From the NCBI RefSeq assembly GCF_017916325.1, contig NC_090168.1, positions 1,383,143-1,447,142 on the forward strand: 64,000 nt of DNA. Reading direction: 5' to 3'. This document shows, in pieces, positions 1-64,000 of this stretch. This DNA comes from Leishmania martiniquensis (Eukaryota > Euglenozoa > Kinetoplastea > Trypanosomatida > Trypanosomatidae). The notes under the pieces are model-generated. The model did no database searches. It worked only from the letters and a program-made list of their open reading frames with translations, and had not been told where the DNA came from. How positions within the stretch are numbered: the first letter of the stretch is position 1; every line of letters begins with the position of its first letter. Made by a program: the position numbers and the translations under genes.

Positions 1-1782
1 GTACCGTCATCCTTCGTGCCCGAACCTGTTCTTGTGAAGGCCATCCCGTCGAGTGTCGGGCATGGCCGTTGCAGCGGCAGGTCTCCGCGTACGGCACCGC
101 ATCCATCTTGGAGGGGTATGCCTGGCGATTGCGGAAGTACCTCCTGCGAGTCTCCACACGCAAACAGAGCTCGGAGACGCAGCGGCTCCATAGGAGAAGT
201 GCGAAGGACCATTTACGATATCCACCGAAGCTCTTCACCCGCAGCAAGCGATGAGGACCTGCCTTCTCTGTCGCAAACCTCACTTCTAGAGACTGGCCGG
301 CAGACTGCCGGCTACGCTGCAGTCAGAAGAGGCGGCGGTGCTTTCTCGACGCACACACGTGCGTCGCGCGTCAAGAACGCCAAAACCTTTGACTACGGCT
401 TGCAGGCGCTCGGCTTTCCTGTGGAGGACTGCCGCCGCGTCTCGAAAGCGTTGGCAGAGATGCAGTTGAGCTGCATCCGCAGCGAGGTCGCCGGCTTCCT
501 CGTGGCGGCGCGCAACACGCCTGCCAGGAGAAATCAGCGTGGCGGCAGCTCTGCTGGCGCGCTCTCGTTCCCGCCGCTCACACGCACACTGCATGAGATG
601 TCGTCTTTCTCACGCGACGCGCGCGTGGCCCCCTCTTCCGTCCCCTTTGGTCTGTCAGGTGCACCACCTCCTGCGACGAACAGCCGGAGCACGGCAACTT
701 TCTGCTCGGCTCCACAGAAAATCTTGCCGGACAGCTCGGTGGAGGGCTTCAGCGGAACCTTGGCCCCGCTGGCCATCGCGACAGGGATACCGGGGCTAAC
801 GGGTGGCGTGCCCTTATCGCCTGTTGTATCGGGCACAATGCGAAGCGCGGCCTACTCGGCTGCAGCGCGGCCGCAGTCACGAGGAGCCATGGGGAAGACC
901 TTTATCACCACCAAAGCCGCACCCGTTGCCGCGGTGGCAACTTCACCGGGTGCGCTGCGCAGCAGCACTCCCAGCAGCGGCACTCTCATCTCAGCGTCTT
1001 CCCGTGACATTGTGCTTCACTCTCATTGCGTGCCATACAACCTCAATGTTGTGTACAGTGATCTCGCGGATCCCTCGGGTAGCTCTCTCTCCTACGACTC
1101 CGCACGGAGCACGTGTAGCAGTGCTGCACGTGACAGCTCCTGCTCCAACAGCACCGTGGTCCTTGGCGGTGGAGGGCGTAGGGCACGGCTGCTCTCTACC
1201 GCGAAGTTGTCGAATGCCCCAGCTCCGTCCTGGCGGGGCGACAGTCATGGCTCGCTCGTTTTCGTCGAACCTGAGGAGAGCAGCATGCCGTTCACAGCGC
1301 GCCGCCTGTCGGAATCGCCACCGCTGCCATTCAGAGTGGACGATTTTCACAGGTATGAGGCACTCAGGTCAGTTGTGTGGTCGCCGAGCCACAGCAACGG
1401 CAGTAGGTGCCCCTGCGGCGACAGCTCTGCGTTTGCTGAACTAGACGTGTGTCTTACAGTCGGAGGACTCACTGCCACCCCGCGGCGAATTGGCTGTCAG
1501 CTGGGCGGCTTCTGCGCCATCGACAACGTCAGCCTTGAAGGGTCGGTGGAGAGCGGTATGCGGCTCACAAAGGAAACAGGCAGGCGCTGTGTGCGACATA
1601 GCGTCCGGACAGGCGGCGAAGACGACAGCAGCTCTGCGGAGCGCAGCCTGCCGCATCTCTCTCGCGACACCTTCCTCCCTTTCGAAGGCGGCGGTGGCCG
1701 CTGGTTTTGCAGCTTCCATAGCGTTGTGCTGTCGATTTGGTCGAGGGATGCTGGGCCGCCCAGCATCGAGAAGACGCTCTGA
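1..1782 (+). CDS. Partial hypothetical protein, 3' portion only
   Basis: The frame is open from the left edge of the window to TGA at 1780-1782, about 593 codons. The first in-frame ATG lies at 118, but the frame is open upstream of it, so the true start is probably outside the window. The protein is Ser/Ala/Arg/Gly-rich, with one ordered-looking patch near 385-520 (DYGLQALGFPVEDCRRVSKA followed by a helix-like stretch). Codon use there is strongly GC-ending, as in the definite genes, which is the main reason for accepting it. The last third is less biased and more low-complexity. No family is recognised, and no GSMYGMGG repeat or kinesin-like landmark is present, so it does not look like a member of the downstream family. 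It could also be a decaying gene that still keeps a long open frame. Confidence 0.5.
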   Translation, partial: VPSSFVPEPVLVKAIPSSVGHGRCSGRSPRTAPHPSWRGMPGDCGSTSCESPHANRARRRSGSIGEVRRTIYDIHRSSSPAASDEDLPSLSQTSLLETGRQTAGYAAVRRGGGAFSTHTRASRVKNAKTFDYGLQALGFPVEDCRRVSKALAEMQLSCIRSEVAGFLVAARNTPARRNQRGGSSAGALSFPPLTRTLHEMSSFSRDARVAPSSVPFGLSGAPPPATNSRSTATFCSAPQKILPDSSVEGFSGTLAPLAIATGIPGLTGGVPLSPVVSGTMRSAAYSAAARPQSRGAMGKTFITTKAAPVAAVATSPGALRSSTPSSGTLISASSRDIVLHSHCVPYNLNVVYSDLADPSGSSLSYDSARSTCSSAARDSSCSNSTVVLGGGGRRARLLSTAKLSNAPAPSWRGDSHGSLVFVEPEESSMPFTARRLSESPPLPFRVDDFHRYEALRSVVWSPSHSNGSRCPCGDSSAFAELDVCLTVGGLTATPRRIGCQLGGFCAIDNVSLEGSVESGMRLTKETGRRCVRHSVRTGGEDDSSSAERSLPHLSRDTFLPFEGGGGRWFCSFHSVVLSIWSRDAGPPSIEKTL

Positions 1783-2835
1783 GGCTCATCTTCTGTGCCT
1801 CTGGTTCCACGTGGTCAAAGTGCGTCGGGTGGTCTCTCCAGGAGACCTTTGCCGTGAACATCGGGTACAACTCCACGGGGGAGAAAGAATGGCTCCATGA
1901 GCCGCCGCTCACGCCTCTCTCTTTCAGTGTACGGGGCGCGTTGCAGTCGAAGCGCCAACCGTGTCGCTCGTCGCGGACTCAGCAATAATTCTTGCTCCCC
2001 ATATCTCCCAAATCACGTTCACGGCTCTGCACCCATGCCGCCGCTAACGACTCGAGGCGACTCCTCCGCCAGCATTGCCTCCGTCGCTTTCTTCGCCGCT
2101 GATGGCCGCTGCTCATACGCGCTTGGCCGAGGAGAGCGAACGCGCTAGCGTTATCTTTGAAGGGCACGCTCGACAAATTCGTGCATGAACGACGGTTTAT
2201 GGCGGCAGCAGGAGGGTTGCAGGCGGGCTTGCACAGCACAGGTGACGCGGGCTCCCTTGTCACCCCTTCCCCTCCATCGCCATTGACTCGCCCGAGGACG
2301 TTGCTGGAAGCGGGCGTCGCGCGGGCAGTATGCCTGCGTGCCGTGAAGCCTTTTTTGTCAAGGACGCTCAATCGAAAACCGTCCCAGGGTGCACGACGGG
2401 TGCAAATGCCGGTGTGCCATTGTTGCCAGTGAGCTTTGTGCTTAGTGCTCTCCTGCCCAAACATCGAATCTGCTGCTGACGTCGACAGCGCGCACCAGGT
2501 CGCTTCTCCAGACTTCTCCTCGCTTCGATGGAGGAAACGTCTTCCACGACTTCGTTTACACCGCCTCTACTCGCGACGGCCACCGTTGCTCTTTTTGAAG
2601 TGGACTCGTCGCTCTACTTTGGAGCATCCATGAATCATTGCTGATTGCGCGGGGCTGCGGCCGACTCGGTCATCGCTGCCGTCTTCTAGCAAACAAGTTG
2701 CCCCCCTGAGGCTGCTCACGGGGCCGCAGCCTCAGCAGAAGGGCTTCTTGTACATTCATCCATCCCCTACGCACACCACCAGTGCTTTATTCTGGACGCC
2801 TCTGCCGCCCGCGGGGTGGCAGCACGGGCCCTTAG

Positions 2836-2964
2836 ATCGAAGAGCATTGCATCAAGATCACAGAGCTTGAGGAGCACCTGGCCACCAAAACAGGCCACAG
2901 CAGGGGGGCAGGCGACTATCAAGTGGCTGGCAGTGCTCATCTCGAAACTCGAGGGATGACGTGA
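2836..2964 (+). pseudogene. Possible coiled-coil gene relic
   Basis: One frame reads IEEHCIKITELEEHLATKT and continues for about 23 more residues to a TGA at 2962-2964. The first 19 residues have a heptad-like pattern (I, I, L, L spaced within E/K). The frame is closed immediately upstream by TAG at 2833-2835 and there is no start codon at its head, so it cannot be a gene as it stands. It may be the remains of a coiled-coil protein or simply chance. Confidence 0.2.
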
Positions 2965-3257
2965 AGGATGCGGAGTATGTCTTGGGCCGCGACTATGCTC
3001 ACGTGCCAGCCCACAATGCATCACCAACCGCCCCCTCCCCCCCGCTCCTCACAGCACGGGGGTGGGCTCGCTAGGTCAAACTTCGTTACTGGCGGGGAGG
3101 GTGGCGCTGATGTGAGAGGTGCCGTAAGTCCCCCCTCTGGCGGCAGCGTTATACCTTCCAGCCATCGTCTTCGCCTCGTAGGCATTTCAGAAGCGCATGA
3201 ACCACAACCAAAGCAACGCCAGCGCAGCGGCTCGCCGGCCCGGCGCGAACGTCGCGG

Positions 3258-3371
3258 ATGTTGTGTCTCACAATACACATGGTGGCACTGACGGAGCAGC
3301 TGCGTGTGACCCACTCTTTCAGCCTCCAGGCGAGTGAGATCACATCACACGGTGCAGCCAGCACCACGTAA
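3258..3371 (+). pseudogene. Short coding-like fragment, possible relic
   Basis: This 37-codon ATG-to-TAA frame has GC-ending, coding-like codons (for example the run encoding VALTEQLRVTHSFSLQ). Its frame extends upstream without a stop to TGA at 3198-3200. It is too short and isolated to be called a gene. Together with the fragment at 2836 it suggests a decayed gene between the left partial CDS and the first family member. Confidence 0.18.
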
Positions 3372-6267
3372 TCGGAGGGGAGGCCGCGCGTGACGTGGCG
3401 CCGCCTCAGCAAGCACTTTAGCAGCGGCTTTCAAGCCACAGTGGCCGTAAGGCAGGCACCAGCTGAGAGAAGCGGCGCTTGCTCCTTGCGAGTGATGCTA
3501 AAGCTGGCCAAGGGAGTTTTCAAGGACTGGTTGGGGATACGGTTCTGAGACGCTCACCCCCACAAAAAAAAGCGTTGGTGGCGATCGCCAGCAGTCTGTG
3601 TCCTCGCGTCTGGAGATGCGCGTCCACGCCTTTGTCTTCCACGGGAGGAATTTGGGTTTTCGTGCTCTTGTACGCTCGTCCAGTGCAAGGGCCATAACCA
3701 CTACCGCTTCTATCTTCCACTCAGTGCCCTTCACGTCTACTGAGAGCGTAGTGCAACCTCTCGCTGGCGTTCACGCACCTCTGAAAGTATCGAGCAGGGC
3801 GATTGCTTCTCTATGGAAGCCCAAGAAGCTCATACATGAGACGGTTGAAGGCGTAAGTGGTGCGGAGGCTTCCGCCGGAGGTGCAGGGTCGTGCTTCGAC
3901 GCGCGAGGCGCTCTTACGCGGCAATGCTTGCTTGTAACTGGGCTCGTTGTTTTGCGCATCGAGCTTGCTTAGCAAGCGACCTCCGCACGCAGCCGTCCTC
4001 ATGTAATGGTTGACTGACATGCAACTCTTCAGGGGTGATGAGAATGTGTGTGTGTGTGTGGGTGCTCTGACGGTGGAGAACCTCAGCGGCCTCTCTCCCC
4101 TTTTGCCGTTGGAGACAATCAGGGCCAGCGCCTCGGCAGGTGGCAGGCACGGGGACAAGTCTTTCCTCTCTTTTGCAGTGGCCTTCGATGGGGGAGTGCT
4201 TTCAATACACAGACGCTCATTCGCGCACAGATCGTCTTCTCATCTCTTTGGAACTCCATTTCCTCGACCCCCCCCTCTACCCTGCGCGTGGAGCATCGGC
4301 TCTGGGTCGTCTATGGTGTGGCACTTAGCGCGCCCCACCTCACCCCTTTCACCTCCCTCACAGGCACACACGCTTACACGGACGCGCTTGCCTTTGATTT
4401 TGTGGAAGCGACGCATCTTTGCCTTCACTCCGTCATGACAACACCGTCAATGCCATTGCGTTTTCAATGCGCGGCGCGCTCTTCTTTCAGATGGGAGTTT
4501 TTTTTCTCTTGTCGGACTCGAGGAACTCTTTCGGACGAGCCACCGCAGCGAGCGCCAGTGACTTCTTGGGAAGCGCAATGGCCGCCGCCCTCTGGACAGT
4601 CTAGTCCCGCGGAAGTAAATGCTCTCTAGCCAGCTTTCAAGATTTTGAAGGGCGGATGCCGCCTCGCTTCACTGCATTGGCGCGATGGAAGCAGGTGTCA
4701 ATACAACAACGCGCCCACGTGCGTTGTGTTTCTGTGCCCTTTCCCAGAGTGCGGCATGCGGGCTATATCGTATGGCGCTCGCTTACCCCCCCCCACCACC
4801 ACCACTGCTGGGCTAGCGCGAAGAGGAGTTTGTTGGTGGCCGGACCACCGAAGAACGTGGTGAGTGGAATGAAGGCCGGGTTAGCGGAATGCCCGAGTAC
4901 ACCAGAGCGCGAAGCGCGAGACGGCGCACGGCCCCCAGGGAGCATAACTTTCGTCTTTCCTCAGTCCTTCAAGCGTAGCCGATGGTAGGCGTAACTGAAT
5001 ACCCATAGTGTTTCGCTCTGCCAGCGGCAGCAGGCCGAATGCAGAGATCATGGGGAAAAAGAAACGCCAGCAAGGCGGACTTTCAGCGACAGCGGTGACG
5101 CTCGGAATGTACCGGTGCGAGAGAAAGAGAGAGTAGCCTGAGCTCTTTTTTTCTTGTGATCGCTCCTCGCTGCGGCATCCAACCCGCTGGGTAATCTCCT
5201 CATGGACTGAAAGTGGTCTCGCTAAACTGACACCGCATGTGTAAGCGCACTGGCGTCCGGCTATGAGCCCCCCTCTCAACTTGAGAGGTGCAGATGAAGC
5301 GATAGGGACGCTCATGTCGTCGTGGCTCTCTTTCTGCTTCTCTTTCCTGTGGGTCTCCTTAGTCAAAGCTCTCACCCATCGCCTTTCTCTACCCGTTCTC
5401 TTCTTCATTCCCTCCGCCGGCGCCGGTGTTGCCGCTTCCTTGGATCTGTTCCAACATCACTTGGCCCCATGCGCGGCTCCTTCCCCCCGCTTCAGGGGCG
5501 TTCACGACTCCTATCCTCCCTCTTGTTCACTAGAAAAAGGTTTCAACTCTGCCGCCCCTCCCCTCACCGCCACACCCCCAGCACCTCCACTCCGTCCACG
5601 CTTACTTACCCCCCTTTCCTCCTTTTCGCGCGATCAGGTGGCGTTCGCTGTTCAAGAAGAGGCGCAGCGAGCATCCGTGAGAGAAGGACCGCCCAGTCCT
5701 CTCTCCCCCTCTCTCTCTGCGTGTGTGACTTTGGCCGTCCGATAATCCGCCGCATTGTCCTTTATGTCTGTGCCGCTCTAAGCACATACATACACACACA
5801 CGCACGCACACACATATATTCTCGACCTCGGCCTTTCTCTTTTTTGCTCTGTTGTGTTCTCTCGTCTTTGTGCATACTTCTTTCGCCCTGCGCGCGTGTG
5901 TGTGCTTGTGTGACAGGACCTGCTGCTGTTGCCATGCATCACCGTCCACGCGACAGACCTTCTTAGTTTCCCACTCTTTCTCCTCCTCTCACACCCACTC
6001 TGCGACACCCCTCCCATCGTCTCACTCTTTCTCTGCGATAGAAGCTGTCCGCATTACTGCACGTTTTTCTTTTCTCCATTCGTTCGGCACGTATATTCAT
6101 TTATTTATTGGTCCTCGTTCGCTTCTTGGTGTGGTGTGCCCCGTTGTCCCCTCACCTCTTTCTTCTCCGCGTTCGACCGGTGGCACTGCACTGCTGCTGC
6201 TCCCTGTCGTGTGCTGGACAGAGTTCACAGAGCCCCGATCTTTCAGAAGCATTTAGGACCACGAAGG

Positions 6268-6306
6268 CTTTCCGCACTTTTCTCTGGACTTCTGAAAACG
6301 GCGCAG
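6268..6306 (+). promoter_or_regulatory. Candidate trans-splice acceptor for the gene at 6416
   Basis: A short C/T-rich run (6268-6292) is followed by AG at 6305-6306, about 110 nt before the ATG. A stronger pyrimidine region lies further upstream (roughly 6120-6220, with AG at about 6229), so the used site is uncertain. The choice rests mainly on the similar spacing seen at several other genes of the cluster. Confidence 0.3.
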
Positions 6307-6415
6307 CACCGCTATTGGGCTCTTCCTCTGATTTTTTTAAAAATTCCCTCGTCTTTTCTCTGCGTTTATTTATCCACACACTTTGCTCGCTGCCGCGTCC
6401 TCTCCGACGAGAGCG

Positions 6416-9400
6416 ATGCCAGCCGCAAACCCCCCTCTAGAGGAAGCAATGCAGGTGGCTGGCGTCCCACCGCCGTCATGGGCGAGCGAGATCGCTGCAA
6501 GCCGCGAGAAGGATGCCTCTTCTGCTTTACCCAATCCTGGTATGAAGCAACGCAGCGACTGCGATGCTCACCGGCAAAGCGGTGACGCCAATATTCCCGT
6601 AGGCAGCAGCGCATCTGGTCCGCTGCTTCCGCAGCGACAGCAGAGCAAAGGCAACCTCATGCTGATGGGCGGCGGCTACGGCAACTCGATGTACCGTCCC
6701 GGCATGAACGGGGGCTATGGCAGCATGTGCGATTTTGGCGGCATGAGCGCTGCGCCGCCCATGGATTCCATGTACGGCGACATGGGCGGGATTCAGAGCG
6801 GCATACGTGACTACGGCTCTATGGCTGGCTGCGGCTCCATGTACGGCGGCATGAGCGGCCACCCGATGGGCTCCATGTACGGGATGGGAGGCCTGATGGG
6901 CTCCGTGTACGGCATGGGAGGCCCAGTTGGCTCCATGTACGGCATGGGCGGCATCGGATACATGATGGCGCGCTCTATGAGTTTCTCTTCCTACGGCGGG
7001 AAGAGCATGTACGGTTCCATGGGTGGCAGCTCGCTCATGAACGTTGGCGGCAGCACTCGCAGCATTGGCGGCTTGTGGGGCACTGAGCCGCGCTACCAGG
7101 TGCGTCGATGCCCCGACCGTGAAATGCCAACTATGGTGAAAATGCTGCAGGACGATGATGAGGTGCAGAAGTGCCTTATTGTCACTGCCACAGCAAAGCA
7201 GGCCGAAAAAGACAGACAACTCTCCGAGAAGAGGGCTGCTGCTGCCCCGGCCAATAGCGCCATCACCGCGGAGGAGGACGAGAAGCTGATGGTAAAGAGC
7301 GACCAGCCAGAATCCGAGGAGCGGGCTGAGACGGAGGGGAGGCCGCTTGCTGCTAGCAATAGGGAGGTGGCCGTCACTGCTGCAACCTCCCCCGTCAGGA
7401 CCAACGAGGACAAGAGCGGCATCGCCGACCGCAACGGTATTCACGGCATCATCATCCTCGAGAACGCCAAGGACACAGCAGTGACGGTAGAGAGGATGGG
7501 GTCGGAACAAAAGGTTTCGCTGCAGGCGGCGTCTGGCCAGTCAGCGGAGTGTAAGGTTGGCGAGGTGATTGTGGGTGCCGACGCAGATATGAGCAAATCC
7601 GCCGTGCTAAGCATTGTTTCGATGCACTTACGCAGCGGCCACAACGTCGCCTTAATCGCTTTCGACCAGCGAGAGAAGATGGCGGCTGCAGTGGAGAAAG
7701 CTATCGTCGCTTTCTACGCGGACTCTCTTGGGCAGCTGGCAGCAGATAAGGAGTGGAAGGTAACCTTTTCTGCTTCGGCGATGTCGGGTACGAACAGTTA
7801 CCGTGACTTGCAGGACGAAGCGGCAGCAGAGGCCCAGGCGACAGGCATCTCGTTCGGCTCGAACCCAATTTTCGGCGCCTGCATTATGGGCCTCAAGAGG
7901 GTGGCCATGACGGATGTGGAGGCAGTCAGAAAGCATGTGAGGGACGTATTGGCGCAGAAGACGCGCCCAAAGGAGATTATCTTCATGCAGGCGATCGTGC
8001 GCATGCTCAAGGGGAACGACTTGCTTATGTGCTCAATGAACGCCTTCGTTGCCCGCGACAGCGAGACGGCGGAGGCGATCGCAATCCTTGACGACCGTCG
8101 TGTGCCCATTCCAGTGCTGCGCCCTGCCGTTCGCGGGGCGACGTGCACGGCCGCCGTCATCTCCCTCTCTGGCGCTGCCCCGGCGTCCGCGGAGGAAGCG
8201 GAGGCGATGCGCATAATATGCCCCCTGTGCACGAAGGAGGGCTTGCCGCCCCGCAGTGGTAATGTGCAGCGCTTCATCGAGTACACAAGCGAGCAGATCG
8301 GGCGGATGGAGAGGGAAATCGACAATCTCACCGGCGCTGAGAAGGACCGCCGCGTGCAGATGATGAAGATGCGAACAATGGCGAACGACGCAAGAGAGCT
8401 GATTGGCAACCTGAGGACCGACCCGAAAGTGTACCCTATTCACAGAAAGCGCAGCCTCTCCAGCGCGGCGCCGGCTGCTGCGGCCGACAAGGAGAGCCAT
8501 GCCGAGGAAGCCGCTGCGGCGTTGTCAGTCGGTCACGAAGGCAAGGCGCAGAGCCCGCAGAAGCAGACATGGCAGGCACAGGCGGGCGCTGCGACGCCAG
8601 CTGGTCCTTTCAGCTCCATCCACCGCCTTGTGTACCTCCAAGACGCCACGTCGCCGTCGATCGGGAAAGCGGTGAAGGTGGTTGTGGACGGGGAAATGAA
8701 AGAGTACGATGTGGACGAGTGCATTGACAGCCCTGCCGGCGCAAAGGTGCATTCCGTCGAGGAGTCCCGCCAGCTGAGGCGCATGGCGGCCGTGCTGGCT
8801 GCTGGCTTTAACATCGCCCTACTCGGTGCCGAGTTCACGGCGCCTACGCAATCGGAAGCGCAGGTGACATGGAAGTACGTGAGGTACCTCCTCACATCAG
8901 TGCTCAAGCCTGCCACTCCAGAGACTGCGACGAATGTGACGCTGCATATGTCTGTGGTTCGCGAGTGCGAGGTCCTGCAGGACCTCGTGTCCGGTGACGC
9001 GGCACCACATCGCCTTGTGGTGGCCACGTCACCGCTCTTCGGGCCCGTAGTGCACGGCAGCGCCGGTACCAAGATGAGCACGCCGGAGGACGTAGAGGAG
9101 GCAATGGACAAGGCGCTCGCCAACACCCGGCCATCCCTCAAGGATGGCGCGATGATTGTCATGACGGCGGTAGTGCGGCAGCTACGCCGAGACGATGTGA
9201 TGGTGGCTTCCCTCTTCGCCGTCTCCTCCGCCGACCTGAGACCGTACAAAAGCGTCTTCGAGCAGAGCTCGGGTCACGCCCGAACCCTCTTCACGTACTC
9301 TCTCGGCGGGCCGTCGTCCACCGGCGTTCTCATCACGGCGTCCCGTAAAATGGATTTGTCGGAGCTGGCGAGCGCGCTCAGCATGCAGCGCAGCGTGGCT

Positions 9401-11002
9401 CACATTGGAGTGCCGGCCCAGCGCAGCGGCAGCGTGAGGGAGTTCGTCCAGTACGCGCGCAGCTTGCTGGAGCGGCAAGAGAAGACGCTGGCCGCTGCAA
9501 AGGAGCCGGCGGAAAAGGAGGCCGCGGCGAACAAAGTGCGTCGCCTCGCCGAGAGCCTGCGTGACTACGAGGAGCTGTTGGCAAACTCCAGCACTGGCGA
9601 GGCGAAAGCGTATACTGCGGCGGAGCCTGCCATAGCGGGTGCGCCGTCGCTGGTGGCAAAGGAGTCCCCAGGCCAGGCGGTGGCACCACCAGAGCCCGAG
9701 CAGTTGGGGGAGCGTGCTGCCGCAACGCAGCCTAAGGAGCCACAGAATAGTGCAGCTAGGGTCATCGTAACTGTGCAGCCGGCACCGCGCCCGCTGGAGG
9801 CGGTGCCCGAGACGCTACCGCCGCTGCGGGCGCAGCTGACGGAGGAGCCAAAACCAGTCAATGAGCCGAAGACACAGGAGGAAGAGGAAGCGCCGCCGCA
9901 GCAGCCTGCGGGGGTGCAGCAGACATCACAGGAAGAGAAGGAGCAGTGCAAAGCAGTGGACGGCGACAATACACACGCGGTGCGTTTTCTGGCTGTCATC
10001 ACGGAGGACGTGTGCACTAGCCTGCAGGTGAAAGAGGGCTGGTCAGTGGAGGGTAGCGGCAAGCAGCTCTGCGTCAAGGATGTCGGGGGACTGCACAGCT
10101 TTTCGGTGGACGAGGTGGTACTGCGGCAGAACCGCGGCTCGCCCATCGACTCGAAGGTACTCGAAGAGCTTCGGCACCATTTCCTTGAGGGCGACAACGT
10201 GGCCCTCCTCACTGCCGAGGCGCGCGGCTCGGCGGCGAGCCTGGAGATGGTGGACCGCACGGTGCGTCACATCCTGGGAAAGATGCCACCCTCGAATTCG
10301 CTCTTCATGTCACTGTGTGCGCTGAAGGAGAACGACAGCGTTGTGCTTGACACGCTTACCGAGGGAGGCGAGTTCACGACTCTCGAGGTGAACACGTCCC
10401 CGCTCTTCGGCCCATCCGTGGCTGGGGTAACCTTTGTGAAGGTGTGCGCAGTGGATCAGTTCTCAAAGCTGATGAGCGCTGGCCTGCGCAAGTGCGGCGA
10501 GAGTCGCGCGTGCGTTGTGTTGCAGGTGGTGCAGGTAGGGATGAAGAAGGAACAGCAGGACATCAACGTATCCTCGCTGCTCGCCCTCATGTGTCCTGGC
10601 GACATCTCCATCTACCGACACGCACTGGACCACCCAGTCAAGGAGCGAGGCCTGCTCTCCCTGGTCCTTAGCGGCTCTTGTCATACGGTCTTCGCCGTCG
10701 GCCTGACGAGGCAGCCGGTTGACGAGGGCTGCCTCGCTCTCTCTCGCCTAGCGCGCGCCTTCAAGGAGTCGGTGCCCAACCTCAAGCCGCGCGACGGCAG
10801 TGTGAAGCGCTTTATTGAGCACACCCGCAGAGCCATCGCGCTCATGCAGAAGAACGACGAACGCGCTACCTCCGCCGAGGACAAAGCGAAGATGCAGGGA
10901 TACATCGCCGCGGCAGTGCTGATGGTGAAGAAGTCTGAGGCCTACCTGGCGGATCCCGCTGGCAAGATGCCGCCAGGTTTTCCCGACGCGCGTGCGCTAT
11001 GA
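6416..11002 (+). CDS. Three-domain kinesin-like pseudomotor protein with GSMYGMGG repeats
   Basis: This is a 1528-aa protein; 6416 is the first ATG in a frame that is open only slightly upstream. Residues 1-140 are Gly/Met/Ser/Tyr-rich, and about 149-180 hold three degenerate repeats of the GSMYGMGG type. Three related domains follow at about 340-670, 731-1063 and 1187-1528. Each starts with a hydrophobic strand, then has a GHN/GFN/GDN segment (GHNVALIAF, GFNIALLGAE, GDNVALLTAE) where kinesins have GYNGTIFAYG before the P-loop, then a SNPIFGA or TSPLFGP loop, an LFTYSLGGPSST-type segment, and finally RSGNVQRFIEYT, RSGSVREFVQYA or RDGSVKRFIEHT plus a charged helix. The Walker A GxxxxGK[ST] is absent in all three. 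Linkers are Ala/Pro/Glu-rich. A degenerate, non-ATPase kinesin fold is inferred from landmark order only. First complete paralogue of the cluster. Confidence 0.93.
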   Translation: MPAANPPLEEAMQVAGVPPPSWASEIAASREKDASSALPNPGMKQRSDCDAHRQSGDANIPVGSSASGPLLPQRQQSKGNLMLMGGGYGNSMYRPGMNGGYGSMCDFGGMSAAPPMDSMYGDMGGIQSGIRDYGSMAGCGSMYGGMSGHPMGSMYGMGGLMGSVYGMGGPVGSMYGMGGIGYMMARSMSFSSYGGKSMYGSMGGSSLMNVGGSTRSIGGLWGTEPRYQVRRCPDREMPTMVKMLQDDDEVQKCLIVTATAKQAEKDRQLSEKRAAAAPANSAITAEEDEKLMVKSDQPESEERAETEGRPLAASNREVAVTAATSPVRTNEDKSGIADRNGIHGIIILENAKDTAVTVERMGSEQKVSLQAASGQSAECKVGEVIVGADADMSKSAVLSIVSMHLRSGHNVALIAFDQREKMAAAVEKAIVAFYADSLGQLAADKEWKVTFSASAMSGTNSYRDLQDEAAAEAQATGISFGSNPIFGACIMGLKRVAMTDVEAVRKHVRDVLAQKTRPKEIIFMQAIVRMLKGNDLLMCSMNAFVARDSETAEAIAILDDRRVPIPVLRPAVRGATCTAAVISLSGAAPASAEEAEAMRIICPLCTKEGLPPRSGNVQRFIEYTSEQIGRMEREIDNLTGAEKDRRVQMMKMRTMANDARELIGNLRTDPKVYPIHRKRSLSSAAPAAAADKESHAEEAAAALSVGHEGKAQSPQKQTWQAQAGAATPAGPFSSIHRLVYLQDATSPSIGKAVKVVVDGEMKEYDVDECIDSPAGAKVHSVEESRQLRRMAAVLAAGFNIALLGAEFTAPTQSEAQVTWKYVRYLLTSVLKPATPETATNVTLHMSVVRECEVLQDLVSGDAAPHRLVVATSPLFGPVVHGSAGTKMSTPEDVEEAMDKALANTRPSLKDGAMIVMTAVVRQLRRDDVMVASLFAVSSADLRPYKSVFEQSSGHARTLFTYSLGGPSSTGVLITASRKMDLSELASALSMQRSVAHIGVPAQRSGSVREFVQYARSLLERQEKTLAAAKEPAEKEAAANKVRRLAESLRDYEELLANSSTGEAKAYTAAEPAIAGAPSLVAKESPGQAVAPPEPEQLGERAAATQPKEPQNSAARVIVTVQPAPRPLEAVPETLPPLRAQLTEEPKPVNEPKTQEEEEAPPQQPAGVQQTSQEEKEQCKAVDGDNTHAVRFLAVITEDVCTSLQVKEGWSVEGSGKQLCVKDVGGLHSFSVDEVVLRQNRGSPIDSKVLEELRHHFLEGDNVALLTAEARGSAASLEMVDRTVRHILGKMPPSNSLFMSLCALKENDSVVLDTLTEGGEFTTLEVNTSPLFGPSVAGVTFVKVCAVDQFSKLMSAGLRKCGESRACVVLQVVQVGMKKEQQDINVSSLLALMCPGDISIYRHALDHPVKERGLLSLVLSGSCHTVFAVGLTRQPVDEGCLALSRLARAFKESVPNLKPRDGSVKRFIEHTRRAIALMQKNDERATSAEDKAKMQGYIAAAVLMVKKSEAYLADPAGKMPPGFPDARAL
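6862..6955 (+). repeat. 30-bp GSMYGMGG-coding minisatellite, about 3 units
   Basis: Three imperfect 30-bp units encode GSMYGMGGLM, GSVYGMGGPV and GSMYGMGG. This is the shortest and most diverged of the four GSMYGMGG arrays in the window. Confidence 0.85.
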
Positions 11003-12669
11003 GGTCTGAGGCGCTCTTGTCGGTGTCTGATGTTGCCGCATCTTCTCCTTCGTCGAAGAGATGACCCCATTCGATGTCTCGGCGTGTACTTTTGTCTGTT
11101 CTCTCTCACAAGTCGGCCACCGACTTGGATACCCGTCGTTGCATTTACTATCTTGTCGCTCGTTCTTTCTCTGTTGCTGTCGGAAAGGTTCTGCGGCGCT
11201 CTCGTGCACGTATCGGTGTGCAAATCACGTGTGACGCCCCCTCGCATGCACTCACGCTTTCATGAGCTGATCGTCTTCTCGCGTGTTTTGCTGGTATTCA
11301 TGGAGCCGCCCTCTTTCTCTTCCTGATTGTGCGCGACTGAGACACTGCTGCTGCCGTGTCAGATCAGCGACGGCGGAGAGGAAGGAGGAAGCTGATCCAG
11401 TATGCAAGGGGAGGGGGATAACGTGTAATGGAGATGCCCTCACCGCCTTCGACATGTTGGACCATGACCGTGCTGCAAGCAGATGGGACGTACGTGTGCG
11501 TGTTTGCACAATGATCTATTGAACAAAAGAGCAAACGTAGGCGCCGACGGGCGTGCTTTTTATTCTTCGACGGCATCGAAAGGGTGGTATATTCGCTGCA
11601 TTTGGACTTGGTGGCAGTGGCGTCAGCGGAGGGTATGAGAAGAGGGACACGTTCCTCTTGCCTACCCTTACCTCTTCTCTTCCTCGTAAGCTCCTTTCCT
11701 CGTCCTTGTCCAACGCGCTCACCGCCACAGCCCCGGTGCTCCTCCATTGGGCGTTTCTCTCTCTTATTTTTTCTTCTGCGCTTCTGTTTTTTTTCTCTTT
11801 GATGGGTGCGCTGGAGATGTCGTAGCCACGTCTTCCGTAGATGCGCACATGCCGTCGCCAGAGCTCTTATTGCCCATCTCCACTCACTGCCTTACCTCTT
11901 GCTTCCCTCTGGCCACTGTCTTCTCACTGCGATACTGCACCCGCTCTCATTCAGTGCCCGCGCGTCTTTTTGGTTCCTTGCCTGTTTTGTTATTCTTGTG
12001 GTCACTCGCATCACCAGAGCATGCACGTATGTGATGGCTGAAGGGTACTGTTTCAATTCTTTCTTTTTCTGCGGGGAAGGTGGGTGTACGCCGCCTGCCG
12101 CCCTCTCGAGGGGCACTGTGCATCTTTATCGATATATTTGGGGCAAGAGTGCCTCACCCATGTGCATTCCTATTGCTTCTTCCATATTTTGCGGTCCCGC
12201 TCCCATCTCTCTCTCTCTGGATCTGTCTGTTTATGTTGCTATTTCTTTGACACCTCGTTCTGCCTTTTCCCCTCTTCGCTTGCGCGCGTAAGTGGGTGCG
12301 TAGACGTCAGGGAAATGGCTGTGGACGAAAGGGTGCGTCCTAGTGAAGCGCACGCTGGCCTTCGTCTGCGTAAAGCCTCCCCCCACCCTCCCACTATCAC
12401 TTACCTTCTACCTCACCCTCTCCTTGCCGTGAGAGCCACGGTCAGAGGAGGGAGGATTGAGCGAGCAAAGATAGGAAACAGAGACGACCGACATCCACCT
12501 CTTTTGTTGTTCCGTTGCGCGTGGTTTTGCGCTCACGTTTTGTTGCCAACGCCATTTCATACGCGAGCGTGCTATGTGTGACCTCTCCTCCTCTCTATGC
12601 GTATGCTCCTGACTTTTTTTTTTTCGTCCCTCCGTCCGATGTCTTCCCCCTTCATTACGGGGTGAGACG

Positions 12670-13145
12670 GTGGGAAGCTTCAACTCGAGGGTTGTCTCAG
12701 GGTCCGTCACCGGGGGGCTGTGAAAGCACGTGGGCCCCCCTATCCGCGACACCGACGCACCAGCTCTGGTGGTGACAGGGTCGAGTGCATCGAGCGTGGG
12801 AAGGCCAGCGACACCCGTCACCACGGATGCCGGTGGTCAGGTCGCGGATGGCGTTGCGCCGGATCGGCCAGGGACCGCTATGACGTCTGTGCCATCCACA
12901 CGATGGGGGAGCGCCAGCATGAAGCGAGCGCATCTCAGCGGGCCCTCGCTGCCTACAGGGGAGAGGCCAGTGCCACCGTGGTCGGTGCACCAGGGGGTCA
13001 CCGGCCGAGCATGGACGGTGAAGGTATGCGGTAGAGGCCCTGCTCCGATGATAGAGTCTGCGTTATGCCACAAAGGAGGCCTACACCTCTTTGTGAGGAG
13101 GCGATGAGCTCTACACGACGCTGGGGGGGCAGATGACCTGCCCCA
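12670..13145. mobile_element. Candidate degenerate short retroposon (SIDER-like) island
   Basis: About 475 bp of GC-rich, non-pyrimidine DNA sits abruptly between pyrimidine-rich flanks downstream of a gene. Size and position fit the SIDER elements that populate 3' UTRs and intergenic DNA of Leishmania. I cannot align it to a SIDER consensus here and no target-site duplication is evident, so this is a positional and compositional call only. It carries no credible open frame. Confidence 0.35.
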
Positions 13146-13526
13146 CGTCTGTGTTTTATCTGACAGTGGCGACGCTGGAAGAGAAGAGCCACCCTCTGTC
13201 TCTCTTGTTTCCTCTCCCGTCGAGGATGATGATGGGTCTATGCGTATGCGTTTGTCTTATCCGTCTCCCCTCTCATTTCTCTCGGCCCCTCCACACCGTG
13301 CGATCAGGTGCGATATGCTTTCCTCGTGTCTTTGCCACCGCTTTTGCGTCTCCCGTTTCACGTTTGTTGGATCCTACTCACCACGACCGACCTTTTTTTT
13401 TATTTCCAGTTTTGCCCCCGCTGTGTCGTCCGTGCCTGTCTCTGCACGTCCTATTCCATCTTTCCCCGGCTCTCTCTCGCTCGGTGTACAGTCGGTTCTG
13501 CTGATGTGTAAGTGTGCTGATGGGCG

Positions 13527-13555
13527 GTGTGTGTGTGTGTATGTGTGTGTGTGTG
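13527..13555. repeat. GT dinucleotide microsatellite
   Basis: A nearly pure GT run with one interruption (AT at 13541-13542) in the spacer upstream of the gene at 15264. Confidence 0.9.
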
Positions 13556-15096
13556 GGGGCTAAGAGTTGCGGGCGTGTTTCTTACCTCCTCTTTGTGCTC
13601 GTGACCTCCTTAGATTTTTTTCTATTTCCTTGGGCTTCTTTTGACCTCTTTACCTGATCGCCCGTGCTCTCGTTTGCGCCTGTGTGCGTGAGTGAATGTG
13701 TGCAGCTTTCTTTGTTGGTACCTCCTCCTTCCCCGGCTCTCTCTCTATGTCTGTGTCGAGTTTCCTTTGGCTGGCTGATATGCTCAGGCGACGCTGAGGT
13801 GGTGGTGGTGGTGGGGGGTGGCCCCCGTTTCTCTCTCCCAGCCTCCCAGTTTCATATTCTCCCGCTTTTTCTTTCGTTTCTCTCTTTCGAAGCGCTTTCG
13901 TTTCTTTTTGTTAGCGTGGTTGACTTCCTGCGAACATCATCGCGGCCGCGGGACCATCTCCGCCTATGTGATGTCTTTCACTCTCGCTGCTTCTCTTTCG
14001 TGATCGAGGCCCTCTCCCGCATGCGACGTGGCGAGAAGTGGAGACACCCACGCATGCTTCTCGTAAAGAATGTCTTGTGGGTGCTCTGTGCACCAAAGGC
14101 CCTCCTAAAGCGTGCAAGGAGAAAGAGGAGGGAGGTGCAGAACACCTGTGGGGACGCATGCCCACCCTGGGGCAACGGCGGAGCTGTGAGCACAGGCATG
14201 GAAGATGGCCCCTGTGCGTCAGCTGCTCTACTCATCTTGCGCCCCTTCGTTCTTGCCCTATTCTATTCCCTAGCACTTGCGGGGCACCAGCTTCTCACAG
14301 AGCGGGCTTCGCAGTAGGGCGTGGAGGCTGCCCGCCTCACCTTTTCTTGCCAAGGCAAGGAACCCAAAGAAACGCACAATAGCAAAAAGGTCCAGTGAAA
14401 GGACCTGATGGCCGAATCCCCTCGCGCGCTCTCTCAGGCTCAACGGGAGGTCTTGCGCTCAGCGCATGGTTCCACGCGTGGAAGTGTGGCGCTGCCGTGA
14501 TGGACGCGAGGTGTGACTGACTCTTTTTCACTTCATCTCACTGCCGTCATTTTCTTCGGCCTTTTTGGCGCCTCTCCGACTTCCCTGTCGAAGTTTCTTT
14601 TCGCTTCTCCTTTATCCTGCTGCGTTGACACCGGCCGGCGTCCCCGTGCGTGTGTGTGTGTGTGTGCTTGCGCGAGCGGCTTCTCTGTGCCGCCTCTGTC
14701 TCCGTCGTCTCTCACTGCATGTCTTCATCTCCGACGCTCCGCTCATAGTTTTTGGCTGTTCTTCATTTCTGCTTCTAAGCGCACGCGCCTCTCTCCTCAC
14801 CCACTCTTCCCTCCCGTTGTTCTCCGTCGCTGAGAGCGCGCACGTGCCGTGAAGTCCCCCTCTTTTCTCCGGCGTTCGGCCCCGGTCCGCACCCCTTCCC
14901 ATTTCCGATTTCCCCTCCTCTGAGTTCGCTCATACAGCGCTGCAAGTGTGCGCGCGCTCGCGGGCATATCATTCGATCGTGTCATTGGTGCTTCCTCACG
15001 AAATTCCGCAGCCATATTCGGCGAGTACACCGACGGACATTCATACAGACGTACCCGACCTCCACCCCAACGTGAGGAAAAGAGTCAAGGACTGCC

Positions 15097-15173
15097 GGGG
15101 AAGACTCCCCCTTCTCCCTTTCCTTTCTGAACGCACCTCTATCCACGGCTGCTTTAACGCGCGTTGCACGAAG
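15097..15173 (+). promoter_or_regulatory. Candidate trans-splice acceptor for the gene at 15264
   Basis: A C/T tract at about 15106-15127 is followed by AG at 15172-15173, about 90 nt before the ATG. A second good candidate is the longer tract at 14889-14921 with AG at 14923-14924, which would give a 5' UTR of about 340 nt. The sequence does not decide between them. Confidence 0.35.
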
Positions 15174-15263
15174 AAGAGAAGCGCAGCGATAGGCTTCTTG
15201 GACAGCGGATACCGGCGCACGTCGTCTTCGCTGCGGCTCCCCCAGCACGGTACTTTCTCCAGG

Positions 15264-18200
15264 ATGCACACCACCCGAACGCGAACGAAGCCGGCGGCAA
15301 AGGCGCCCTCGTCTCAGGCGACATCGATGGCGCTGAAGACCTCGACTCAGGGGGATCGCGGCTTTTCTTCTCGCCCCGTACCAAGTGGTGCGATCGCTGG
15401 CACACCATCTGCTGCTGCGCGCGCGGCTAACAGCACAGCGCATCCGGCGCTCTCCCCGTCAACTCAGCATGGCAGCTCAGCGCCAGCCGGATCATTGGAG
15501 GCTGCGGCGCCGGTGCCCAAGACGACACCATCAGGCACAGCCGCCGATCCGACATCAATGTGCAGCCGGAGGACGCCGGCATATGGGCAGCAGCCTGACT
15601 CTGGCTACAGAATAGGCTCAGCCATAGGGAGCTTTGATGGTGGCAAGATGGGGCCCAGCGGCACTGGCGACCCGCCCAGCTCCTCTTACGGCGTATCGTT
15701 TATGCAGCCGTCCGGCAGTGGCTCCATGCTCGCTGAAGCTCCGGCCGGCGTTGCAGACGGTTCCGTGCACAGAGGGCAAAATCCGTTCATGGCGTACAGC
15801 AGTGCCTATGGCGCCTCCACAACGGGCCATCTGGCCGGCCCGATAGGTTCGATGTACGGCATGGGCGGTGCGATGGACTCGATGTACGGCATGGGCGGTC
15901 CGATGGGCTCGATGTACGGCATGGGCGGTGCGATGGGCTCGATGTACGGCATGGGCGGTCTGATGGGCTCGATGTACGGCATGGGTGGCGCCTACGGCGT
16001 GAGCTGCTTCGGCGGCAGTCTGTATGGCGGATCTCTGCTCGGTGCTACAGGTAGCCTCTACGGCACTGGAGGCTCTCTTTATGGTAGCAACGAGCCAAGG
16101 GCGGTGATTAACAGCCTTTATGGCTATGGAACGGGGTCCATGTTCGGCGGTTTCGGCTCCCTCTATCAAGTCGACGGCCCTCACACTGGCCTCGGTGTGG
16201 TGCGCAAGCAGACCATTCCGGGCTTCTCCTACTCTTTCGGGCCCAGTCTTGGCACTAGCGGGTCCCGCCGCAGCTTTAACGCCGACTCGGCGTTGTCGTC
16301 GCGTGGCAGCAGTATGCGGGATAATACCTTTCTTACCTCCACCTCCATGAAGGCTGTCGAGGGCGAAGCGCAGTCAAAGGCCAAGGCCGATGGGACGCCC
16401 CCGAGGAACAGCGCTACCGATCTTAACAAGGACGAGAAAACCAGTCAGACGAAGGCCGAGGGTGACCCGCCAGCTGCTGCTTCTACTGCGCCGGTGCAGG
16501 CCAAGCCGATGATGGAGGATCACACACCAGTGACAGAGGCGCCAACGTCGCCTACGGCGGTGCGCACGCAGCGTAGCGGAGAGGCAGCCAACCATGCGGC
16601 GGTGCTCTCTAGCGACAGTCGTATTCACAGCGTGGCTGTGCTGGCGCAGACGGGGACCGGTAGCCCAACAGTGACGAAGAAAAACGACGCATGCGTGCTG
16701 AAGGGGAAGTCGTACCCAATGGACGAGGTGGTGGTTTACACACCGGCCGAGAAGAAGAATCCTGTCGAGTCGCGTCATCTAAACGATCTCATCGAGCACG
16801 TACTCGCTGGCCACAATACTGCCATCCTCGTCGCCGACGATGGAAAGGCAGGGGCTGCCGCTACAGCGACAGTGGAGGCGACCATGTCGAAGCTGATCGG
16901 GGAGCTGAAGAGGCCCGCACGGAACAGCTACGCGGGCTTATCAATGTCCATGTGCAGCTTGCCAAGTAACACGACGGCATGCGATCTCCTCGTTGACAGT
17001 GCGAAGGCAGCGCCGCTAAAAACGGGCAATTCACCTCTTTTCGGGCCCACCGTCATTGGCCTCGGGTCGATACCAATCGAAAGCAGCACCGACTTCGAGA
17101 AGCTCTACGATGCCGCACTGAAGCGTGGCGAGAAAGAGCCAATGATGGTGTGCATTGTTGTCGTGAGGCAGATGCGGCAGGTTTCAGCCGAGGAAAAGGG
17201 AGAGGTGTTTGTGTCATCTGTTTTCATCGGCGTCAGTCGGACTGGCCCAAAAGCGTTCCATGGCATCATCGACAAGGCTCCTGCCTCCGCGCGCGAGATC
17301 TTCCGCTACGCGATTGCTGGCCCTACAGTCTGCGTGCACGTTGTGGCGGTCAGCCAAGACATGAAGGACGCGAAGGTACTGGAAGAGGCGGCGAAGGTCG
17401 GAGGGGTTGAGAACGACGCTGCGCGCAGCGGCAACGTTCGCCGCTTCATCGACTTTACGGAGGACCAACTGAGGAGCTTGCTAAAGTGCCGCGACGCGAG
17501 CACCGGCCCAGAAAAGGAGGAGCTTGAAAGCCACGTGAAGCGGCTGAACGCCGTGCTGCAGGACGCGAAAAAGCTTCTGTCCGACCCTCAGAGCACAGAA
17601 CCACACGTCTACCAAATGGAAGTGAAAAGCACTGTGCCGACTTCGGCCAAGGTAAACGCCTGTGCGGCGCCGGAGGCTGCAGCCGCCGGTGAGGCGACGC
17701 ACAAACCAACTGCCGCTGCTCCTGCTGCGGATGACAAGCCGCCCAGCACCAACATCGCTACTGTGGTAATCGCAGATGCGGCTGAGGCGCGTGCGTACTT
17801 CATCAAGGGAAGCGTTGTGACGGCCGGTGGTCAGCCGTTTGCTGTAGATGAGGTGGTGATGAGCTCCGCGACGAGGTCGAGGGCCATGGAGACGAAGGCG
17901 ACAGGCCGAGTTCTGAGCGCCTTCCTCAAGGGGTACAACGGCGCCATCGTCGCGGTAGAAAGCGCGGCAGCGGCCGCCAACGCGATGGAGTCGTCGACAG
18001 TAGACTCTGCTTTCTTGGCCGTCGTGAATGCCCTCGAGAATCCAGGCTGCAAGGGCGTGCGCGTGTCTATTGCGCTGGTGCGGGAGTCCGGTGTGGCGTG
18101 TGATCTGACCGGCACTGCTGCGGAGCTGAAGCCGATCGAAGTGTTATCGTCCCCGCTCTTTGGGCCGGTACTGAGGAGCGCTGCTCTGCACCCCATTGGC

Positions 18201-21113
18201 GCGACGGAGGAGCTGCGGGGGTTAGTGGAGAGGGCTCGGGAGCAGGTGAAGCCGCTCTGGGACGCCCATAGTGCCGTGCACGTGACGGTGTTGCACTCCT
18301 TCGCGGAGGGCGACGATGTCTACGTGTCGTCGCTGCTCCTCTCCTCATCCGCGACGTGTAGGTTGTATGAGCAGTTGCTGCATCAGCAGGGGCGCAGTAT
18401 GCACGATCTGTTTCGCTACGCCTTTGGCGGTGCTGCCACGACAGCTTTTGTTGTTTCTTTGAGCCGGGCGGACCAGGTGGCGGAGGTCGTGGCGTCCCTC
18501 AGTACACAACGCACCGCCAGTGCGGTGCGCAACCGCTCGCCGCGGCCGGGAAGCCTGAAAAATTTCATCTCATATGCAAAAGCCTCACTTGGCAGACGCC
18601 GTGAGCGACTGGCGGCTCTCCCGGATGACTCGGCGGAGAAAGCGACCGTCGTCAACGTCATGGCTCCGATGGAGCACATGCTGAGCGACCATGAAAAGGT
18701 CATGGCGGATCCCGCAAATAACTTTCCGCGGGCCTACGCCGCGGCGAGCGGCAGCGACAAAGAGGCAAGGAACGAGGCACCTGCTGAGGCCGACGGAGCA
18801 AGGCAGGACGGCAATGAGCCCCTGACTGACCAAAGGAGCTGCGATTGGCCGCGCGACCAGCAACCGCGCGAGTCACCCCTCAAGTCGGCCGTCGCCACGA
18901 CCCCCAGCTCACACGTAGAGGAGCCGGCCTCCGGTTTCACGGAGCCGCGTGTGATCGCCTTTGTAGAGCGGGAGGTTGCGGCGGGTGCGAAGCAGCTTTC
19001 CTTAGGCAGCAAAGACTACAAGCTTGATGAGATTGTGAAGCGGGTGAAGAGCTCCAGCGGCACCACCACTAGTCCGTCGGTGAACTTGACTGAGATCAAG
19101 GCGCGCTTCGCCGGGGTACACAACTGCTCCCTCATCTCCGCCAGCTCGGTGAAGGATGACTCGTCGGCCGAAGAGCCTGTGTGGATGTACTTTCAGGAGT
19201 GCCTGAACAACGCCCTCGCCGGCGGTAAGCCTGGCGAGAAGGTGTGCGTCGACCTCACCTTCACCGTCGTGTCGGCGGAGGATTTCGTGGCCGACTTGCT
19301 GTTGGATGAACAAAAGGCGGAGTCGCAAAAGCTCGAGATCGTCTCGTCGCCCATCTACGGCCCACGCGTCCGTAACACGTGCACGGTTGCGGCGCACAAC
19401 GCGGATGAGCTGGCAAGGCTCATGGACAAGATTCACACCCGAGCGGAGCGCTACCTGGGCGAAATCCGCACTGGCGACCTGATGATGGTGGGCACGGGGC
19501 TGCTGCGTCGCCTCACAAACGAGGGCGACGTGCTCGTGGCATCGTTGACGGGTACGCTGGCAGGTCTCTCGATGAAGGCCTACAAGGAGGCGCTGGAGAA
19601 GGCACCGGTGGCGCGGCGCACGCTACTAAGTAGCGCCTATGGCGGCCCCAGCGCCACCGTCACCATGTTGAATATCGGCGCCGAGGATGAGTCGGCGCAG
19701 GAGATGGTGTTCACTGCCGTGGCGCTAAGCAAGAAGCAGCGCAATCTTGTTAGCCGCACCGGTAGCGTGCAAGCATTTGTGCGATACACTGAGGGCACAA
19801 TGAAGCGGGAACAGGCGCGCGCTACGGCTGCATCAGGCGAGTCGAAAGAGCGCCATCTACAAAAGATTAATCGCCTGCAGCCCGTCGTCGAGGATCACAA
19901 GAGGCTGCTGCTAGACTTCACGGCGCCCATTCCTGCTTACCCAGCCACTCGAGCGCACAGCAGCAGCAGCAGCAGCCCAATCGCTGGGAAGTTGCCCTCC
20001 AGCGCTAACACTCCTGGGGAGCCCAGTAAGGTGCCGCAGTCTACCAAGACGCCGACGGCGCCGCCGATGCGTGGTCACGCCGCCAAGAAAAAGCTGGCTG
20101 AGCCCAACCGTATCCAGACCATCGTGGTCATCACGCCCAATCGAAAGGTACCGTTCTCGACGACCGTGGTGCCGGTGATTTGCACGGATGACACGCACAT
20201 TACGGTACAGATTTCCGGCGAGCAGCGCACCGTCGAGTGCGATGAGGTGGTGAGTCGGCTAGACCACTCCTCGCCTGTGCGGTCCAAACAGCTGAACGCT
20301 GTGGCCCAGCAGTTCGTCGGTGGCTTCAACGCCGCTATAATCTGCTGCGACGTAGGAGGGTCGAACGCCGGCCCCACCGCCTGCGCCAAGACTGTGCACG
20401 ACGTTATGAAAGGGAAGCCGGAGAACTCGGAGCTCTACATGTCCATCACCGCCGTGAAGGATGACGGTAACGCCAAGGACCTGCTGGCGCCGCGTGGCAG
20501 CAGCGTCTACGCCCCTATGAGGGTGAGTAGCTCGCTCATTTTCGGTCCGTGGGTGCATGCGGCCACGATGGAGCACCTCACCAGTGTTGGCCAGTTCGAT
20601 GACGCCTTCACCGCCGCCCGCGCGGAGGCCGTCAAGGACGGGGCAGTGTGTCTTCTGAGCCTTGTGCTGAAGACCGTAGAGAAGAAGGACGTAATCGTGA
20701 GCAGTCTGCTCATGGCGCTGGGCACGCAACCCAACGCTCACGCGGTAGAGGTAAACGCGCCGCCGAAGGTGGACCGCAAGCTCTATCAATACGCCCTGCA
20801 CGGCAGCTGCTTCAGTGTCGGCCTCCTCGGCCTGCCCGACAAGGTGGACGACGAGGGTCTCGCGGAGTGTCTTGATACGTATGCAAAGATGCGCACCGTC
20901 GATAACCGCCCCATGCGCAACGGCAGTGTGCGCCGCTTTCTAGCCTACTCTACCAGTGCCACGGCGGACGTGAAGAGCCGCGCCGCACACATCACGGACG
21001 AGCGGCAGCGCGCCCTCTACGCGCAGCGACTCGCTTCGCTGGAGAAGATGGTCGTTGACGCGCGTGCGCTGGTCGAGTCACCAGAGGGCCAAGTTCCCAA
21101 AACTTACATCTAG
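15264..21113 (+). CDS. Four-domain kinesin-like pseudomotor protein with GSMYGMGG repeats
   Basis: At 1949 aa this is the largest gene in the window. The frame is open for about 320 nt upstream without an ATG; 15264 is the first ATG and gives a Thr/Arg/Lys/Ser-rich start (MHTTRTRTK) like those of its paralogues. A Gly/Ser/Tyr region spans about 190-320, with five GSMYGMGG units at 193-242. Four related domains occupy about 453-780, 829-1155, 1225-1560 and 1614-1949. P-loop-equivalent segments are GHNTAILVADDGKAG, GYNGAIVAVESAAAA, GVHNCSLISASS and GFNAAIICCDVGGSN; GYNG in domain 2 is the closest to a real kinesin. The C-terminal landmarks are IFRYAIAGPTV, LFRYAFGGAATT, LLSSAYGGPSAT and LYQYALHGSCF. 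Each domain ends with an RSGNVRRFIDFT, RPGSLKNFISYA, RTGSVQAFVRYT or RNGSVRRFLAYS segment and a helix. No domain keeps nucleotide-binding motifs. Catalytic inactivity and kinesin ancestry are inferred. Confidence 0.93.
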   Translation: MHTTRTRTKPAAKAPSSQATSMALKTSTQGDRGFSSRPVPSGAIAGTPSAAARAANSTAHPALSPSTQHGSSAPAGSLEAAAPVPKTTPSGTAADPTSMCSRRTPAYGQQPDSGYRIGSAIGSFDGGKMGPSGTGDPPSSSYGVSFMQPSGSGSMLAEAPAGVADGSVHRGQNPFMAYSSAYGASTTGHLAGPIGSMYGMGGAMDSMYGMGGPMGSMYGMGGAMGSMYGMGGLMGSMYGMGGAYGVSCFGGSLYGGSLLGATGSLYGTGGSLYGSNEPRAVINSLYGYGTGSMFGGFGSLYQVDGPHTGLGVVRKQTIPGFSYSFGPSLGTSGSRRSFNADSALSSRGSSMRDNTFLTSTSMKAVEGEAQSKAKADGTPPRNSATDLNKDEKTSQTKAEGDPPAAASTAPVQAKPMMEDHTPVTEAPTSPTAVRTQRSGEAANHAAVLSSDSRIHSVAVLAQTGTGSPTVTKKNDACVLKGKSYPMDEVVVYTPAEKKNPVESRHLNDLIEHVLAGHNTAILVADDGKAGAAATATVEATMSKLIGELKRPARNSYAGLSMSMCSLPSNTTACDLLVDSAKAAPLKTGNSPLFGPTVIGLGSIPIESSTDFEKLYDAALKRGEKEPMMVCIVVVRQMRQVSAEEKGEVFVSSVFIGVSRTGPKAFHGIIDKAPASAREIFRYAIAGPTVCVHVVAVSQDMKDAKVLEEAAKVGGVENDAARSGNVRRFIDFTEDQLRSLLKCRDASTGPEKEELESHVKRLNAVLQDAKKLLSDPQSTEPHVYQMEVKSTVPTSAKVNACAAPEAAAAGEATHKPTAAAPAADDKPPSTNIATVVIADAAEARAYFIKGSVVTAGGQPFAVDEVVMSSATRSRAMETKATGRVLSAFLKGYNGAIVAVESAAAAANAMESSTVDSAFLAVVNALENPGCKGVRVSIALVRESGVACDLTGTAAELKPIEVLSSPLFGPVLRSAALHPIGATEELRGLVERAREQVKPLWDAHSAVHVTVLHSFAEGDDVYVSSLLLSSSATCRLYEQLLHQQGRSMHDLFRYAFGGAATTAFVVSLSRADQVAEVVASLSTQRTASAVRNRSPRPGSLKNFISYAKASLGRRRERLAALPDDSAEKATVVNVMAPMEHMLSDHEKVMADPANNFPRAYAAASGSDKEARNEAPAEADGARQDGNEPLTDQRSCDWPRDQQPRESPLKSAVATTPSSHVEEPASGFTEPRVIAFVEREVAAGAKQLSLGSKDYKLDEIVKRVKSSSGTTTSPSVNLTEIKARFAGVHNCSLISASSVKDDSSAEEPVWMYFQECLNNALAGGKPGEKVCVDLTFTVVSAEDFVADLLLDEQKAESQKLEIVSSPIYGPRVRNTCTVAAHNADELARLMDKIHTRAERYLGEIRTGDLMMVGTGLLRRLTNEGDVLVASLTGTLAGLSMKAYKEALEKAPVARRTLLSSAYGGPSATVTMLNIGAEDESAQEMVFTAVALSKKQRNLVSRTGSVQAFVRYTEGTMKREQARATAASGESKERHLQKINRLQPVVEDHKRLLLDFTAPIPAYPATRAHSSSSSSPIAGKLPSSANTPGEPSKVPQSTKTPTAPPMRGHAAKKKLAEPNRIQTIVVITPNRKVPFSTTVVPVICTDDTHITVQISGEQRTVECDEVVSRLDHSSPVRSKQLNAVAQQFVGGFNAAIICCDVGGSNAGPTACAKTVHDVMKGKPENSELYMSITAVKDDGNAKDLLAPRGSSVYAPMRVSSSLIFGPWVHAATMEHLTSVGQFDDAFTAARAEAVKDGAVCLLSLVLKTVEKKDVIVSSLLMALGTQPNAHAVEVNAPPKVDRKLYQYALHGSCFSVGLLGLPDKVDDEGLAECLDTYAKMRTVDNRPMRNGSVRRFLAYSTSATADVKSRAAHITDERQRALYAQRLASLEKMVVDARALVESPEGQVPKTYI
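15841..15990 (+). repeat. 30-bp GSMYGMGG-coding minisatellite, 5 units
   Basis: Five in-phase 30-bp units differ mainly at the residues after GMGG (AM, PM, AM, LM, AY) and in one GSMYG-to-DSMYG change. The shared core gatgtacggcatgggcggt is almost invariant, pointing to recent unequal exchange or gene conversion. Confidence 0.93.
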
Positions 21114-22910
21114 CCTATCCCCTCAGGAGGGAAGGCCGATGCGCACATGCCCCCTCCCCTCCCCCCACAGAAACACGCACATACAGTGGGGAGCGGACAA
21201 CACGTGGGAAAGCAAAGGGGACCCCACAACTGTTAGACGGACACACAGACACACAGGGAGGCACAAACTGCCGAACATCTTACTGTGCTTTCTCGTGTTG
21301 TCTTCTTATTTTTTTTCGGGAGCTTGTTTTATCGCCAGTGCATACACATATACATATATAAATATCTTCCGTTCCTCCTCTCGCTTACGGGACACGGTCT
21401 CGCTAAAGGCGCGCCCGCACTCTTTTCCAGTGGGCTTCCTGTCGGTTTGTGCGTTTGGGCTTCGTTGCTGAGCTGCAATAGTCACCGATGTTGTTTCCCG
21501 GCTTCAGCAGCTTGTCTTGACGCGTTTTTTTTTTGCTGCTCTTCGCTTCCTTGCAGCTTGCTGCCTCTTAGTGTTTCTTTCTGTCAGCTTTTGATGTACT
21601 CTGCTTGCTCGCCGCAAGGCCAGCCACTCTCTCTGCGGGTGTGTACGAGCCTCTGCTTGGGTGCACATGTCCACCCTTCGTGTGTGATGATCAACACATC
21701 TCACTCGCCCATTTTTTCCCGTCTATCGGCCAGTCTTTATCGCTTTTGTGTACACATATGTGACTGCGGATGGGAGCGCATGTGCATAGATGAGTGCTTT
21801 CAATAGCTCTCGTCCTTTTTTTTCTCCCGCGCTGCTTTGGTTGTCGCGGCTTCGCGTGCGGTTACCGTTGCCCACTGTGTACCGCCATGCCTCATTACAC
21901 CCCTCCTCCTCCCCTTCCTCCCTTCGCTCTCTCCGTCCTTTTCTCATTCTCTTCGCTCGTGTGCCTTTAACTCTTTGCTGTTCTCTCTTTCTTCACTGCT
22001 GTGTTGGCGCGCTTGATTTGTTTTCACGCGTCCTTCGACGCCGATGCTCGCGTATGCACGCACACGAATGGCTTCCTGTCCGTCTCCCTACCCGGATCGC
22101 TTCTCTGTCACCGCTTCCGGTCTCGCCTCGCTGGCTTCCTTGCATGCGTCTTTACTTTCCGATGTGGTTCTCTTCATCGTTTCTTCTGCGCCGTTTTGTC
22201 TCAGCTCCTTGAAGACGCGCATACGCCCTCGCACACACAAGTGCTCACTTAGCTCATGTGCACACCTCTCGCTGCGAACACGTCCGCATCATTGCCTTTT
22301 CATTCTCCTCTTTGATGTCACCCCCCTCCTCTCTTTCCTCTCTGGTTACGTGTAAAAAAGGGTGCCTGGGCTTCTCACCGTCACCTCTCTCCATTCGCCT
22401 CTTTCGTCTGCATGAGTTCTCCCGCCCCCTTTTCGGCCCACTTGCACGTTCAGGTGTGTGTATGTGCCTGCACGGTCTCGCTTGTTTTACTGTTCTGCGC
22501 CCCACTTTTTTTTTAGCCCGGCCTTTTTTTACTGTTGCCCATGCTTGTTTCGGTTTCACCCCGCGTTGCTCAGAGGCTTCGTGCGGGAAAGGTGGGCGGG
22601 GTAGGCAGTAGAGAAGAGGGAAGACGAACGACGCACGAACTCGCTGTGCCGGCCTATTTCCTTCGCTGTATTATTGTCTGTGTGTGAGTGTGCAACCCCC
22701 ATTCCTGCCCGCCTCTACTCCGAGGGCAAAGCCGAGTCTGTGTTCACGGCGTCTTTGGAGTGAGGCACGTTGGCTGCTGTTCGCGCCGGCCTCTTTAGAT
22801 GTGTGTGCCTTTCTTTTGCGTTCCTCCTCGGTGGGGCTCAGATGCAAAGCGAGCGACGGTCAGAAAGCTGAGAGGAGGTCAATCGCCGCAAATCCGTGCC
22901 CCCCTCCCCA

Positions 22911-22934
22911 ACACACACACACACACAGACAGAC
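22911..22934. repeat. CA dinucleotide microsatellite
   Basis: An AC run grading into an ACAG motif, in the spacer between the genes at 15264 and 26462. Confidence 0.85.
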
Positions 22935-23391
22935 AAGGGACGCCCACATCGATGCGCACAACAACAAGAAGGACGAGGAAAAGCGCACACAAAAGGAAAA
23001 ACGTCTATGCGACAAGGGAAAGTGGGAGTTGGAAAGGCGGACTGCCCTTCACCTATCGCACCCCTCACTGCTTCTTGGGCACGGAAGGAAATATGTGGTG
23101 GCGCAGGTATTGCCACATCGGTCTGTCCTCCTGTGCTGGTATTCTATGTGTGTATCGTGTCGACCCACAACGGCACATCTGCATTTTTCCTTTGTGTTTT
23201 CGTTACCAACAAAAAAAAAAAGCTTTTCCCGCCGCTCGCCCCCTCCATTATGACGGGCAAGGGGGCGTGGTGGCATGTAAAGCTCATCGTGTTGATGCGA
23301 ATGCTGTTCGTGAATGTTGGCTCCTTTTTCCTTTGCTTGCCATTTTTCTGCGCCATAACTACGCGAATCAGTTGCGTAAACAACCATTAGG

Positions 23392-23419
23392 CGTGTGTGT
23401 GTGTCTGTGTGTGTGTGTC
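23392..23419. repeat. GT dinucleotide microsatellite
   Basis: A GT run with one TCTG interruption in pyrimidine-rich spacer. Confidence 0.85.
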
Positions 23420-24455
23420 TAGACCAGCGCGTGCTTATTTGAGATGTATCCACCCTTTCAGCACGTTTGCTTCTCCTCAGCTACTCCAAATTCCCTTCTC
23501 GCGTTGTATCCACTCTCTTACCGTGGGCTGCGTGGGGCCGCTCTGTGTCGTTCTTTTTTCCCCTTTCGTTGCTCTTTGTATGCCTTTGCAGAGTCACTTC
23601 ACATTTTTTTCTTCGCCTTCGTTGTTATGCCGCTCCTCATTCTCTCCCTGCCGATGATCGTCTGCTCACTTTCCTCCCTCCCCTCGCAGAGGCTTACGCC
23701 ATTTAAGTGAATGCGTATGCCAGTTGGTGTGTGCGCGTCCACCCCCCTTTTTTCAGGTGTTCTCATTCTGTTTTCTCATTGCTCCCCCTTTCCCTTTTCC
23801 GGAAGGTTGTGCGTGTCACTCTGCTGCCGGCATCTCGTTGCCGTGCTGCAGGTGGCGCATATTTCCCGACTCTCTCTTACAGAAGGGGCAGGCACTTCGC
23901 TTGTGCAAAGTTCTTCTATACGCTCGTCTGGCGAAAAGACGACGACCTCCTCCTTCCTCATACAAAGACAGAACGACAGACCTGTACGCACGCCTCTGCT
24001 TGGTTTACCTTTCTGGCATCTGTTGTTGTTTGTGGACAGAATATTTTCTCTACCCTTCCGTTTCGCCTTTCTCAGCAGCCTTCTGAGCCTCGCTTATCCC
24101 TAATGTTGCGGCATTGGCGTGTGGTAACCTTCCTCCATTTCTTTGTGTGCGGCCGGGTGTGGACCGAGTGCTGTGCCTCCCGCCTTCTCTGTTTTGAGCT
24201 TTTGTAGTCGACGGCTCTGGCGCTATTCTTTTGTGTTTTTCTTTTTACGGAAAAAGATCTGCATTGCTGTGGAGGCTCGTATCGAATCGAAGGTAATAGA
24301 CTTTCAGGTGAGTATATGGCGTCTTCACATGCGTGCGAAACGCAACCCGGGCAGGGGCGGTGCTCATTTCACTTCTCATTATCTCTCTTCTTATCACCCG
24401 GTTGTACACAGACACACACACGCACGTTTGAACTTTTTTGTTGACAATTTTATCG

Positions 24456-24464
<9 letters not shown>

Positions 24465-24486
<22 letters not shown>
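24465..24486. repeat. AT dinucleotide microsatellite
   Basis: A perfect run of alternating A and T, 11 repeats, preceded by ACAT steps. Such a run is conspicuous in this GC-rich sequence and is typical of spacer DNA. Confidence 0.9.
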
Positions 24487-25203
24487 GCGTGTTCTCCCCT
24501 TTGGGCGTCCGCCTCTCGTCCCCTTTCTCTCTGTCTCGCATTACGCACGCCTCTATGTGTATTCCTGTAGTGCTGTTTCGCTGTTATTTTTTCTGTTTCT
24601 TTGACGGGTGCTGTGGATCGTTGACGCTTTTGCTTTGCTGTAGTGCCTTGGCTGAATGCTGCTTCCTTCCGTGAATCGTCAGGGTTTGCCTCCGCCCCTT
24701 TCTGCCCCTCGTATCTCCGCCTTGCGCGCCTCGGCCTTTCTGTCCTTCCCTGGTTTCGTCGATGGTTGGCTTACATTGCACGTTTCGAGAATACCCTCAC
24801 GCCTATGGTTACGTCTGTGTTCTTTCATGCTTGTGTGTGTGTGTTTGTGAGAGAGAGAGCCCATTGATGTGTTTGGCGGTAATGTGTGTCGCAAGCGTTT
24901 CTTCTTCTTCCAGTTCTAGAGCGCACCGCAGCCCTTACACTCGCGCTCCCACCTCAACACCGTTTCGACATCGTTTCAACACTTTCCCTTCCTCCCTCTC
25001 TCTCATGTGTGTATGCCATCATTTCGCCCGTGTATCCCTTCCTCCCTCTCTCTCTGTGTGCGTGTGTCTTGATCTCTCTGTCGTATTGCTTCCACACGCT
25101 TGTGGTACGCTCGGGCCATTATAACAGGGAAGAACATACAATGAATCCAACACCAAACGCGTAAAATAGAACACGGCAGTGCCGTAGCATCTTTACAGCG
25201 CTG

Positions 25204-25503
25204 ATGGATCAACAGGAGGAGAGATGTACCGTGGACCCCTCCTCCTCACCAACCCCGGCGGCAACGGTGTGCTGCTTATCCTTACACTTAGACAGTGCGC
25301 AGAGGGGGCGGATGGAGGGGGTGGGTGAGGCATGTACCGTATTCTCTCGAGCGTTGAGAGAGGCGTGTGCGCTTTGGAAGCAGGCTTTAAAGCACCACCG
25401 CCTGAAGCGGCTTCGACGCAGCGCTGTGCGCGTCTGTATGTGCTCCCTACATCCCTTTCAGCCAGACTCACGATGCTCTCACTCCTGCTTTTGTGCAGCT
25501 TGA
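25204..25503 (+). CDS. Possible small ORF, 99 aa
   Basis: The frame runs from ATG at 25204 to TGA at 25501-25503 in a GC-balanced patch that contrasts with the pyrimidine-rich flanks. Its middle (about residues 40-75) reads like an amphipathic basic helix with Ala/Leu/Lys/Arg; the C-terminus is Cys/Ser-rich. An upstream pyrimidine stretch (about 25036-25085) and an AG at 25128-25129 could serve as a splice acceptor, and a short 8-codon-like upstream frame starts at 25141. No family is recognised. It may equally be a chance frame inside a 5' UTR or spacer. Confidence 0.25.
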   Translation: MDQQEERCTVDPSSSPTPAATVCCLSLHLDSAQRGRMEGVGEACTVFSRALREACALWKQALKHHRLKRLRRSAVRVCMCSLHPFQPDSRCSHSCFCAA

Positions 25504-26013
25504 CCTCCTTGCGTTCTCGTCGAACCCCATGAAATAAGAGCTGCAAACCTCTACTTTCAACGCTCTCCGACTACGTCTCTCGCTCCTCCTCTTCTCTCGC
25601 TGTCGCAGAGCTTCTCCTACCAATTTCACGTCTTGGGGTTTCTCGTAGGAACCGCCTCTCGCTATCTTACCTCATCTTCAACCCTGCAGGCTCTGCCATC
25701 CAGGCATTGACCCGACATCCGCGTCAACTATCCACCCAAGGTACTGCCTCGGGACAGGGACTGTGTTTTAACTCTTACGCAGCCCACCGTTCGTGGCCTC
25801 CGCCCCCGATTCCGCCGCCTCTGTTCAGCTCCGCAGTGTCTCTCTCTCAGAAGGATTGCGTCTGCGCGAGTCCTGCCTGTCCCGTTGTTTTTTGTATTGT
25901 GTGCATGTGCGGGTGACTGCGCGTGAGGGGCTTCTCCTCCTTTGTTTTTTATTTCCTGTTCCAACAGTCTTCTTTCTGTTGGGCGGCATCTTTCCACGTA
26001 AGTGTGCATATAC

Positions 26014-26030
26014 ATGTGTGTGTGTGTGTG
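26014..26030. repeat. GT dinucleotide microsatellite
   Basis: Short GT run about 430 nt upstream of the 323-aa gene. Confidence 0.8.
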
Positions 26031-26167
26031 CGATCGTGCTTTTCTTCCCATCTTTGTGAACATCAGCCTCCCCCGTCCGCTTCCTTTCCTTTCCGTTTCC
26101 CATTCTTTTGCCTCTCTCCTCCTAAAGTCTCTGCGCATCTGTGCCACGCCATCCTTATAAGGCCATC

Positions 26168-26223
26168 CCCCTCTCTCCTCTCTTTTTTTTTGTTCTTCTT
26201 CGGCCCGCCCCGTCCGTTCTCAG
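26168..26223 (+). promoter_or_regulatory. Candidate trans-splice acceptor for the gene at 26462
   Basis: A long, nearly uninterrupted pyrimidine tract (26168-26221) containing a run of eight or more T is followed directly by cAG at 26222-26223. This would give a 5' UTR of about 240 nt. A second tract ends just before 26341. Confidence 0.5.
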
Positions 26224-26461
26224 ACGCGCCGATTTCTCTTCGCCGCACTCCTCTTTTTCACACTTTTCTCTTGATCTATTTGCCTGACCTGCACTGGAGT
26301 CCTCCGCCGACCTCCCCTCCTATTCCTCCTCTTCCCACTTAGACGAATCGCCCTGGCGATCACAGCAGCGGCTGCGATAAAGACCGATTTCCGGCGCCAG
26401 GCTGACACGGACGCCCACTGTCAGACCCACACGCCCATAGTCTCTCCCTCTCTCTCGAGCC

Positions 26462-27433
26462 ATGTACTACGGCGGTTACGATGAAAGTTACAGCGGCCAT
26501 CATGGCTACGCCGGCGGCTTTGCAGGCAACATGCAAGACTACAACTACCAGCAGCAGATGGTCCAGTACCAAGCGGATGGCGGCCATAACGCGTATGGGC
26601 AGCATGACTTGTACACGCAGCAGCCGATGTGGAATGGCGTCGCCGGCGGTGGCGGCCCCTTGCCGATGGGCGGCAATGGCGTCGGAGGCGGCCCAGACAA
26701 CAACGGATATGCAGAACTGGAAGACGGTGATCGCCCAACGGCGCTCAAGTCGACGAAGAGCTTCACAGGACCCCCGCCGGGCATGGAGCGCAAGCAGAGT
26801 GCCATCACACACAGCCGCTCCTTCGCCTCGCGCAGCAGCAAGGGCGGCAGCACGGGAATGGCCCGCCACGGCAGTGTCTTCGTCAGCGCCCGGGAGCGTG
26901 ACACCCAGGTGGCCATTAGCACGCGCGGTGCCATGAGTGTGCGCGGCCTCGACGAGGAGGAAGGCGAGGAGTTGAAACAGTACTACGGCGATATGGCGTG
27001 CCGTAGCGAGGAGCGGCGCATGGACGGGCTGAAAGCTGTGCGAAGCTACCGTGGCGACATCGAGGACGGCGAGGATGTCGGCAAGCCGCGCCGCGTGACG
27101 AACCGCCGCAACGTGGACGGCCGCTCGGCAACTGGGTACGGTGGTATCAACTTCAAGCGCAAAGCAGCCATGCGCAATGGCGAGCAGTGGGGCGATGTTG
27201 AGATCCGCAAGAAGTCCGCGGGTGGCAATGACTACTCGCGCAGCACGGACGAACCTGCTCTACGGCAGTCGATGATGCCACCACCTCCGATGCTTGGTTC
27301 AAGTATGTACATGGTGCCCACTGCGGTCGAGGAGGGACCGGTGATGCCGCTGATATATCAGCAGAGTGATGTCCACTCGCATAGCAATTTGAGTGACGCA
27401 TTTTCGGATGTTGACGAGGATGCGAACTACTGA
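26462..27433 (+). CDS. Hypothetical Gly/Tyr/Gln-rich protein, 323 aa
   Basis: The protein starts at ATG 26462 just after a strong pyrimidine-tract/AG region. Residues 1-80 are rich in Gly, Tyr, Gln, His and Met (MYYGGYDESYSGHHGYAGG, then QQQ and QYQ clusters) and look disordered. About 95-165 is Ser/Arg-rich with several potential phospho-sites (KSTKSFTG, SRSFASRSS). About 165-275 is charged, with Arg/Lys/Glu patches (ELKQYYGDMACRSEERRMD, RRVTNRRNVDGRS). The end is Pro/Met-rich (MMPPPPMLGSSMYMVP) and then acidic (SDAFSDVDEDANY). No membrane segment, signal peptide or known domain is visible. It lacks the kinesin-like domain and the RSGNVKRFIEYT segment, so it is not a paralogue, although it sits inside the family array and shares a taste for Gly, Met and Tyr. 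A partner or substrate of the neighbours is possible but only a guess from position. Confidence 0.9.
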   Translation: MYYGGYDESYSGHHGYAGGFAGNMQDYNYQQQMVQYQADGGHNAYGQHDLYTQQPMWNGVAGGGGPLPMGGNGVGGGPDNNGYAELEDGDRPTALKSTKSFTGPPPGMERKQSAITHSRSFASRSSKGGSTGMARHGSVFVSARERDTQVAISTRGAMSVRGLDEEEGEELKQYYGDMACRSEERRMDGLKAVRSYRGDIEDGEDVGKPRRVTNRRNVDGRSATGYGGINFKRKAAMRNGEQWGDVEIRKKSAGGNDYSRSTDEPALRQSMMPPPPMLGSSMYMVPTAVEEGPVMPLIYQQSDVHSHSNLSDAFSDVDEDANY

Positions 27434-27594
27434 AGAAGCAGCAACGGGGAAGGAGCTAAGTCAGACAGAGAACAGAAGGAAGAGGTTCGCAACAGGAATA
27501 AAATCGAACAGCAAAGCGGAACTTGACCTCGCTTCAAAAGATTCATGAGAGGGAGAGAGAAGGCCAGGACCACAGGTGCGATGGACCACTCGCT

Positions 27595-27620
27595 CACACA
27601 CACACGCACACACACACACA
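27595..27620. repeat. CA dinucleotide microsatellite
   Basis: CA run with a single G interruption, about 160 nt downstream of the 323-aa gene and therefore probably inside its 3' UTR. Confidence 0.85.
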
Positions 27621-30600
27621 GTCACCAGCGTGGAAAGGTTTGGTACGATGTTTTTGAATTCGTGACGCATATCGTTCCTTGCATTCTCATGTATTTTGGG
27701 CGATCTCTATTCGCCTTCCGCTCTCTCTCCCTCTCGTTTGCCCTTATTTCTGTTCCGTGATCTTTTTTTTCAGAGGGGGGAGCATCCATTTTTTCGCTGC
27801 ATGTCGCTTCTCAACGGTGACTCTTTTCCCCCTCTCCTCAATGGCATGAGTCTGTGTGTGCGCGCGCACGTGTGTGGTATCGCCTCCTCTCCTCTGCCGT
27901 TTGCTGGTTTGCCCCTCTCCTCTTCGTACCGCACCTCTGCCCGTTTTCGGTTGCTCTTTCTTCACGTTCAACTCTTCCTTCTTTGCGCCCATGCACATTG
28001 CCGCTGACAGTCTCCGCATGTACTCGTCAAGTCGCTATCCAACCTGCATACTCTTTTTTTCTTTCGCGCTTCTCTTTTCTCTTTCGCTGATTTCTCGGCA
28101 TGTGTCGCCGCCTCTCCACCGTTTCTGTTTCTTCGCCGTGGCTGTCCTTCCTGTTCCGACCTCTCATTCCCTTCCCCTCTCTGCCAGTCCGCCCCCCCTC
28201 TTCCCCCCTCCTCGTCCGTCCCTCTCTCCCCCACGTCCTCCTCCTCTCCCTGTGATGGCCCTTTTCTACTTATTGATTAGTTTCGCTCCCGCTACCCCGC
28301 TATTCTCGTTGTGCTTTTCCCTTCTCTGCCGCCTTGCTTCCCCGCTGCCGTGATGTGCGTTGGGTCTCTCTCTCTTCCTCCTTTCGCGTGGATGTTCGCC
28401 GACTCTCCAGGAGGTGAGGAGAAGCGGCGGGTGTTTTGGCTGACGCCTCCTTCTGCTGCTTGTCTTCTCTGTTCTGGTTTACTCCTTTCTTTTTCGTAGG
28501 GCGATGCAATCCTACTTGCCATCCCCTTCGGCCTCGTACCGAATGTATGTGCGGGTCGCCTATGTGTACTGGACTGGTCCCCATGTATGCCATCATCGGG
28601 CGCGCTCACGTTTCTGTCTGAGTCTCCAACGTTATTGCGCAGAAGCATCTTTTTGTGCATCTCACCCCGTGCAACCGCTTTCGTGTGCGACTGTCTTCGG
28701 TGCCCCTCTGACCTTCCCTCTTCCTCTCCTTCGCTGGCGTTTGCTTCTAACGCCGTCTCTTCCTTGTCGAGGCTCGGCTCTTCTCCGGCTACCCGTATCG
28801 TCACTTTATCTGGGACTGCTCGACCGGAGACCCCCCTCCCCCACCACCGACACACACAGAAACACAGACGGACACATGTGAACGCATGCCCACTCTCATA
28901 TACAGGTGTGCAGGGCTTTGGTCTTGAGAGCACGATCGCAGAAGGGCAGATACACACGCGTGCGTATGTGCGCGAGCGCTTGCGGGATTCTGCCCTGCTT
29001 CGTCCGTACGGATGTTGTACATGCTTCTCTTTATTCCATTTCTTTTCCCTCTGATGGCGCGTTCTTCGTTTCCTCTCCCTCTTGTGGGGTTGTTAGCGCA
29101 TGTGTATAGGCACGCAGGGATGGAAGCACTGAGCAACAGGAGCAATATATAAAAAAGGTGGGGAGCAGTGGTTCATCGTTTTTTTTCTTGTTTTTGTGAC
29201 CCTCACTCTTCTTCTCATTGCGGGCGTGCTGATCGAGAGCTTTTGCTCAAGGCGTGTGTGTGAGCGTCTTACTCTCTCAAAGTGGTGTGCTTCTCTCTCT
29301 CTGTATATCCTAGAGCCGATGGAGGCAACGAGGGAGGAGGGAGTAGGAGGGGGGAGGGTAGGCGGATGTACGCCGTCTGCGCAGTTCCCATATGTGCCCG
29401 GCGCCACCACGCCCGCACGCGTTTTGTCTTATGTGTCGACCTCTCATTTGCGCTCGTTTTGTCTCACCCCTCTTCCGTATCGCCGTGGCTTCGAGGGACG
29501 CTGGGAGGAGGCCGAGGATCGGGCCAGCGAGGTGAGGCACGCACACGTGAAAGAGAGCGGGCGTAAGGAAGCTGTGATTGGAGCGCTTCTCACTCTGTGC
29601 CTTTACAAAAATGTACGGAGGAATGGCCTGCAAGGGCTCTGGAGCATGCGAAAGAGTCTCCGTCTTTCCCTGGTCCCCGCTCCACTCTTCTCCTCTCCGC
29701 GATGCAGTGTGTCTAATGTTTCTCTCTCTCACCGATCGTTCGGATGTGTCGTGATTGCCCCCTTTCTTCCCTCGTCCTCTCGCGTGTTGGTCTTCAACTT
29801 ATTTTTGGCCCTCTGCGCCTGGAGAAGGCGTTGGAAAGAAGAAAAGCGAACGTCGAAGGAAAACGGAGGGGCCAGACAGGGGGGCGTCTTCTTGCGTGTG
29901 CCTGGATATCTGTGGAGGCGTGACGAAACCCTCCGCAGGCGCACAGAAAGACACAGACGCGCCAAGCCGGGAAGCGCAGGCGCGGCTTCCCCGCTTTGCC
30001 TCACCTCCTCTGTGTCCACGCCGTATCACATGCTCCTTCGCTTACGTGGCCGAGAAAAGGACATTTCGCTTCCATGCCTTCTCGCGTACTCATGACTTCA
30101 CTGGCTTCCCATTCTTTTCCTGCGTCTAACGTCGTCGCCTTGCAACACATCATCGGCGCTACGCCTTCTCATCTAGACGTCTTCTTCGCCCTTTTGCCCG
30201 TCTTTGTCGCGCTGGCGCCGTGCATGCGCCATTTCGACAGCACGCGAACACGCTCATACGTACATACGTGCGTCATGCAACTCACCCGGTTTCCACAGGC
30301 GCGCCCCTCGCGGTTGCGGGATAGGGCATGCCGTACAAAGCGATGCAGCTCCGACTTCTACTTCTCCGGGTAGAGGACGCTATTGCGATTTTAGAATTTC
30401 GACGCGTCTGCAGATGAGAGACTAGAGGCGCTCAGAGGCCGTCTCATGGCACTACCTTACCTACGCCCCCACAGTTTTCGTTTTCTGTGGGCGGAGCCAC
30501 TGCTGTCTCTTCACTGGCATCATGGCGCACCTCGGGCAGCTCTGCTGCAGCGCGCCCCCGCCACCGGCAACACCGTCGTGCTGCACTCGGACCTCAACGC

Positions 30601-31560
30601 ACCCCCCAAGGGACGATATTCCCCTTCCACTTTTGCCCCTCTGCTATAGCGCTCACCCCCATCTTCAATCGGTGCGCTTCTTCCACCACACATACCGCTC
30701 TCTCCTTAGTGAGACATCTTCACAGAGCGTCGCTACAAGCTTGGCGCAAAGAAGCCTCCCTCTGCGCCTTCCTCGCACCCCCAGCTGCGAGCAAGCTCCG
30801 TTGATCGACGAAAGGACGCATGCGCTACCCTTTTTTCCCTTTTCCTGCAGTAGCATTCTGCATCCCTCTCTCTTTCTTTTTTACCTATGTCATCTCGTCT
30901 ACTCGCTCCGCGTGTGCCCCGCTCGTGACTGTCTCTTCCCCCTCCCCTTCTCCTTCCCGTGGCGCTGCTTCTCCCTCACCTGTCGAACCATTGCGAAGAA
31001 GCACCAAGCGGAGAGCCTTCGAATGAGAAAGGGACGAAGGAAAGACGAAATAGTGTGAGAGGAAGAGGGGTGCAAGTCAGCTATTGGAGGGTGGGGCGAT
31101 GCTGAGAGCACGGCATGGGTGCACGCAGGCAATGAAGCCGCACTCTTGTGTGACGGAGCGGTGGCGCTCGGACATTTTCCACCCTCACGTCCCTGATGGC
31201 AGCGCAGGTGCATACCCCGCATTCTCTCCCAAGACTTACTGGCGGCAGCGTACGGCACTCCTTTTCGGTGGCGTTGCCATTGCTGCGTGTGTGTGTGTGG
31301 GGAGAGGGGGGGACGTCGAGCGGGTGGGAAGGCGCTCGATGCCGCCTCGCGAGCGCCCATTTTTATCGTTATGATTTTCGCCACCGAGCAGTCTCCTCTC
31401 GCCTTCGCTGACAGCTCTCTGCTCCGTCTGCCCATTTGTTTTGCTTAAAATGTGTGCCTAACGGAGAAGCGAAGGCTTTGGCATCGCTCATTCGCCTCAT
31501 TGCTCTTTCTTCTTCAGTATAGACGTGTAGACGTCTTGGCGGCTTTCTTCCTCGCTCATT

Positions 31561-31582
31561 CACACACACACACACACACACA
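31561..31582. repeat. CA dinucleotide microsatellite
   Basis: Perfect CA run of 11 repeats in spacer. Confidence 0.9.
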
Positions 31583-32340
31583 GATGCGCATATACACATG
31601 CATGTGTGTGTGTGAATGTCTTTTTTTTTCGGTGGGTGTTTCTGGGAGGAATGGATGTATTTTGTTGTACTCGGAAGAAAAATATACTAGCACTCATGCA
31701 GCCTTTCGGTAAGTCGTTTGCTTTTCTACGTGTGTTCTCTTCTCTGTGCTTGTGGCGCCTCCGCTGCGCACTGTGTCCGCTGATGGACTTCGATGCGTTA
31801 CCCCCTTCCCTTGAGAAGTTTTCTCTGCCGCTCTTTCACCCCTCGTCTTGCCCGCCCTCCTTCCTGCTGTGCCTCTCCGTGTACGCCTGCGTGTGCGTGG
31901 CCGAATTTGGTATTGACGTGCTCTGACTGCGTGGCGTGCGGCCGATGAGGGAGAAGAGGCTTTCAACTTTGCCATGCACGGCAGCGGTGGCTCTTCTGCT
32001 TTGTCCTCACCGCTCCTGCCAGTACCGGTGTACCGCAGCTTTTTAAGGGAACAGCAACGTGGGGGCGCTTCAGATGTCGACAAAGAGGCGAGTCACACGT
32101 GCGCGTATGCGCGTGCAACCGGTACCTCCCCTTCTTCGTCCACGTCTTAGTGAAGGGGTAGTGGGGGGGGCTTTCATTCGTGGGAGCCGTGTTGCGCATG
32201 CTGTGATGGGCTTGCGCACGAGGCGCACGCTCTGTCGCTTTTCGACCTCCATGATCTCTTTTGGTGTGCTGGACCACGTCCTCTCCCTACTCCGCCTCTA
32301 CTGCTCCTCCCATTCACCGACGCGCTTGCTCAACGACAAA

Positions 32341-32372
32341 CACACACACACATACATACACACACATACACA
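32341..32372. repeat. CA/CATA microsatellite
   Basis: CA run interrupted by CATA steps, about 870 nt upstream of the gene at 33241. Confidence 0.85.
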
Positions 32373-33030
32373 TCGACATCCACATAAACGTCTATGCGAT
32401 CAGTATCACATTCCTGTCTGTATCGCTCTTTTTGCCTTTGCCCTTGTTGTTTCTCTGTCCTCTTAGCCGTATTTTCTCCTCTTCTCCATTCGTTCACCGT
32501 GCGCGTGTGTTGGCTCAGCCAAGGAGTTGTGTGGCCGTCGTAACATGCGTGGCGGAAGCGAAGGGGGAGAGAGCGGCCATAGGCAGAAGTACTAACGGCG
32601 ACAAGAAAAGAGCACATTCAGAAGGTGAGCAGTCAGCACGAGGACCGCTGAATAAAGACAAACCAAGCGCAGCGAGTCCAACGCCACCCCCATCCCTTTC
32701 TTGGCGTCTTCCCCTCCCCTTCCCCCTTCCTCCCTCTCCTTTCTCCTCTCTCCTCCTTCAGAGGCCCGCTTCTTGTCTCCCGCATTTTCTCTTCTTCCAC
32801 TCAGTTCACTGTACGTGCACGTGTCTCCATCGATTGCCTTTCGTTTTCTTCTATTTATCCATTTCCATTTTGTGTGTACAGACGAGCGCACTTTCCTACG
32901 CCATTGGGCTTCGTGAAGAACGCGGAGCGGGTCTGCGTGCACAGTTCAGGGCGTGCGGCACAGCCTGTGTTTCCTACTCGCACATTTTTTCCTCTGTGTA
33001 GCCGGCGCAACAGTTCATCGTTAGGTTGCG

Positions 33031-33129
33031 CCTCTGTTTCTCGGCTTCATTTTTTTTTTTCGTCTCTCGACTTCCCTTTCCTCTGCTGCTGCCCAATATT
33101 GCTGCGTTCGGGGCGTTTGCTCTTCCCAG
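33031..33129 (+). promoter_or_regulatory. Candidate trans-splice acceptor for the gene at 33241
   Basis: A pyrimidine tract with a T run at 33050-33060, continuing C/T-rich to about 33090, is followed by the first AG at 33128-33129 (context cttcccag). This gives a 5' UTR of about 112 nt, close to that inferred for three other genes of the cluster. Confidence 0.5.
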
Positions 33130-33240
33130 CCAGAGCGAGCGTCTCTTTACACCTCTCGCTCATCTCTGCGAGCCCATTCTCTATCGAGTCCCTCAATCCC
33201 CAACCGGCTCCATCAAGTGAGATACAGCACGACACGCAAA

Positions 33241-36200
33241 ATGGCGTCTCGCAAGAAAGGGAATGACATGGCTGGCCACCGCCGCGCATCATCAATGTCT
33301 CAGCTGGGGGAGAGGAATCCTTCATCATTGTCTTCGGGACGCAAGAACAGCAGTGGCCATAAGGCGTCCCCGTCGAGGTCAGGGTCTAACCCTGCACAGC
33401 TCTCGAGCCAGTACAGCAGCGCAGCGCCAGCAGCACCGAAGCTGTCGGCAAGAGGACCTGCTCCACTCTCCGACCCAGCCACCCTTTTTGCGGCTTCGCC
33501 AAGCGACGCCGCGCGAACGAGTGCCAGCGCTGCTGTTGCGGCTTCGCTGGCGGCTCCTAAGGCCACACCTGCTGGCCTCCCCGCCAAGCCCTGTGCCAGC
33601 GGTCCTCCCGGCATGCCGGCTGCTGCTGGGGCTAACACAGCAGACAATGCCGTGCCGGTCACGCCGGACCCTATGGGCGCCAATGGTTATAACTGCATCG
33701 GCTCCCCTGGCTTCAATCAATTGTCTGCGAATGGTACAGCCTCCGTGGGATCCACACCATTTGGGCCAGTAGGCTCAGGCGGATACACTATGGACGCAGC
33801 CAATCAAAACGCCCTTGGCGGTGGCTATGGCTCCATGGGCCCCGCCGGCTACGGCAGCATGAATGGCAACTTGGTGGACAACTACGGCTACATGGGCGGC
33901 ATGGAAAATGGCATGGGCGGTCCAATGGGTTCCATGTATGGCATGGGCGGTCCAATGGGTTCCATGTATGGCATGGGCGGTCCAATGGGTTCCATGTACG
34001 GCATGGGCGGTCCAATGGGTTCCATGTATGGCATGGGCGGTCCAATGGGTTCCATGTACGGCATGGGCGCTCCGATGGGCTCGATGTACGGCATGGGCGC
34101 TCCGATGGGCTCGATGTACGGCATGGGCGGGCCGATGGGCTCGATGTACGGCATGGGCGGGCCGATGGGTTCCATGTACGGCATGGGTGGCCCGATAGGG
34201 TCGATGTATGGCATGGGCTCAATGTATGGTATGGGCTCGATGTACGGCATCGGCCGCACCAACAGCCGCTCAAGCTTTCGCAGCAGCGGTGGGTACATCG
34301 GCGGCTCCTTCGGCGGGCTCTGGCGTGCACCGTCAGGCTACAGCTCGCAACCCAAGCGGGACCTCAGCATCCCGCCGCCATCTTCATCTCTTAAAGAGGA
34401 GGCGCTGGAGGAGAGTGATGACAAGGCGGCGAAGGATGACAGCGTAGACGCGACGAAGGGCTTGGGCGCACAGGCCACTGCGTGCGATGAGCCGAACCCC
34501 AGCGCGGCGGAGACGACGCATGTCGTCGTGGCAAACAAGGCTGCCGAGAAGGAGGAGGGTGTCAACGACCGCTCCGCAGACAAGGATGCAGACGTGAAGA
34601 ATGAAGAAAAGGGCCGAAACCGTGGCATGCCAACGTCGATGGCATCTTCGCACCGCCTTACGAAGCAGGTGAACGACAACGTGCATGTCATTGCCGTGGT
34701 GCCGAAAGAGTCGATGCTGAACCAGCAGGACAAGTCGGTGACAGTGGGCAAGACGGCATACCAGATGGATGAGGTGATGGTGGCCCCGGTTAACATTGAA
34801 AAGTCGGACTTGCTGACGGACATTGTGGAACAGACGCACTGCGGCCACAACGTGTCCATGCTGGCCCTCTGTGGATCACAGCCGTTCGCGGCATGCACCG
34901 ACCCCATCACTGCCGTCGCGAAACGCATGATGGGGTCGTTCGCGGAGGACAAAACACAGGCGACTGAAGTGAAAGCGTCGGCCGTGGCGTTCGCCGAGGC
35001 TGGCAACATCGTCGACCTCCTCGACGCGAACGCGAAGCCGGTCAAGGCGGAGATGGGCTCAAACCCAATCTACGGCCCATGCGTGATGAATACGTCCGAA
35101 AAGGACATCTGTTCAGCGGCTGAGGCGGCTGAAGTTGTGAACCGTGCTGCCGCGGAAGCAACGGGGCAGGGCCTTGCCGTTATTTTGTACAAGATTAAGC
35201 AGATCCGCCCTGTGGTCGGGAGCGGCGCCTCGCCAACGAAGGACGTCTACGTTTCCTCCATGCTGGTGGCAATGGTTGACGATGCAAACACGCAGTATCT
35301 GAGGGTGGCCGACAAGCATGCAACAAGCGAGTCGGCCCTCATTTTCACCAACGCCATCGGCGGCGCTAGTCGCACTGTGGCTATTGTGCAGGTGCCGGAA
35401 AAAGAAGCAGAAGTGCTGGTCAGCGGTGCCCTCGCTTATTCTCAGCGGCTGCGCGACATCAAGAATACACCGACTCGCAGTGGCAACATGAAGCGCTTTA
35501 TCGACTACACCGAGCGCGCTGTGGCGGCCAGCACAAATGCGCCCCCAGAGACTGCCGCGAAGATTGACCGTATGCTAAAGGACGCGAAGGAGCTGCTATC
35601 CAAGCCAGAGCAGACGCCTCTGGCTGCGTATGCTCTGTTGAGTAGCATTTCGCCCCCGGCGCCACCGGAGGCGAAGCATCAGAGCAGCGAGCCCACTGCA
35701 AAGAAGGCTGAGGTGCCGGCCGCCGCCGCGGCCCCTTCGACAACGGCACCAAATGAAGCCGCTGTGCAGAAGCCGGCGGGCACGGCTGCCGCGAAGCCGG
35801 ACTCGGAGAAGCAAGTGCGTCTTGTCGTGTGCGTTGAAGGCACCACGCCGATACCGGCAGAGCGGACAAAGGCGGATGAGGTGATTGTTCGCACCATGCC
35901 GGCTGATGCGCCTGAATCGGAGGTGCTCCAGACGCTGAGCGCCGCTTTCGGGAGTGGCCGCAACGTGGCGCTGCTCTCGGCTGAGACGCAGTTGGGCATG
36001 CCGCTTAGCGACCAGTATACATGGAGGAGCGTCGTCAACATCCTCACGAGGGCGTTCGAGCCTCCACCGGGGAACACGAAGGATACGTTCGTCGAGCTCT
36101 TCATGTCTGTTGTGCTGAAGCGCCAGGTGCTGTGCGATCTCATGGCAGACGGCGAGCCGTCAGCGGGGCCCAAGCCACTCGGCACGGCGACGTCGCCGCT

Positions 36201-37878
36201 CTTTGGCCCGCTTCCTCTCGACACCACTTACAAGACGCTACGCCAAGCGGCAGACGTGAAGCCGGCACTGGAACAGGCGCTAAAGGCCGCTTCAGCCCAC
36301 CTCACAGAGCCTGACTCGATGATTGTCATGACAGCGGTGCTGAAGCAACTACAGACAAATAACGACGTTCTGTTGGCCTCCTTCATGGCCGTCTCCGGGC
36401 CAACGGCGGCTGGTGTGTGCGGCGCCATCTCGAAGAATCCTGACTATTCTCGCTCTCTTCTCTCCTACGCGATCGGTGGCCCATGCATCACAGCGCTGCT
36501 CGTGTGCTTAGGCACCGACTACGAGGCGAGTGACGCGGCCAAGGGCAGCCTGGCCGACATACAGGCTCTGACTAAGCAGCCCAACCACACGAGCCGTGAT
36601 GGCAGCGTTATGGCGTTCATCGATTACGCCAAGAAGGGTCTCGAGGCGCATGCGTCAAAGCTGGCGAAGGCAGAAGGGGAGGAGCGCGAGAGGGTCGCGG
36701 CGGTCTTGAAGCGGCTGCAGATGATGCACGACGACTACCAAGCCTTTCTAAGGTTCCCTGCAGAGAGCATGCCAGCATACTATCTTGGTGACAAGCGCGT
36801 CAGCCCGGCACCACGCCTGAGTAGCGACAAGCCTGAAGAGGTGACCGCTGCAGCTGTGTCGGCGCAGGAGAAGCCGCAGAGGGATGCGGGGCTAAGATCA
36901 ACGGCGCCAATCCGCACTGTTGCGGTTGTCGTCGATGATGATGACGATGCCAGCGGTGAGCCCAACAAGACGACGATGGAGGCAACAGACAAAGAACTGA
37001 TTGTGAGTGGGCAGCACTACACCCTGACAGAGGTGGTGCAGGCAAAGGGTGGGGTGATTCGCTCCGTTGTGGCCGATGAAATGCACAAGATTGTGCTCAA
37101 CGGCTACAACTCCGCCATGCTGACGAGCGACTTTGGCGGCAGTACGGTGGGCATCTCCATGGCGGTCAAAGCGATCACCGTCATCGTGCGCGACCTGCCG
37201 AAGGGCAGCGAAGCATTCTGGTCGGCGACGGTGGCGAAAGGGAACAAGGTGAAAGACATCCTGGCCAACAACGCCCCTTACGACGATCTCCAAATCGCCT
37301 CCTCGCCCCTCTTTGGCAACGTGCCGTACGGCGCGAGCATTGTGCCCGTCACGGAGGCGCAGGTGGAGCCGACGGTGCGAGATGTGCGCAATGAGGTGCG
37401 TGAAAAAGGCGGCATGGGCTACATCGCCGTCGTTCTGCGCATTGTGCAGCCCGACGGCGACGTCTGCGTTTCGTCCTTTCTTGTCGCTCTTGCAGGTGAC
37501 TACATCGAGGAATACGAGAAAGCTGTCGCGACCCGTAGCAGCTCGGCACTACTCGGTACTGCCATTGGTGGTGCGTGCAACAGCATTTACGTGGTGGGCA
37601 TCCGTGGCAAGTCCTGCCAGGCGGCTCAGCCAGTGCTTGAGCTGGCCGCCAAGATGATGCGTGTGCAGAATGGACCCCTCCGCAGCGGCAGCCTGAGGCG
37701 CTTCATTAGCCACACAGAACCGGCTGTGGCGGCGATGCAGCGCAAGATCGAAGCTAGCGGTAGCGCACCGAACCCACAGCTGCTGGCACAGATTAGCCGC
37801 ATCGGTACGATGCTAAAGGACGCGCAGAACATGCTGAGCTCGTCAGGTGGTAGCGCGCCGGCCGTCTACAAGCGCTAA
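33241..37878 (+). CDS. Three-domain kinesin-like pseudomotor protein with the longest GSMYGMGG array
   Basis: This is a 1545-aa protein. The first ATG, at 33241, follows an acceptor-like site and gives a basic Ser-rich start (MASRKKGND). Residues 1-220 are Ser/Ala/Pro/Gly-rich; about 224-338 hold ten 10-residue GSMYGMGG units plus two shortened ones. A charged Glu/Lys/Asp linker follows, then domains at about 478-800, 855-1181 and 1222-1545. P-loop-equivalent segments are GHNVSMLALCGSQ, GRNVALLSAETQ and GYNSAMLTSDFGGST, none with GK[ST]. Later landmarks are SNPIYGP, TSPLFGP and SSPLFGN; AIGGASRTVAIVQV, AIGGPCITALLVCL and AIGGACNSIYVVGI, which closely resemble the SLGGNSKT segment of kinesins; and RSGNMKRFIDYT, RDGSVMAFIDYA and RSGSLRRFISHT. 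Domain 1, with SALAYSQRLRDIKNTP after AIGGASRT, is among the best matches to the kinesin motor C-terminus. Function beyond that is unknown. Confidence 0.93.
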   Translation: MASRKKGNDMAGHRRASSMSQLGERNPSSLSSGRKNSSGHKASPSRSGSNPAQLSSQYSSAAPAAPKLSARGPAPLSDPATLFAASPSDAARTSASAAVAASLAAPKATPAGLPAKPCASGPPGMPAAAGANTADNAVPVTPDPMGANGYNCIGSPGFNQLSANGTASVGSTPFGPVGSGGYTMDAANQNALGGGYGSMGPAGYGSMNGNLVDNYGYMGGMENGMGGPMGSMYGMGGPMGSMYGMGGPMGSMYGMGGPMGSMYGMGGPMGSMYGMGAPMGSMYGMGAPMGSMYGMGGPMGSMYGMGGPMGSMYGMGGPIGSMYGMGSMYGMGSMYGIGRTNSRSSFRSSGGYIGGSFGGLWRAPSGYSSQPKRDLSIPPPSSSLKEEALEESDDKAAKDDSVDATKGLGAQATACDEPNPSAAETTHVVVANKAAEKEEGVNDRSADKDADVKNEEKGRNRGMPTSMASSHRLTKQVNDNVHVIAVVPKESMLNQQDKSVTVGKTAYQMDEVMVAPVNIEKSDLLTDIVEQTHCGHNVSMLALCGSQPFAACTDPITAVAKRMMGSFAEDKTQATEVKASAVAFAEAGNIVDLLDANAKPVKAEMGSNPIYGPCVMNTSEKDICSAAEAAEVVNRAAAEATGQGLAVILYKIKQIRPVVGSGASPTKDVYVSSMLVAMVDDANTQYLRVADKHATSESALIFTNAIGGASRTVAIVQVPEKEAEVLVSGALAYSQRLRDIKNTPTRSGNMKRFIDYTERAVAASTNAPPETAAKIDRMLKDAKELLSKPEQTPLAAYALLSSISPPAPPEAKHQSSEPTAKKAEVPAAAAAPSTTAPNEAAVQKPAGTAAAKPDSEKQVRLVVCVEGTTPIPAERTKADEVIVRTMPADAPESEVLQTLSAAFGSGRNVALLSAETQLGMPLSDQYTWRSVVNILTRAFEPPPGNTKDTFVELFMSVVLKRQVLCDLMADGEPSAGPKPLGTATSPLFGPLPLDTTYKTLRQAADVKPALEQALKAASAHLTEPDSMIVMTAVLKQLQTNNDVLLASFMAVSGPTAAGVCGAISKNPDYSRSLLSYAIGGPCITALLVCLGTDYEASDAAKGSLADIQALTKQPNHTSRDGSVMAFIDYAKKGLEAHASKLAKAEGEERERVAAVLKRLQMMHDDYQAFLRFPAESMPAYYLGDKRVSPAPRLSSDKPEEVTAAAVSAQEKPQRDAGLRSTAPIRTVAVVVDDDDDASGEPNKTTMEATDKELIVSGQHYTLTEVVQAKGGVIRSVVADEMHKIVLNGYNSAMLTSDFGGSTVGISMAVKAITVIVRDLPKGSEAFWSATVAKGNKVKDILANNAPYDDLQIASSPLFGNVPYGASIVPVTEAQVEPTVRDVRNEVREKGGMGYIAVVLRIVQPDGDVCVSSFLVALAGDYIEEYEKAVATRSSSALLGTAIGGACNSIYVVGIRGKSCQAAQPVLELAAKMMRVQNGPLRSGSLRRFISHTEPAVAAMQRKIEASGSAPNPQLLAQISRIGTMLKDAQNMLSSSGGSAPAVYKR
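33911..34210 (+). repeat. 30-bp GSMYGMGG-coding minisatellite, 10 units
   Basis: Ten consecutive 30-bp units in frame. The first five use ccaatgggttccatgta(t/c)gg and most of the later ones use ccgatgggctcgatgtacgg, so the array is made of two homogenised sub-blocks that encode the same peptide with different synonymous codons. Units 5 and 6 carry GA in place of GG. Immediately after it, two shortened units of 18 bp (GMGSMY, about 34211-34246) extend the pattern. Confidence 0.95.
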
Positions 37879-39889
37879 TCGGCAGCGTATAGGCAATATT
37901 GCACATACTATTCTGCACCTATTATCGCCTCCCACTTGCAGCGCCAGCCGCTCTCTTCGTCTCAGCCCTTCACGGCCTCCCCCTTTTCCGCTGTTGTCGT
38001 TGCCACATCATGCGCCTACACTGCCGCACTCTTTGTGCTCTCGTGCGCTAGAGATTCTCTCCTATTCCCCTCCTCACTACTGTCTCCCCTCTCACTTTGT
38101 ATGGGTGCCGGCGTGGGCTGCAAAGGACCTTCTGTTGCTGCTGTGGCTTTTATTTTCTCCCCCCGTCGCCTTTCTTTTTGTATGCGTGCCTGTCCAATCA
38201 TCTCTCTGTGTATATCGCCTCACACACATACCCTATTTCTCTTCTCACTTCACTCCCCCCCCTTTTCTCTTTTTTTGGCCTTTATTACACCGTTGCGTGT
38301 GCTGTTCCAGTGTCCCTGCGGCGATGGCGTCCTCGATCTTGTTTCACACGGATATCTGTCTTGTGCTGAGACGTTCTTGCAGCTCGGTTGCTGTGTAGCC
38401 GCCGAATGTTTTCCCTCTTGGCGTGAGCGCGGCTGCCTGTGCGCTGACGCCTTCGAAGGCGGTCTCTCTCTTTTGCACTGCTCACCCGCTCAGTAGCCAT
38501 TTCTCTACTCTCCCGCTATCCGCCCTCTCTTTCCCTAACCCGCAAAGACAGAGATCTCTCCGCCAATGCTTTCTGTCCTCGTCATTCATCTTTCTTCTCT
38601 TTCTGTCGGTCTCGCCCCTGCTCGAACTGTCAACGCTGAGCGTCGGCCTCAAGGGGGCAATAGCACAAGAGGTGCCACCTAGGAGCACATGCATACTGCA
38701 GAAAATCAAGTCCTGCCAGAGTGCGGGCATGTCTCGGCGAGACGGAGGGGAGAGCCCCAGAAAGGCAAGGCACGAGGGAGATGGCGATCTTGATTAGGGG
38801 TAAATGGAGGAGGCGGGCGGGCAGGGAGTGCCGTGAGAGCAACTACAGAAAGACTTCATATGTGCTCAGCCGCTTCTTTTTATTTTTGGTCTCGTTCTTC
38901 TTCCGCCATATGTGTTTTTCCGCTTGTGGTATCGAATGGTGGGCGGGTCTTCTCTGCTTCGTGCTCGATGTGGGTCTCTTTCCTTGGAGGAAATAGGGCG
39001 TACATTCCCCCCTTCCCCCTCCGTGCGATGTCTGCCTATTCATTGCGTCGCACATGTGCACACCCTCTGTGTTTGCTTTTTCATACGCCCACCCCCTTCC
39101 CCTTTTTTCCCTTTCGATTTTTGCGGGCGTATGTGCATACGCTTAAGTTCGCGTGGCGTGCATGCCGTTAGCGGCTTCGCTTTTTTTCCTTTTGAGGTTT
39201 GCTGTTTTGTTTCCATCCCCCCCCCAACGTGTTGCTGCGCTCCTCTTCAGACCGGTCCGCGTGTACACGGCACTTCATCGTTCTGCTGTCTCATGTCTTT
39301 TCCTTTGAGCATTTTCGCGCTGCCGTTCACATATGCGCTCGTCCGCTGTCTTTTACCCTCCCCCTTTCCTCAGCGCCCTCTGCCCCGATTCCTCCTTGTT
39401 CGACTGCAATGACAGTGGTTCGCAGCTGCTGCTTTTACCTACCCCCATTTGTACCTGTGTGAGTGCAAGTATGCGCGTGTGTATGGGCACATCACTGTGA
39501 CGCCTCTTGTTCGTTGTCAAGCGCCTTCGGCCAACCGTTCGTGCACAGATGACTGGGGAGAGGAAGAGGAGGAGGAAGAAGGGAGGAGCAGAGATGCTAC
39601 ACACGCGGGCGAAAGCTCCAGTTACACATATGCTTGTAGACATATAAGGAAACCACGAAGCAAACGAAGCGAGGCTGTCTGAACAGCCTCTCTCGTTGTC
39701 GTGCTTCGGCTTGCGTGTGTATGCGTTTATGTTTGACAGCAAGCGCTTGCTTCATCTAATGTCAGCCTCCCACTCTTACCTGTTTGCACATGACATCGCG
39801 CTGACTGATTTGTTTCCACCGCTTGCTCAAATTGGTCTGAGTCTCTTTTTTTATTTTTCGCCGCGTATACTTCACGGGTGTTGAACCCT

Positions 39890-40620
39890 TTCATGGCAGG
39901 GAAGGCACCGCTCTCAGTGCGTGTGGCACCTTGGCGGTAGCTCAGTGCCTTACTCTGTGTGGGGGAGAGCCTTGAGCCATCGCAAGGAGGACGCACTCGG
40001 TGGCGACCGGCATGATAGGACAGCGGCTGTGAGGCGACCTGCGAGGTGGCGGGGTGCGTAGGATATTCGGCAGAGGCGCTCCTTCCACGACGGAGGGCAA
40101 CGCTACTGCCATGCGTGCGTCTACGGCCGCCTCACACCGCGCGGTGATGGGACTGCAACGGGTCAGGTAGGGCGAAATCGCACCCCAGTTTCACGGATGC
40201 ATGGCTGCGGTCAAATATGTATGTGTAAGTGTAGAGGCGTGCATGTTGCTGTAGTCCCTACTCTCTGTATATAAAAGTGGTTGTCGTGTGGCTGTGAAGG
40301 ATATATGCTCTCGACGAGCAGCTTACATGTTGGTGGATGCACTGACTTGCGCTGAGCTTCATTGTCTGCAGCGCTGTCTGGGGCTTTCGATGTTCACCGC
40401 TTTAGATGAGCGCGCGCGTGAGAGTACCTTCATTCCGCATGGCGCCCAGGGGCAGCGGTCCTCCTCCAGTGACCGATTTTGGCTGATGCCAGGCCTGGGG
40501 GGAGTTCCTTCCGTCTTGCTCACAAAGTTGGCCCAGGCGGCACTGAGCCGGCTCAGGGAGGTGAGGGAGACGTTTCGCTGAGGCTACAGGTGGGTGTGCA
40601 GTGACTCAGCACGCACACAT
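39890..40620. mobile_element. GC-balanced island, candidate degenerate retroposon (SIDER-like)
   Basis: About 700 bp that lack the pyrimidine bias of their surroundings, lying roughly 2.0-2.7 kb downstream of the 1545-aa gene. Position and composition resemble decayed short retroposons of Leishmania intergenic DNA, but I cannot confirm a family signature or target-site duplication by eye. It includes an 84-codon frame (ATG 40327 to TGA 40579-40581) with a fairly protein-like Leu/Ala/Arg-rich sequence, which could be the reason for the balanced composition instead. Confidence 0.3.
40327..40581 (+). CDS. Possible small ORF, 84 aa
   Basis: ATG 40327 opens 84 codons (MLVDALTCAELHCLQRCLG at the start, a Leu/Ala/Arg/Glu-rich helix at the end, roughly KLAQAALSRLREVRETF). 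The composition is less noisy than typical spacer frames here. There is no good pyrimidine tract with AG directly upstream; a TATA-like stretch at 40268-40274 is probably irrelevant. No family is recognised, and it lies in an island that may be a decayed mobile element. Confidence 0.2.
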   Translation: MLVDALTCAELHCLQRCLGLSMFTALDERARESTFIPHGAQGQRSSSSDRFWLMPGLGGVPSVLLTKLAQAALSRLREVRETFR

Positions 40621-41156
40621 CGGATGTAAGGCGCATGATCTCATCTGCAGGTAGGGCTGAGGGTGCTGTGTGCAGCTTCTATTCTGGCTCTGACGCGCGT
40701 GGATTCCTGTTTCTCGGAAGGCAGGCAGCGTATGCCGTATCTGACTTCGCATTTACACACCCATTTCCTTGCAGTCGCACGCTTGCGACTTGCCATGGAG
40801 AAGGTCCCCATCCTCTCACACCCTCCTTTCTCCCTCCTCTCCCCGGACGCCGCGGCACCTGCGTTTCTTTTTTTTTTCGGTGTGTGATGTTTAGCTGCAC
40901 TCAACTTTCTTCTCATCACGCATGGCGCACCGCATCAGGCAAGCATGGGGGAATATATGTGGAGTGAGAGGGAGGAGGAGGGGGAGGAGAGAAGCGGCCG
41001 AAGCGCCTTTGAGTCAAACATGTGTATTTTCTTTTGACTCTTTCCCTTTCCTTTTGTCGATGTGCGCGTGTGTGAGTGTGAGTGCCTCTCATGCTCGCGT
41101 GGCACCGGGCTCTTGTGATCGCCCCACGAGGGAGAGAGAAAGAGAGCCCCGTCCAG

Positions 41157-41174
41157 TATATATATATATATATA
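41157..41174. repeat. TA dinucleotide microsatellite
   Basis: Perfect TA run of nine repeats in spacer about 940 nt upstream of the gene at 42111. Confidence 0.9.
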
Positions 41175-41938
41175 CTAAGCGGGCACACTAGGGGGGCAGT
41201 CAACAACAAGAAAAAAGGGAGAAGGCAAAGAACCCATCGTACGCGTGCCCCTACTCGTCGGATGCGCCCGCAAACTGAGACTCATTTTTTTCTTTTTTTC
41301 GTTGGCGGCACAGCAGCGTTTTTGCGCCATCCTCTTTTGCGCCTCCCCCAGCCGCTTCTCTCTGTGCCCTCTGTTTTTGAAATGGCAACTTCAGGGAACG
41401 AGGCATCGTTAGACGGACAAGCGTGTCAAGTGAGACGAGGCGTGCGGCCCTAACGCCCCTTGGGCATGCGCGTGTGAGCCGCATGCGAGGCGCGCTTGCA
41501 CAGAGAACGCGAAGCCCGTTTTTCTCCAGGTTTACGAGTGGGGTTGTTTCTCTGCTTCATGCAGCGCTTTGCTGCCGCCTCCATACAATCTCGAGAGGGG
41601 CCAGCAGGAAGGTTTCGTGGTGGTGGTGTGGCGGAACGGAGCTACAGATACACCTTTTGCCGCCCTGTCTGTAGTTGCTTCTATCCTCTTCTCCCTGTCT
41701 CTCTCTTCATCTGTTCTCCCGCGGCTGACTCGTTGTCTCGCTGTCCTTGCCTTCTTCTGCTCCTTTTGTCACTATCTCTGCCCTCCCTTACACGCGCACA
41801 TCATTGGAGCAGCTACGCGCTTCACACTGCCGCTATAGCGTGTCTTCTCTCGTCCATTTGAGGTGTGATTTACTCTTCGAGCTCTCTCTTTCTGTTTTCA
41901 ACTTCATCTCTGTGCGGATCGGCGCCGTATAGGTGTGC

Positions 41939-42003
41939 TCTCCTCTTTCCCTTGTCGCTCCGCCTTTCCCATCGTTATCTTCACGCGTTTGCCATCTTCG
42001 CAG
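41939..42003 (+). promoter_or_regulatory. Candidate trans-splice acceptor for the gene at 42111
   Basis: A tract of C/T-rich sequence from about 41939 to 42000 is followed by its first AG at 42002-42003 (context tcttcgcag), about 108 nt before the ATG. Confidence 0.5.
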
Positions 42004-42110
42004 ACGCGCGCCTCCTGCACGCCTCCTCTCCTCCCCACGCACGCACACACACAGCTGCTCATTTCCTCGCCAGCCCTTCATCTACTCATTCTCGCTTTAC
42101 TGCCGTAGTC

Positions 42111-44801
42111 ATGAACACCGTTGTCCCCCCTCCGCCATCTGGATCCATCCTGCAGAAGCAGAGCAGCTTTTCGCGGCCAAAGGCGGCCAATGCCTCAGCC
42201 GCCACTTCCGGGGCTGAGAATCGGAGCGCCGCTGGGGTGCCCGCGGCCAACGCCTCGGCAACCATTCCGAGCACCGCAGCCCAGCGGCCAGAAATGACGG
42301 TGCAGCGCCCCGCCCCTGCTGTGTCTCCGATGCATCCGATTGGCACACTGAACAAGCCGCCTGACACTTCTGGCTCTCGGTCCACCGGCCACCCGGCTCG
42401 ACTCGCTGCGCCGCCGGGCATGTGGGGGCCCAAAGATCAGATTACCCCTGGTGCTCCCGCCATGCCTCTTGCTTCGGGAGCGAAGCATCCAGCGCCTGCA
42501 CCTGGTGCTCCCGCCATGCCTCTTGCTTCGGGAGCGAAGCATCCAGCGCCTGCACCTGGTGCTCCCGCCATGTCTCTTGCTTCGGGAGCGAAGCATCCAG
42601 CGCCTGCACCTGGTGCTCCCGCCATGCCTCTTGCTTCGGGAGCGAAGCATCCAGCGCCTGCACCTGGTGCTCCCGCCATGTCTCTTGCTTCGGGAGCGAA
42701 GTTTACTGCGCCTCCTCCGACTGCTTCCCCGGCGAGCTCTCCCGCCGCAACAGCGCCGCCCTCCCAGCCGCCTCGCATGGCTCGCCAGAGCAGCATACAC
42801 GGCAATCTCTACAGCTCCAGCGGCGGTGGCTTCGGGTCGATGTATGCGGGGCAAATGGTTGGCTACGGCTCCATGGGACCAGGCTTGAACGGCATGGGCT
42901 CAATGAAGGGCAGTCAGATCGCCCTTGGGTCGAACGCGCTGGGTGGGTGCGGCTCCATGGGTCCGGGTCAGATGACCGGCTACGGATCCATGGGCGGCCC
43001 AATGGTCGGCTCTGCTTACGGCGCCATGGGCGCTCCATACGGCTCGATGGCAGGCAGCCTGAACGGCATGGGTAGCGGCTACGGCAGCATGAATAGAGGC
43101 ATGGATGGCGGCGCAAGCGCGTACGGCTCCATGTGCGGCCATGGGGCCAACCCCTACGGCTCTATGGGTGGGGAGAACTGCATGGGCTCGATGACGGGAG
43201 GTCAGACAGGTTCGATGTACGGCATGGGCGTTCCCAGCTCTATGATGGGCGGCTCCATAATAATGCCGATGGGCTCCATGTGCGACGCGGGAGGCGCGAT
43301 GGGGTCGATGTATGGCGTGGGCGGTATGAGCACGGTGGGCATCGCCGCGCAGTGGGGCAGCCTCGCCAACATGAGCATGGGCGGCTGTGGCGGCCAAATG
43401 GGACGCAGTGGCATCTCTAGCGGCTACGGAGGCTTTGTGACCGAGGCAACGCGTATCGACCCGGACGATCTGTGTCCGAACATCGGAACCTTTGAGGGCG
43501 CGAAGGATCTGCCACGTAGCGGCAAGCGCGGCGGCAACCACCTGTACAGCCGTGGAAAGCACGAGAAGCCGCTAGCAACGGGAAACGCCAACTCAACAGC
43601 CATGACGATCCGTCGCAAGTCGGAGATCAGGGTGGGCAGCAGCGCAGCTGCTCCCAGTAACAGCATGGCCTCTCATTTGGAGGGCTCGGCCAGCCGCGGA
43701 GCGTCGCGCGCGTCACCGTTGAAGGCGGCGGGTGGCAGCGGCACCACTGGCAAGACGCGCGCGAAAGTGCCATCCAACTACAACGTGCATTCGCTCATTC
43801 TGTTAGACAAGGCCGCCGGTGCCGAGGTAGTCGCTGTCAAGGACCCCAGCACCATCGTCTTCGAGAAAGGAGGCAAGAAGGAGACGTTCGAGGTGGACGA
43901 GGCGCTGATGCTTGCTTCGACAAGAGATGACATTGACTCGGTGCTTCTTTCAGAGCTGCGCGGTAACTGGTTCAACGGCCACAACTCTTGCCTTATGCTG
44001 TGTGGTGGCGAGGGTAGGATCGAGGCGACGCAGGAGGTGGCGCGCCAGTTTCTGCGCAAGTGCCTGGAGCGCCTGGAAAGGAACGAGAAAGACACGGCCG
44101 TCAAGTTCGACGTCACAATGACGATGGTGTCGCTCCGCGGCGCCGACCAGTGCTGCGACCTCCTCAAGTCCGGTGCTGCGTACGATAAGGTGAGGATGGG
44201 CTCGTCGCCTGTCTACGGCCCTTGCCTACTGGACCTGGAGGCGAAGGTGCACAAGACGGCGAGCGGCTGCATCGGCTCCTTCGACGCGGGACTGAAGAAC
44301 GCAAAGGACGAGAGAGAGATCGTTGCTGCGTTTCTCATTCTCAAGACGATCAAGAAGACGGGGGCGGAGGACGAGGTCCACCTCTCTTCCCTCTGCATCG
44401 CGCTCTGCGGCGAGACGGTGGCGCACAAGGCGGACATCCGCGACAAAGCCTCGTCATCGCCGCATCGTCTTTTCCGCTACGCCGTCGATGGGGCCTGCGT
44501 CACTGTTAGCGGCCTGTCGATTGCCTCAAACGACGAGAACGCTCGAGAGGGTCTCGAGGTGGAGCGCAGGATGCGCGAGGTGAAGAACCAGCCGCCGCGC
44601 AGCGGTAACGTGAAGCGCTTTGTCGACTACACGTACAAAGAGATCCTGCGCCAGAAGGAGAAGTTGGTGTCAGCTTCCGGGTCGGATAAGAAGACGCGTG
44701 AGGCGCAAATCGAGCGGATGGAAGAGATGATTAAAGATGCGAAAGATCTTCTCACTTCACCGGAGAACACTCTGCCGAAGGGATACTCCATGGGCCGCTG
44801 A
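42111..44801 (+). CDS. Single-domain kinesin-like pseudomotor protein with 18-residue repeats
   Basis: This is an 896-aa protein. ATG 42111 is the first in a frame that is open some 245 nt upstream through pyrimidine-rich 5' UTR, so the longer reading is not coding. Residues 1-110 are Ala/Pro/Ser-rich; 113-202 hold five 18-residue units built on PGAPAM(P/S)LASGAKHPAPA, unique to this paralogue. About 240-440 is a degenerate Gly/Met/Ser/Tyr region (YGSMG, GSMYGMGV) without a tidy 10-residue array. One family domain follows at about 557-896, with FEVDEALML, GHNSCLMLCGGEGR, CDLLKSG, SSPVYGP, VHLSSLCIALCG and LFRYAVDGACVTVSG, then MREVKNQPPRSGNVKRF and a helix. VHLSSLCIALCG sits where kinesins have the strand leading to DLAG of switch II, but the Asp and Glu are gone. 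The genes at 52712 and 57085 look like its closest relatives, being single-domain with DLL intact. Confidence 0.93.
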   Translation: MNTVVPPPPSGSILQKQSSFSRPKAANASAATSGAENRSAAGVPAANASATIPSTAAQRPEMTVQRPAPAVSPMHPIGTLNKPPDTSGSRSTGHPARLAAPPGMWGPKDQITPGAPAMPLASGAKHPAPAPGAPAMPLASGAKHPAPAPGAPAMSLASGAKHPAPAPGAPAMPLASGAKHPAPAPGAPAMSLASGAKFTAPPPTASPASSPAATAPPSQPPRMARQSSIHGNLYSSSGGGFGSMYAGQMVGYGSMGPGLNGMGSMKGSQIALGSNALGGCGSMGPGQMTGYGSMGGPMVGSAYGAMGAPYGSMAGSLNGMGSGYGSMNRGMDGGASAYGSMCGHGANPYGSMGGENCMGSMTGGQTGSMYGMGVPSSMMGGSIIMPMGSMCDAGGAMGSMYGVGGMSTVGIAAQWGSLANMSMGGCGGQMGRSGISSGYGGFVTEATRIDPDDLCPNIGTFEGAKDLPRSGKRGGNHLYSRGKHEKPLATGNANSTAMTIRRKSEIRVGSSAAAPSNSMASHLEGSASRGASRASPLKAAGGSGTTGKTRAKVPSNYNVHSLILLDKAAGAEVVAVKDPSTIVFEKGGKKETFEVDEALMLASTRDDIDSVLLSELRGNWFNGHNSCLMLCGGEGRIEATQEVARQFLRKCLERLERNEKDTAVKFDVTMTMVSLRGADQCCDLLKSGAAYDKVRMGSSPVYGPCLLDLEAKVHKTASGCIGSFDAGLKNAKDEREIVAAFLILKTIKKTGAEDEVHLSSLCIALCGETVAHKADIRDKASSSPHRLFRYAVDGACVTVSGLSIASNDENAREGLEVERRMREVKNQPPRSGNVKRFVDYTYKEILRQKEKLVSASGSDKKTREAQIERMEEMIKDAKDLLTSPENTLPKGYSMGR
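42447..42716 (+). repeat. 54-bp repeat encoding an 18-residue unit, 5 copies
   Basis: Five in-frame copies of a 54-bp unit. They are nearly identical apart from a P/S switch after GAPAM (atgcct or atgtct) in the order P, P, S, P, S, and a diverged end to copy 5. The alternation suggests duplication of a two-unit (108-bp) block. No other gene in the window carries this repeat. Confidence 0.95.
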
Positions 44802-47800
44802 CGCTTGCCCAAAGGCGAGAAGCTGGCCTGCGAAGGTTGCGGGCGCATGGCATGCCCTCGACCTACGACCCCCCTTTCTCTTCGCTCTTTTGCCTATGCC
44901 GTCCCCCTCTCGCGTCCGTGCGCAGGCGGGCGGGTGCGGGGATGTGGTGAGGACTGCTTCACATTGAGGCACGCCGTCAGACGAAGCTGTCTGCTGCACA
45001 TGCTGCATTGCGCATCAGAACAAAAAAGTACTTCTCTATTTTTTAGCGCCCTTCCCCTATTTTCATCCAAACATATCATTCACCAGGTACCTCGGTGTGC
45101 GTGTGCGTGTGTGTGTGTGGGGGGGGCATGCCGGTGCTTGTCATCTTCAGTTGGACGTGCGCTTCTTACCCTTCCTCGCATCACCGACATCGCCGTTCAC
45201 CGCGGCGGCGCACAGGGGGCCTCGGATGCGGGTGATTACGGCCTTTTGATTATATTTTGGTGTGCTGCTATTCGTTTTCTATGGCCAACGCGCCCGTAAG
45301 CGAAGTTGGAAGACTCGGCCTTACATCTGCTGTTTTCTTTTTCTGTGCATGCTCGTGATTAGGAGAGAGGGGAGGGATGGAGGGCCTGTTGGCCTTGTGT
45401 GCATAGTCCTCTCCATCAGCCTTCCCTTTCTTTTGCCCCCCCTTCCCCTCCTCCTACCCCCAACTTGTCTCATGCCTCTCTCCATTGTTCCTCACGATCC
45501 CTCTTCGCTTCATGTTGCCTCGGCTTCCATCACGCTGCTGTGGTCGCTCCCTCTCTTTCTTTCTTTTGTGGCCTTTCCTGTCTCCGCCACATGTCATTTT
45601 CTGTCCCTTTCTTGGTTTCCTGTGCTGCAGGTGTCGTGAGCTTATCGCTCATGTTTTCTGCTCTATTCATTTTTGCCCGAAATGCAGAAAGGCTGCGCAG
45701 CGAGAAAAAACCGTGCACGTGGACGGGCACGATGGTAAGTGCCCAGTCGTGAAGAGCGCATGCGAAGAAATGTGCACGCTCGTGTGTGGTTGCGAATGGC
45801 GTCTTTGTCGCAGCTCCGCTTTCCTCCACGTATGCAGTGGCTCATTGGTTCGCCGACTTGCAGACCTCGACGCTCCTCTCGCCCTTTTCAGAGTGCCTAA
45901 TGCGTCCTCTGTCTATCTGTGGGACTAAGAGTGTCTATGAGCCTTGCGTTGCAGTCTGTCTCTCTCTCCTCGTCATTACGTTGTGTGTGCGGGAGTCAGC
46001 ATGCGTGAGCATTTATATCTTTTTTTTATTTAGCATGCTTGCCGGCAGTGTGCGCATGGGTTGAGACTAACGAAGCCTGATCAACTTCCGCCTCTACGCC
46101 GGGATGTCTCTCTCTGTTTTCACTGTCGTGGATACGTATGCGAGGGCTTTGACGGTGCAGCGTCGGCAAGGATAGGCAAAGGCGCAAGGGCGGTGCCTCT
46201 CGCGTAGCGCGCCCACGCAGTCGCCGTAAGCATTCACGAATAAGACATGCGCGCCGAACGGATGAAAGTAAGTACTCACAGGTGTATCTCTCTCTGTGTG
46301 TGTTGAGAGAGGTGCGGTAAGGCCAACTCAGCTATGCGATTCCTTTCACCTTCCTTCCGCCTCCCACTCGCCTGCTTGCGCATGCGAGACGGCGCGCAGA
46401 GCTCAGCGCGGAGGCTCGAGGGTCCAGGCAGAGGGGCACCGAAGCGCTTTCCTCCTTTCTCTCACACTATTCTCTTGATTTCTGCCGACGTTCTTTCTGT
46501 TGCACGGTGTGCGTCTGCTCGTGACGTTGTATGTCCTCTTCCCCTCCTTCCGCCCTCTCTTCCTCCCGTCTCTCCGGCCTCTGTTGCTCCGACTTCGTTA
46601 CTCATCGCTTGCCATTTCTTCATGTGCGACACCATCCCCCGACCCCTTTCCTCAGCCTCCTCCCCCCTCTCCCTTCATCTTTCTCTTTGCCTAAGCGTGC
46701 GCAGGGCTGACGAAAGGCAGGCAACGAAGACAAAGAATGGGCGTTTTTCCTTTCTATGGTACCGGGACCGTTCTTGGAAGAGAAACAAAAGAAAAAATGT
46801 GCCCTTTCGCCCGATTCCCTCGTTATGTGTTCTGGCCTCTTCACGGCTTGTGTAGCTCTCTATGCTCTTTTGCGTGATCGTCGTTGCTTTCTCAGCCGAG
46901 GAGCGCGCTTGCCCTGAAGTGCATGCGCATCTTTCGCGGCGTATAGGAGCTTTTTTCCACACGTTGGGCGTCGAAGTCTCTGTTCTGTGCGCCACGTTTT
47001 TTTAATTGATTTTATTTTATTTTTCGAGTTTGTGGATGCCTCTTCGCTTATCGCCGAGCTCACCGCCCCCCGCTCTCCTGCGTGCGTTTTGTGGGCGGCA
47101 TGCGGTAAGGATGGGCATGTACAGCGTGTACTCGGAGAGAAAAGCACCTCCGCATGAAAAGCGGTGCAGCAGGTACGCGTAAAGTGGCGACTTCACGAGA
47201 AACGAGCATAACCTGAGGACGGCAAAGCTGATGGTCTGTGTTGTGAAAGGCAGCGGCGCTGCGCGCATACGTGGAGAAAAAAGGGGTAAGGTAGAGCGGC
47301 GAACGAGTCGCGGAGATGGCCGAATGAGCTCGTGGATTCGAGGACAGAGGCATTCTCGGTCGCTTTCGGTGAGGACGAGATGCTCGTGTCCACGTCACGA
47401 TGAAGCTGGGGCTTCGTATCCACTCGATAGGGTAGATGCAGCTTGCACCTGCCCGTAGGTACGGCTGAGTTCTCTCTGTTCTTGAAGGAGAGGCGTGGGC
47501 AGGCGCTATACCACACTGAGGTGCAGCCATCATCACGACTGGGATAGCGTATGTCCTGTCGTGTCGGCCATGCACCTAATACACGCATTTTTTCCTAGTC
47601 CTCTACGCTTACCGCGTTGCCGTGATGCTGAGCGCCATTCTGGACCTTTGCCTGCGTTGTACGCGGCGGAGGCGCAGTGTGGTGTGAGCAGCGCCCAGCA
47701 GTGTTGGTTGGCTCACTTCCTCGACACAGACGTCAATGAGCAGATGCACAGGTGTAGTTGCATGCCAATGTATCGCGATCTCTTTAAGGCGAAGTGGACC

Positions 47801-48823
47801 CGATGCGGGGAGGGGGAGGTGAGAGTGCCAATCATCAGATGCTCCTGCTCTTTCTCACGGGGATGCTGTTCGCCTCCTCCACGCCTTCTCTTCTTTTTTT
47901 TCGCTTCTTATGTGCCCACCTGTACTTCCTCTGATATACATATTTATGTATGTGTGCACATCTATATATTTGTATAGATTGCTTGTTTCGCTGCTTCCAA
48001 GTTCGCCGGGAGGGTGGCGCTGCATGTGTGCAGAACGGCCAGTTCTCTCTCCATCTTCCCTCTTTCTTTTTGCTGGCCGCCTTTTTTTCTTTTTTCTACA
48101 TTGATCGTTTCTTGACTTTTCTTCTCCCTTTTATTTTCGCTCGCCCACCCCTCACTCCCCTTTTTCGTGCTTCTCTTTGCGTACGTGTCGCTCTTACTGA
48201 CGTCGCGCCGGCATGCCCGTCAACTGTTCTATTGCTTCTGATGATGAACGAAAAGCGAATGTGACGGGCCGTTGAGGTGTCGCAGTATTTGCTGCTGGTG
48301 TCTGTCTGGGTGAAAGCACCTTGACGTGCTGCGGCCGATGTGCCTATGCTCCCCTCTTTCCTCTCCCCTTTCGCTTCTTTCCACTATTGTACGCGTTTGG
48401 ACGGGTGCTACAGCTCTCACTCTGTGCGCACGATCTTGCTTCTGTGCACAGCTGGGCGCGTGTGTATGTGTGCTATACAGACATGGGCTGCGCTCGCGAG
48501 CTATAGCTGACGATGCTGAATGCCCGCCGCGTATGAGGGCCTCCCCTCACAAAGGATGTGCATGTGGTTGGGTACATCGTTGCTGCTGGTGTGAACTCTT
48601 TTAGAGGTTTCCTTGCTCTTGACACCTCGTCTGCCGCCGATTTCTGTTCTCTGTACGTCTTTGGCTGGTTCTCATTTTTTCGTTGGTTTTCTAGTTCTCT
48701 TTCGCTCTCTTCCGGTCGGCGAATTATGTGCGCTTACGTTCCCATTTTTTTTTCGCAGTGGCAACCCTCTTTTTTTAGTATTATTATTCGCGCATGCATG
48801 TGGACCATTGCGTATGTTCGCCT

Positions 48824-48845
48824 TTATATATATATGTGTGTGTGC
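48824..48845. repeat. TA/TG dinucleotide microsatellite
   Basis: A TA run passing directly into a TG run, in spacer. Confidence 0.8.
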
Positions 48846-51454
48846 GTATTTCGTCTTTGTGGCGAGGGAGGGGGGGGACTGTCCCAGTGGTGGGCGCACT
48901 TTGTTCGTCGTTCTCTTCTTTGGCCGCTTACACTATGTGTGTCGCTCGTTCCACTCCTCCCCCTCCCCCTTTTTTAAACAATTTCGTTGATGACGCACGG
49001 CTCGTGCGAAAGCGCCGGTGTAAGACGCGCCGAAGTGAACACACACAAGCAAAAAAGATACCGAGAAGAGTCATCGAAGGACACATACGCATACACGAGC
49101 CTTCCTGAAAAAAGGGAGCGGCGTGGTGCTGAGTCGCCGTACGGGAGGACGAGAACGCACGCGGAAACAGATACGCGTACACTCGCACGACTGCATTGCA
49201 GCGCGCATGCTGCAGCGAAAGTGCTCGAAAAGAAAGCGGCAACGCCATTGGCCGTGCTTCAGCTTTTCTGCTATTCGATGCTGTGGCTCTGATCGCCTGC
49301 GTTCGGGTGTCGGTGCTGTCGTTCTCTACGCTGTGTTTCACCAGGAAATCCCATGGCAGGTAAGCTCTTCTCTCCTGTATGCGTGTGCGCGCTTGCGCTG
49401 CTACCCGCTGTCTCCCACGGATGGCTGGCTCGATACGCCAAAAAGGGCACCGCTGACGCATCCCCGCTCGGCCATGAAACCCACGAACGTCTCGCATAAA
49501 ATGCCCTTCTTGTGCAGCATCGGCTCGCTCTCTCTTCCTCCTCTTTCCCTCTCGGTCTTTTCGTTCTCTGCTTTCCTTTGCTTTCGTCCGCCACATCACC
49601 TTCTGCGGGTCACCACTCGCTCTCTCTTTCTCCCCTCCCCCCCGCCCCTTGGCATCGGCCACCCTTTCCTCTGCCCTTCTGCTACTCGTGTCAACCGCGC
49701 CGTGCGCGCACTCACATGTGCCTATGTGTGCATAGTTTTCTTTTTCTTTAGATCTTCACGGCGCATATTCTGCCCTGGACCAATCAGCGAGCTGATTTGT
49801 ACAACCGCAGCTGGCACCTATGCATACGAGGGAAAAAGGAAAACAACGCATCGCAAGCAGGCCGCCATTCTGTCTGTCCTGACACTCAGCAGCTCCCCCC
49901 TTCCCACTTCTCGCAGTCGCATTCCACGCATCAATCATTGCATCTGCTTTTCCTTGTCTTCGGTTCTTTGTCTCTTTTTTTTTGGCGCTACTGCTGCAGC
50001 CGTGCTTCGCTCTCCAGCTCTCTTTCCGCCTTCCCCAATCATCGTTGCACTTCGTCCTCCCCCCTCCCTGCTCTGTCCTGCATCACATCAGCTTGCGCTC
50101 CTCGTCGTCCACCACTATTTGCTTACCGTACAATTCACGCGAAGGGAACAACACCCGCATTCTAGCAAGGAGCGTACACAATAGGTATGCACACACCCAC
50201 GAGGCGCGTACTCTCTCCCATTCTTCCTCCTTCTCACACCTGACGCCACAGGCTCACGCTCCCTTCCCTCTGCGTGAAGGTCTGTGTGCGAGGGGGGGTC
50301 CTCTCTATGCGCCTCTCACCCTCCTCCCAACGACATTGACGACTGCCCGTGACAACGCGCGTTGCACACGTGTCGATCATAAGCGTAGCACCGCGCCCAG
50401 AGCGGCGAAGACGCGAGGCCGAAGAAGGAAAGAGTTTTGTCCAGCACAGACGCAGACCGACACCGAAGAGCTGCTTGGAAGCCAAGAAGCCTTTTCGGGC
50501 CGACAGCAGGTACGAAACGACATCGACACGTCGGGCTCGACTCTCCGGCCCGACCGCAGTGACGATTGGAGCCATCCGTCGAGTCTGCTTCTCCACACGA
50601 AGCCTACGCAGCATCCAACGCGCGCGCTCTCTTGCTTTTTCTCTCGGTGTCCCTCTCGCGGTATCGCCGCTAACCCCCCTCCTGCCCCCTCCCCTTTTAT
50701 CACTCTCGACGTTTTTTTACTCCCCCATTCTCTCTTCACTTAGTGTCTTTGTCTTTTTGCACTTTGTGTTTCATCTCTTGCGTCCCTTCTTCCTATCCCC
50801 GCGGGCGGCTCCCATCGTATTGTCGCGAGGGCACATGACCCCTTCACGGCGCAGCAGGCAGCTTTGTTTCCCTTGAGGCTCTCTTCCCTTTCTCAAACGC
50901 CGTTCCCCGAACACGCTCGCATACTTACACACACACACGCACGCAGGCACAGAAACCACCCGCTCGTGCGGCATTGCACCCCTCTGTCACACCGCGTTCC
51001 TGAGCCGCGAAAAACCGCTCGGAGAGTCTCCGTCTGTCTGCCTGCCTGTCTTTCAGTGTATACTCGCCTCTCCTCCCCCATTTCGTTTTTTTTTGTTTCG
51101 AGGCAATCCTTCCTCTACCTTGTGAGCGAGTGGACGCGCGCGCTAGAGACGGGAAAGCAAAAGTAAACGTCGTTGTCGCGCCCGTACTCAGAAAAAAAAT
51201 AAAGAGGCATCCGGAAGAGGGATAGACAAAGCCTGCGCTTGCTGCAGTGACGCCTTGGATATCTGCGTGTGTGTATTGCTATCTGAGTGCGCGTATCAAC
51301 TCTTTTCTTGTGCCCTTTAAAGCCATTTTTTCCGTCTTCGCTCTCTCTGGCTCTCTTCTCTCCTATTCTCTTCCAAATACTCGTGTGTGTGTGTGTTTTG
51401 TACGCATCCTGAGAGCAGCCTCAAACGTGCTGAGAAGCACCCCCTCAGTAGGTG

Positions 51455-51484
51455 CGCGCGCACACACGCACACACACACACACA
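51455..51484. repeat. CG/CA dinucleotide microsatellite
   Basis: A short GC-alternating segment runs into a CA run with one G interruption, in spacer. Confidence 0.85.
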
Positions 51485-52433
51485 ACCCCCTCCAAAAGGT
51501 ACCAAGGCCCTCAATAAAGGTCCGCGCTTAAGCTGTGCCCTTCTTTTCATTTTTACTCTGTGTCGTTTTTTGCTTCTTTGCGTCGATCTGCTTGTCCGTC
51601 ACCCTCTCTCGAGCACAGATTTCTCTTCCCCCTTCCCCCTTTGTTCGCGGCGTCTGCCTGTGTGTTTGCCACTTCATCCTTTAGGTGCCTTTAAAGGGGA
51701 CAGGGAAAGAAAAAACATTAGTCTCTGCCTGGCGCTTTTTTTCTTCGTCAGAATTGCTGAGTAAGGCCCGATTCTCTTTTTTTGGCGCGAGTGTGTGTCT
51801 CTTTTTTCTTGTCTGCGCGTCAAGGAACGCCGTTTAGCCACTGCGCGCTCACCGGTACGCTTCTTCGACCACACCTCACTCCCAGCAATCCTTTCTGAGC
51901 TCGAATCGAGCGACGTATCGCCCAGCTGCCTTTTTCTTTTGATTGTTTGCTTCCAGTGAGCGTGTCTCTGTTGAGGTGCTGACGCTTCCATTTGCTTTTT
52001 CTCTTTTCTTTTATTCTCTTCTCTCGCAAGAACGTCCAAGCAATTTTTTTTTACAGCTTTGCTTTCGTTGGGATCGCCTCTCCACGTGTGTCCCTGTGGG
52101 CGGGCGGCAAGGCTGTCATTGCCACTGCTTTTGGGGTGTGGGGGGCTTCCGCAAGAGGGCTCTCTTTTCCCTTTATTGACGTCTACCGGCCCACAAACAC
52201 GCACAGTTCACGCCCGTCTGCACAAGTGCTTCTCCCCTTCCCTCTGTCTCTTCTCCTCTTCATCCCTGCAGCATCCGTTCTTCCTTTGCTTGTGTGTTCT
52301 TCCTCCTCCCTCTCCCTCCTGCCTTTTCCTCGCACATTTGTTTCCGCTCTCGCGTGTGTCCCGTTGGACCTCTTTTTTTGTTCGCTTTCTCCTGCATGCC
52401 ACCCGCACTCCCCCCGTTCATCCAATATTCTCT

Positions 52434-52468
52434 ACTTTTTTTTTCGTGGCGCGCTTCGCTTTTTTCAG
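52434..52468 (+). promoter_or_regulatory. Candidate trans-splice acceptor for the gene at 52712
   Basis: Two T-rich runs (about 52436-52444 and 52459-52465) are followed by cAG at 52467-52468, a classic acceptor context (cgcttttttcag). This gives a 5' UTR of about 244 nt. Confidence 0.5.
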
Positions 52469-52711
52469 CTTCTTCTTGTTTACTGCCCACAAAAAGCCCT
52501 TTCGTGATAGGAACTCTTGTCCGAACCACGTCCGCGCGTGTCACAGAGGGCGCCTGTTCTTCTTGTTTCTCCACCGACATACTTTGTTTCTCTGCGTGTG
52601 CTTGTGCTCGTCGAGCTTGCGTTTGTTTGGGCTCCCTTTCGTCTCCCAGCGCGAACTCTCGTACAGTTTGTTTCACGGAGGGAACATCGAGAGAAGACCA
52701 CGGGGATCATT

Positions 52712-54850
52712 ATGAGTTCACACGGGTCGAGCCAGCGACACGAGTCATCGACCACCAGTCGACGGTCGTTGCCGTCCTCGGCGGCGGCCCGCATGCCCCA
52801 GTCATCGACATCGACTTCTGCCACAACCACAGCGCCCGGGCGTCTTGTCTGTCCCACCATTGACCGTGCAGCAGCTGCGTCTGCTACCGAGCAGACGATG
52901 CTGCAGCGACGCGTGTCATATCGCGGCACTGCGGCGCCGCGTGCCACCCCATCCTCAGCGCCAAAATCAGTGGACTTTTCGCGGCCCTCTGGCGGCCCCC
53001 TGAGGGAGGGCTTCAGCCGCAACGGCGGGCTCACGGACAGTGCCTACGGCAGTAGAGGTGACGCCTGCGCGTCTTTGCCACGAAGACATGGGATGAGCGG
53101 CCACGGCTCGCTGAACCAAGGCGGCTTTGGCAGCTGGAGTTGTGCGAACTCCGCTGGCTCGTCGCGTATGCCTTCGTACGGGAGCATGGGCGGTGGCGCT
53201 GGTGGCCATTACAGCGGCCGTAGCGATGGTGCTGGCAGCACCAGCTCGTTTCTGATGAGCCCGCTCGCCCCACCGCCGAGCTACGACAGCCTCAGCCCTG
53301 GTGAGATGAACAGCTGCGGGTCGATGGGCTCGAATGGGTTTGGTACCATGTGGGGTGCGATCATGCCGGTGGACTCCATGAGAATGATTCCCATGATGCT
53401 CGTGCCCGCGAGTTCGCTCTACAACGGAGGCGGTCTCTACGGCAGCTTTGCCGCGATGTACGGCCTGGGAGCCCCGGTGGGCTCCATATACGGCATGCCG
53501 CCCATGAGTATGATGTCCTCCACGCACAGCAGCAACCACAACTTTGGCGGCGTGTACGATAGTGGTGCCGGTGGGTGGTGGGTGAAAGAGGGGGCGGCAC
53601 CTATGGGCTCCTTCTTCGCCTCAAGTAATCACTCTGACTGGGGGAGCAGCACCTTGGCGAGCGCGTCCCGGAGTAGCCGAACGCTGGACAGTGAGAGGGG
53701 GAGGGCGAATGCCACGAGGTCTGCTACCGAGCCACACATGAAGGGCAGAAAAGCTCATGCCACCGCCATGCCTCCGACGTCGACAAAAATTCCTGCGAGA
53801 ACTCAGCGCAAAAGCGCGCTCGAAGCGCCCACAGCCACCACGGAGGCCAAGAAGAGTAGCGGTAACGGCAACACCGTGCGCGCTCTTGCCGTGGTCACAG
53901 GAGCGGGGTCGCCCGTCGCGGCTGTGCCTGGGAAGCTTGAGGTGGTAGCGGCTGCAGCCGACGCGGCAAAAGCGGCGGTGAAAGGGTCGACGTTGAGGGA
54001 GCTTCGGGATCGGTGGATTCGTGGCCATTGCAGCACGCTGGTCATCGCCTGCGGCGCGGGACAGCGAGAAACTAGCCTTGCCTTAATGTCAGCGTTCGTG
54101 GATGCCTGCTTCGCGCGCTTGAAGACGAGGTCAACCTACCACAGCGTGTCGGCCTCTCTCGTGGCGATCAAGGATTCCGAGTTGGGGCAAGACCTCCTAA
54201 AGAGCGGCGCCACATACGAAAAGATGCGGACGGCCAGCTCTCCCATCTACGGGCCTGCCTTGGCGGAGGTGACAGCGGAAGAGGTCGCGGACGGCGCCGC
54301 TTTCAGGGTTCTTCTGAAGAAGGGCATGCGACGCGTTAAGAGTAGCAAGGATCTCGTTGTCTGTCTCTGTGTGCTAAAGCAGCTGCAGAAAAAAGACGAC
54401 GCCGAAGAGAACCTCCTTGTGTCTGCGCTGAATGTCACCCTTGTCGCTGAAAATCTCACCTACCTCCGCAGCTTCAAAGCGAAAAGCACCACGGGCGTGC
54501 TTCGCCATTTGTACCGCTACGCCTTTTATGGTGGCAGCTGTACGGTGTGTGCAACGTGCGTGGCTGCTCATGACGCGGCGGCGGAAGACTCCATCGACGC
54601 CGTGCGTAACATGTCCGACATTAATAACAGCACACCGCACAGCGGCAGCGTCGCGGGTTTCGTCGACTATGCTGCGGGAAAAGTAGCCAAGTACCGTACC
54701 GCCTTGGGTAGCGTGACCAATCCGGACAAGAGGAAGGTGTACGAGAGGTCGATGAGCCACGTCCAGCAGATGCTCGAGGATATGCAGAGGCTGCAACGAC
54801 ATCCCAGAAAAGAAACAGCAAAGGTCTACAGTGTAAAGGAGAGCGCGTGA
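52712..54850 (+). CDS. Single-domain kinesin-like pseudomotor protein without a tidy GMGG array
   Basis: This is a 712-aa protein. ATG 52712 is the first in frame; the open frame upstream (from 52517) is translated 5' UTR. The N-terminus is Ser/Thr/Arg-rich (MSSHGSSQRHESSTTSRRS). Residues about 145-285 are Gly/Ser/Met/Tyr-rich with isolated motifs (YGSMGGG, GSIYGMPPMSMM) but no homogenised repeat, making this the most diverged N-terminal region of the family. The single domain spans about 387-712. It has a strand NTVRALAVV, GHCSTLVIACGAGQRETS at the P-loop position, QDLLKSG, SSPIYGP, LLVSALNVTLVAEN, LYRYAFYGGSCTVCA, and HSGSVAGFVDYA before the terminal helix. GAGQRETS superficially recalls a P-loop but lacks the Lys. 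The early part of the domain seems shortened compared with paralogues, since the DEV-type segment is not obvious. Confidence 0.92.
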   Translation: MSSHGSSQRHESSTTSRRSLPSSAAARMPQSSTSTSATTTAPGRLVCPTIDRAAAASATEQTMLQRRVSYRGTAAPRATPSSAPKSVDFSRPSGGPLREGFSRNGGLTDSAYGSRGDACASLPRRHGMSGHGSLNQGGFGSWSCANSAGSSRMPSYGSMGGGAGGHYSGRSDGAGSTSSFLMSPLAPPPSYDSLSPGEMNSCGSMGSNGFGTMWGAIMPVDSMRMIPMMLVPASSLYNGGGLYGSFAAMYGLGAPVGSIYGMPPMSMMSSTHSSNHNFGGVYDSGAGGWWVKEGAAPMGSFFASSNHSDWGSSTLASASRSSRTLDSERGRANATRSATEPHMKGRKAHATAMPPTSTKIPARTQRKSALEAPTATTEAKKSSGNGNTVRALAVVTGAGSPVAAVPGKLEVVAAAADAAKAAVKGSTLRELRDRWIRGHCSTLVIACGAGQRETSLALMSAFVDACFARLKTRSTYHSVSASLVAIKDSELGQDLLKSGATYEKMRTASSPIYGPALAEVTAEEVADGAAFRVLLKKGMRRVKSSKDLVVCLCVLKQLQKKDDAEENLLVSALNVTLVAENLTYLRSFKAKSTTGVLRHLYRYAFYGGSCTVCATCVAAHDAAAEDSIDAVRNMSDINNSTPHSGSVAGFVDYAAGKVAKYRTALGSVTNPDKRKVYERSMSHVQQMLEDMQRLQRHPRKETAKVYSVKESA

Positions 54851-56830
54851 TGGTGCGGCTCCTCGACCGAGGCGCGCCGCTCGTTTGGCAACTCCTTTCG
54901 TGCAAAGTTATTCCTTACTGTATTTCGGTACTGTCATGTGCATGTGTATGTCATATATATATATTTCTTTTAGCGGCCATGATGCACCGGCTGACGGAAA
55001 ATGTTTTCCTTCAATTTGTCACCTGCGCGTGTCTCCCTCATGATGTGTGAAGGTGCCCCCCCGAGTGTGTTTGAAATCTGAAGTGAGTGCGTATATATAT
55101 ATGTGTGTGTGTGTGGGCGCCCAGCTTCTCACTGTGTATGTGTATGTGTGGGCGCAAGCCATGCCCCCCACCCTATCTGTGTGATTGCCGCGCCACTTTT
55201 TGGCGGCAGGAAAGGGCCGAGTATCTGCAGCGCAGCAATACCAGAGCAATTTATCTGTACGGGCCGCACCATTCAGACTTGGAATCGCGTTGCGCGGGAA
55301 TCGACACGCGGCAGTGAGCACGCTTGGGACATCGACATGACATACGGGGCATCGAGGTGACTCGCGTACGTTTCTCACCCGGCTCGCACACTGCCTCGTG
55401 GTTTTTCAAGCCTGAGCCGTGCTTTGAGGACGGCAATGGGCGCTCTCATCCAAGGTGGGTGTCCACAGCAGCTTCGCCTCGCGCGGCGGTGAATTCCATG
55501 GCAGGGTGTGGGCTGCTGGCGGATTGGAGCTGAACCCCCTGTGCTACACGGCAAGGAGGGCACGCTCAAGGGAGAGAACAAAAAGGCTGTATGGCTCTCG
55601 ATCCCTCGGCATTTCACTGGCGATCGGCAGGTGACGCGCCGTTGCCGCCCCACTTTTTCTTCTTTCAGTTGGGCTCTTGTTCAACAGCTGCTCGGCCTTA
55701 TGCGACTGCATCAAGTGGATACGCATTCTGCCTGACTCCCCAGGAGCGTCTCTCGCGGTGCGCATCTCGTGCTGGCTGAGGGGCGCCGGGTGCTTGTTGT
55801 TGGCTGGACGTGTGTATCTACTGTGGTTATCATGGCATTAGGCGTTGTGTGACCATAACAGAGACTCTGGACATATGTGACCGTGGCCCTTTTCATGTGC
55901 CATTCCTCGCGTCCTAACGGCGCGAGAGAAGAAAGTACAGAGTGCTGTGGTGAGGAGCCTGAGCCAGCTGTCCCCCTCCCCCCTCTATACCATTCAATCT
56001 CAGAGAAAAACGGAACATGGACGCCATCCATTGCCGTGGAGCACCGAGAGAAGTCGTGACGCCAGATGCGCCTGCCCCTTTTAGTGACATTGCGCTCATT
56101 TCTGGCCGCGGATGCGGCTGCTGATCGACTGCCTCGGCTCTCTTTGTCTGTCGGTGCCAGGGAAAGTGACAGAAAAGAAAGGGGCAAACGCGCCCATGCC
56201 GTTGGGTGATTTCATGCGCGCTCTCCCTCTCTCACCTCCAGCGTCCGCGTGCTTCGTGAACGAGGAATAGGCGTTCCTGGTGATGGGTATGACGCGCGGG
56301 GCAGTAACGGTGGGAGCATAGCAAGTTGGTGTACCAACGCCTGTGTTGCCCACTGGGCGCCACTCCTGCTTGCTCCGCAAGGATCCATAGGGCATTGCTT
56401 CTTTCTCATGTCCACGCCCTCTCTCTTTTCACCCTTGCCTCTACCTCCCCGTCTCTCTCTCTTTTTCTGCAATGACGCCCACATATGTGTTTGTGTCTGT
56501 GCTGTCATAAGTGTGCGTTCTCTTCTCCATCCGTGCAAGCACCCGCAACCAAAGATCTTTCACCGCTCTGCTCCCTCCCACGACTCTCACTTCTTCCTCT
56601 TCCTCGTCGCTCGCTTCGCTGTTCGATTCGCCCATTGCACGCGTCCCGCTCACGCGTCTTCTTTTGCAGACCAGTGTAACCAAGTACGTTCTCTTTCCCC
56701 CCTCCCCCTTCCCCTCTTCGCGCCCGAGCGAGTCCGTCTCTGCATCGTTCTCAGTTTGCTTTGTCATCCTTCGCTGTGTTTTCTCCTCGCGGGCGATCCC
56801 TTTCCCTCTCGCCCAGTCTGCTCTCCGCCT

Positions 56831-56848
56831 CACACACACACACACACC
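56831..56848. repeat. CA dinucleotide microsatellite
   Basis: Perfect CA run inside the pyrimidine-rich 5' flank of the gene at 57085. Confidence 0.85.
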
Positions 56849-56931
56849 TCTTTTTTTCGCCGTTCGCCTTTCACGGCCGAGATACAAAAGGAGAAAAAGG
56901 AAAAGGGGGCAAACTCTGTGCACACCTGTGG

Positions 56932-56973
56932 AGTTTCCTCGCCTTTGCTGTTAATCTTTTCCTCGTTCCTTAG
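56932..56973 (+). promoter_or_regulatory. Candidate trans-splice acceptor for the gene at 57085
   Basis: A C/T-rich tract (56932-56970, ending ttttcctcgttcct) leads to tAG at 56972-56973, about 112 nt before the ATG. An alternative is the T-rich tract at 56847-56872 with AG at 56880-56881. Confidence 0.45.
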
Positions 56974-57084
56974 CCCTGGGCCCTGCGTAGCGGCAGCATC
57001 TGCTACAGGTGCGGCCTGCAGGATCGTGAAGCGCAATACCCTCTCCCTCTACACCCGCAGATTCGCACCACCACATTAGCAGCC

Positions 57085-59511
57085 ATGAACACCAGCAAGA
57101 GCACCGGCTCTTCTAGCAAGAGCAGGTCTGCTTCCGGCAGACGTCTGTCGGGCGGCGAATCGAGCAGCCACAAGTCAGGCAGGAAGCTCTCAGATCGCGC
57201 ATCATCATCTTCTGGTAGGCACCGCTCCTCGAGCCGGTCCTCGGGGGAGCACAAGCGCTCTTACTCTTCCAAGCCGGCCGCACCGTCGGCAGGGGCAGCC
57301 TCCGCGACGGCAACGGCGTCACGCCCCGCCAGTGCGACTCCCAAGTCCGGCAGCACCGTTGCATCGAAGAGTGCCGTGAAGCCAGCCGCCTCTCGCGCCT
57401 TGCCGGCCGCCACGATACCGTCTTCGGCTCAAAATTCCGGCGGTGCTCCTCCGAACGGTGCGCCTGCGATCATGCCGAGCTCTGGTACCAAACCGACCGG
57501 TACTGGCGAGGGTGGGACTGGGCCAAACATTCAGCCCATCGGAGGCTCTATGAGGGGAGGCCTAAACGGCATGTACGGCCCGAGTACCGCGAGCGGCTAC
57601 GGCAGCTTAGGCAACAACCAGAACGGCATGCTCTGCGCCTTTGGCTCGATAGGCGGCGCGCAGAATGTCATGAACGGGTGTGGCTTCATGGGCCCCAGCC
57701 GCCTGAGCGGGTATGGCAGCATGGGCGGCAACCAGAAGGGCATGATGAACGCTTTCGGCTCGATGGGCGCAGCCCAGGATGGCATGGGTGGCTACGGCTC
57801 CATGGCCGGCGGTGGCCCCGAAGGCATGGATGGCTTGGGCTGCCCAATGGGTTCCATGTACGGCATGGGCGGTTCGATGGGTTCCATGTACGGCATGGGC
57901 GGGCCGATGGGCTCCATGTACGGCATGGGCGGGTCAATGGGTTCCATGTACGGCATGGGCGGGCCGATGGGCTCGATGTACGGCATGGGCGGGCCGATGG
58001 GCTCGATGTACGGCATGGGCGGGCCGATGGGCTCGATGTACGGCATGGGCGGGCCGATGGGCTCGATGTACGGCATGGGCGGCGGCAGCCTGTACGGCGC
58101 TTGCTACCAGAGCGTAGTCGATGCGGCGTCTCGCCGTGACAGCTTCCTCAATAAGAACGACTTGATTCGAGCCGAGGTGAAGCCGCTGAAGAGCAGCGTA
58201 GACGCCAAAGAGGCGAGCGGGAAGGGGGAGGGGGACGAGAAAGACAGCAAACACAGCGAAGCGCAGATTGAGGAGCGCAAGAAAGACGCCAAGGACCTCG
58301 AGGTGGCGGCAAAGAAGGAAGGCAGCGAGAAGAAGGAGAGCACAGACAAGAAGCCGTCTGCTCCGCCGAAGCCAGCGGACGCGGACGCCAAGGTGGCGAA
58401 GGGCTGTGCCGACACGAAGGCCTCGGAGGCCGACAAGAAGGACTTGAAGGACAAGGGCGGAGAGAAGAAGGACAGCGAGGCGCCAGTGGCGAAGTCGGAC
58501 GGCCCCCTGAAGCTTAGCGGCACCAAAATTCGCAGTCTGGCGCTCATCTGCAAGTCGGGCAAGGAGGCAAAAGTTACAGTGAAGGGCAGAGACACCGTTT
58601 TCATGGACGGCAAGGAGACGCTGCTCGACGAGGCTGTCCTCATCGAGGATCCGAAGAAGCCTGTGGAGGCGGCGGCGCTGTCTGAAGTGCGGAATCAGTG
58701 GGTATCAGGCCATAATACCACCATCATGGTCGGCAGCGATGACACGCGACGCGCGCAAGCCGTGAACTTCATGTGCGAGTACCTGTCCACGTGCACGGGC
58801 AAGCTAGCCGCCAGTGGTGAATACTTCAGCATCTACATCACGATGACGGCGCTCGATGGCGCGGACCAGGGCCGCGACCTGCTAAAGGACGGCGCGGTCT
58901 TCGAGAGGCTTCTGCTCTCCTCGTCGCCGGTGTACGGCCCGGCGCTTAACAAGATGACGGTGAAGGAGGTGAACACGAAGGAGACGATGGAGGCAGCGCT
59001 CAAGGAAGGCATGGGGCGCGCCAAGGAGAGCGAGATGGTCTGCAGCTACCTAGTTTTGAAGCAGTGCCGCAAGAGCAGCGCAGGCACAATGGTGTACCTT
59101 TCCTCGCTGAACGTCACACTCGTCGGACCAAACGTGGAGCATCTCACCGGCCTCAAGGCCAAGAAAGCGGAGGAACCATGCCGCCTCTACCGCTACTCCA
59201 TCGGCGGTGGCAGCCACACCGTGTGCGTCGGCTTCGTCAGCGATGACGAGGCCTCCGCTGCCAAGGTCTTCGCCGCGCTCAAGGAAATGCGCGAGGTGGA
59301 GAACTCTGAGCCACGCAGCGGCAATGTGAAGCGCTTCATCGAATACACCAAGAAGGAGATCCCAAAGTGCAAAGAAAAGATCGCCGCGACGACGGAGGAG
59401 AGCAAGAAGGCAAACTACGAGACGATGCTGCGGCGGATGGAGATGATGCTCAAGGACGCCGAGGATATCGAGAGGGACCCCAAAACGGTCGCCCCAAAGG
59501 CGTACGTGTGA
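57085..59511 (+). CDS. Single-domain kinesin-like pseudomotor protein with 8 GSMYGMGG units
   Basis: This is an 808-aa protein starting at ATG 57085. Residues 1-70 are Ser/Arg/Lys-rich and RS-like (SKSRSASGRRLSGGESSSHK). A Gly/Met region follows, with eight perfect-length GSMYGMGG units at 253-332. About 372-475 is a highly charged Lys/Asp/Glu/Ala linker, likely a single helix or disordered. The single domain (about 482-808) gives the clearest landmark series: KIRSLALI, LLDEAVLIEDP, VRNQWVSGHNTTIMVG, FSIYITMTALDGADQGRDLLKDG, SSSPVYGPALNKMTV with a helix ending GMGRA, MVYLSSLNVTLVGPN, LYRYSIGGGSHTVCVGFVSD, LKEMREVEN, and RSGNVKRFIEYT. In kinesins the corresponding places hold IRVxVRVRP, FxFDxVF, EGYNGTIFAYG, EIYNExIxDLL, GVYVxGLTE, LNLVDLAG, LTRLLQDSLGGNSKT and RAKxIxN. 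GSDDTRRA replaces the P-loop. Confidence 0.95.
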   Translation: MNTSKSTGSSSKSRSASGRRLSGGESSSHKSGRKLSDRASSSSGRHRSSSRSSGEHKRSYSSKPAAPSAGAASATATASRPASATPKSGSTVASKSAVKPAASRALPAATIPSSAQNSGGAPPNGAPAIMPSSGTKPTGTGEGGTGPNIQPIGGSMRGGLNGMYGPSTASGYGSLGNNQNGMLCAFGSIGGAQNVMNGCGFMGPSRLSGYGSMGGNQKGMMNAFGSMGAAQDGMGGYGSMAGGGPEGMDGLGCPMGSMYGMGGSMGSMYGMGGPMGSMYGMGGSMGSMYGMGGPMGSMYGMGGPMGSMYGMGGPMGSMYGMGGPMGSMYGMGGGSLYGACYQSVVDAASRRDSFLNKNDLIRAEVKPLKSSVDAKEASGKGEGDEKDSKHSEAQIEERKKDAKDLEVAAKKEGSEKKESTDKKPSAPPKPADADAKVAKGCADTKASEADKKDLKDKGGEKKDSEAPVAKSDGPLKLSGTKIRSLALICKSGKEAKVTVKGRDTVFMDGKETLLDEAVLIEDPKKPVEAAALSEVRNQWVSGHNTTIMVGSDDTRRAQAVNFMCEYLSTCTGKLAASGEYFSIYITMTALDGADQGRDLLKDGAVFERLLLSSSPVYGPALNKMTVKEVNTKETMEAALKEGMGRAKESEMVCSYLVLKQCRKSSAGTMVYLSSLNVTLVGPNVEHLTGLKAKKAEEPCRLYRYSIGGGSHTVCVGFVSDDEASAAKVFAALKEMREVENSEPRSGNVKRFIEYTKKEIPKCKEKIAATTEESKKANYETMLRRMEMMLKDAEDIERDPKTVAPKAYV
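57841..58080 (+). repeat. 30-bp GSMYGMGG-coding minisatellite, 8 units
   Basis: Eight exact-length 30-bp units. The last four are identical (gggccgatgggctcgatgta followed by cggcatgggc), while the first four alternate PM/SM and synonymous tcc/tcg serine codons. The homogenised unit is the same as in the later units of the array at 33911-34210. Confidence 0.96.
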
Positions 59512-62500
59512 GAGCCTCAGCAAGAAGACAAAAAATGCAGCCGCGAGGGGTGGACAGCGAAGTGCACTGCACGAGCGCCGCATACGAAATGGACGGGTGC
59601 TCAACAAGAGGATAATGGGTTGCCGCTCAGCGCCGTCTTCCTCCGCTCCACCTACCCATTTCCCCGATTTGTCTCGCGAGCGTTCGACTGTGGGCGGTGG
59701 GCTGGTGTGTAATCTCTCAGTCTGTCTCGGTGGCACCTCTGAGTCGTCCTTTCGAGGGATGTTTTTTTTCGCGCGCGTCTTTTTTTTCTTTCGTCCCTTC
59801 CGTCGAAAGCAGTCCTGCTGGTTTACGATCTTTTCCTCAGTGTGTGCCCTTCTGCTCCGAACATGTGGCGCTCACCGCTTCCGTCAGCGCGTGCCGCCTC
59901 CGGTGTCCTTTGAGGCGCCTCGTCGCCTTTTTGAGGTGTCGTATTGCTGCACTGCTGTCTTGCGATGCGGGTGCAGTGGCGCACAGGAGCGCATGCAGGT
60001 TGCCGATCAGGAGGAGAAGGCTCAAGGAAGCAACGAGGTGACGCCGGCAATTCCCTCCAGGAAGAGATCGGACAGATCAGCGGCTCAGCAGAAAGAACGA
60101 AACGACCTCTCCTGTCCCAATGCCCCCTACAGTTCCCATTGGCCGGGTAGATGAGGAGTCGCAAACGCCGCGGGTGCTTCCTTTGGCTGCGCTGGTGTCC
60201 GCCTCTTTCCATCGCCGTGGCTGTGTTCTCGTTTCGTCCCCTTCCCCGCAGTCTTTGGGGCTTCCACACAACCTACCCGACTTCATCGCCGCCTCTATCG
60301 TCCATATTCCTCTTGCCGAAGGTCATATCCGTGTGTCTTTCTGTTGCGTTACTATTTGATGTGTGCTTGTTTTCGCTTCTCCTCGTCGAAGCTATTCCAC
60401 ACGCCCCCCGCCTCTCTCTCGCCTTCGCATTTGTTTTTAGTTCTCTTGACACGTTTCTTTTCCTGCCCTTTCCTACATGTATCTTTCGTCGTCTCTCCTC
60501 TAGGCTCTCTGCCTACTGTTCGGTACACTTGTTAGGCTCTGGTCTGCATGCGTGTGTGCATCCGTCGTGGTCGCTCTCGTCGACGGGGCTCTACCGCCTG
60601 CAACGGCATCTTTTTCTATTTGACTCTCATGGCCATGACACATTGGCACACACACGCGAAACAAAGGAGGGGGTGATCAGGGACAGCTTTTCTGGGCCTT
60701 TCGATTGCCTCTTCTTCCCCCCATTCTCTCCCACGCGATCCTCCCCTCTTCACTTTTTTTCACGATGGGGTTCGCTCCGCGAGTACTGTTTTCCACCCTG
60801 TCGCCGCCTATATCCCCCTTTTACACGTTTTTTTTATGTGCCTGTGTCTTTCTCTGCGCGTCGATAGCTTAGGCGAGAGTGACAGTCGCTGCTCTTCAAC
60901 GTTTCTCATGCCTTTGCGCACTGCTCGGGAGTGCATGTTGTTGCTCCGTGTCACGCGCTTTTTTTTCCCTTCTTCCTGTCCTGTGACTCGTTTCTCACCC
61001 CCTTTCCACAATCCCAGATTGTTTGTGCATATCGCTGACAGGAATCTTCCGTAAGGCTCCGTCTTTCCGTTGCAACACACACCCCGCACGCACAGGATCA
61101 CGCACGACTGTGCACATCATCACATGGGCTCATTCGCACAAACGAGCCGGATCGTCGACGGACTCATGCATGTCTCTGGAATGTGGATCCTGTGTGCGTG
61201 TGTGTGTGTGTGTGCATTGGTGTATATGTGCTCAGTTAAACTATTCTGTTGAACGCGATGGTGTTGGCCGCTATTTTTCCCGTTTTTTTTTTTTGCGTGT
61301 CTGTGTGCTAGCCTGCTTGCCGCCGCCCATCTCTCACGTTCCTTCCGCGTCGCCATTGTTGTTCGTCTGCCTCTTCCGCTCATGTGTATAATTGCCTCCT
61401 CCTTTATGTTTCAACGTTCGCTTTCTATTTCTTTTCATGGTGGTGGCTGCGCACGTGCACGTGTTCTCACGCGTGGACATTTGTGCGGGTGATGGATTTC
61501 AGAGATGGAGTGTAAAGGGGCAGGGCACTCGAAAAGGAAAGTGCGGAGGCGTCTGTGCTTCACTGCCGATCATGACTTGCTCCATTCTTTTTTTTTTCCC
61601 CCTTCGCATCCTATTTCTTTGCCACACCGACAGGAGCAAACCCACAAGTGCACAGCAGCACCATGTGTGCCGCTGCTCCCTCGCTCATGAACGGGTTGCA
61701 GAGGCATAGCCTCCCTCCATTTGCCTCTGGTGAAGCCAGGTTGTGTATGCGCCTCTGCATACGTGTATACGACTTCACCTTCTCACGATGCGCGGCCATC
61801 TTCTGAGCCTTTTCACACGCCCACCCCCTCCCCTTGTCCTTTCCGTCGTCGCTCCCTTCCCTTTGTCTTCCCCACCTCTCGAATTTTTTCGTTGTTTTCC
61901 TCTCTACCGTCTCACCACCGTACAGCAGTGGAACCAAAAGATCGTATGAAGTCACAATCAGACGCCCGCACACACGCACACGAAGAAGACACGCGGTCTC
62001 CGACCTACGCAGTTTTTCCTCTTTCTTGTCTATTCTTTTTCTATGCTACTCTCTCTCATTCCTGGGCTGACTCTCTCTATTCCTCTGTGCGCGTGTGCTT
62101 GTGTGTGCGTAGAGTGATTTCGCCCCCCTCCCTTACCCACACACGTTCCTCTGTTGTCTTTCCCCTTACTCCCCCCTTTTTCGACAAACTTCATCCAGCG
62201 CTTACCTCCGCTCTAGTTCGAACCTGCGCCGCCATCACCTCGTACATAGTTGCTACGCTTTACACGTTTTCTTCTCTTTTTTCTTCTTCCTCCATACCTC
62301 CGTTGCAGTGGGTGGGTGGAGGCGCAGCAGCAAGATAAAGGGAGGAGTCATTAGAACCGTTGCTGTGCGCGTCGCATGAGAGGATGTGCAAGCAGGGCGA
62401 CCCACGATCGCACACAGATGCTTGCGCATCAAGGTGTGCTGAGCTCCTCTGGCCTTTACTCTGTTCTCTAACGTGCTTTTCCTCTTACGTGCTTCTCGCT

Positions 62501-63772
62501 TCAACGTGTTTGTCCTTCTCTTGGCTTCCACGCCCAGGAATAGATTCGTCCCATCTGACCTAACCTTTGGGTGCGTGCATGTGCTTACAATATGTCCTAT
62601 GTGAATAGAGGAGCCCAAATATTTATATAGAGAGAGGAGGGAGAGAGATACCTCTATGCAGGTGTGCTTGTGACGAAGGCGGAAGTCACTGACCTTTTTC
62701 TTTTTTTATATACCTTCTGCGGGAGGTGCTAGGGGAGGAGGGAGGGGCGCTTCATCGTTCTTGATGCTACGCATGCAATCTGCGGGCTCACGCATCCTGT
62801 TCCCTTCTCCCTCCCCAGAGGCCGCCTCGCGGGCTGAAAAACAAAAAGCGTACAACAGAAGAGAGAAAGAGGAAGAGGGGACACACAGCAGCGACCCAAA
62901 ACGGCAGCGATAGGGGAGGGGTTGGAGGGTCTGTTCAACAGGAGGGAGGCAGTGGGGGACGGTGAGGAGGGGGGAGCTCAGGCGTGCAGGAAACGCATCC
63001 TTCCAAAGGAGGAAAGAAATGAGAAGGCGGCTTCCTTCGGCGGCAGCTTCTCTGCCGATGGGGCAGGGGACGTGGATGTAGTGTGGCAGGTAGAGGGATG
63101 GTAAAGACGAGCGAAGGGGCCGGCCACACCCACCTACTCATCGGCAAGCCCCAACACGCTTCCCCCTTTGCCGCTCTCCTTTCTCCTCCACCGCTGATCT
63201 TTTCCCTTTTCCTTTTCTTCTTTCCCTGATGTGGCTCAGAGCCCTTATGCTGCCGGTCGTGGTCGTCTCCCTCTTCATGAAGTGCGCGGGATGAATCAGA
63301 GATCCGGGCACGTACATGAACATCAAGTTGCTGAGTGTGGGTCTCTTTGTTTTCTGTTCCGCCTGTCTCACGCATCTCCCATGCCCGTCTGGGGGACGGA
63401 GTGGACGCAGCGGCACAAGCGCTTCTTCCATGTTTGTGCCTTTCCATTGTCGCCCTCTGGTTCCATTCCCTGCGTATGTGAGCGTCTGTGAGAGAGACAA
63501 CGGCGTCTCTTCACACGTTCATCTCTTCCTCCCCGCCTTTGCCCCTCATTTGTTTCCTCCCTATGCGTGTGTGCGTGTGCGTTGCTCGTCGGCTCGTTTA
63601 ACTGTTTCTCCCGCTCCTTTCCATTTCTTCTCACACCCCCTTTTTTCTTTTACAGTCGTGTCAGCCGCGTCGGTGTGTGTATGTGTGCGTGTGTGTGGTA
63701 CGGGGGGTGGGGAAGAGGCGTCAGGGCGTACAAACGAAAAGGGCTAAGCAACGCTCCAACAACTGGTGATGA
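59512..63772. other. Intergenic region, 4.3 kb
   Basis: Mostly pyrimidine-rich (59630-59830, 60160-61030, 61250-61450, 61780-62320, 63160-63660). A GC/purine-rich patch lies at about 62725-63130 and holds no convincing gene. An A/T-rich patch with short TATA-like stretches lies near 62610-62715. I see no coding evidence before 63773. Confidence 0.6.
63604..63655 (+). promoter_or_regulatory. Candidate trans-splice acceptor for the frame at 63773
   Basis: A strong pyrimidine tract ending ccccctttttttctttta-like is followed by cAG at 63654-63655, about 118 nt before the ATG at 63773. The spacing matches that at the genes at 33241, 42111 and 57085. Confidence 0.45.
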
Positions 63773-64000
63773 ATGTGCCCGAACGAAAAAAAACAAGAAC
63801 AACAGCTTAGAAGCGGAAAGAGCAATACCCCCTTCGATGCCACGACTGACTGGAGAAGAGGCTCATTGGGTTTGTGTGTGAGGGCGAGCGGGAGGGCGCT
63901 ACAGCAAGGGCCTGATTCTGAACCGGTGACGTGCTCGCTAAGTCCAGCAGCTTTGTCCCAGAAGCCTCGCATGGGCTCCTGCTACGGCTCCTTGACCTCA
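63773..64000 (+). CDS. Partial CDS at right edge, possible further family member
   Basis: ATG 63773, directly preceded by TGA at 63770-63772, opens a frame with no stop for the remaining 76 codons. The start is charged (MCPNEKKQEQQLRSGKS), the middle Ser/Pro/Ala-rich, and the last residues before the edge read MGSCYGSLTS, which resembles the Gly/Ser/Met/Tyr-rich N-terminal regions of the paralogues. A good acceptor-like site lies 118 nt upstream. Codon bias is weaker than in the confirmed genes, and a 76-codon open frame can occur by chance, so this is a moderate call that the next few hundred bases would settle. Confidence 0.45.
   Translation, partial: MCPNEKKQEQQLRSGKSNTPFDATTDWRRGSLGLCVRASGRALQQGPDSEPVTCSLSPAALSQKPRMGSCYGSLTS

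Follow-up and report, generated by a model that had tools for sequence, protein, structure and literature searches.

An array of ARND-type genes in Leishmania martiniquensis encodes domains related to the kinesin motor core

Results

An array of six genes with thirteen copies of one domain

The window, a 64,000-nucleotide stretch of the Leishmania martiniquensis genome (C33:1383143-1447142, on a contig that presumably corresponds to chromosome 32 of L. mexicana), carries six long forward-strand frames whose ATG starts lie at 6416, 15264, 33241, 42111, 52712 and 57085. One domain type is repeated along these genes in 3, 4, 3, 1, 1 and 1 copies, giving a total of 13. This count, proposed in an earlier note made from the letters of the sequence, was borne out when the domain of the gene at 57085 (P1d1) was used to search the whole genome (32.3 Mb, 41 contigs). 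The search returned 20 places, 13 of them in the window, each with an E value of 6.4e-11 or better, and 7 outside. Because all 13 copies are recovered with a single domain as the query, the count is independent of a profile made from the same copies. The landmarks by which the earlier note had recognized the domains fall on conserved columns of the 13-domain alignment, wherein an E, a D, three G and an F are invariant in every copy. In L. martiniquensis, the six genes probably represent the ARND (KIAP4) family, which is already known.

The cluster had been delimited as 6416 to 59511, limits that coincide exactly with the first ATG and the last stop codon, but the array itself continues beyond the window on both sides. 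Using a profile built from the 13 window domains, we located five further genes on the same contig, of which two (L024 and L027) are weak matches, and one more gene on C17. If each weakly matching gene is taken as one domain, the family comprises 22 domains in 12 genes (11 on C33 and 1 on C17), and the window holds 13 of these domains in 6 genes. When searched singly, L024 reaches the family with an E value of 5.6e-7 and L027 with 0.006 only; one of the two may be absent from the published list of 11 genes. The C17 member has the same length as LSCM1_05584 of L. martiniquensis and shows full identity to it across the region searched.

The N-terminal part of P0001 includes 8.6 copies of a 30-base repeat (57825..58082, + strand) that codes for a Gly/Ser/Met/Tyr decapeptide. 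Related 30-base arrays are present at 6862-6952, 15832-15985 and 33910-34218, such that, with P0001, four of the six genes carry one. A different tandem repeat, with 4.7 copies of 54 bases (98 percent) that code for a Pro/Ala-rich unit, occupies positions 42447-42701 (+ strand) in the N-terminal part of P0005.

Table 1. Genes and domains of the array in the window, and family members elsewhere in the genome.
Feature	Position	Strand	Remarks
ARND-type gene 1 (P0002), 3 domains	6416..11002	+	
P2d1, first domain of P0002	7415..8422	+	
P2d2, middle domain of P0002	8615..9562	+	
P2d3, last domain of P0002	9965..10972	+	
ARND-type gene 2 (P0003/P0038), 1949 aa, 4 domains	15264..21113	+	ortholog publicly named POMP22
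P3d1, first domain of P0003	16611..17585	+	site of whole-protein Pfam kinesin match
P3d2, middle domain of P0003	17748..18710	+	model m958ce4bd3ff2, kinesin fold
P3d3, middle domain of P0003	18948..19910	+	
P3d4, last domain of P0003	20088..21095	+	
ARND-type gene 3 (P0004), 3 domains	33241..37878	+	
P4d1, first domain of P0004	34684..35616	+	
P4d2, middle domain of P0004	35794..36741	+	
P4d3, last domain of P0004	36904..37866	+	
ARND-type gene 4 (P0005), 1 domain	42111..44801	+	
P5d1, single domain of P0005	43782..44774	+	
ARND-type gene 5 (P0006), 1 domain	52712..54850	+	
P6d1, single domain of P0006	53855..54826	+	
ARND-type gene 6 (P0001), 1 domain	57085..59511	+	
P1d1, single domain of P0001	58510..59484	+	model m194abadf3835, kinesin fold
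Left-hand outside gene, 3 domains	C33:1373001-1378955		profile; cut at the edge of the analysed piece
Outside gene, 2 domains	C33:1458665-1462333		profile
Outside gene, 1 domain	C33:1479197-1482580		profile
C17 gene, 1 domain	C17:496403-499027		profile
L024, strongly diverged member, large inserts	C33:1450116-1454900 (L024:3116-7900)		profile E 1.4e-18, broken pieces
L027, strongly diverged member, large inserts	C33:1472983-1476492 (L027:1983-5492)		profile E 2.3e-17, broken pieces

The domains are related to the kinesin motor core

The descent of the domains from a kinesin motor, as advanced in the earlier note, is supported both by sequence and by fold. Profile searches with shuffled and reversed controls reveal a significant sequence similarity to kinesins. 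The kinesin fold is the best match for the models of P1d1, whose predicted structure the note had singled out for comparison with known structures, and P3d2, whereas the other 11 window domains are assigned by sequence. In each of four fold searches, the best 50 matches are kinesin entries, except for a few axonemal entries (7n61 and 9ijj) whose matched chains we take to be kinesins. A chance likeness or a different fold is ruled out by the shuffled and reversed controls together with the fold searches.

Family profiles detect the relationship less readily. The entire P0003 protein matches the Pfam kinesin family PF00225 with an E value of 4.7e-6 and 26.3 bits, under the cut-off of 29.3, with the match located at P3d1, and the other five window proteins give no Pfam kinesin match. 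When the 13 domains are submitted singly, kinesin is found in two at E values up to 1 (best 9.9e-4), and eight non-kinesin families each appear in one member (best E value 0.05). The only NCBIfam match among the six proteins has an E value of 0.017 and 15.8 bits against a cut-off of 99.1.

The kinesin motor domain and the domains of the array have in common a fold, an order of strands and helices, a GG turn before beta-8 and a sequence profile. Retained from kinesin are the sheet and a conserved C-terminal stretch, RSGxVxxFIxY, which HMMER aligns to the kinesin-3 neck region, weakly when taken alone (E value of 1.2 for this piece). These findings support the conclusion that the L. martiniquensis domains are a kinesin motor core and belong to the kinesin superfamily by descent.

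Parts needed for motor action are missing

The array domains differ from the kinesin motor domain in that they lack the P-loop, SSRSH and DLAG, have an alpha-4 region of half the length and score under the Pfam cut-off. A motif search of all 22 domain slices found no GxxxxGK[ST] (Walker A), SSRSH or DLAG motif. A looser Walker A pattern matches once, in P3d1, some 50 residues before the position of the P-loop. In a set of 52 proteins that includes two additional window frames, this looser pattern has seven matches, none of which falls, judged by coordinates, at the place of the P-loop. The alpha-3 to beta-6 loop, which would contain switch I, measures 6 to 14 residues in 20 of the 22 domains, and 33 and 29 residues in the two weak ones.

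The stretch between the end of beta-7 and the second G of the GG turn spans 27 to 31 residues in all domains except that of L024, where it spans 65. In kinesins of the same genome, the distance from DLAG to LGG is 59 to 89 residues in 11 genes, as measured at the 13 of 28 loci that have both landmarks (two pairs belong to the same gene, and 15 loci gave no measure). Therefore, about half of the L11-alpha4-L12 region has been lost, where the end points of the two measurements are equivalent to within a few residues. Consistent with this shortening, both models have a helix of seven residues at the place of alpha-4, followed by a helix of four or six. L11, alpha-4 and L12 constitute the main microtubule contact of kinesins. 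Judged from their sequences, the domains appear to be without an ATP site and without much of the usual microtubule grip, and they presumably cannot cycle as motors because the nucleotide and switch parts are gone.

The alpha-4 remnant was considered as a common working face of the array. In the single-copy C17 relative (L030, C17:497987-499006), the mean conservation of the remnant across 27 rows is 0.93, compared with 0.66, and only 3 of 333 alignment windows, the remnant itself counted, are as conserved. No special conservation is evident in the four domains of the POMP22 orthologs (12 rows each), where 123 of 307, 294 of 303, 144 of 303 and 123 of 319 windows equal the remnant, and it is likewise unremarkable in the P0001 orthologs (five rows; 76 of 307). 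A shared working face is thus not proposed for the array, as the conservation holds for the C17 rows and not for the POMP22 domains or the P0001 orthologs.

Domain types and orthologs

In a tree of 26 kinesin loci and 22 ARND rows (20 from this genome and 2 from C17 orthologs), all ARND rows lie on one side of a branch with 100/100 support, at the end of a very long stem of 2.95 changes per column. A second tree, restricted to 48 ARND domains with the kinesins left out, unites the first domains and the single domains (99/99), the single-domain genes (99/98), the middle domains (95/94) and the last domains (90/90, not starred), with a warning from the tree program of long branches that meet, also inside the groups of first, middle and last domains. 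The first domains do not form one group by themselves (two changes), grouping instead together with the single-domain genes, and the L022 gene has three domains that belong to none of these positional groups.

The simplest reading of these sequence trees is that P0002, P0003 and P0004 would derive from a common three-domain ancestor, that P0003 later acquired a second middle domain and that the single-domain genes retain the first type. A three-domain ancestor of the whole family is not borne out for all members, as the L022 domains are ungrouped and the first domains are not one group. The domain types allow the multi-domain genes to be ordered, which whole-protein trees cannot do.

Protein searches with P0001, P0003 and the C17 relative reach close relatives. 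Four domains are present in all 11 of the P0003 ortholog entries given, although the fourth domain of P0041 is in two pieces, and the L. mexicana ortholog found is P0042. The L. guyanensis ortholog is listed publicly as "Present in the outer mitochondrial membrane proteome 22" (POMP22). No match named as Trypanosoma was obtained with P0001 (5 matches) or P0003 (13 matches), which may reflect a lack of reach, as several are listed in the accessible parts of PMC13416946.

Discussion

Relation to the published ARND family

The ARND family was described in PNAS on 20 July 2026 (PMC13416946; statements from this source here refer to its accessible parts), where it was found by TurboID of KIAP3 in L. 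mexicana. Its 11 genes comprise an array on chromosome 32 (LmxM.32.2890-3010) and LmxM.17.1030, and all members have predicted coiled coil and intrinsic disorder. The best fold match of the domains is "invariably" kinesin, and Walker A is reported as conserved in none. The genes described here do not differ in kind: they likewise form an array with one additional chromosome 17 gene, carry one or more NTPase-like domains, have kinesin as the best fold match and lack Walker A, although we count 12 genes rather than 11. The counterpart of KIAP4 is probably, we infer, one of the single-domain genes P0001, P0005 and P0006. Among the matches listed in a search of open-licence PMC literature, there was no other paper on the structure of the family. 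Our analysis contributes evidence of kinesin descent at the level of sequence, the finding that switch and alpha-4 parts were lost, the lineages of the domains and, possibly, one gene beyond the published list.

According to the same account, KIAP4 sits in the plaque beside KIAP3, and KIAP4 null mutants adhere poorly and fail to colonize the sand-fly valve; through KIAP4, the family is needed for the hold of Leishmania on this valve (PMC13416946). A strong signal in the attached flagellum was obtained for 7 of the 11 L. mexicana members, with the other 4 undetected, not selected or weak. The calpain-like kinetoplastid proteins KIAP2 and KIAP3 offer a parallel in that a dead enzyme domain is reused in the adhered flagellum (PMC13416946), wherein the dead domain is a calpain rather than a kinesin.

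A scaffold function and its alternatives

We consider it likely that the window genes, as ARND/KIAP4 members, use dead kinesin cores as rigid protein-protein modules in the complex by which the attached flagellum adheres. The kinesin core would have lost nucleotide binding together with the normal switch and alpha-4 parts, leaving a core that could serve as a rigid module. One to four such modules, placed behind a low-complexity Gly/Ser/Met/Tyr-rich N-terminal tract, would form cross-links among themselves and with partners such as KIAP3. A chain with one to four rigid cores and a repetitive N-terminal tract would suit the linking of proteins in a dense plaque. We infer the cross-linking, a function of the N-terminal tract and a like action by all six genes, and some window genes may, by analogy with the mitochondrial POMP22B and the four L. 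mexicana members without a strong signal, do something else.

The ARND authors themselves put forward protein-protein interaction and, as a speculation, septin-like filaments (PMC13416946), which would shape the flagellar membrane. Such filaments are compatible with a scaffold, and the single-domain members have a low-complexity N terminus, an NTPase-like core and C-terminal helices, but the matches listed in our sequence and fold searches are kinesins and none is named septin, which makes this proposal unlikely.

An ATP-independent grip on microtubules, docking the adhesion complex onto those of the flagellum, is decidedly doubtful. Precedent exists in the yeast proteins Vik1 and Cik1, kinesin-14 partners whose motor homology domain is, like ARND domains, kinesin-like without ATP binding (PMC4338441, as excerpted). 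Both models do retain the kinesin core, and the shortened alpha-4 is among the best conserved parts in the 27 C17 rows. However, Vik1 and Cik1 retain a site for microtubules and form pairs with Kar3, a live motor (PMC4338441), whereas ARND chains have up to four dead domains in which alpha-4 is cut down: 21 of 22 domains have about half of the usual L11-alpha4-L12 length, the modelled helices are short and the POMP22 orthologs do not specially conserve the remnant.

The name POMP22 on the L. guyanensis ortholog, and the clearly mitochondrial location of the T. brucei paralogue POMP22B, would fit an action of P0003, and perhaps of other members, at the outer membrane of mitochondria instead of in adhesion. 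We regard this as improbable, given that most L. mexicana members are strong in the attached flagellum and that POMP22B is treated as the exception among T. brucei paralogues in the available text of PMC13416946, although the P0003 ortholog may be among the four that are not strong. A retained fold and a conserved family would fit domains that still work as ATPases through a nucleotide site of unusual form. This is hardly credible, for the three nucleotide-site and switch motifs are missing in every domain and the published account reports the same for Walker A (PMC13416946).

The scaffold proposal can be extended to a history, which we judge evenly balanced between right and wrong. A kinesin motor would have been stripped of its ATP site and microtubule-gripping helix before trypanosomatids diversified, strung into three modules (first, middle and last), and then duplicated, with reduction to one module or growth to four, yielding a whole class of structural scaffolds, derived from kinesin, that serve adhesion to insects without motors or microtubules. 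The array would then exemplify a motor turned into building material. For structural biologists, cores that have lost more than the ATP site suggest a search for a new binding face rather than for a motor.

Gene order and intergenic features

The relatives of P0003 and P0001 are, respectively, CUR178_02075 and CUR178_02080 in L. enriettii and ABL78_2825 and ABL78_2820 in Leptomonas seymouri. In both species the gene numbers are five apart, which fits a kept order, as in the window provided that a frame starting at 26462 counts as a gene. This coding-like frame of 323 aa (26462-27433, + strand) lies between genes 2 and 3 and is Gly/Tyr-rich, with an N terminus that has some likeness to the one in the C17 gene. 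It matches no Pfam family above the cut-off, and its codon score of 0.213 lies between the values of the six training genes. Within the roughly 12 kb from 21114 to 33240, only one short frame scores as coding by the codon measure trained on the six genes, and the + strand is T-rich, with an AT skew down to -0.335.
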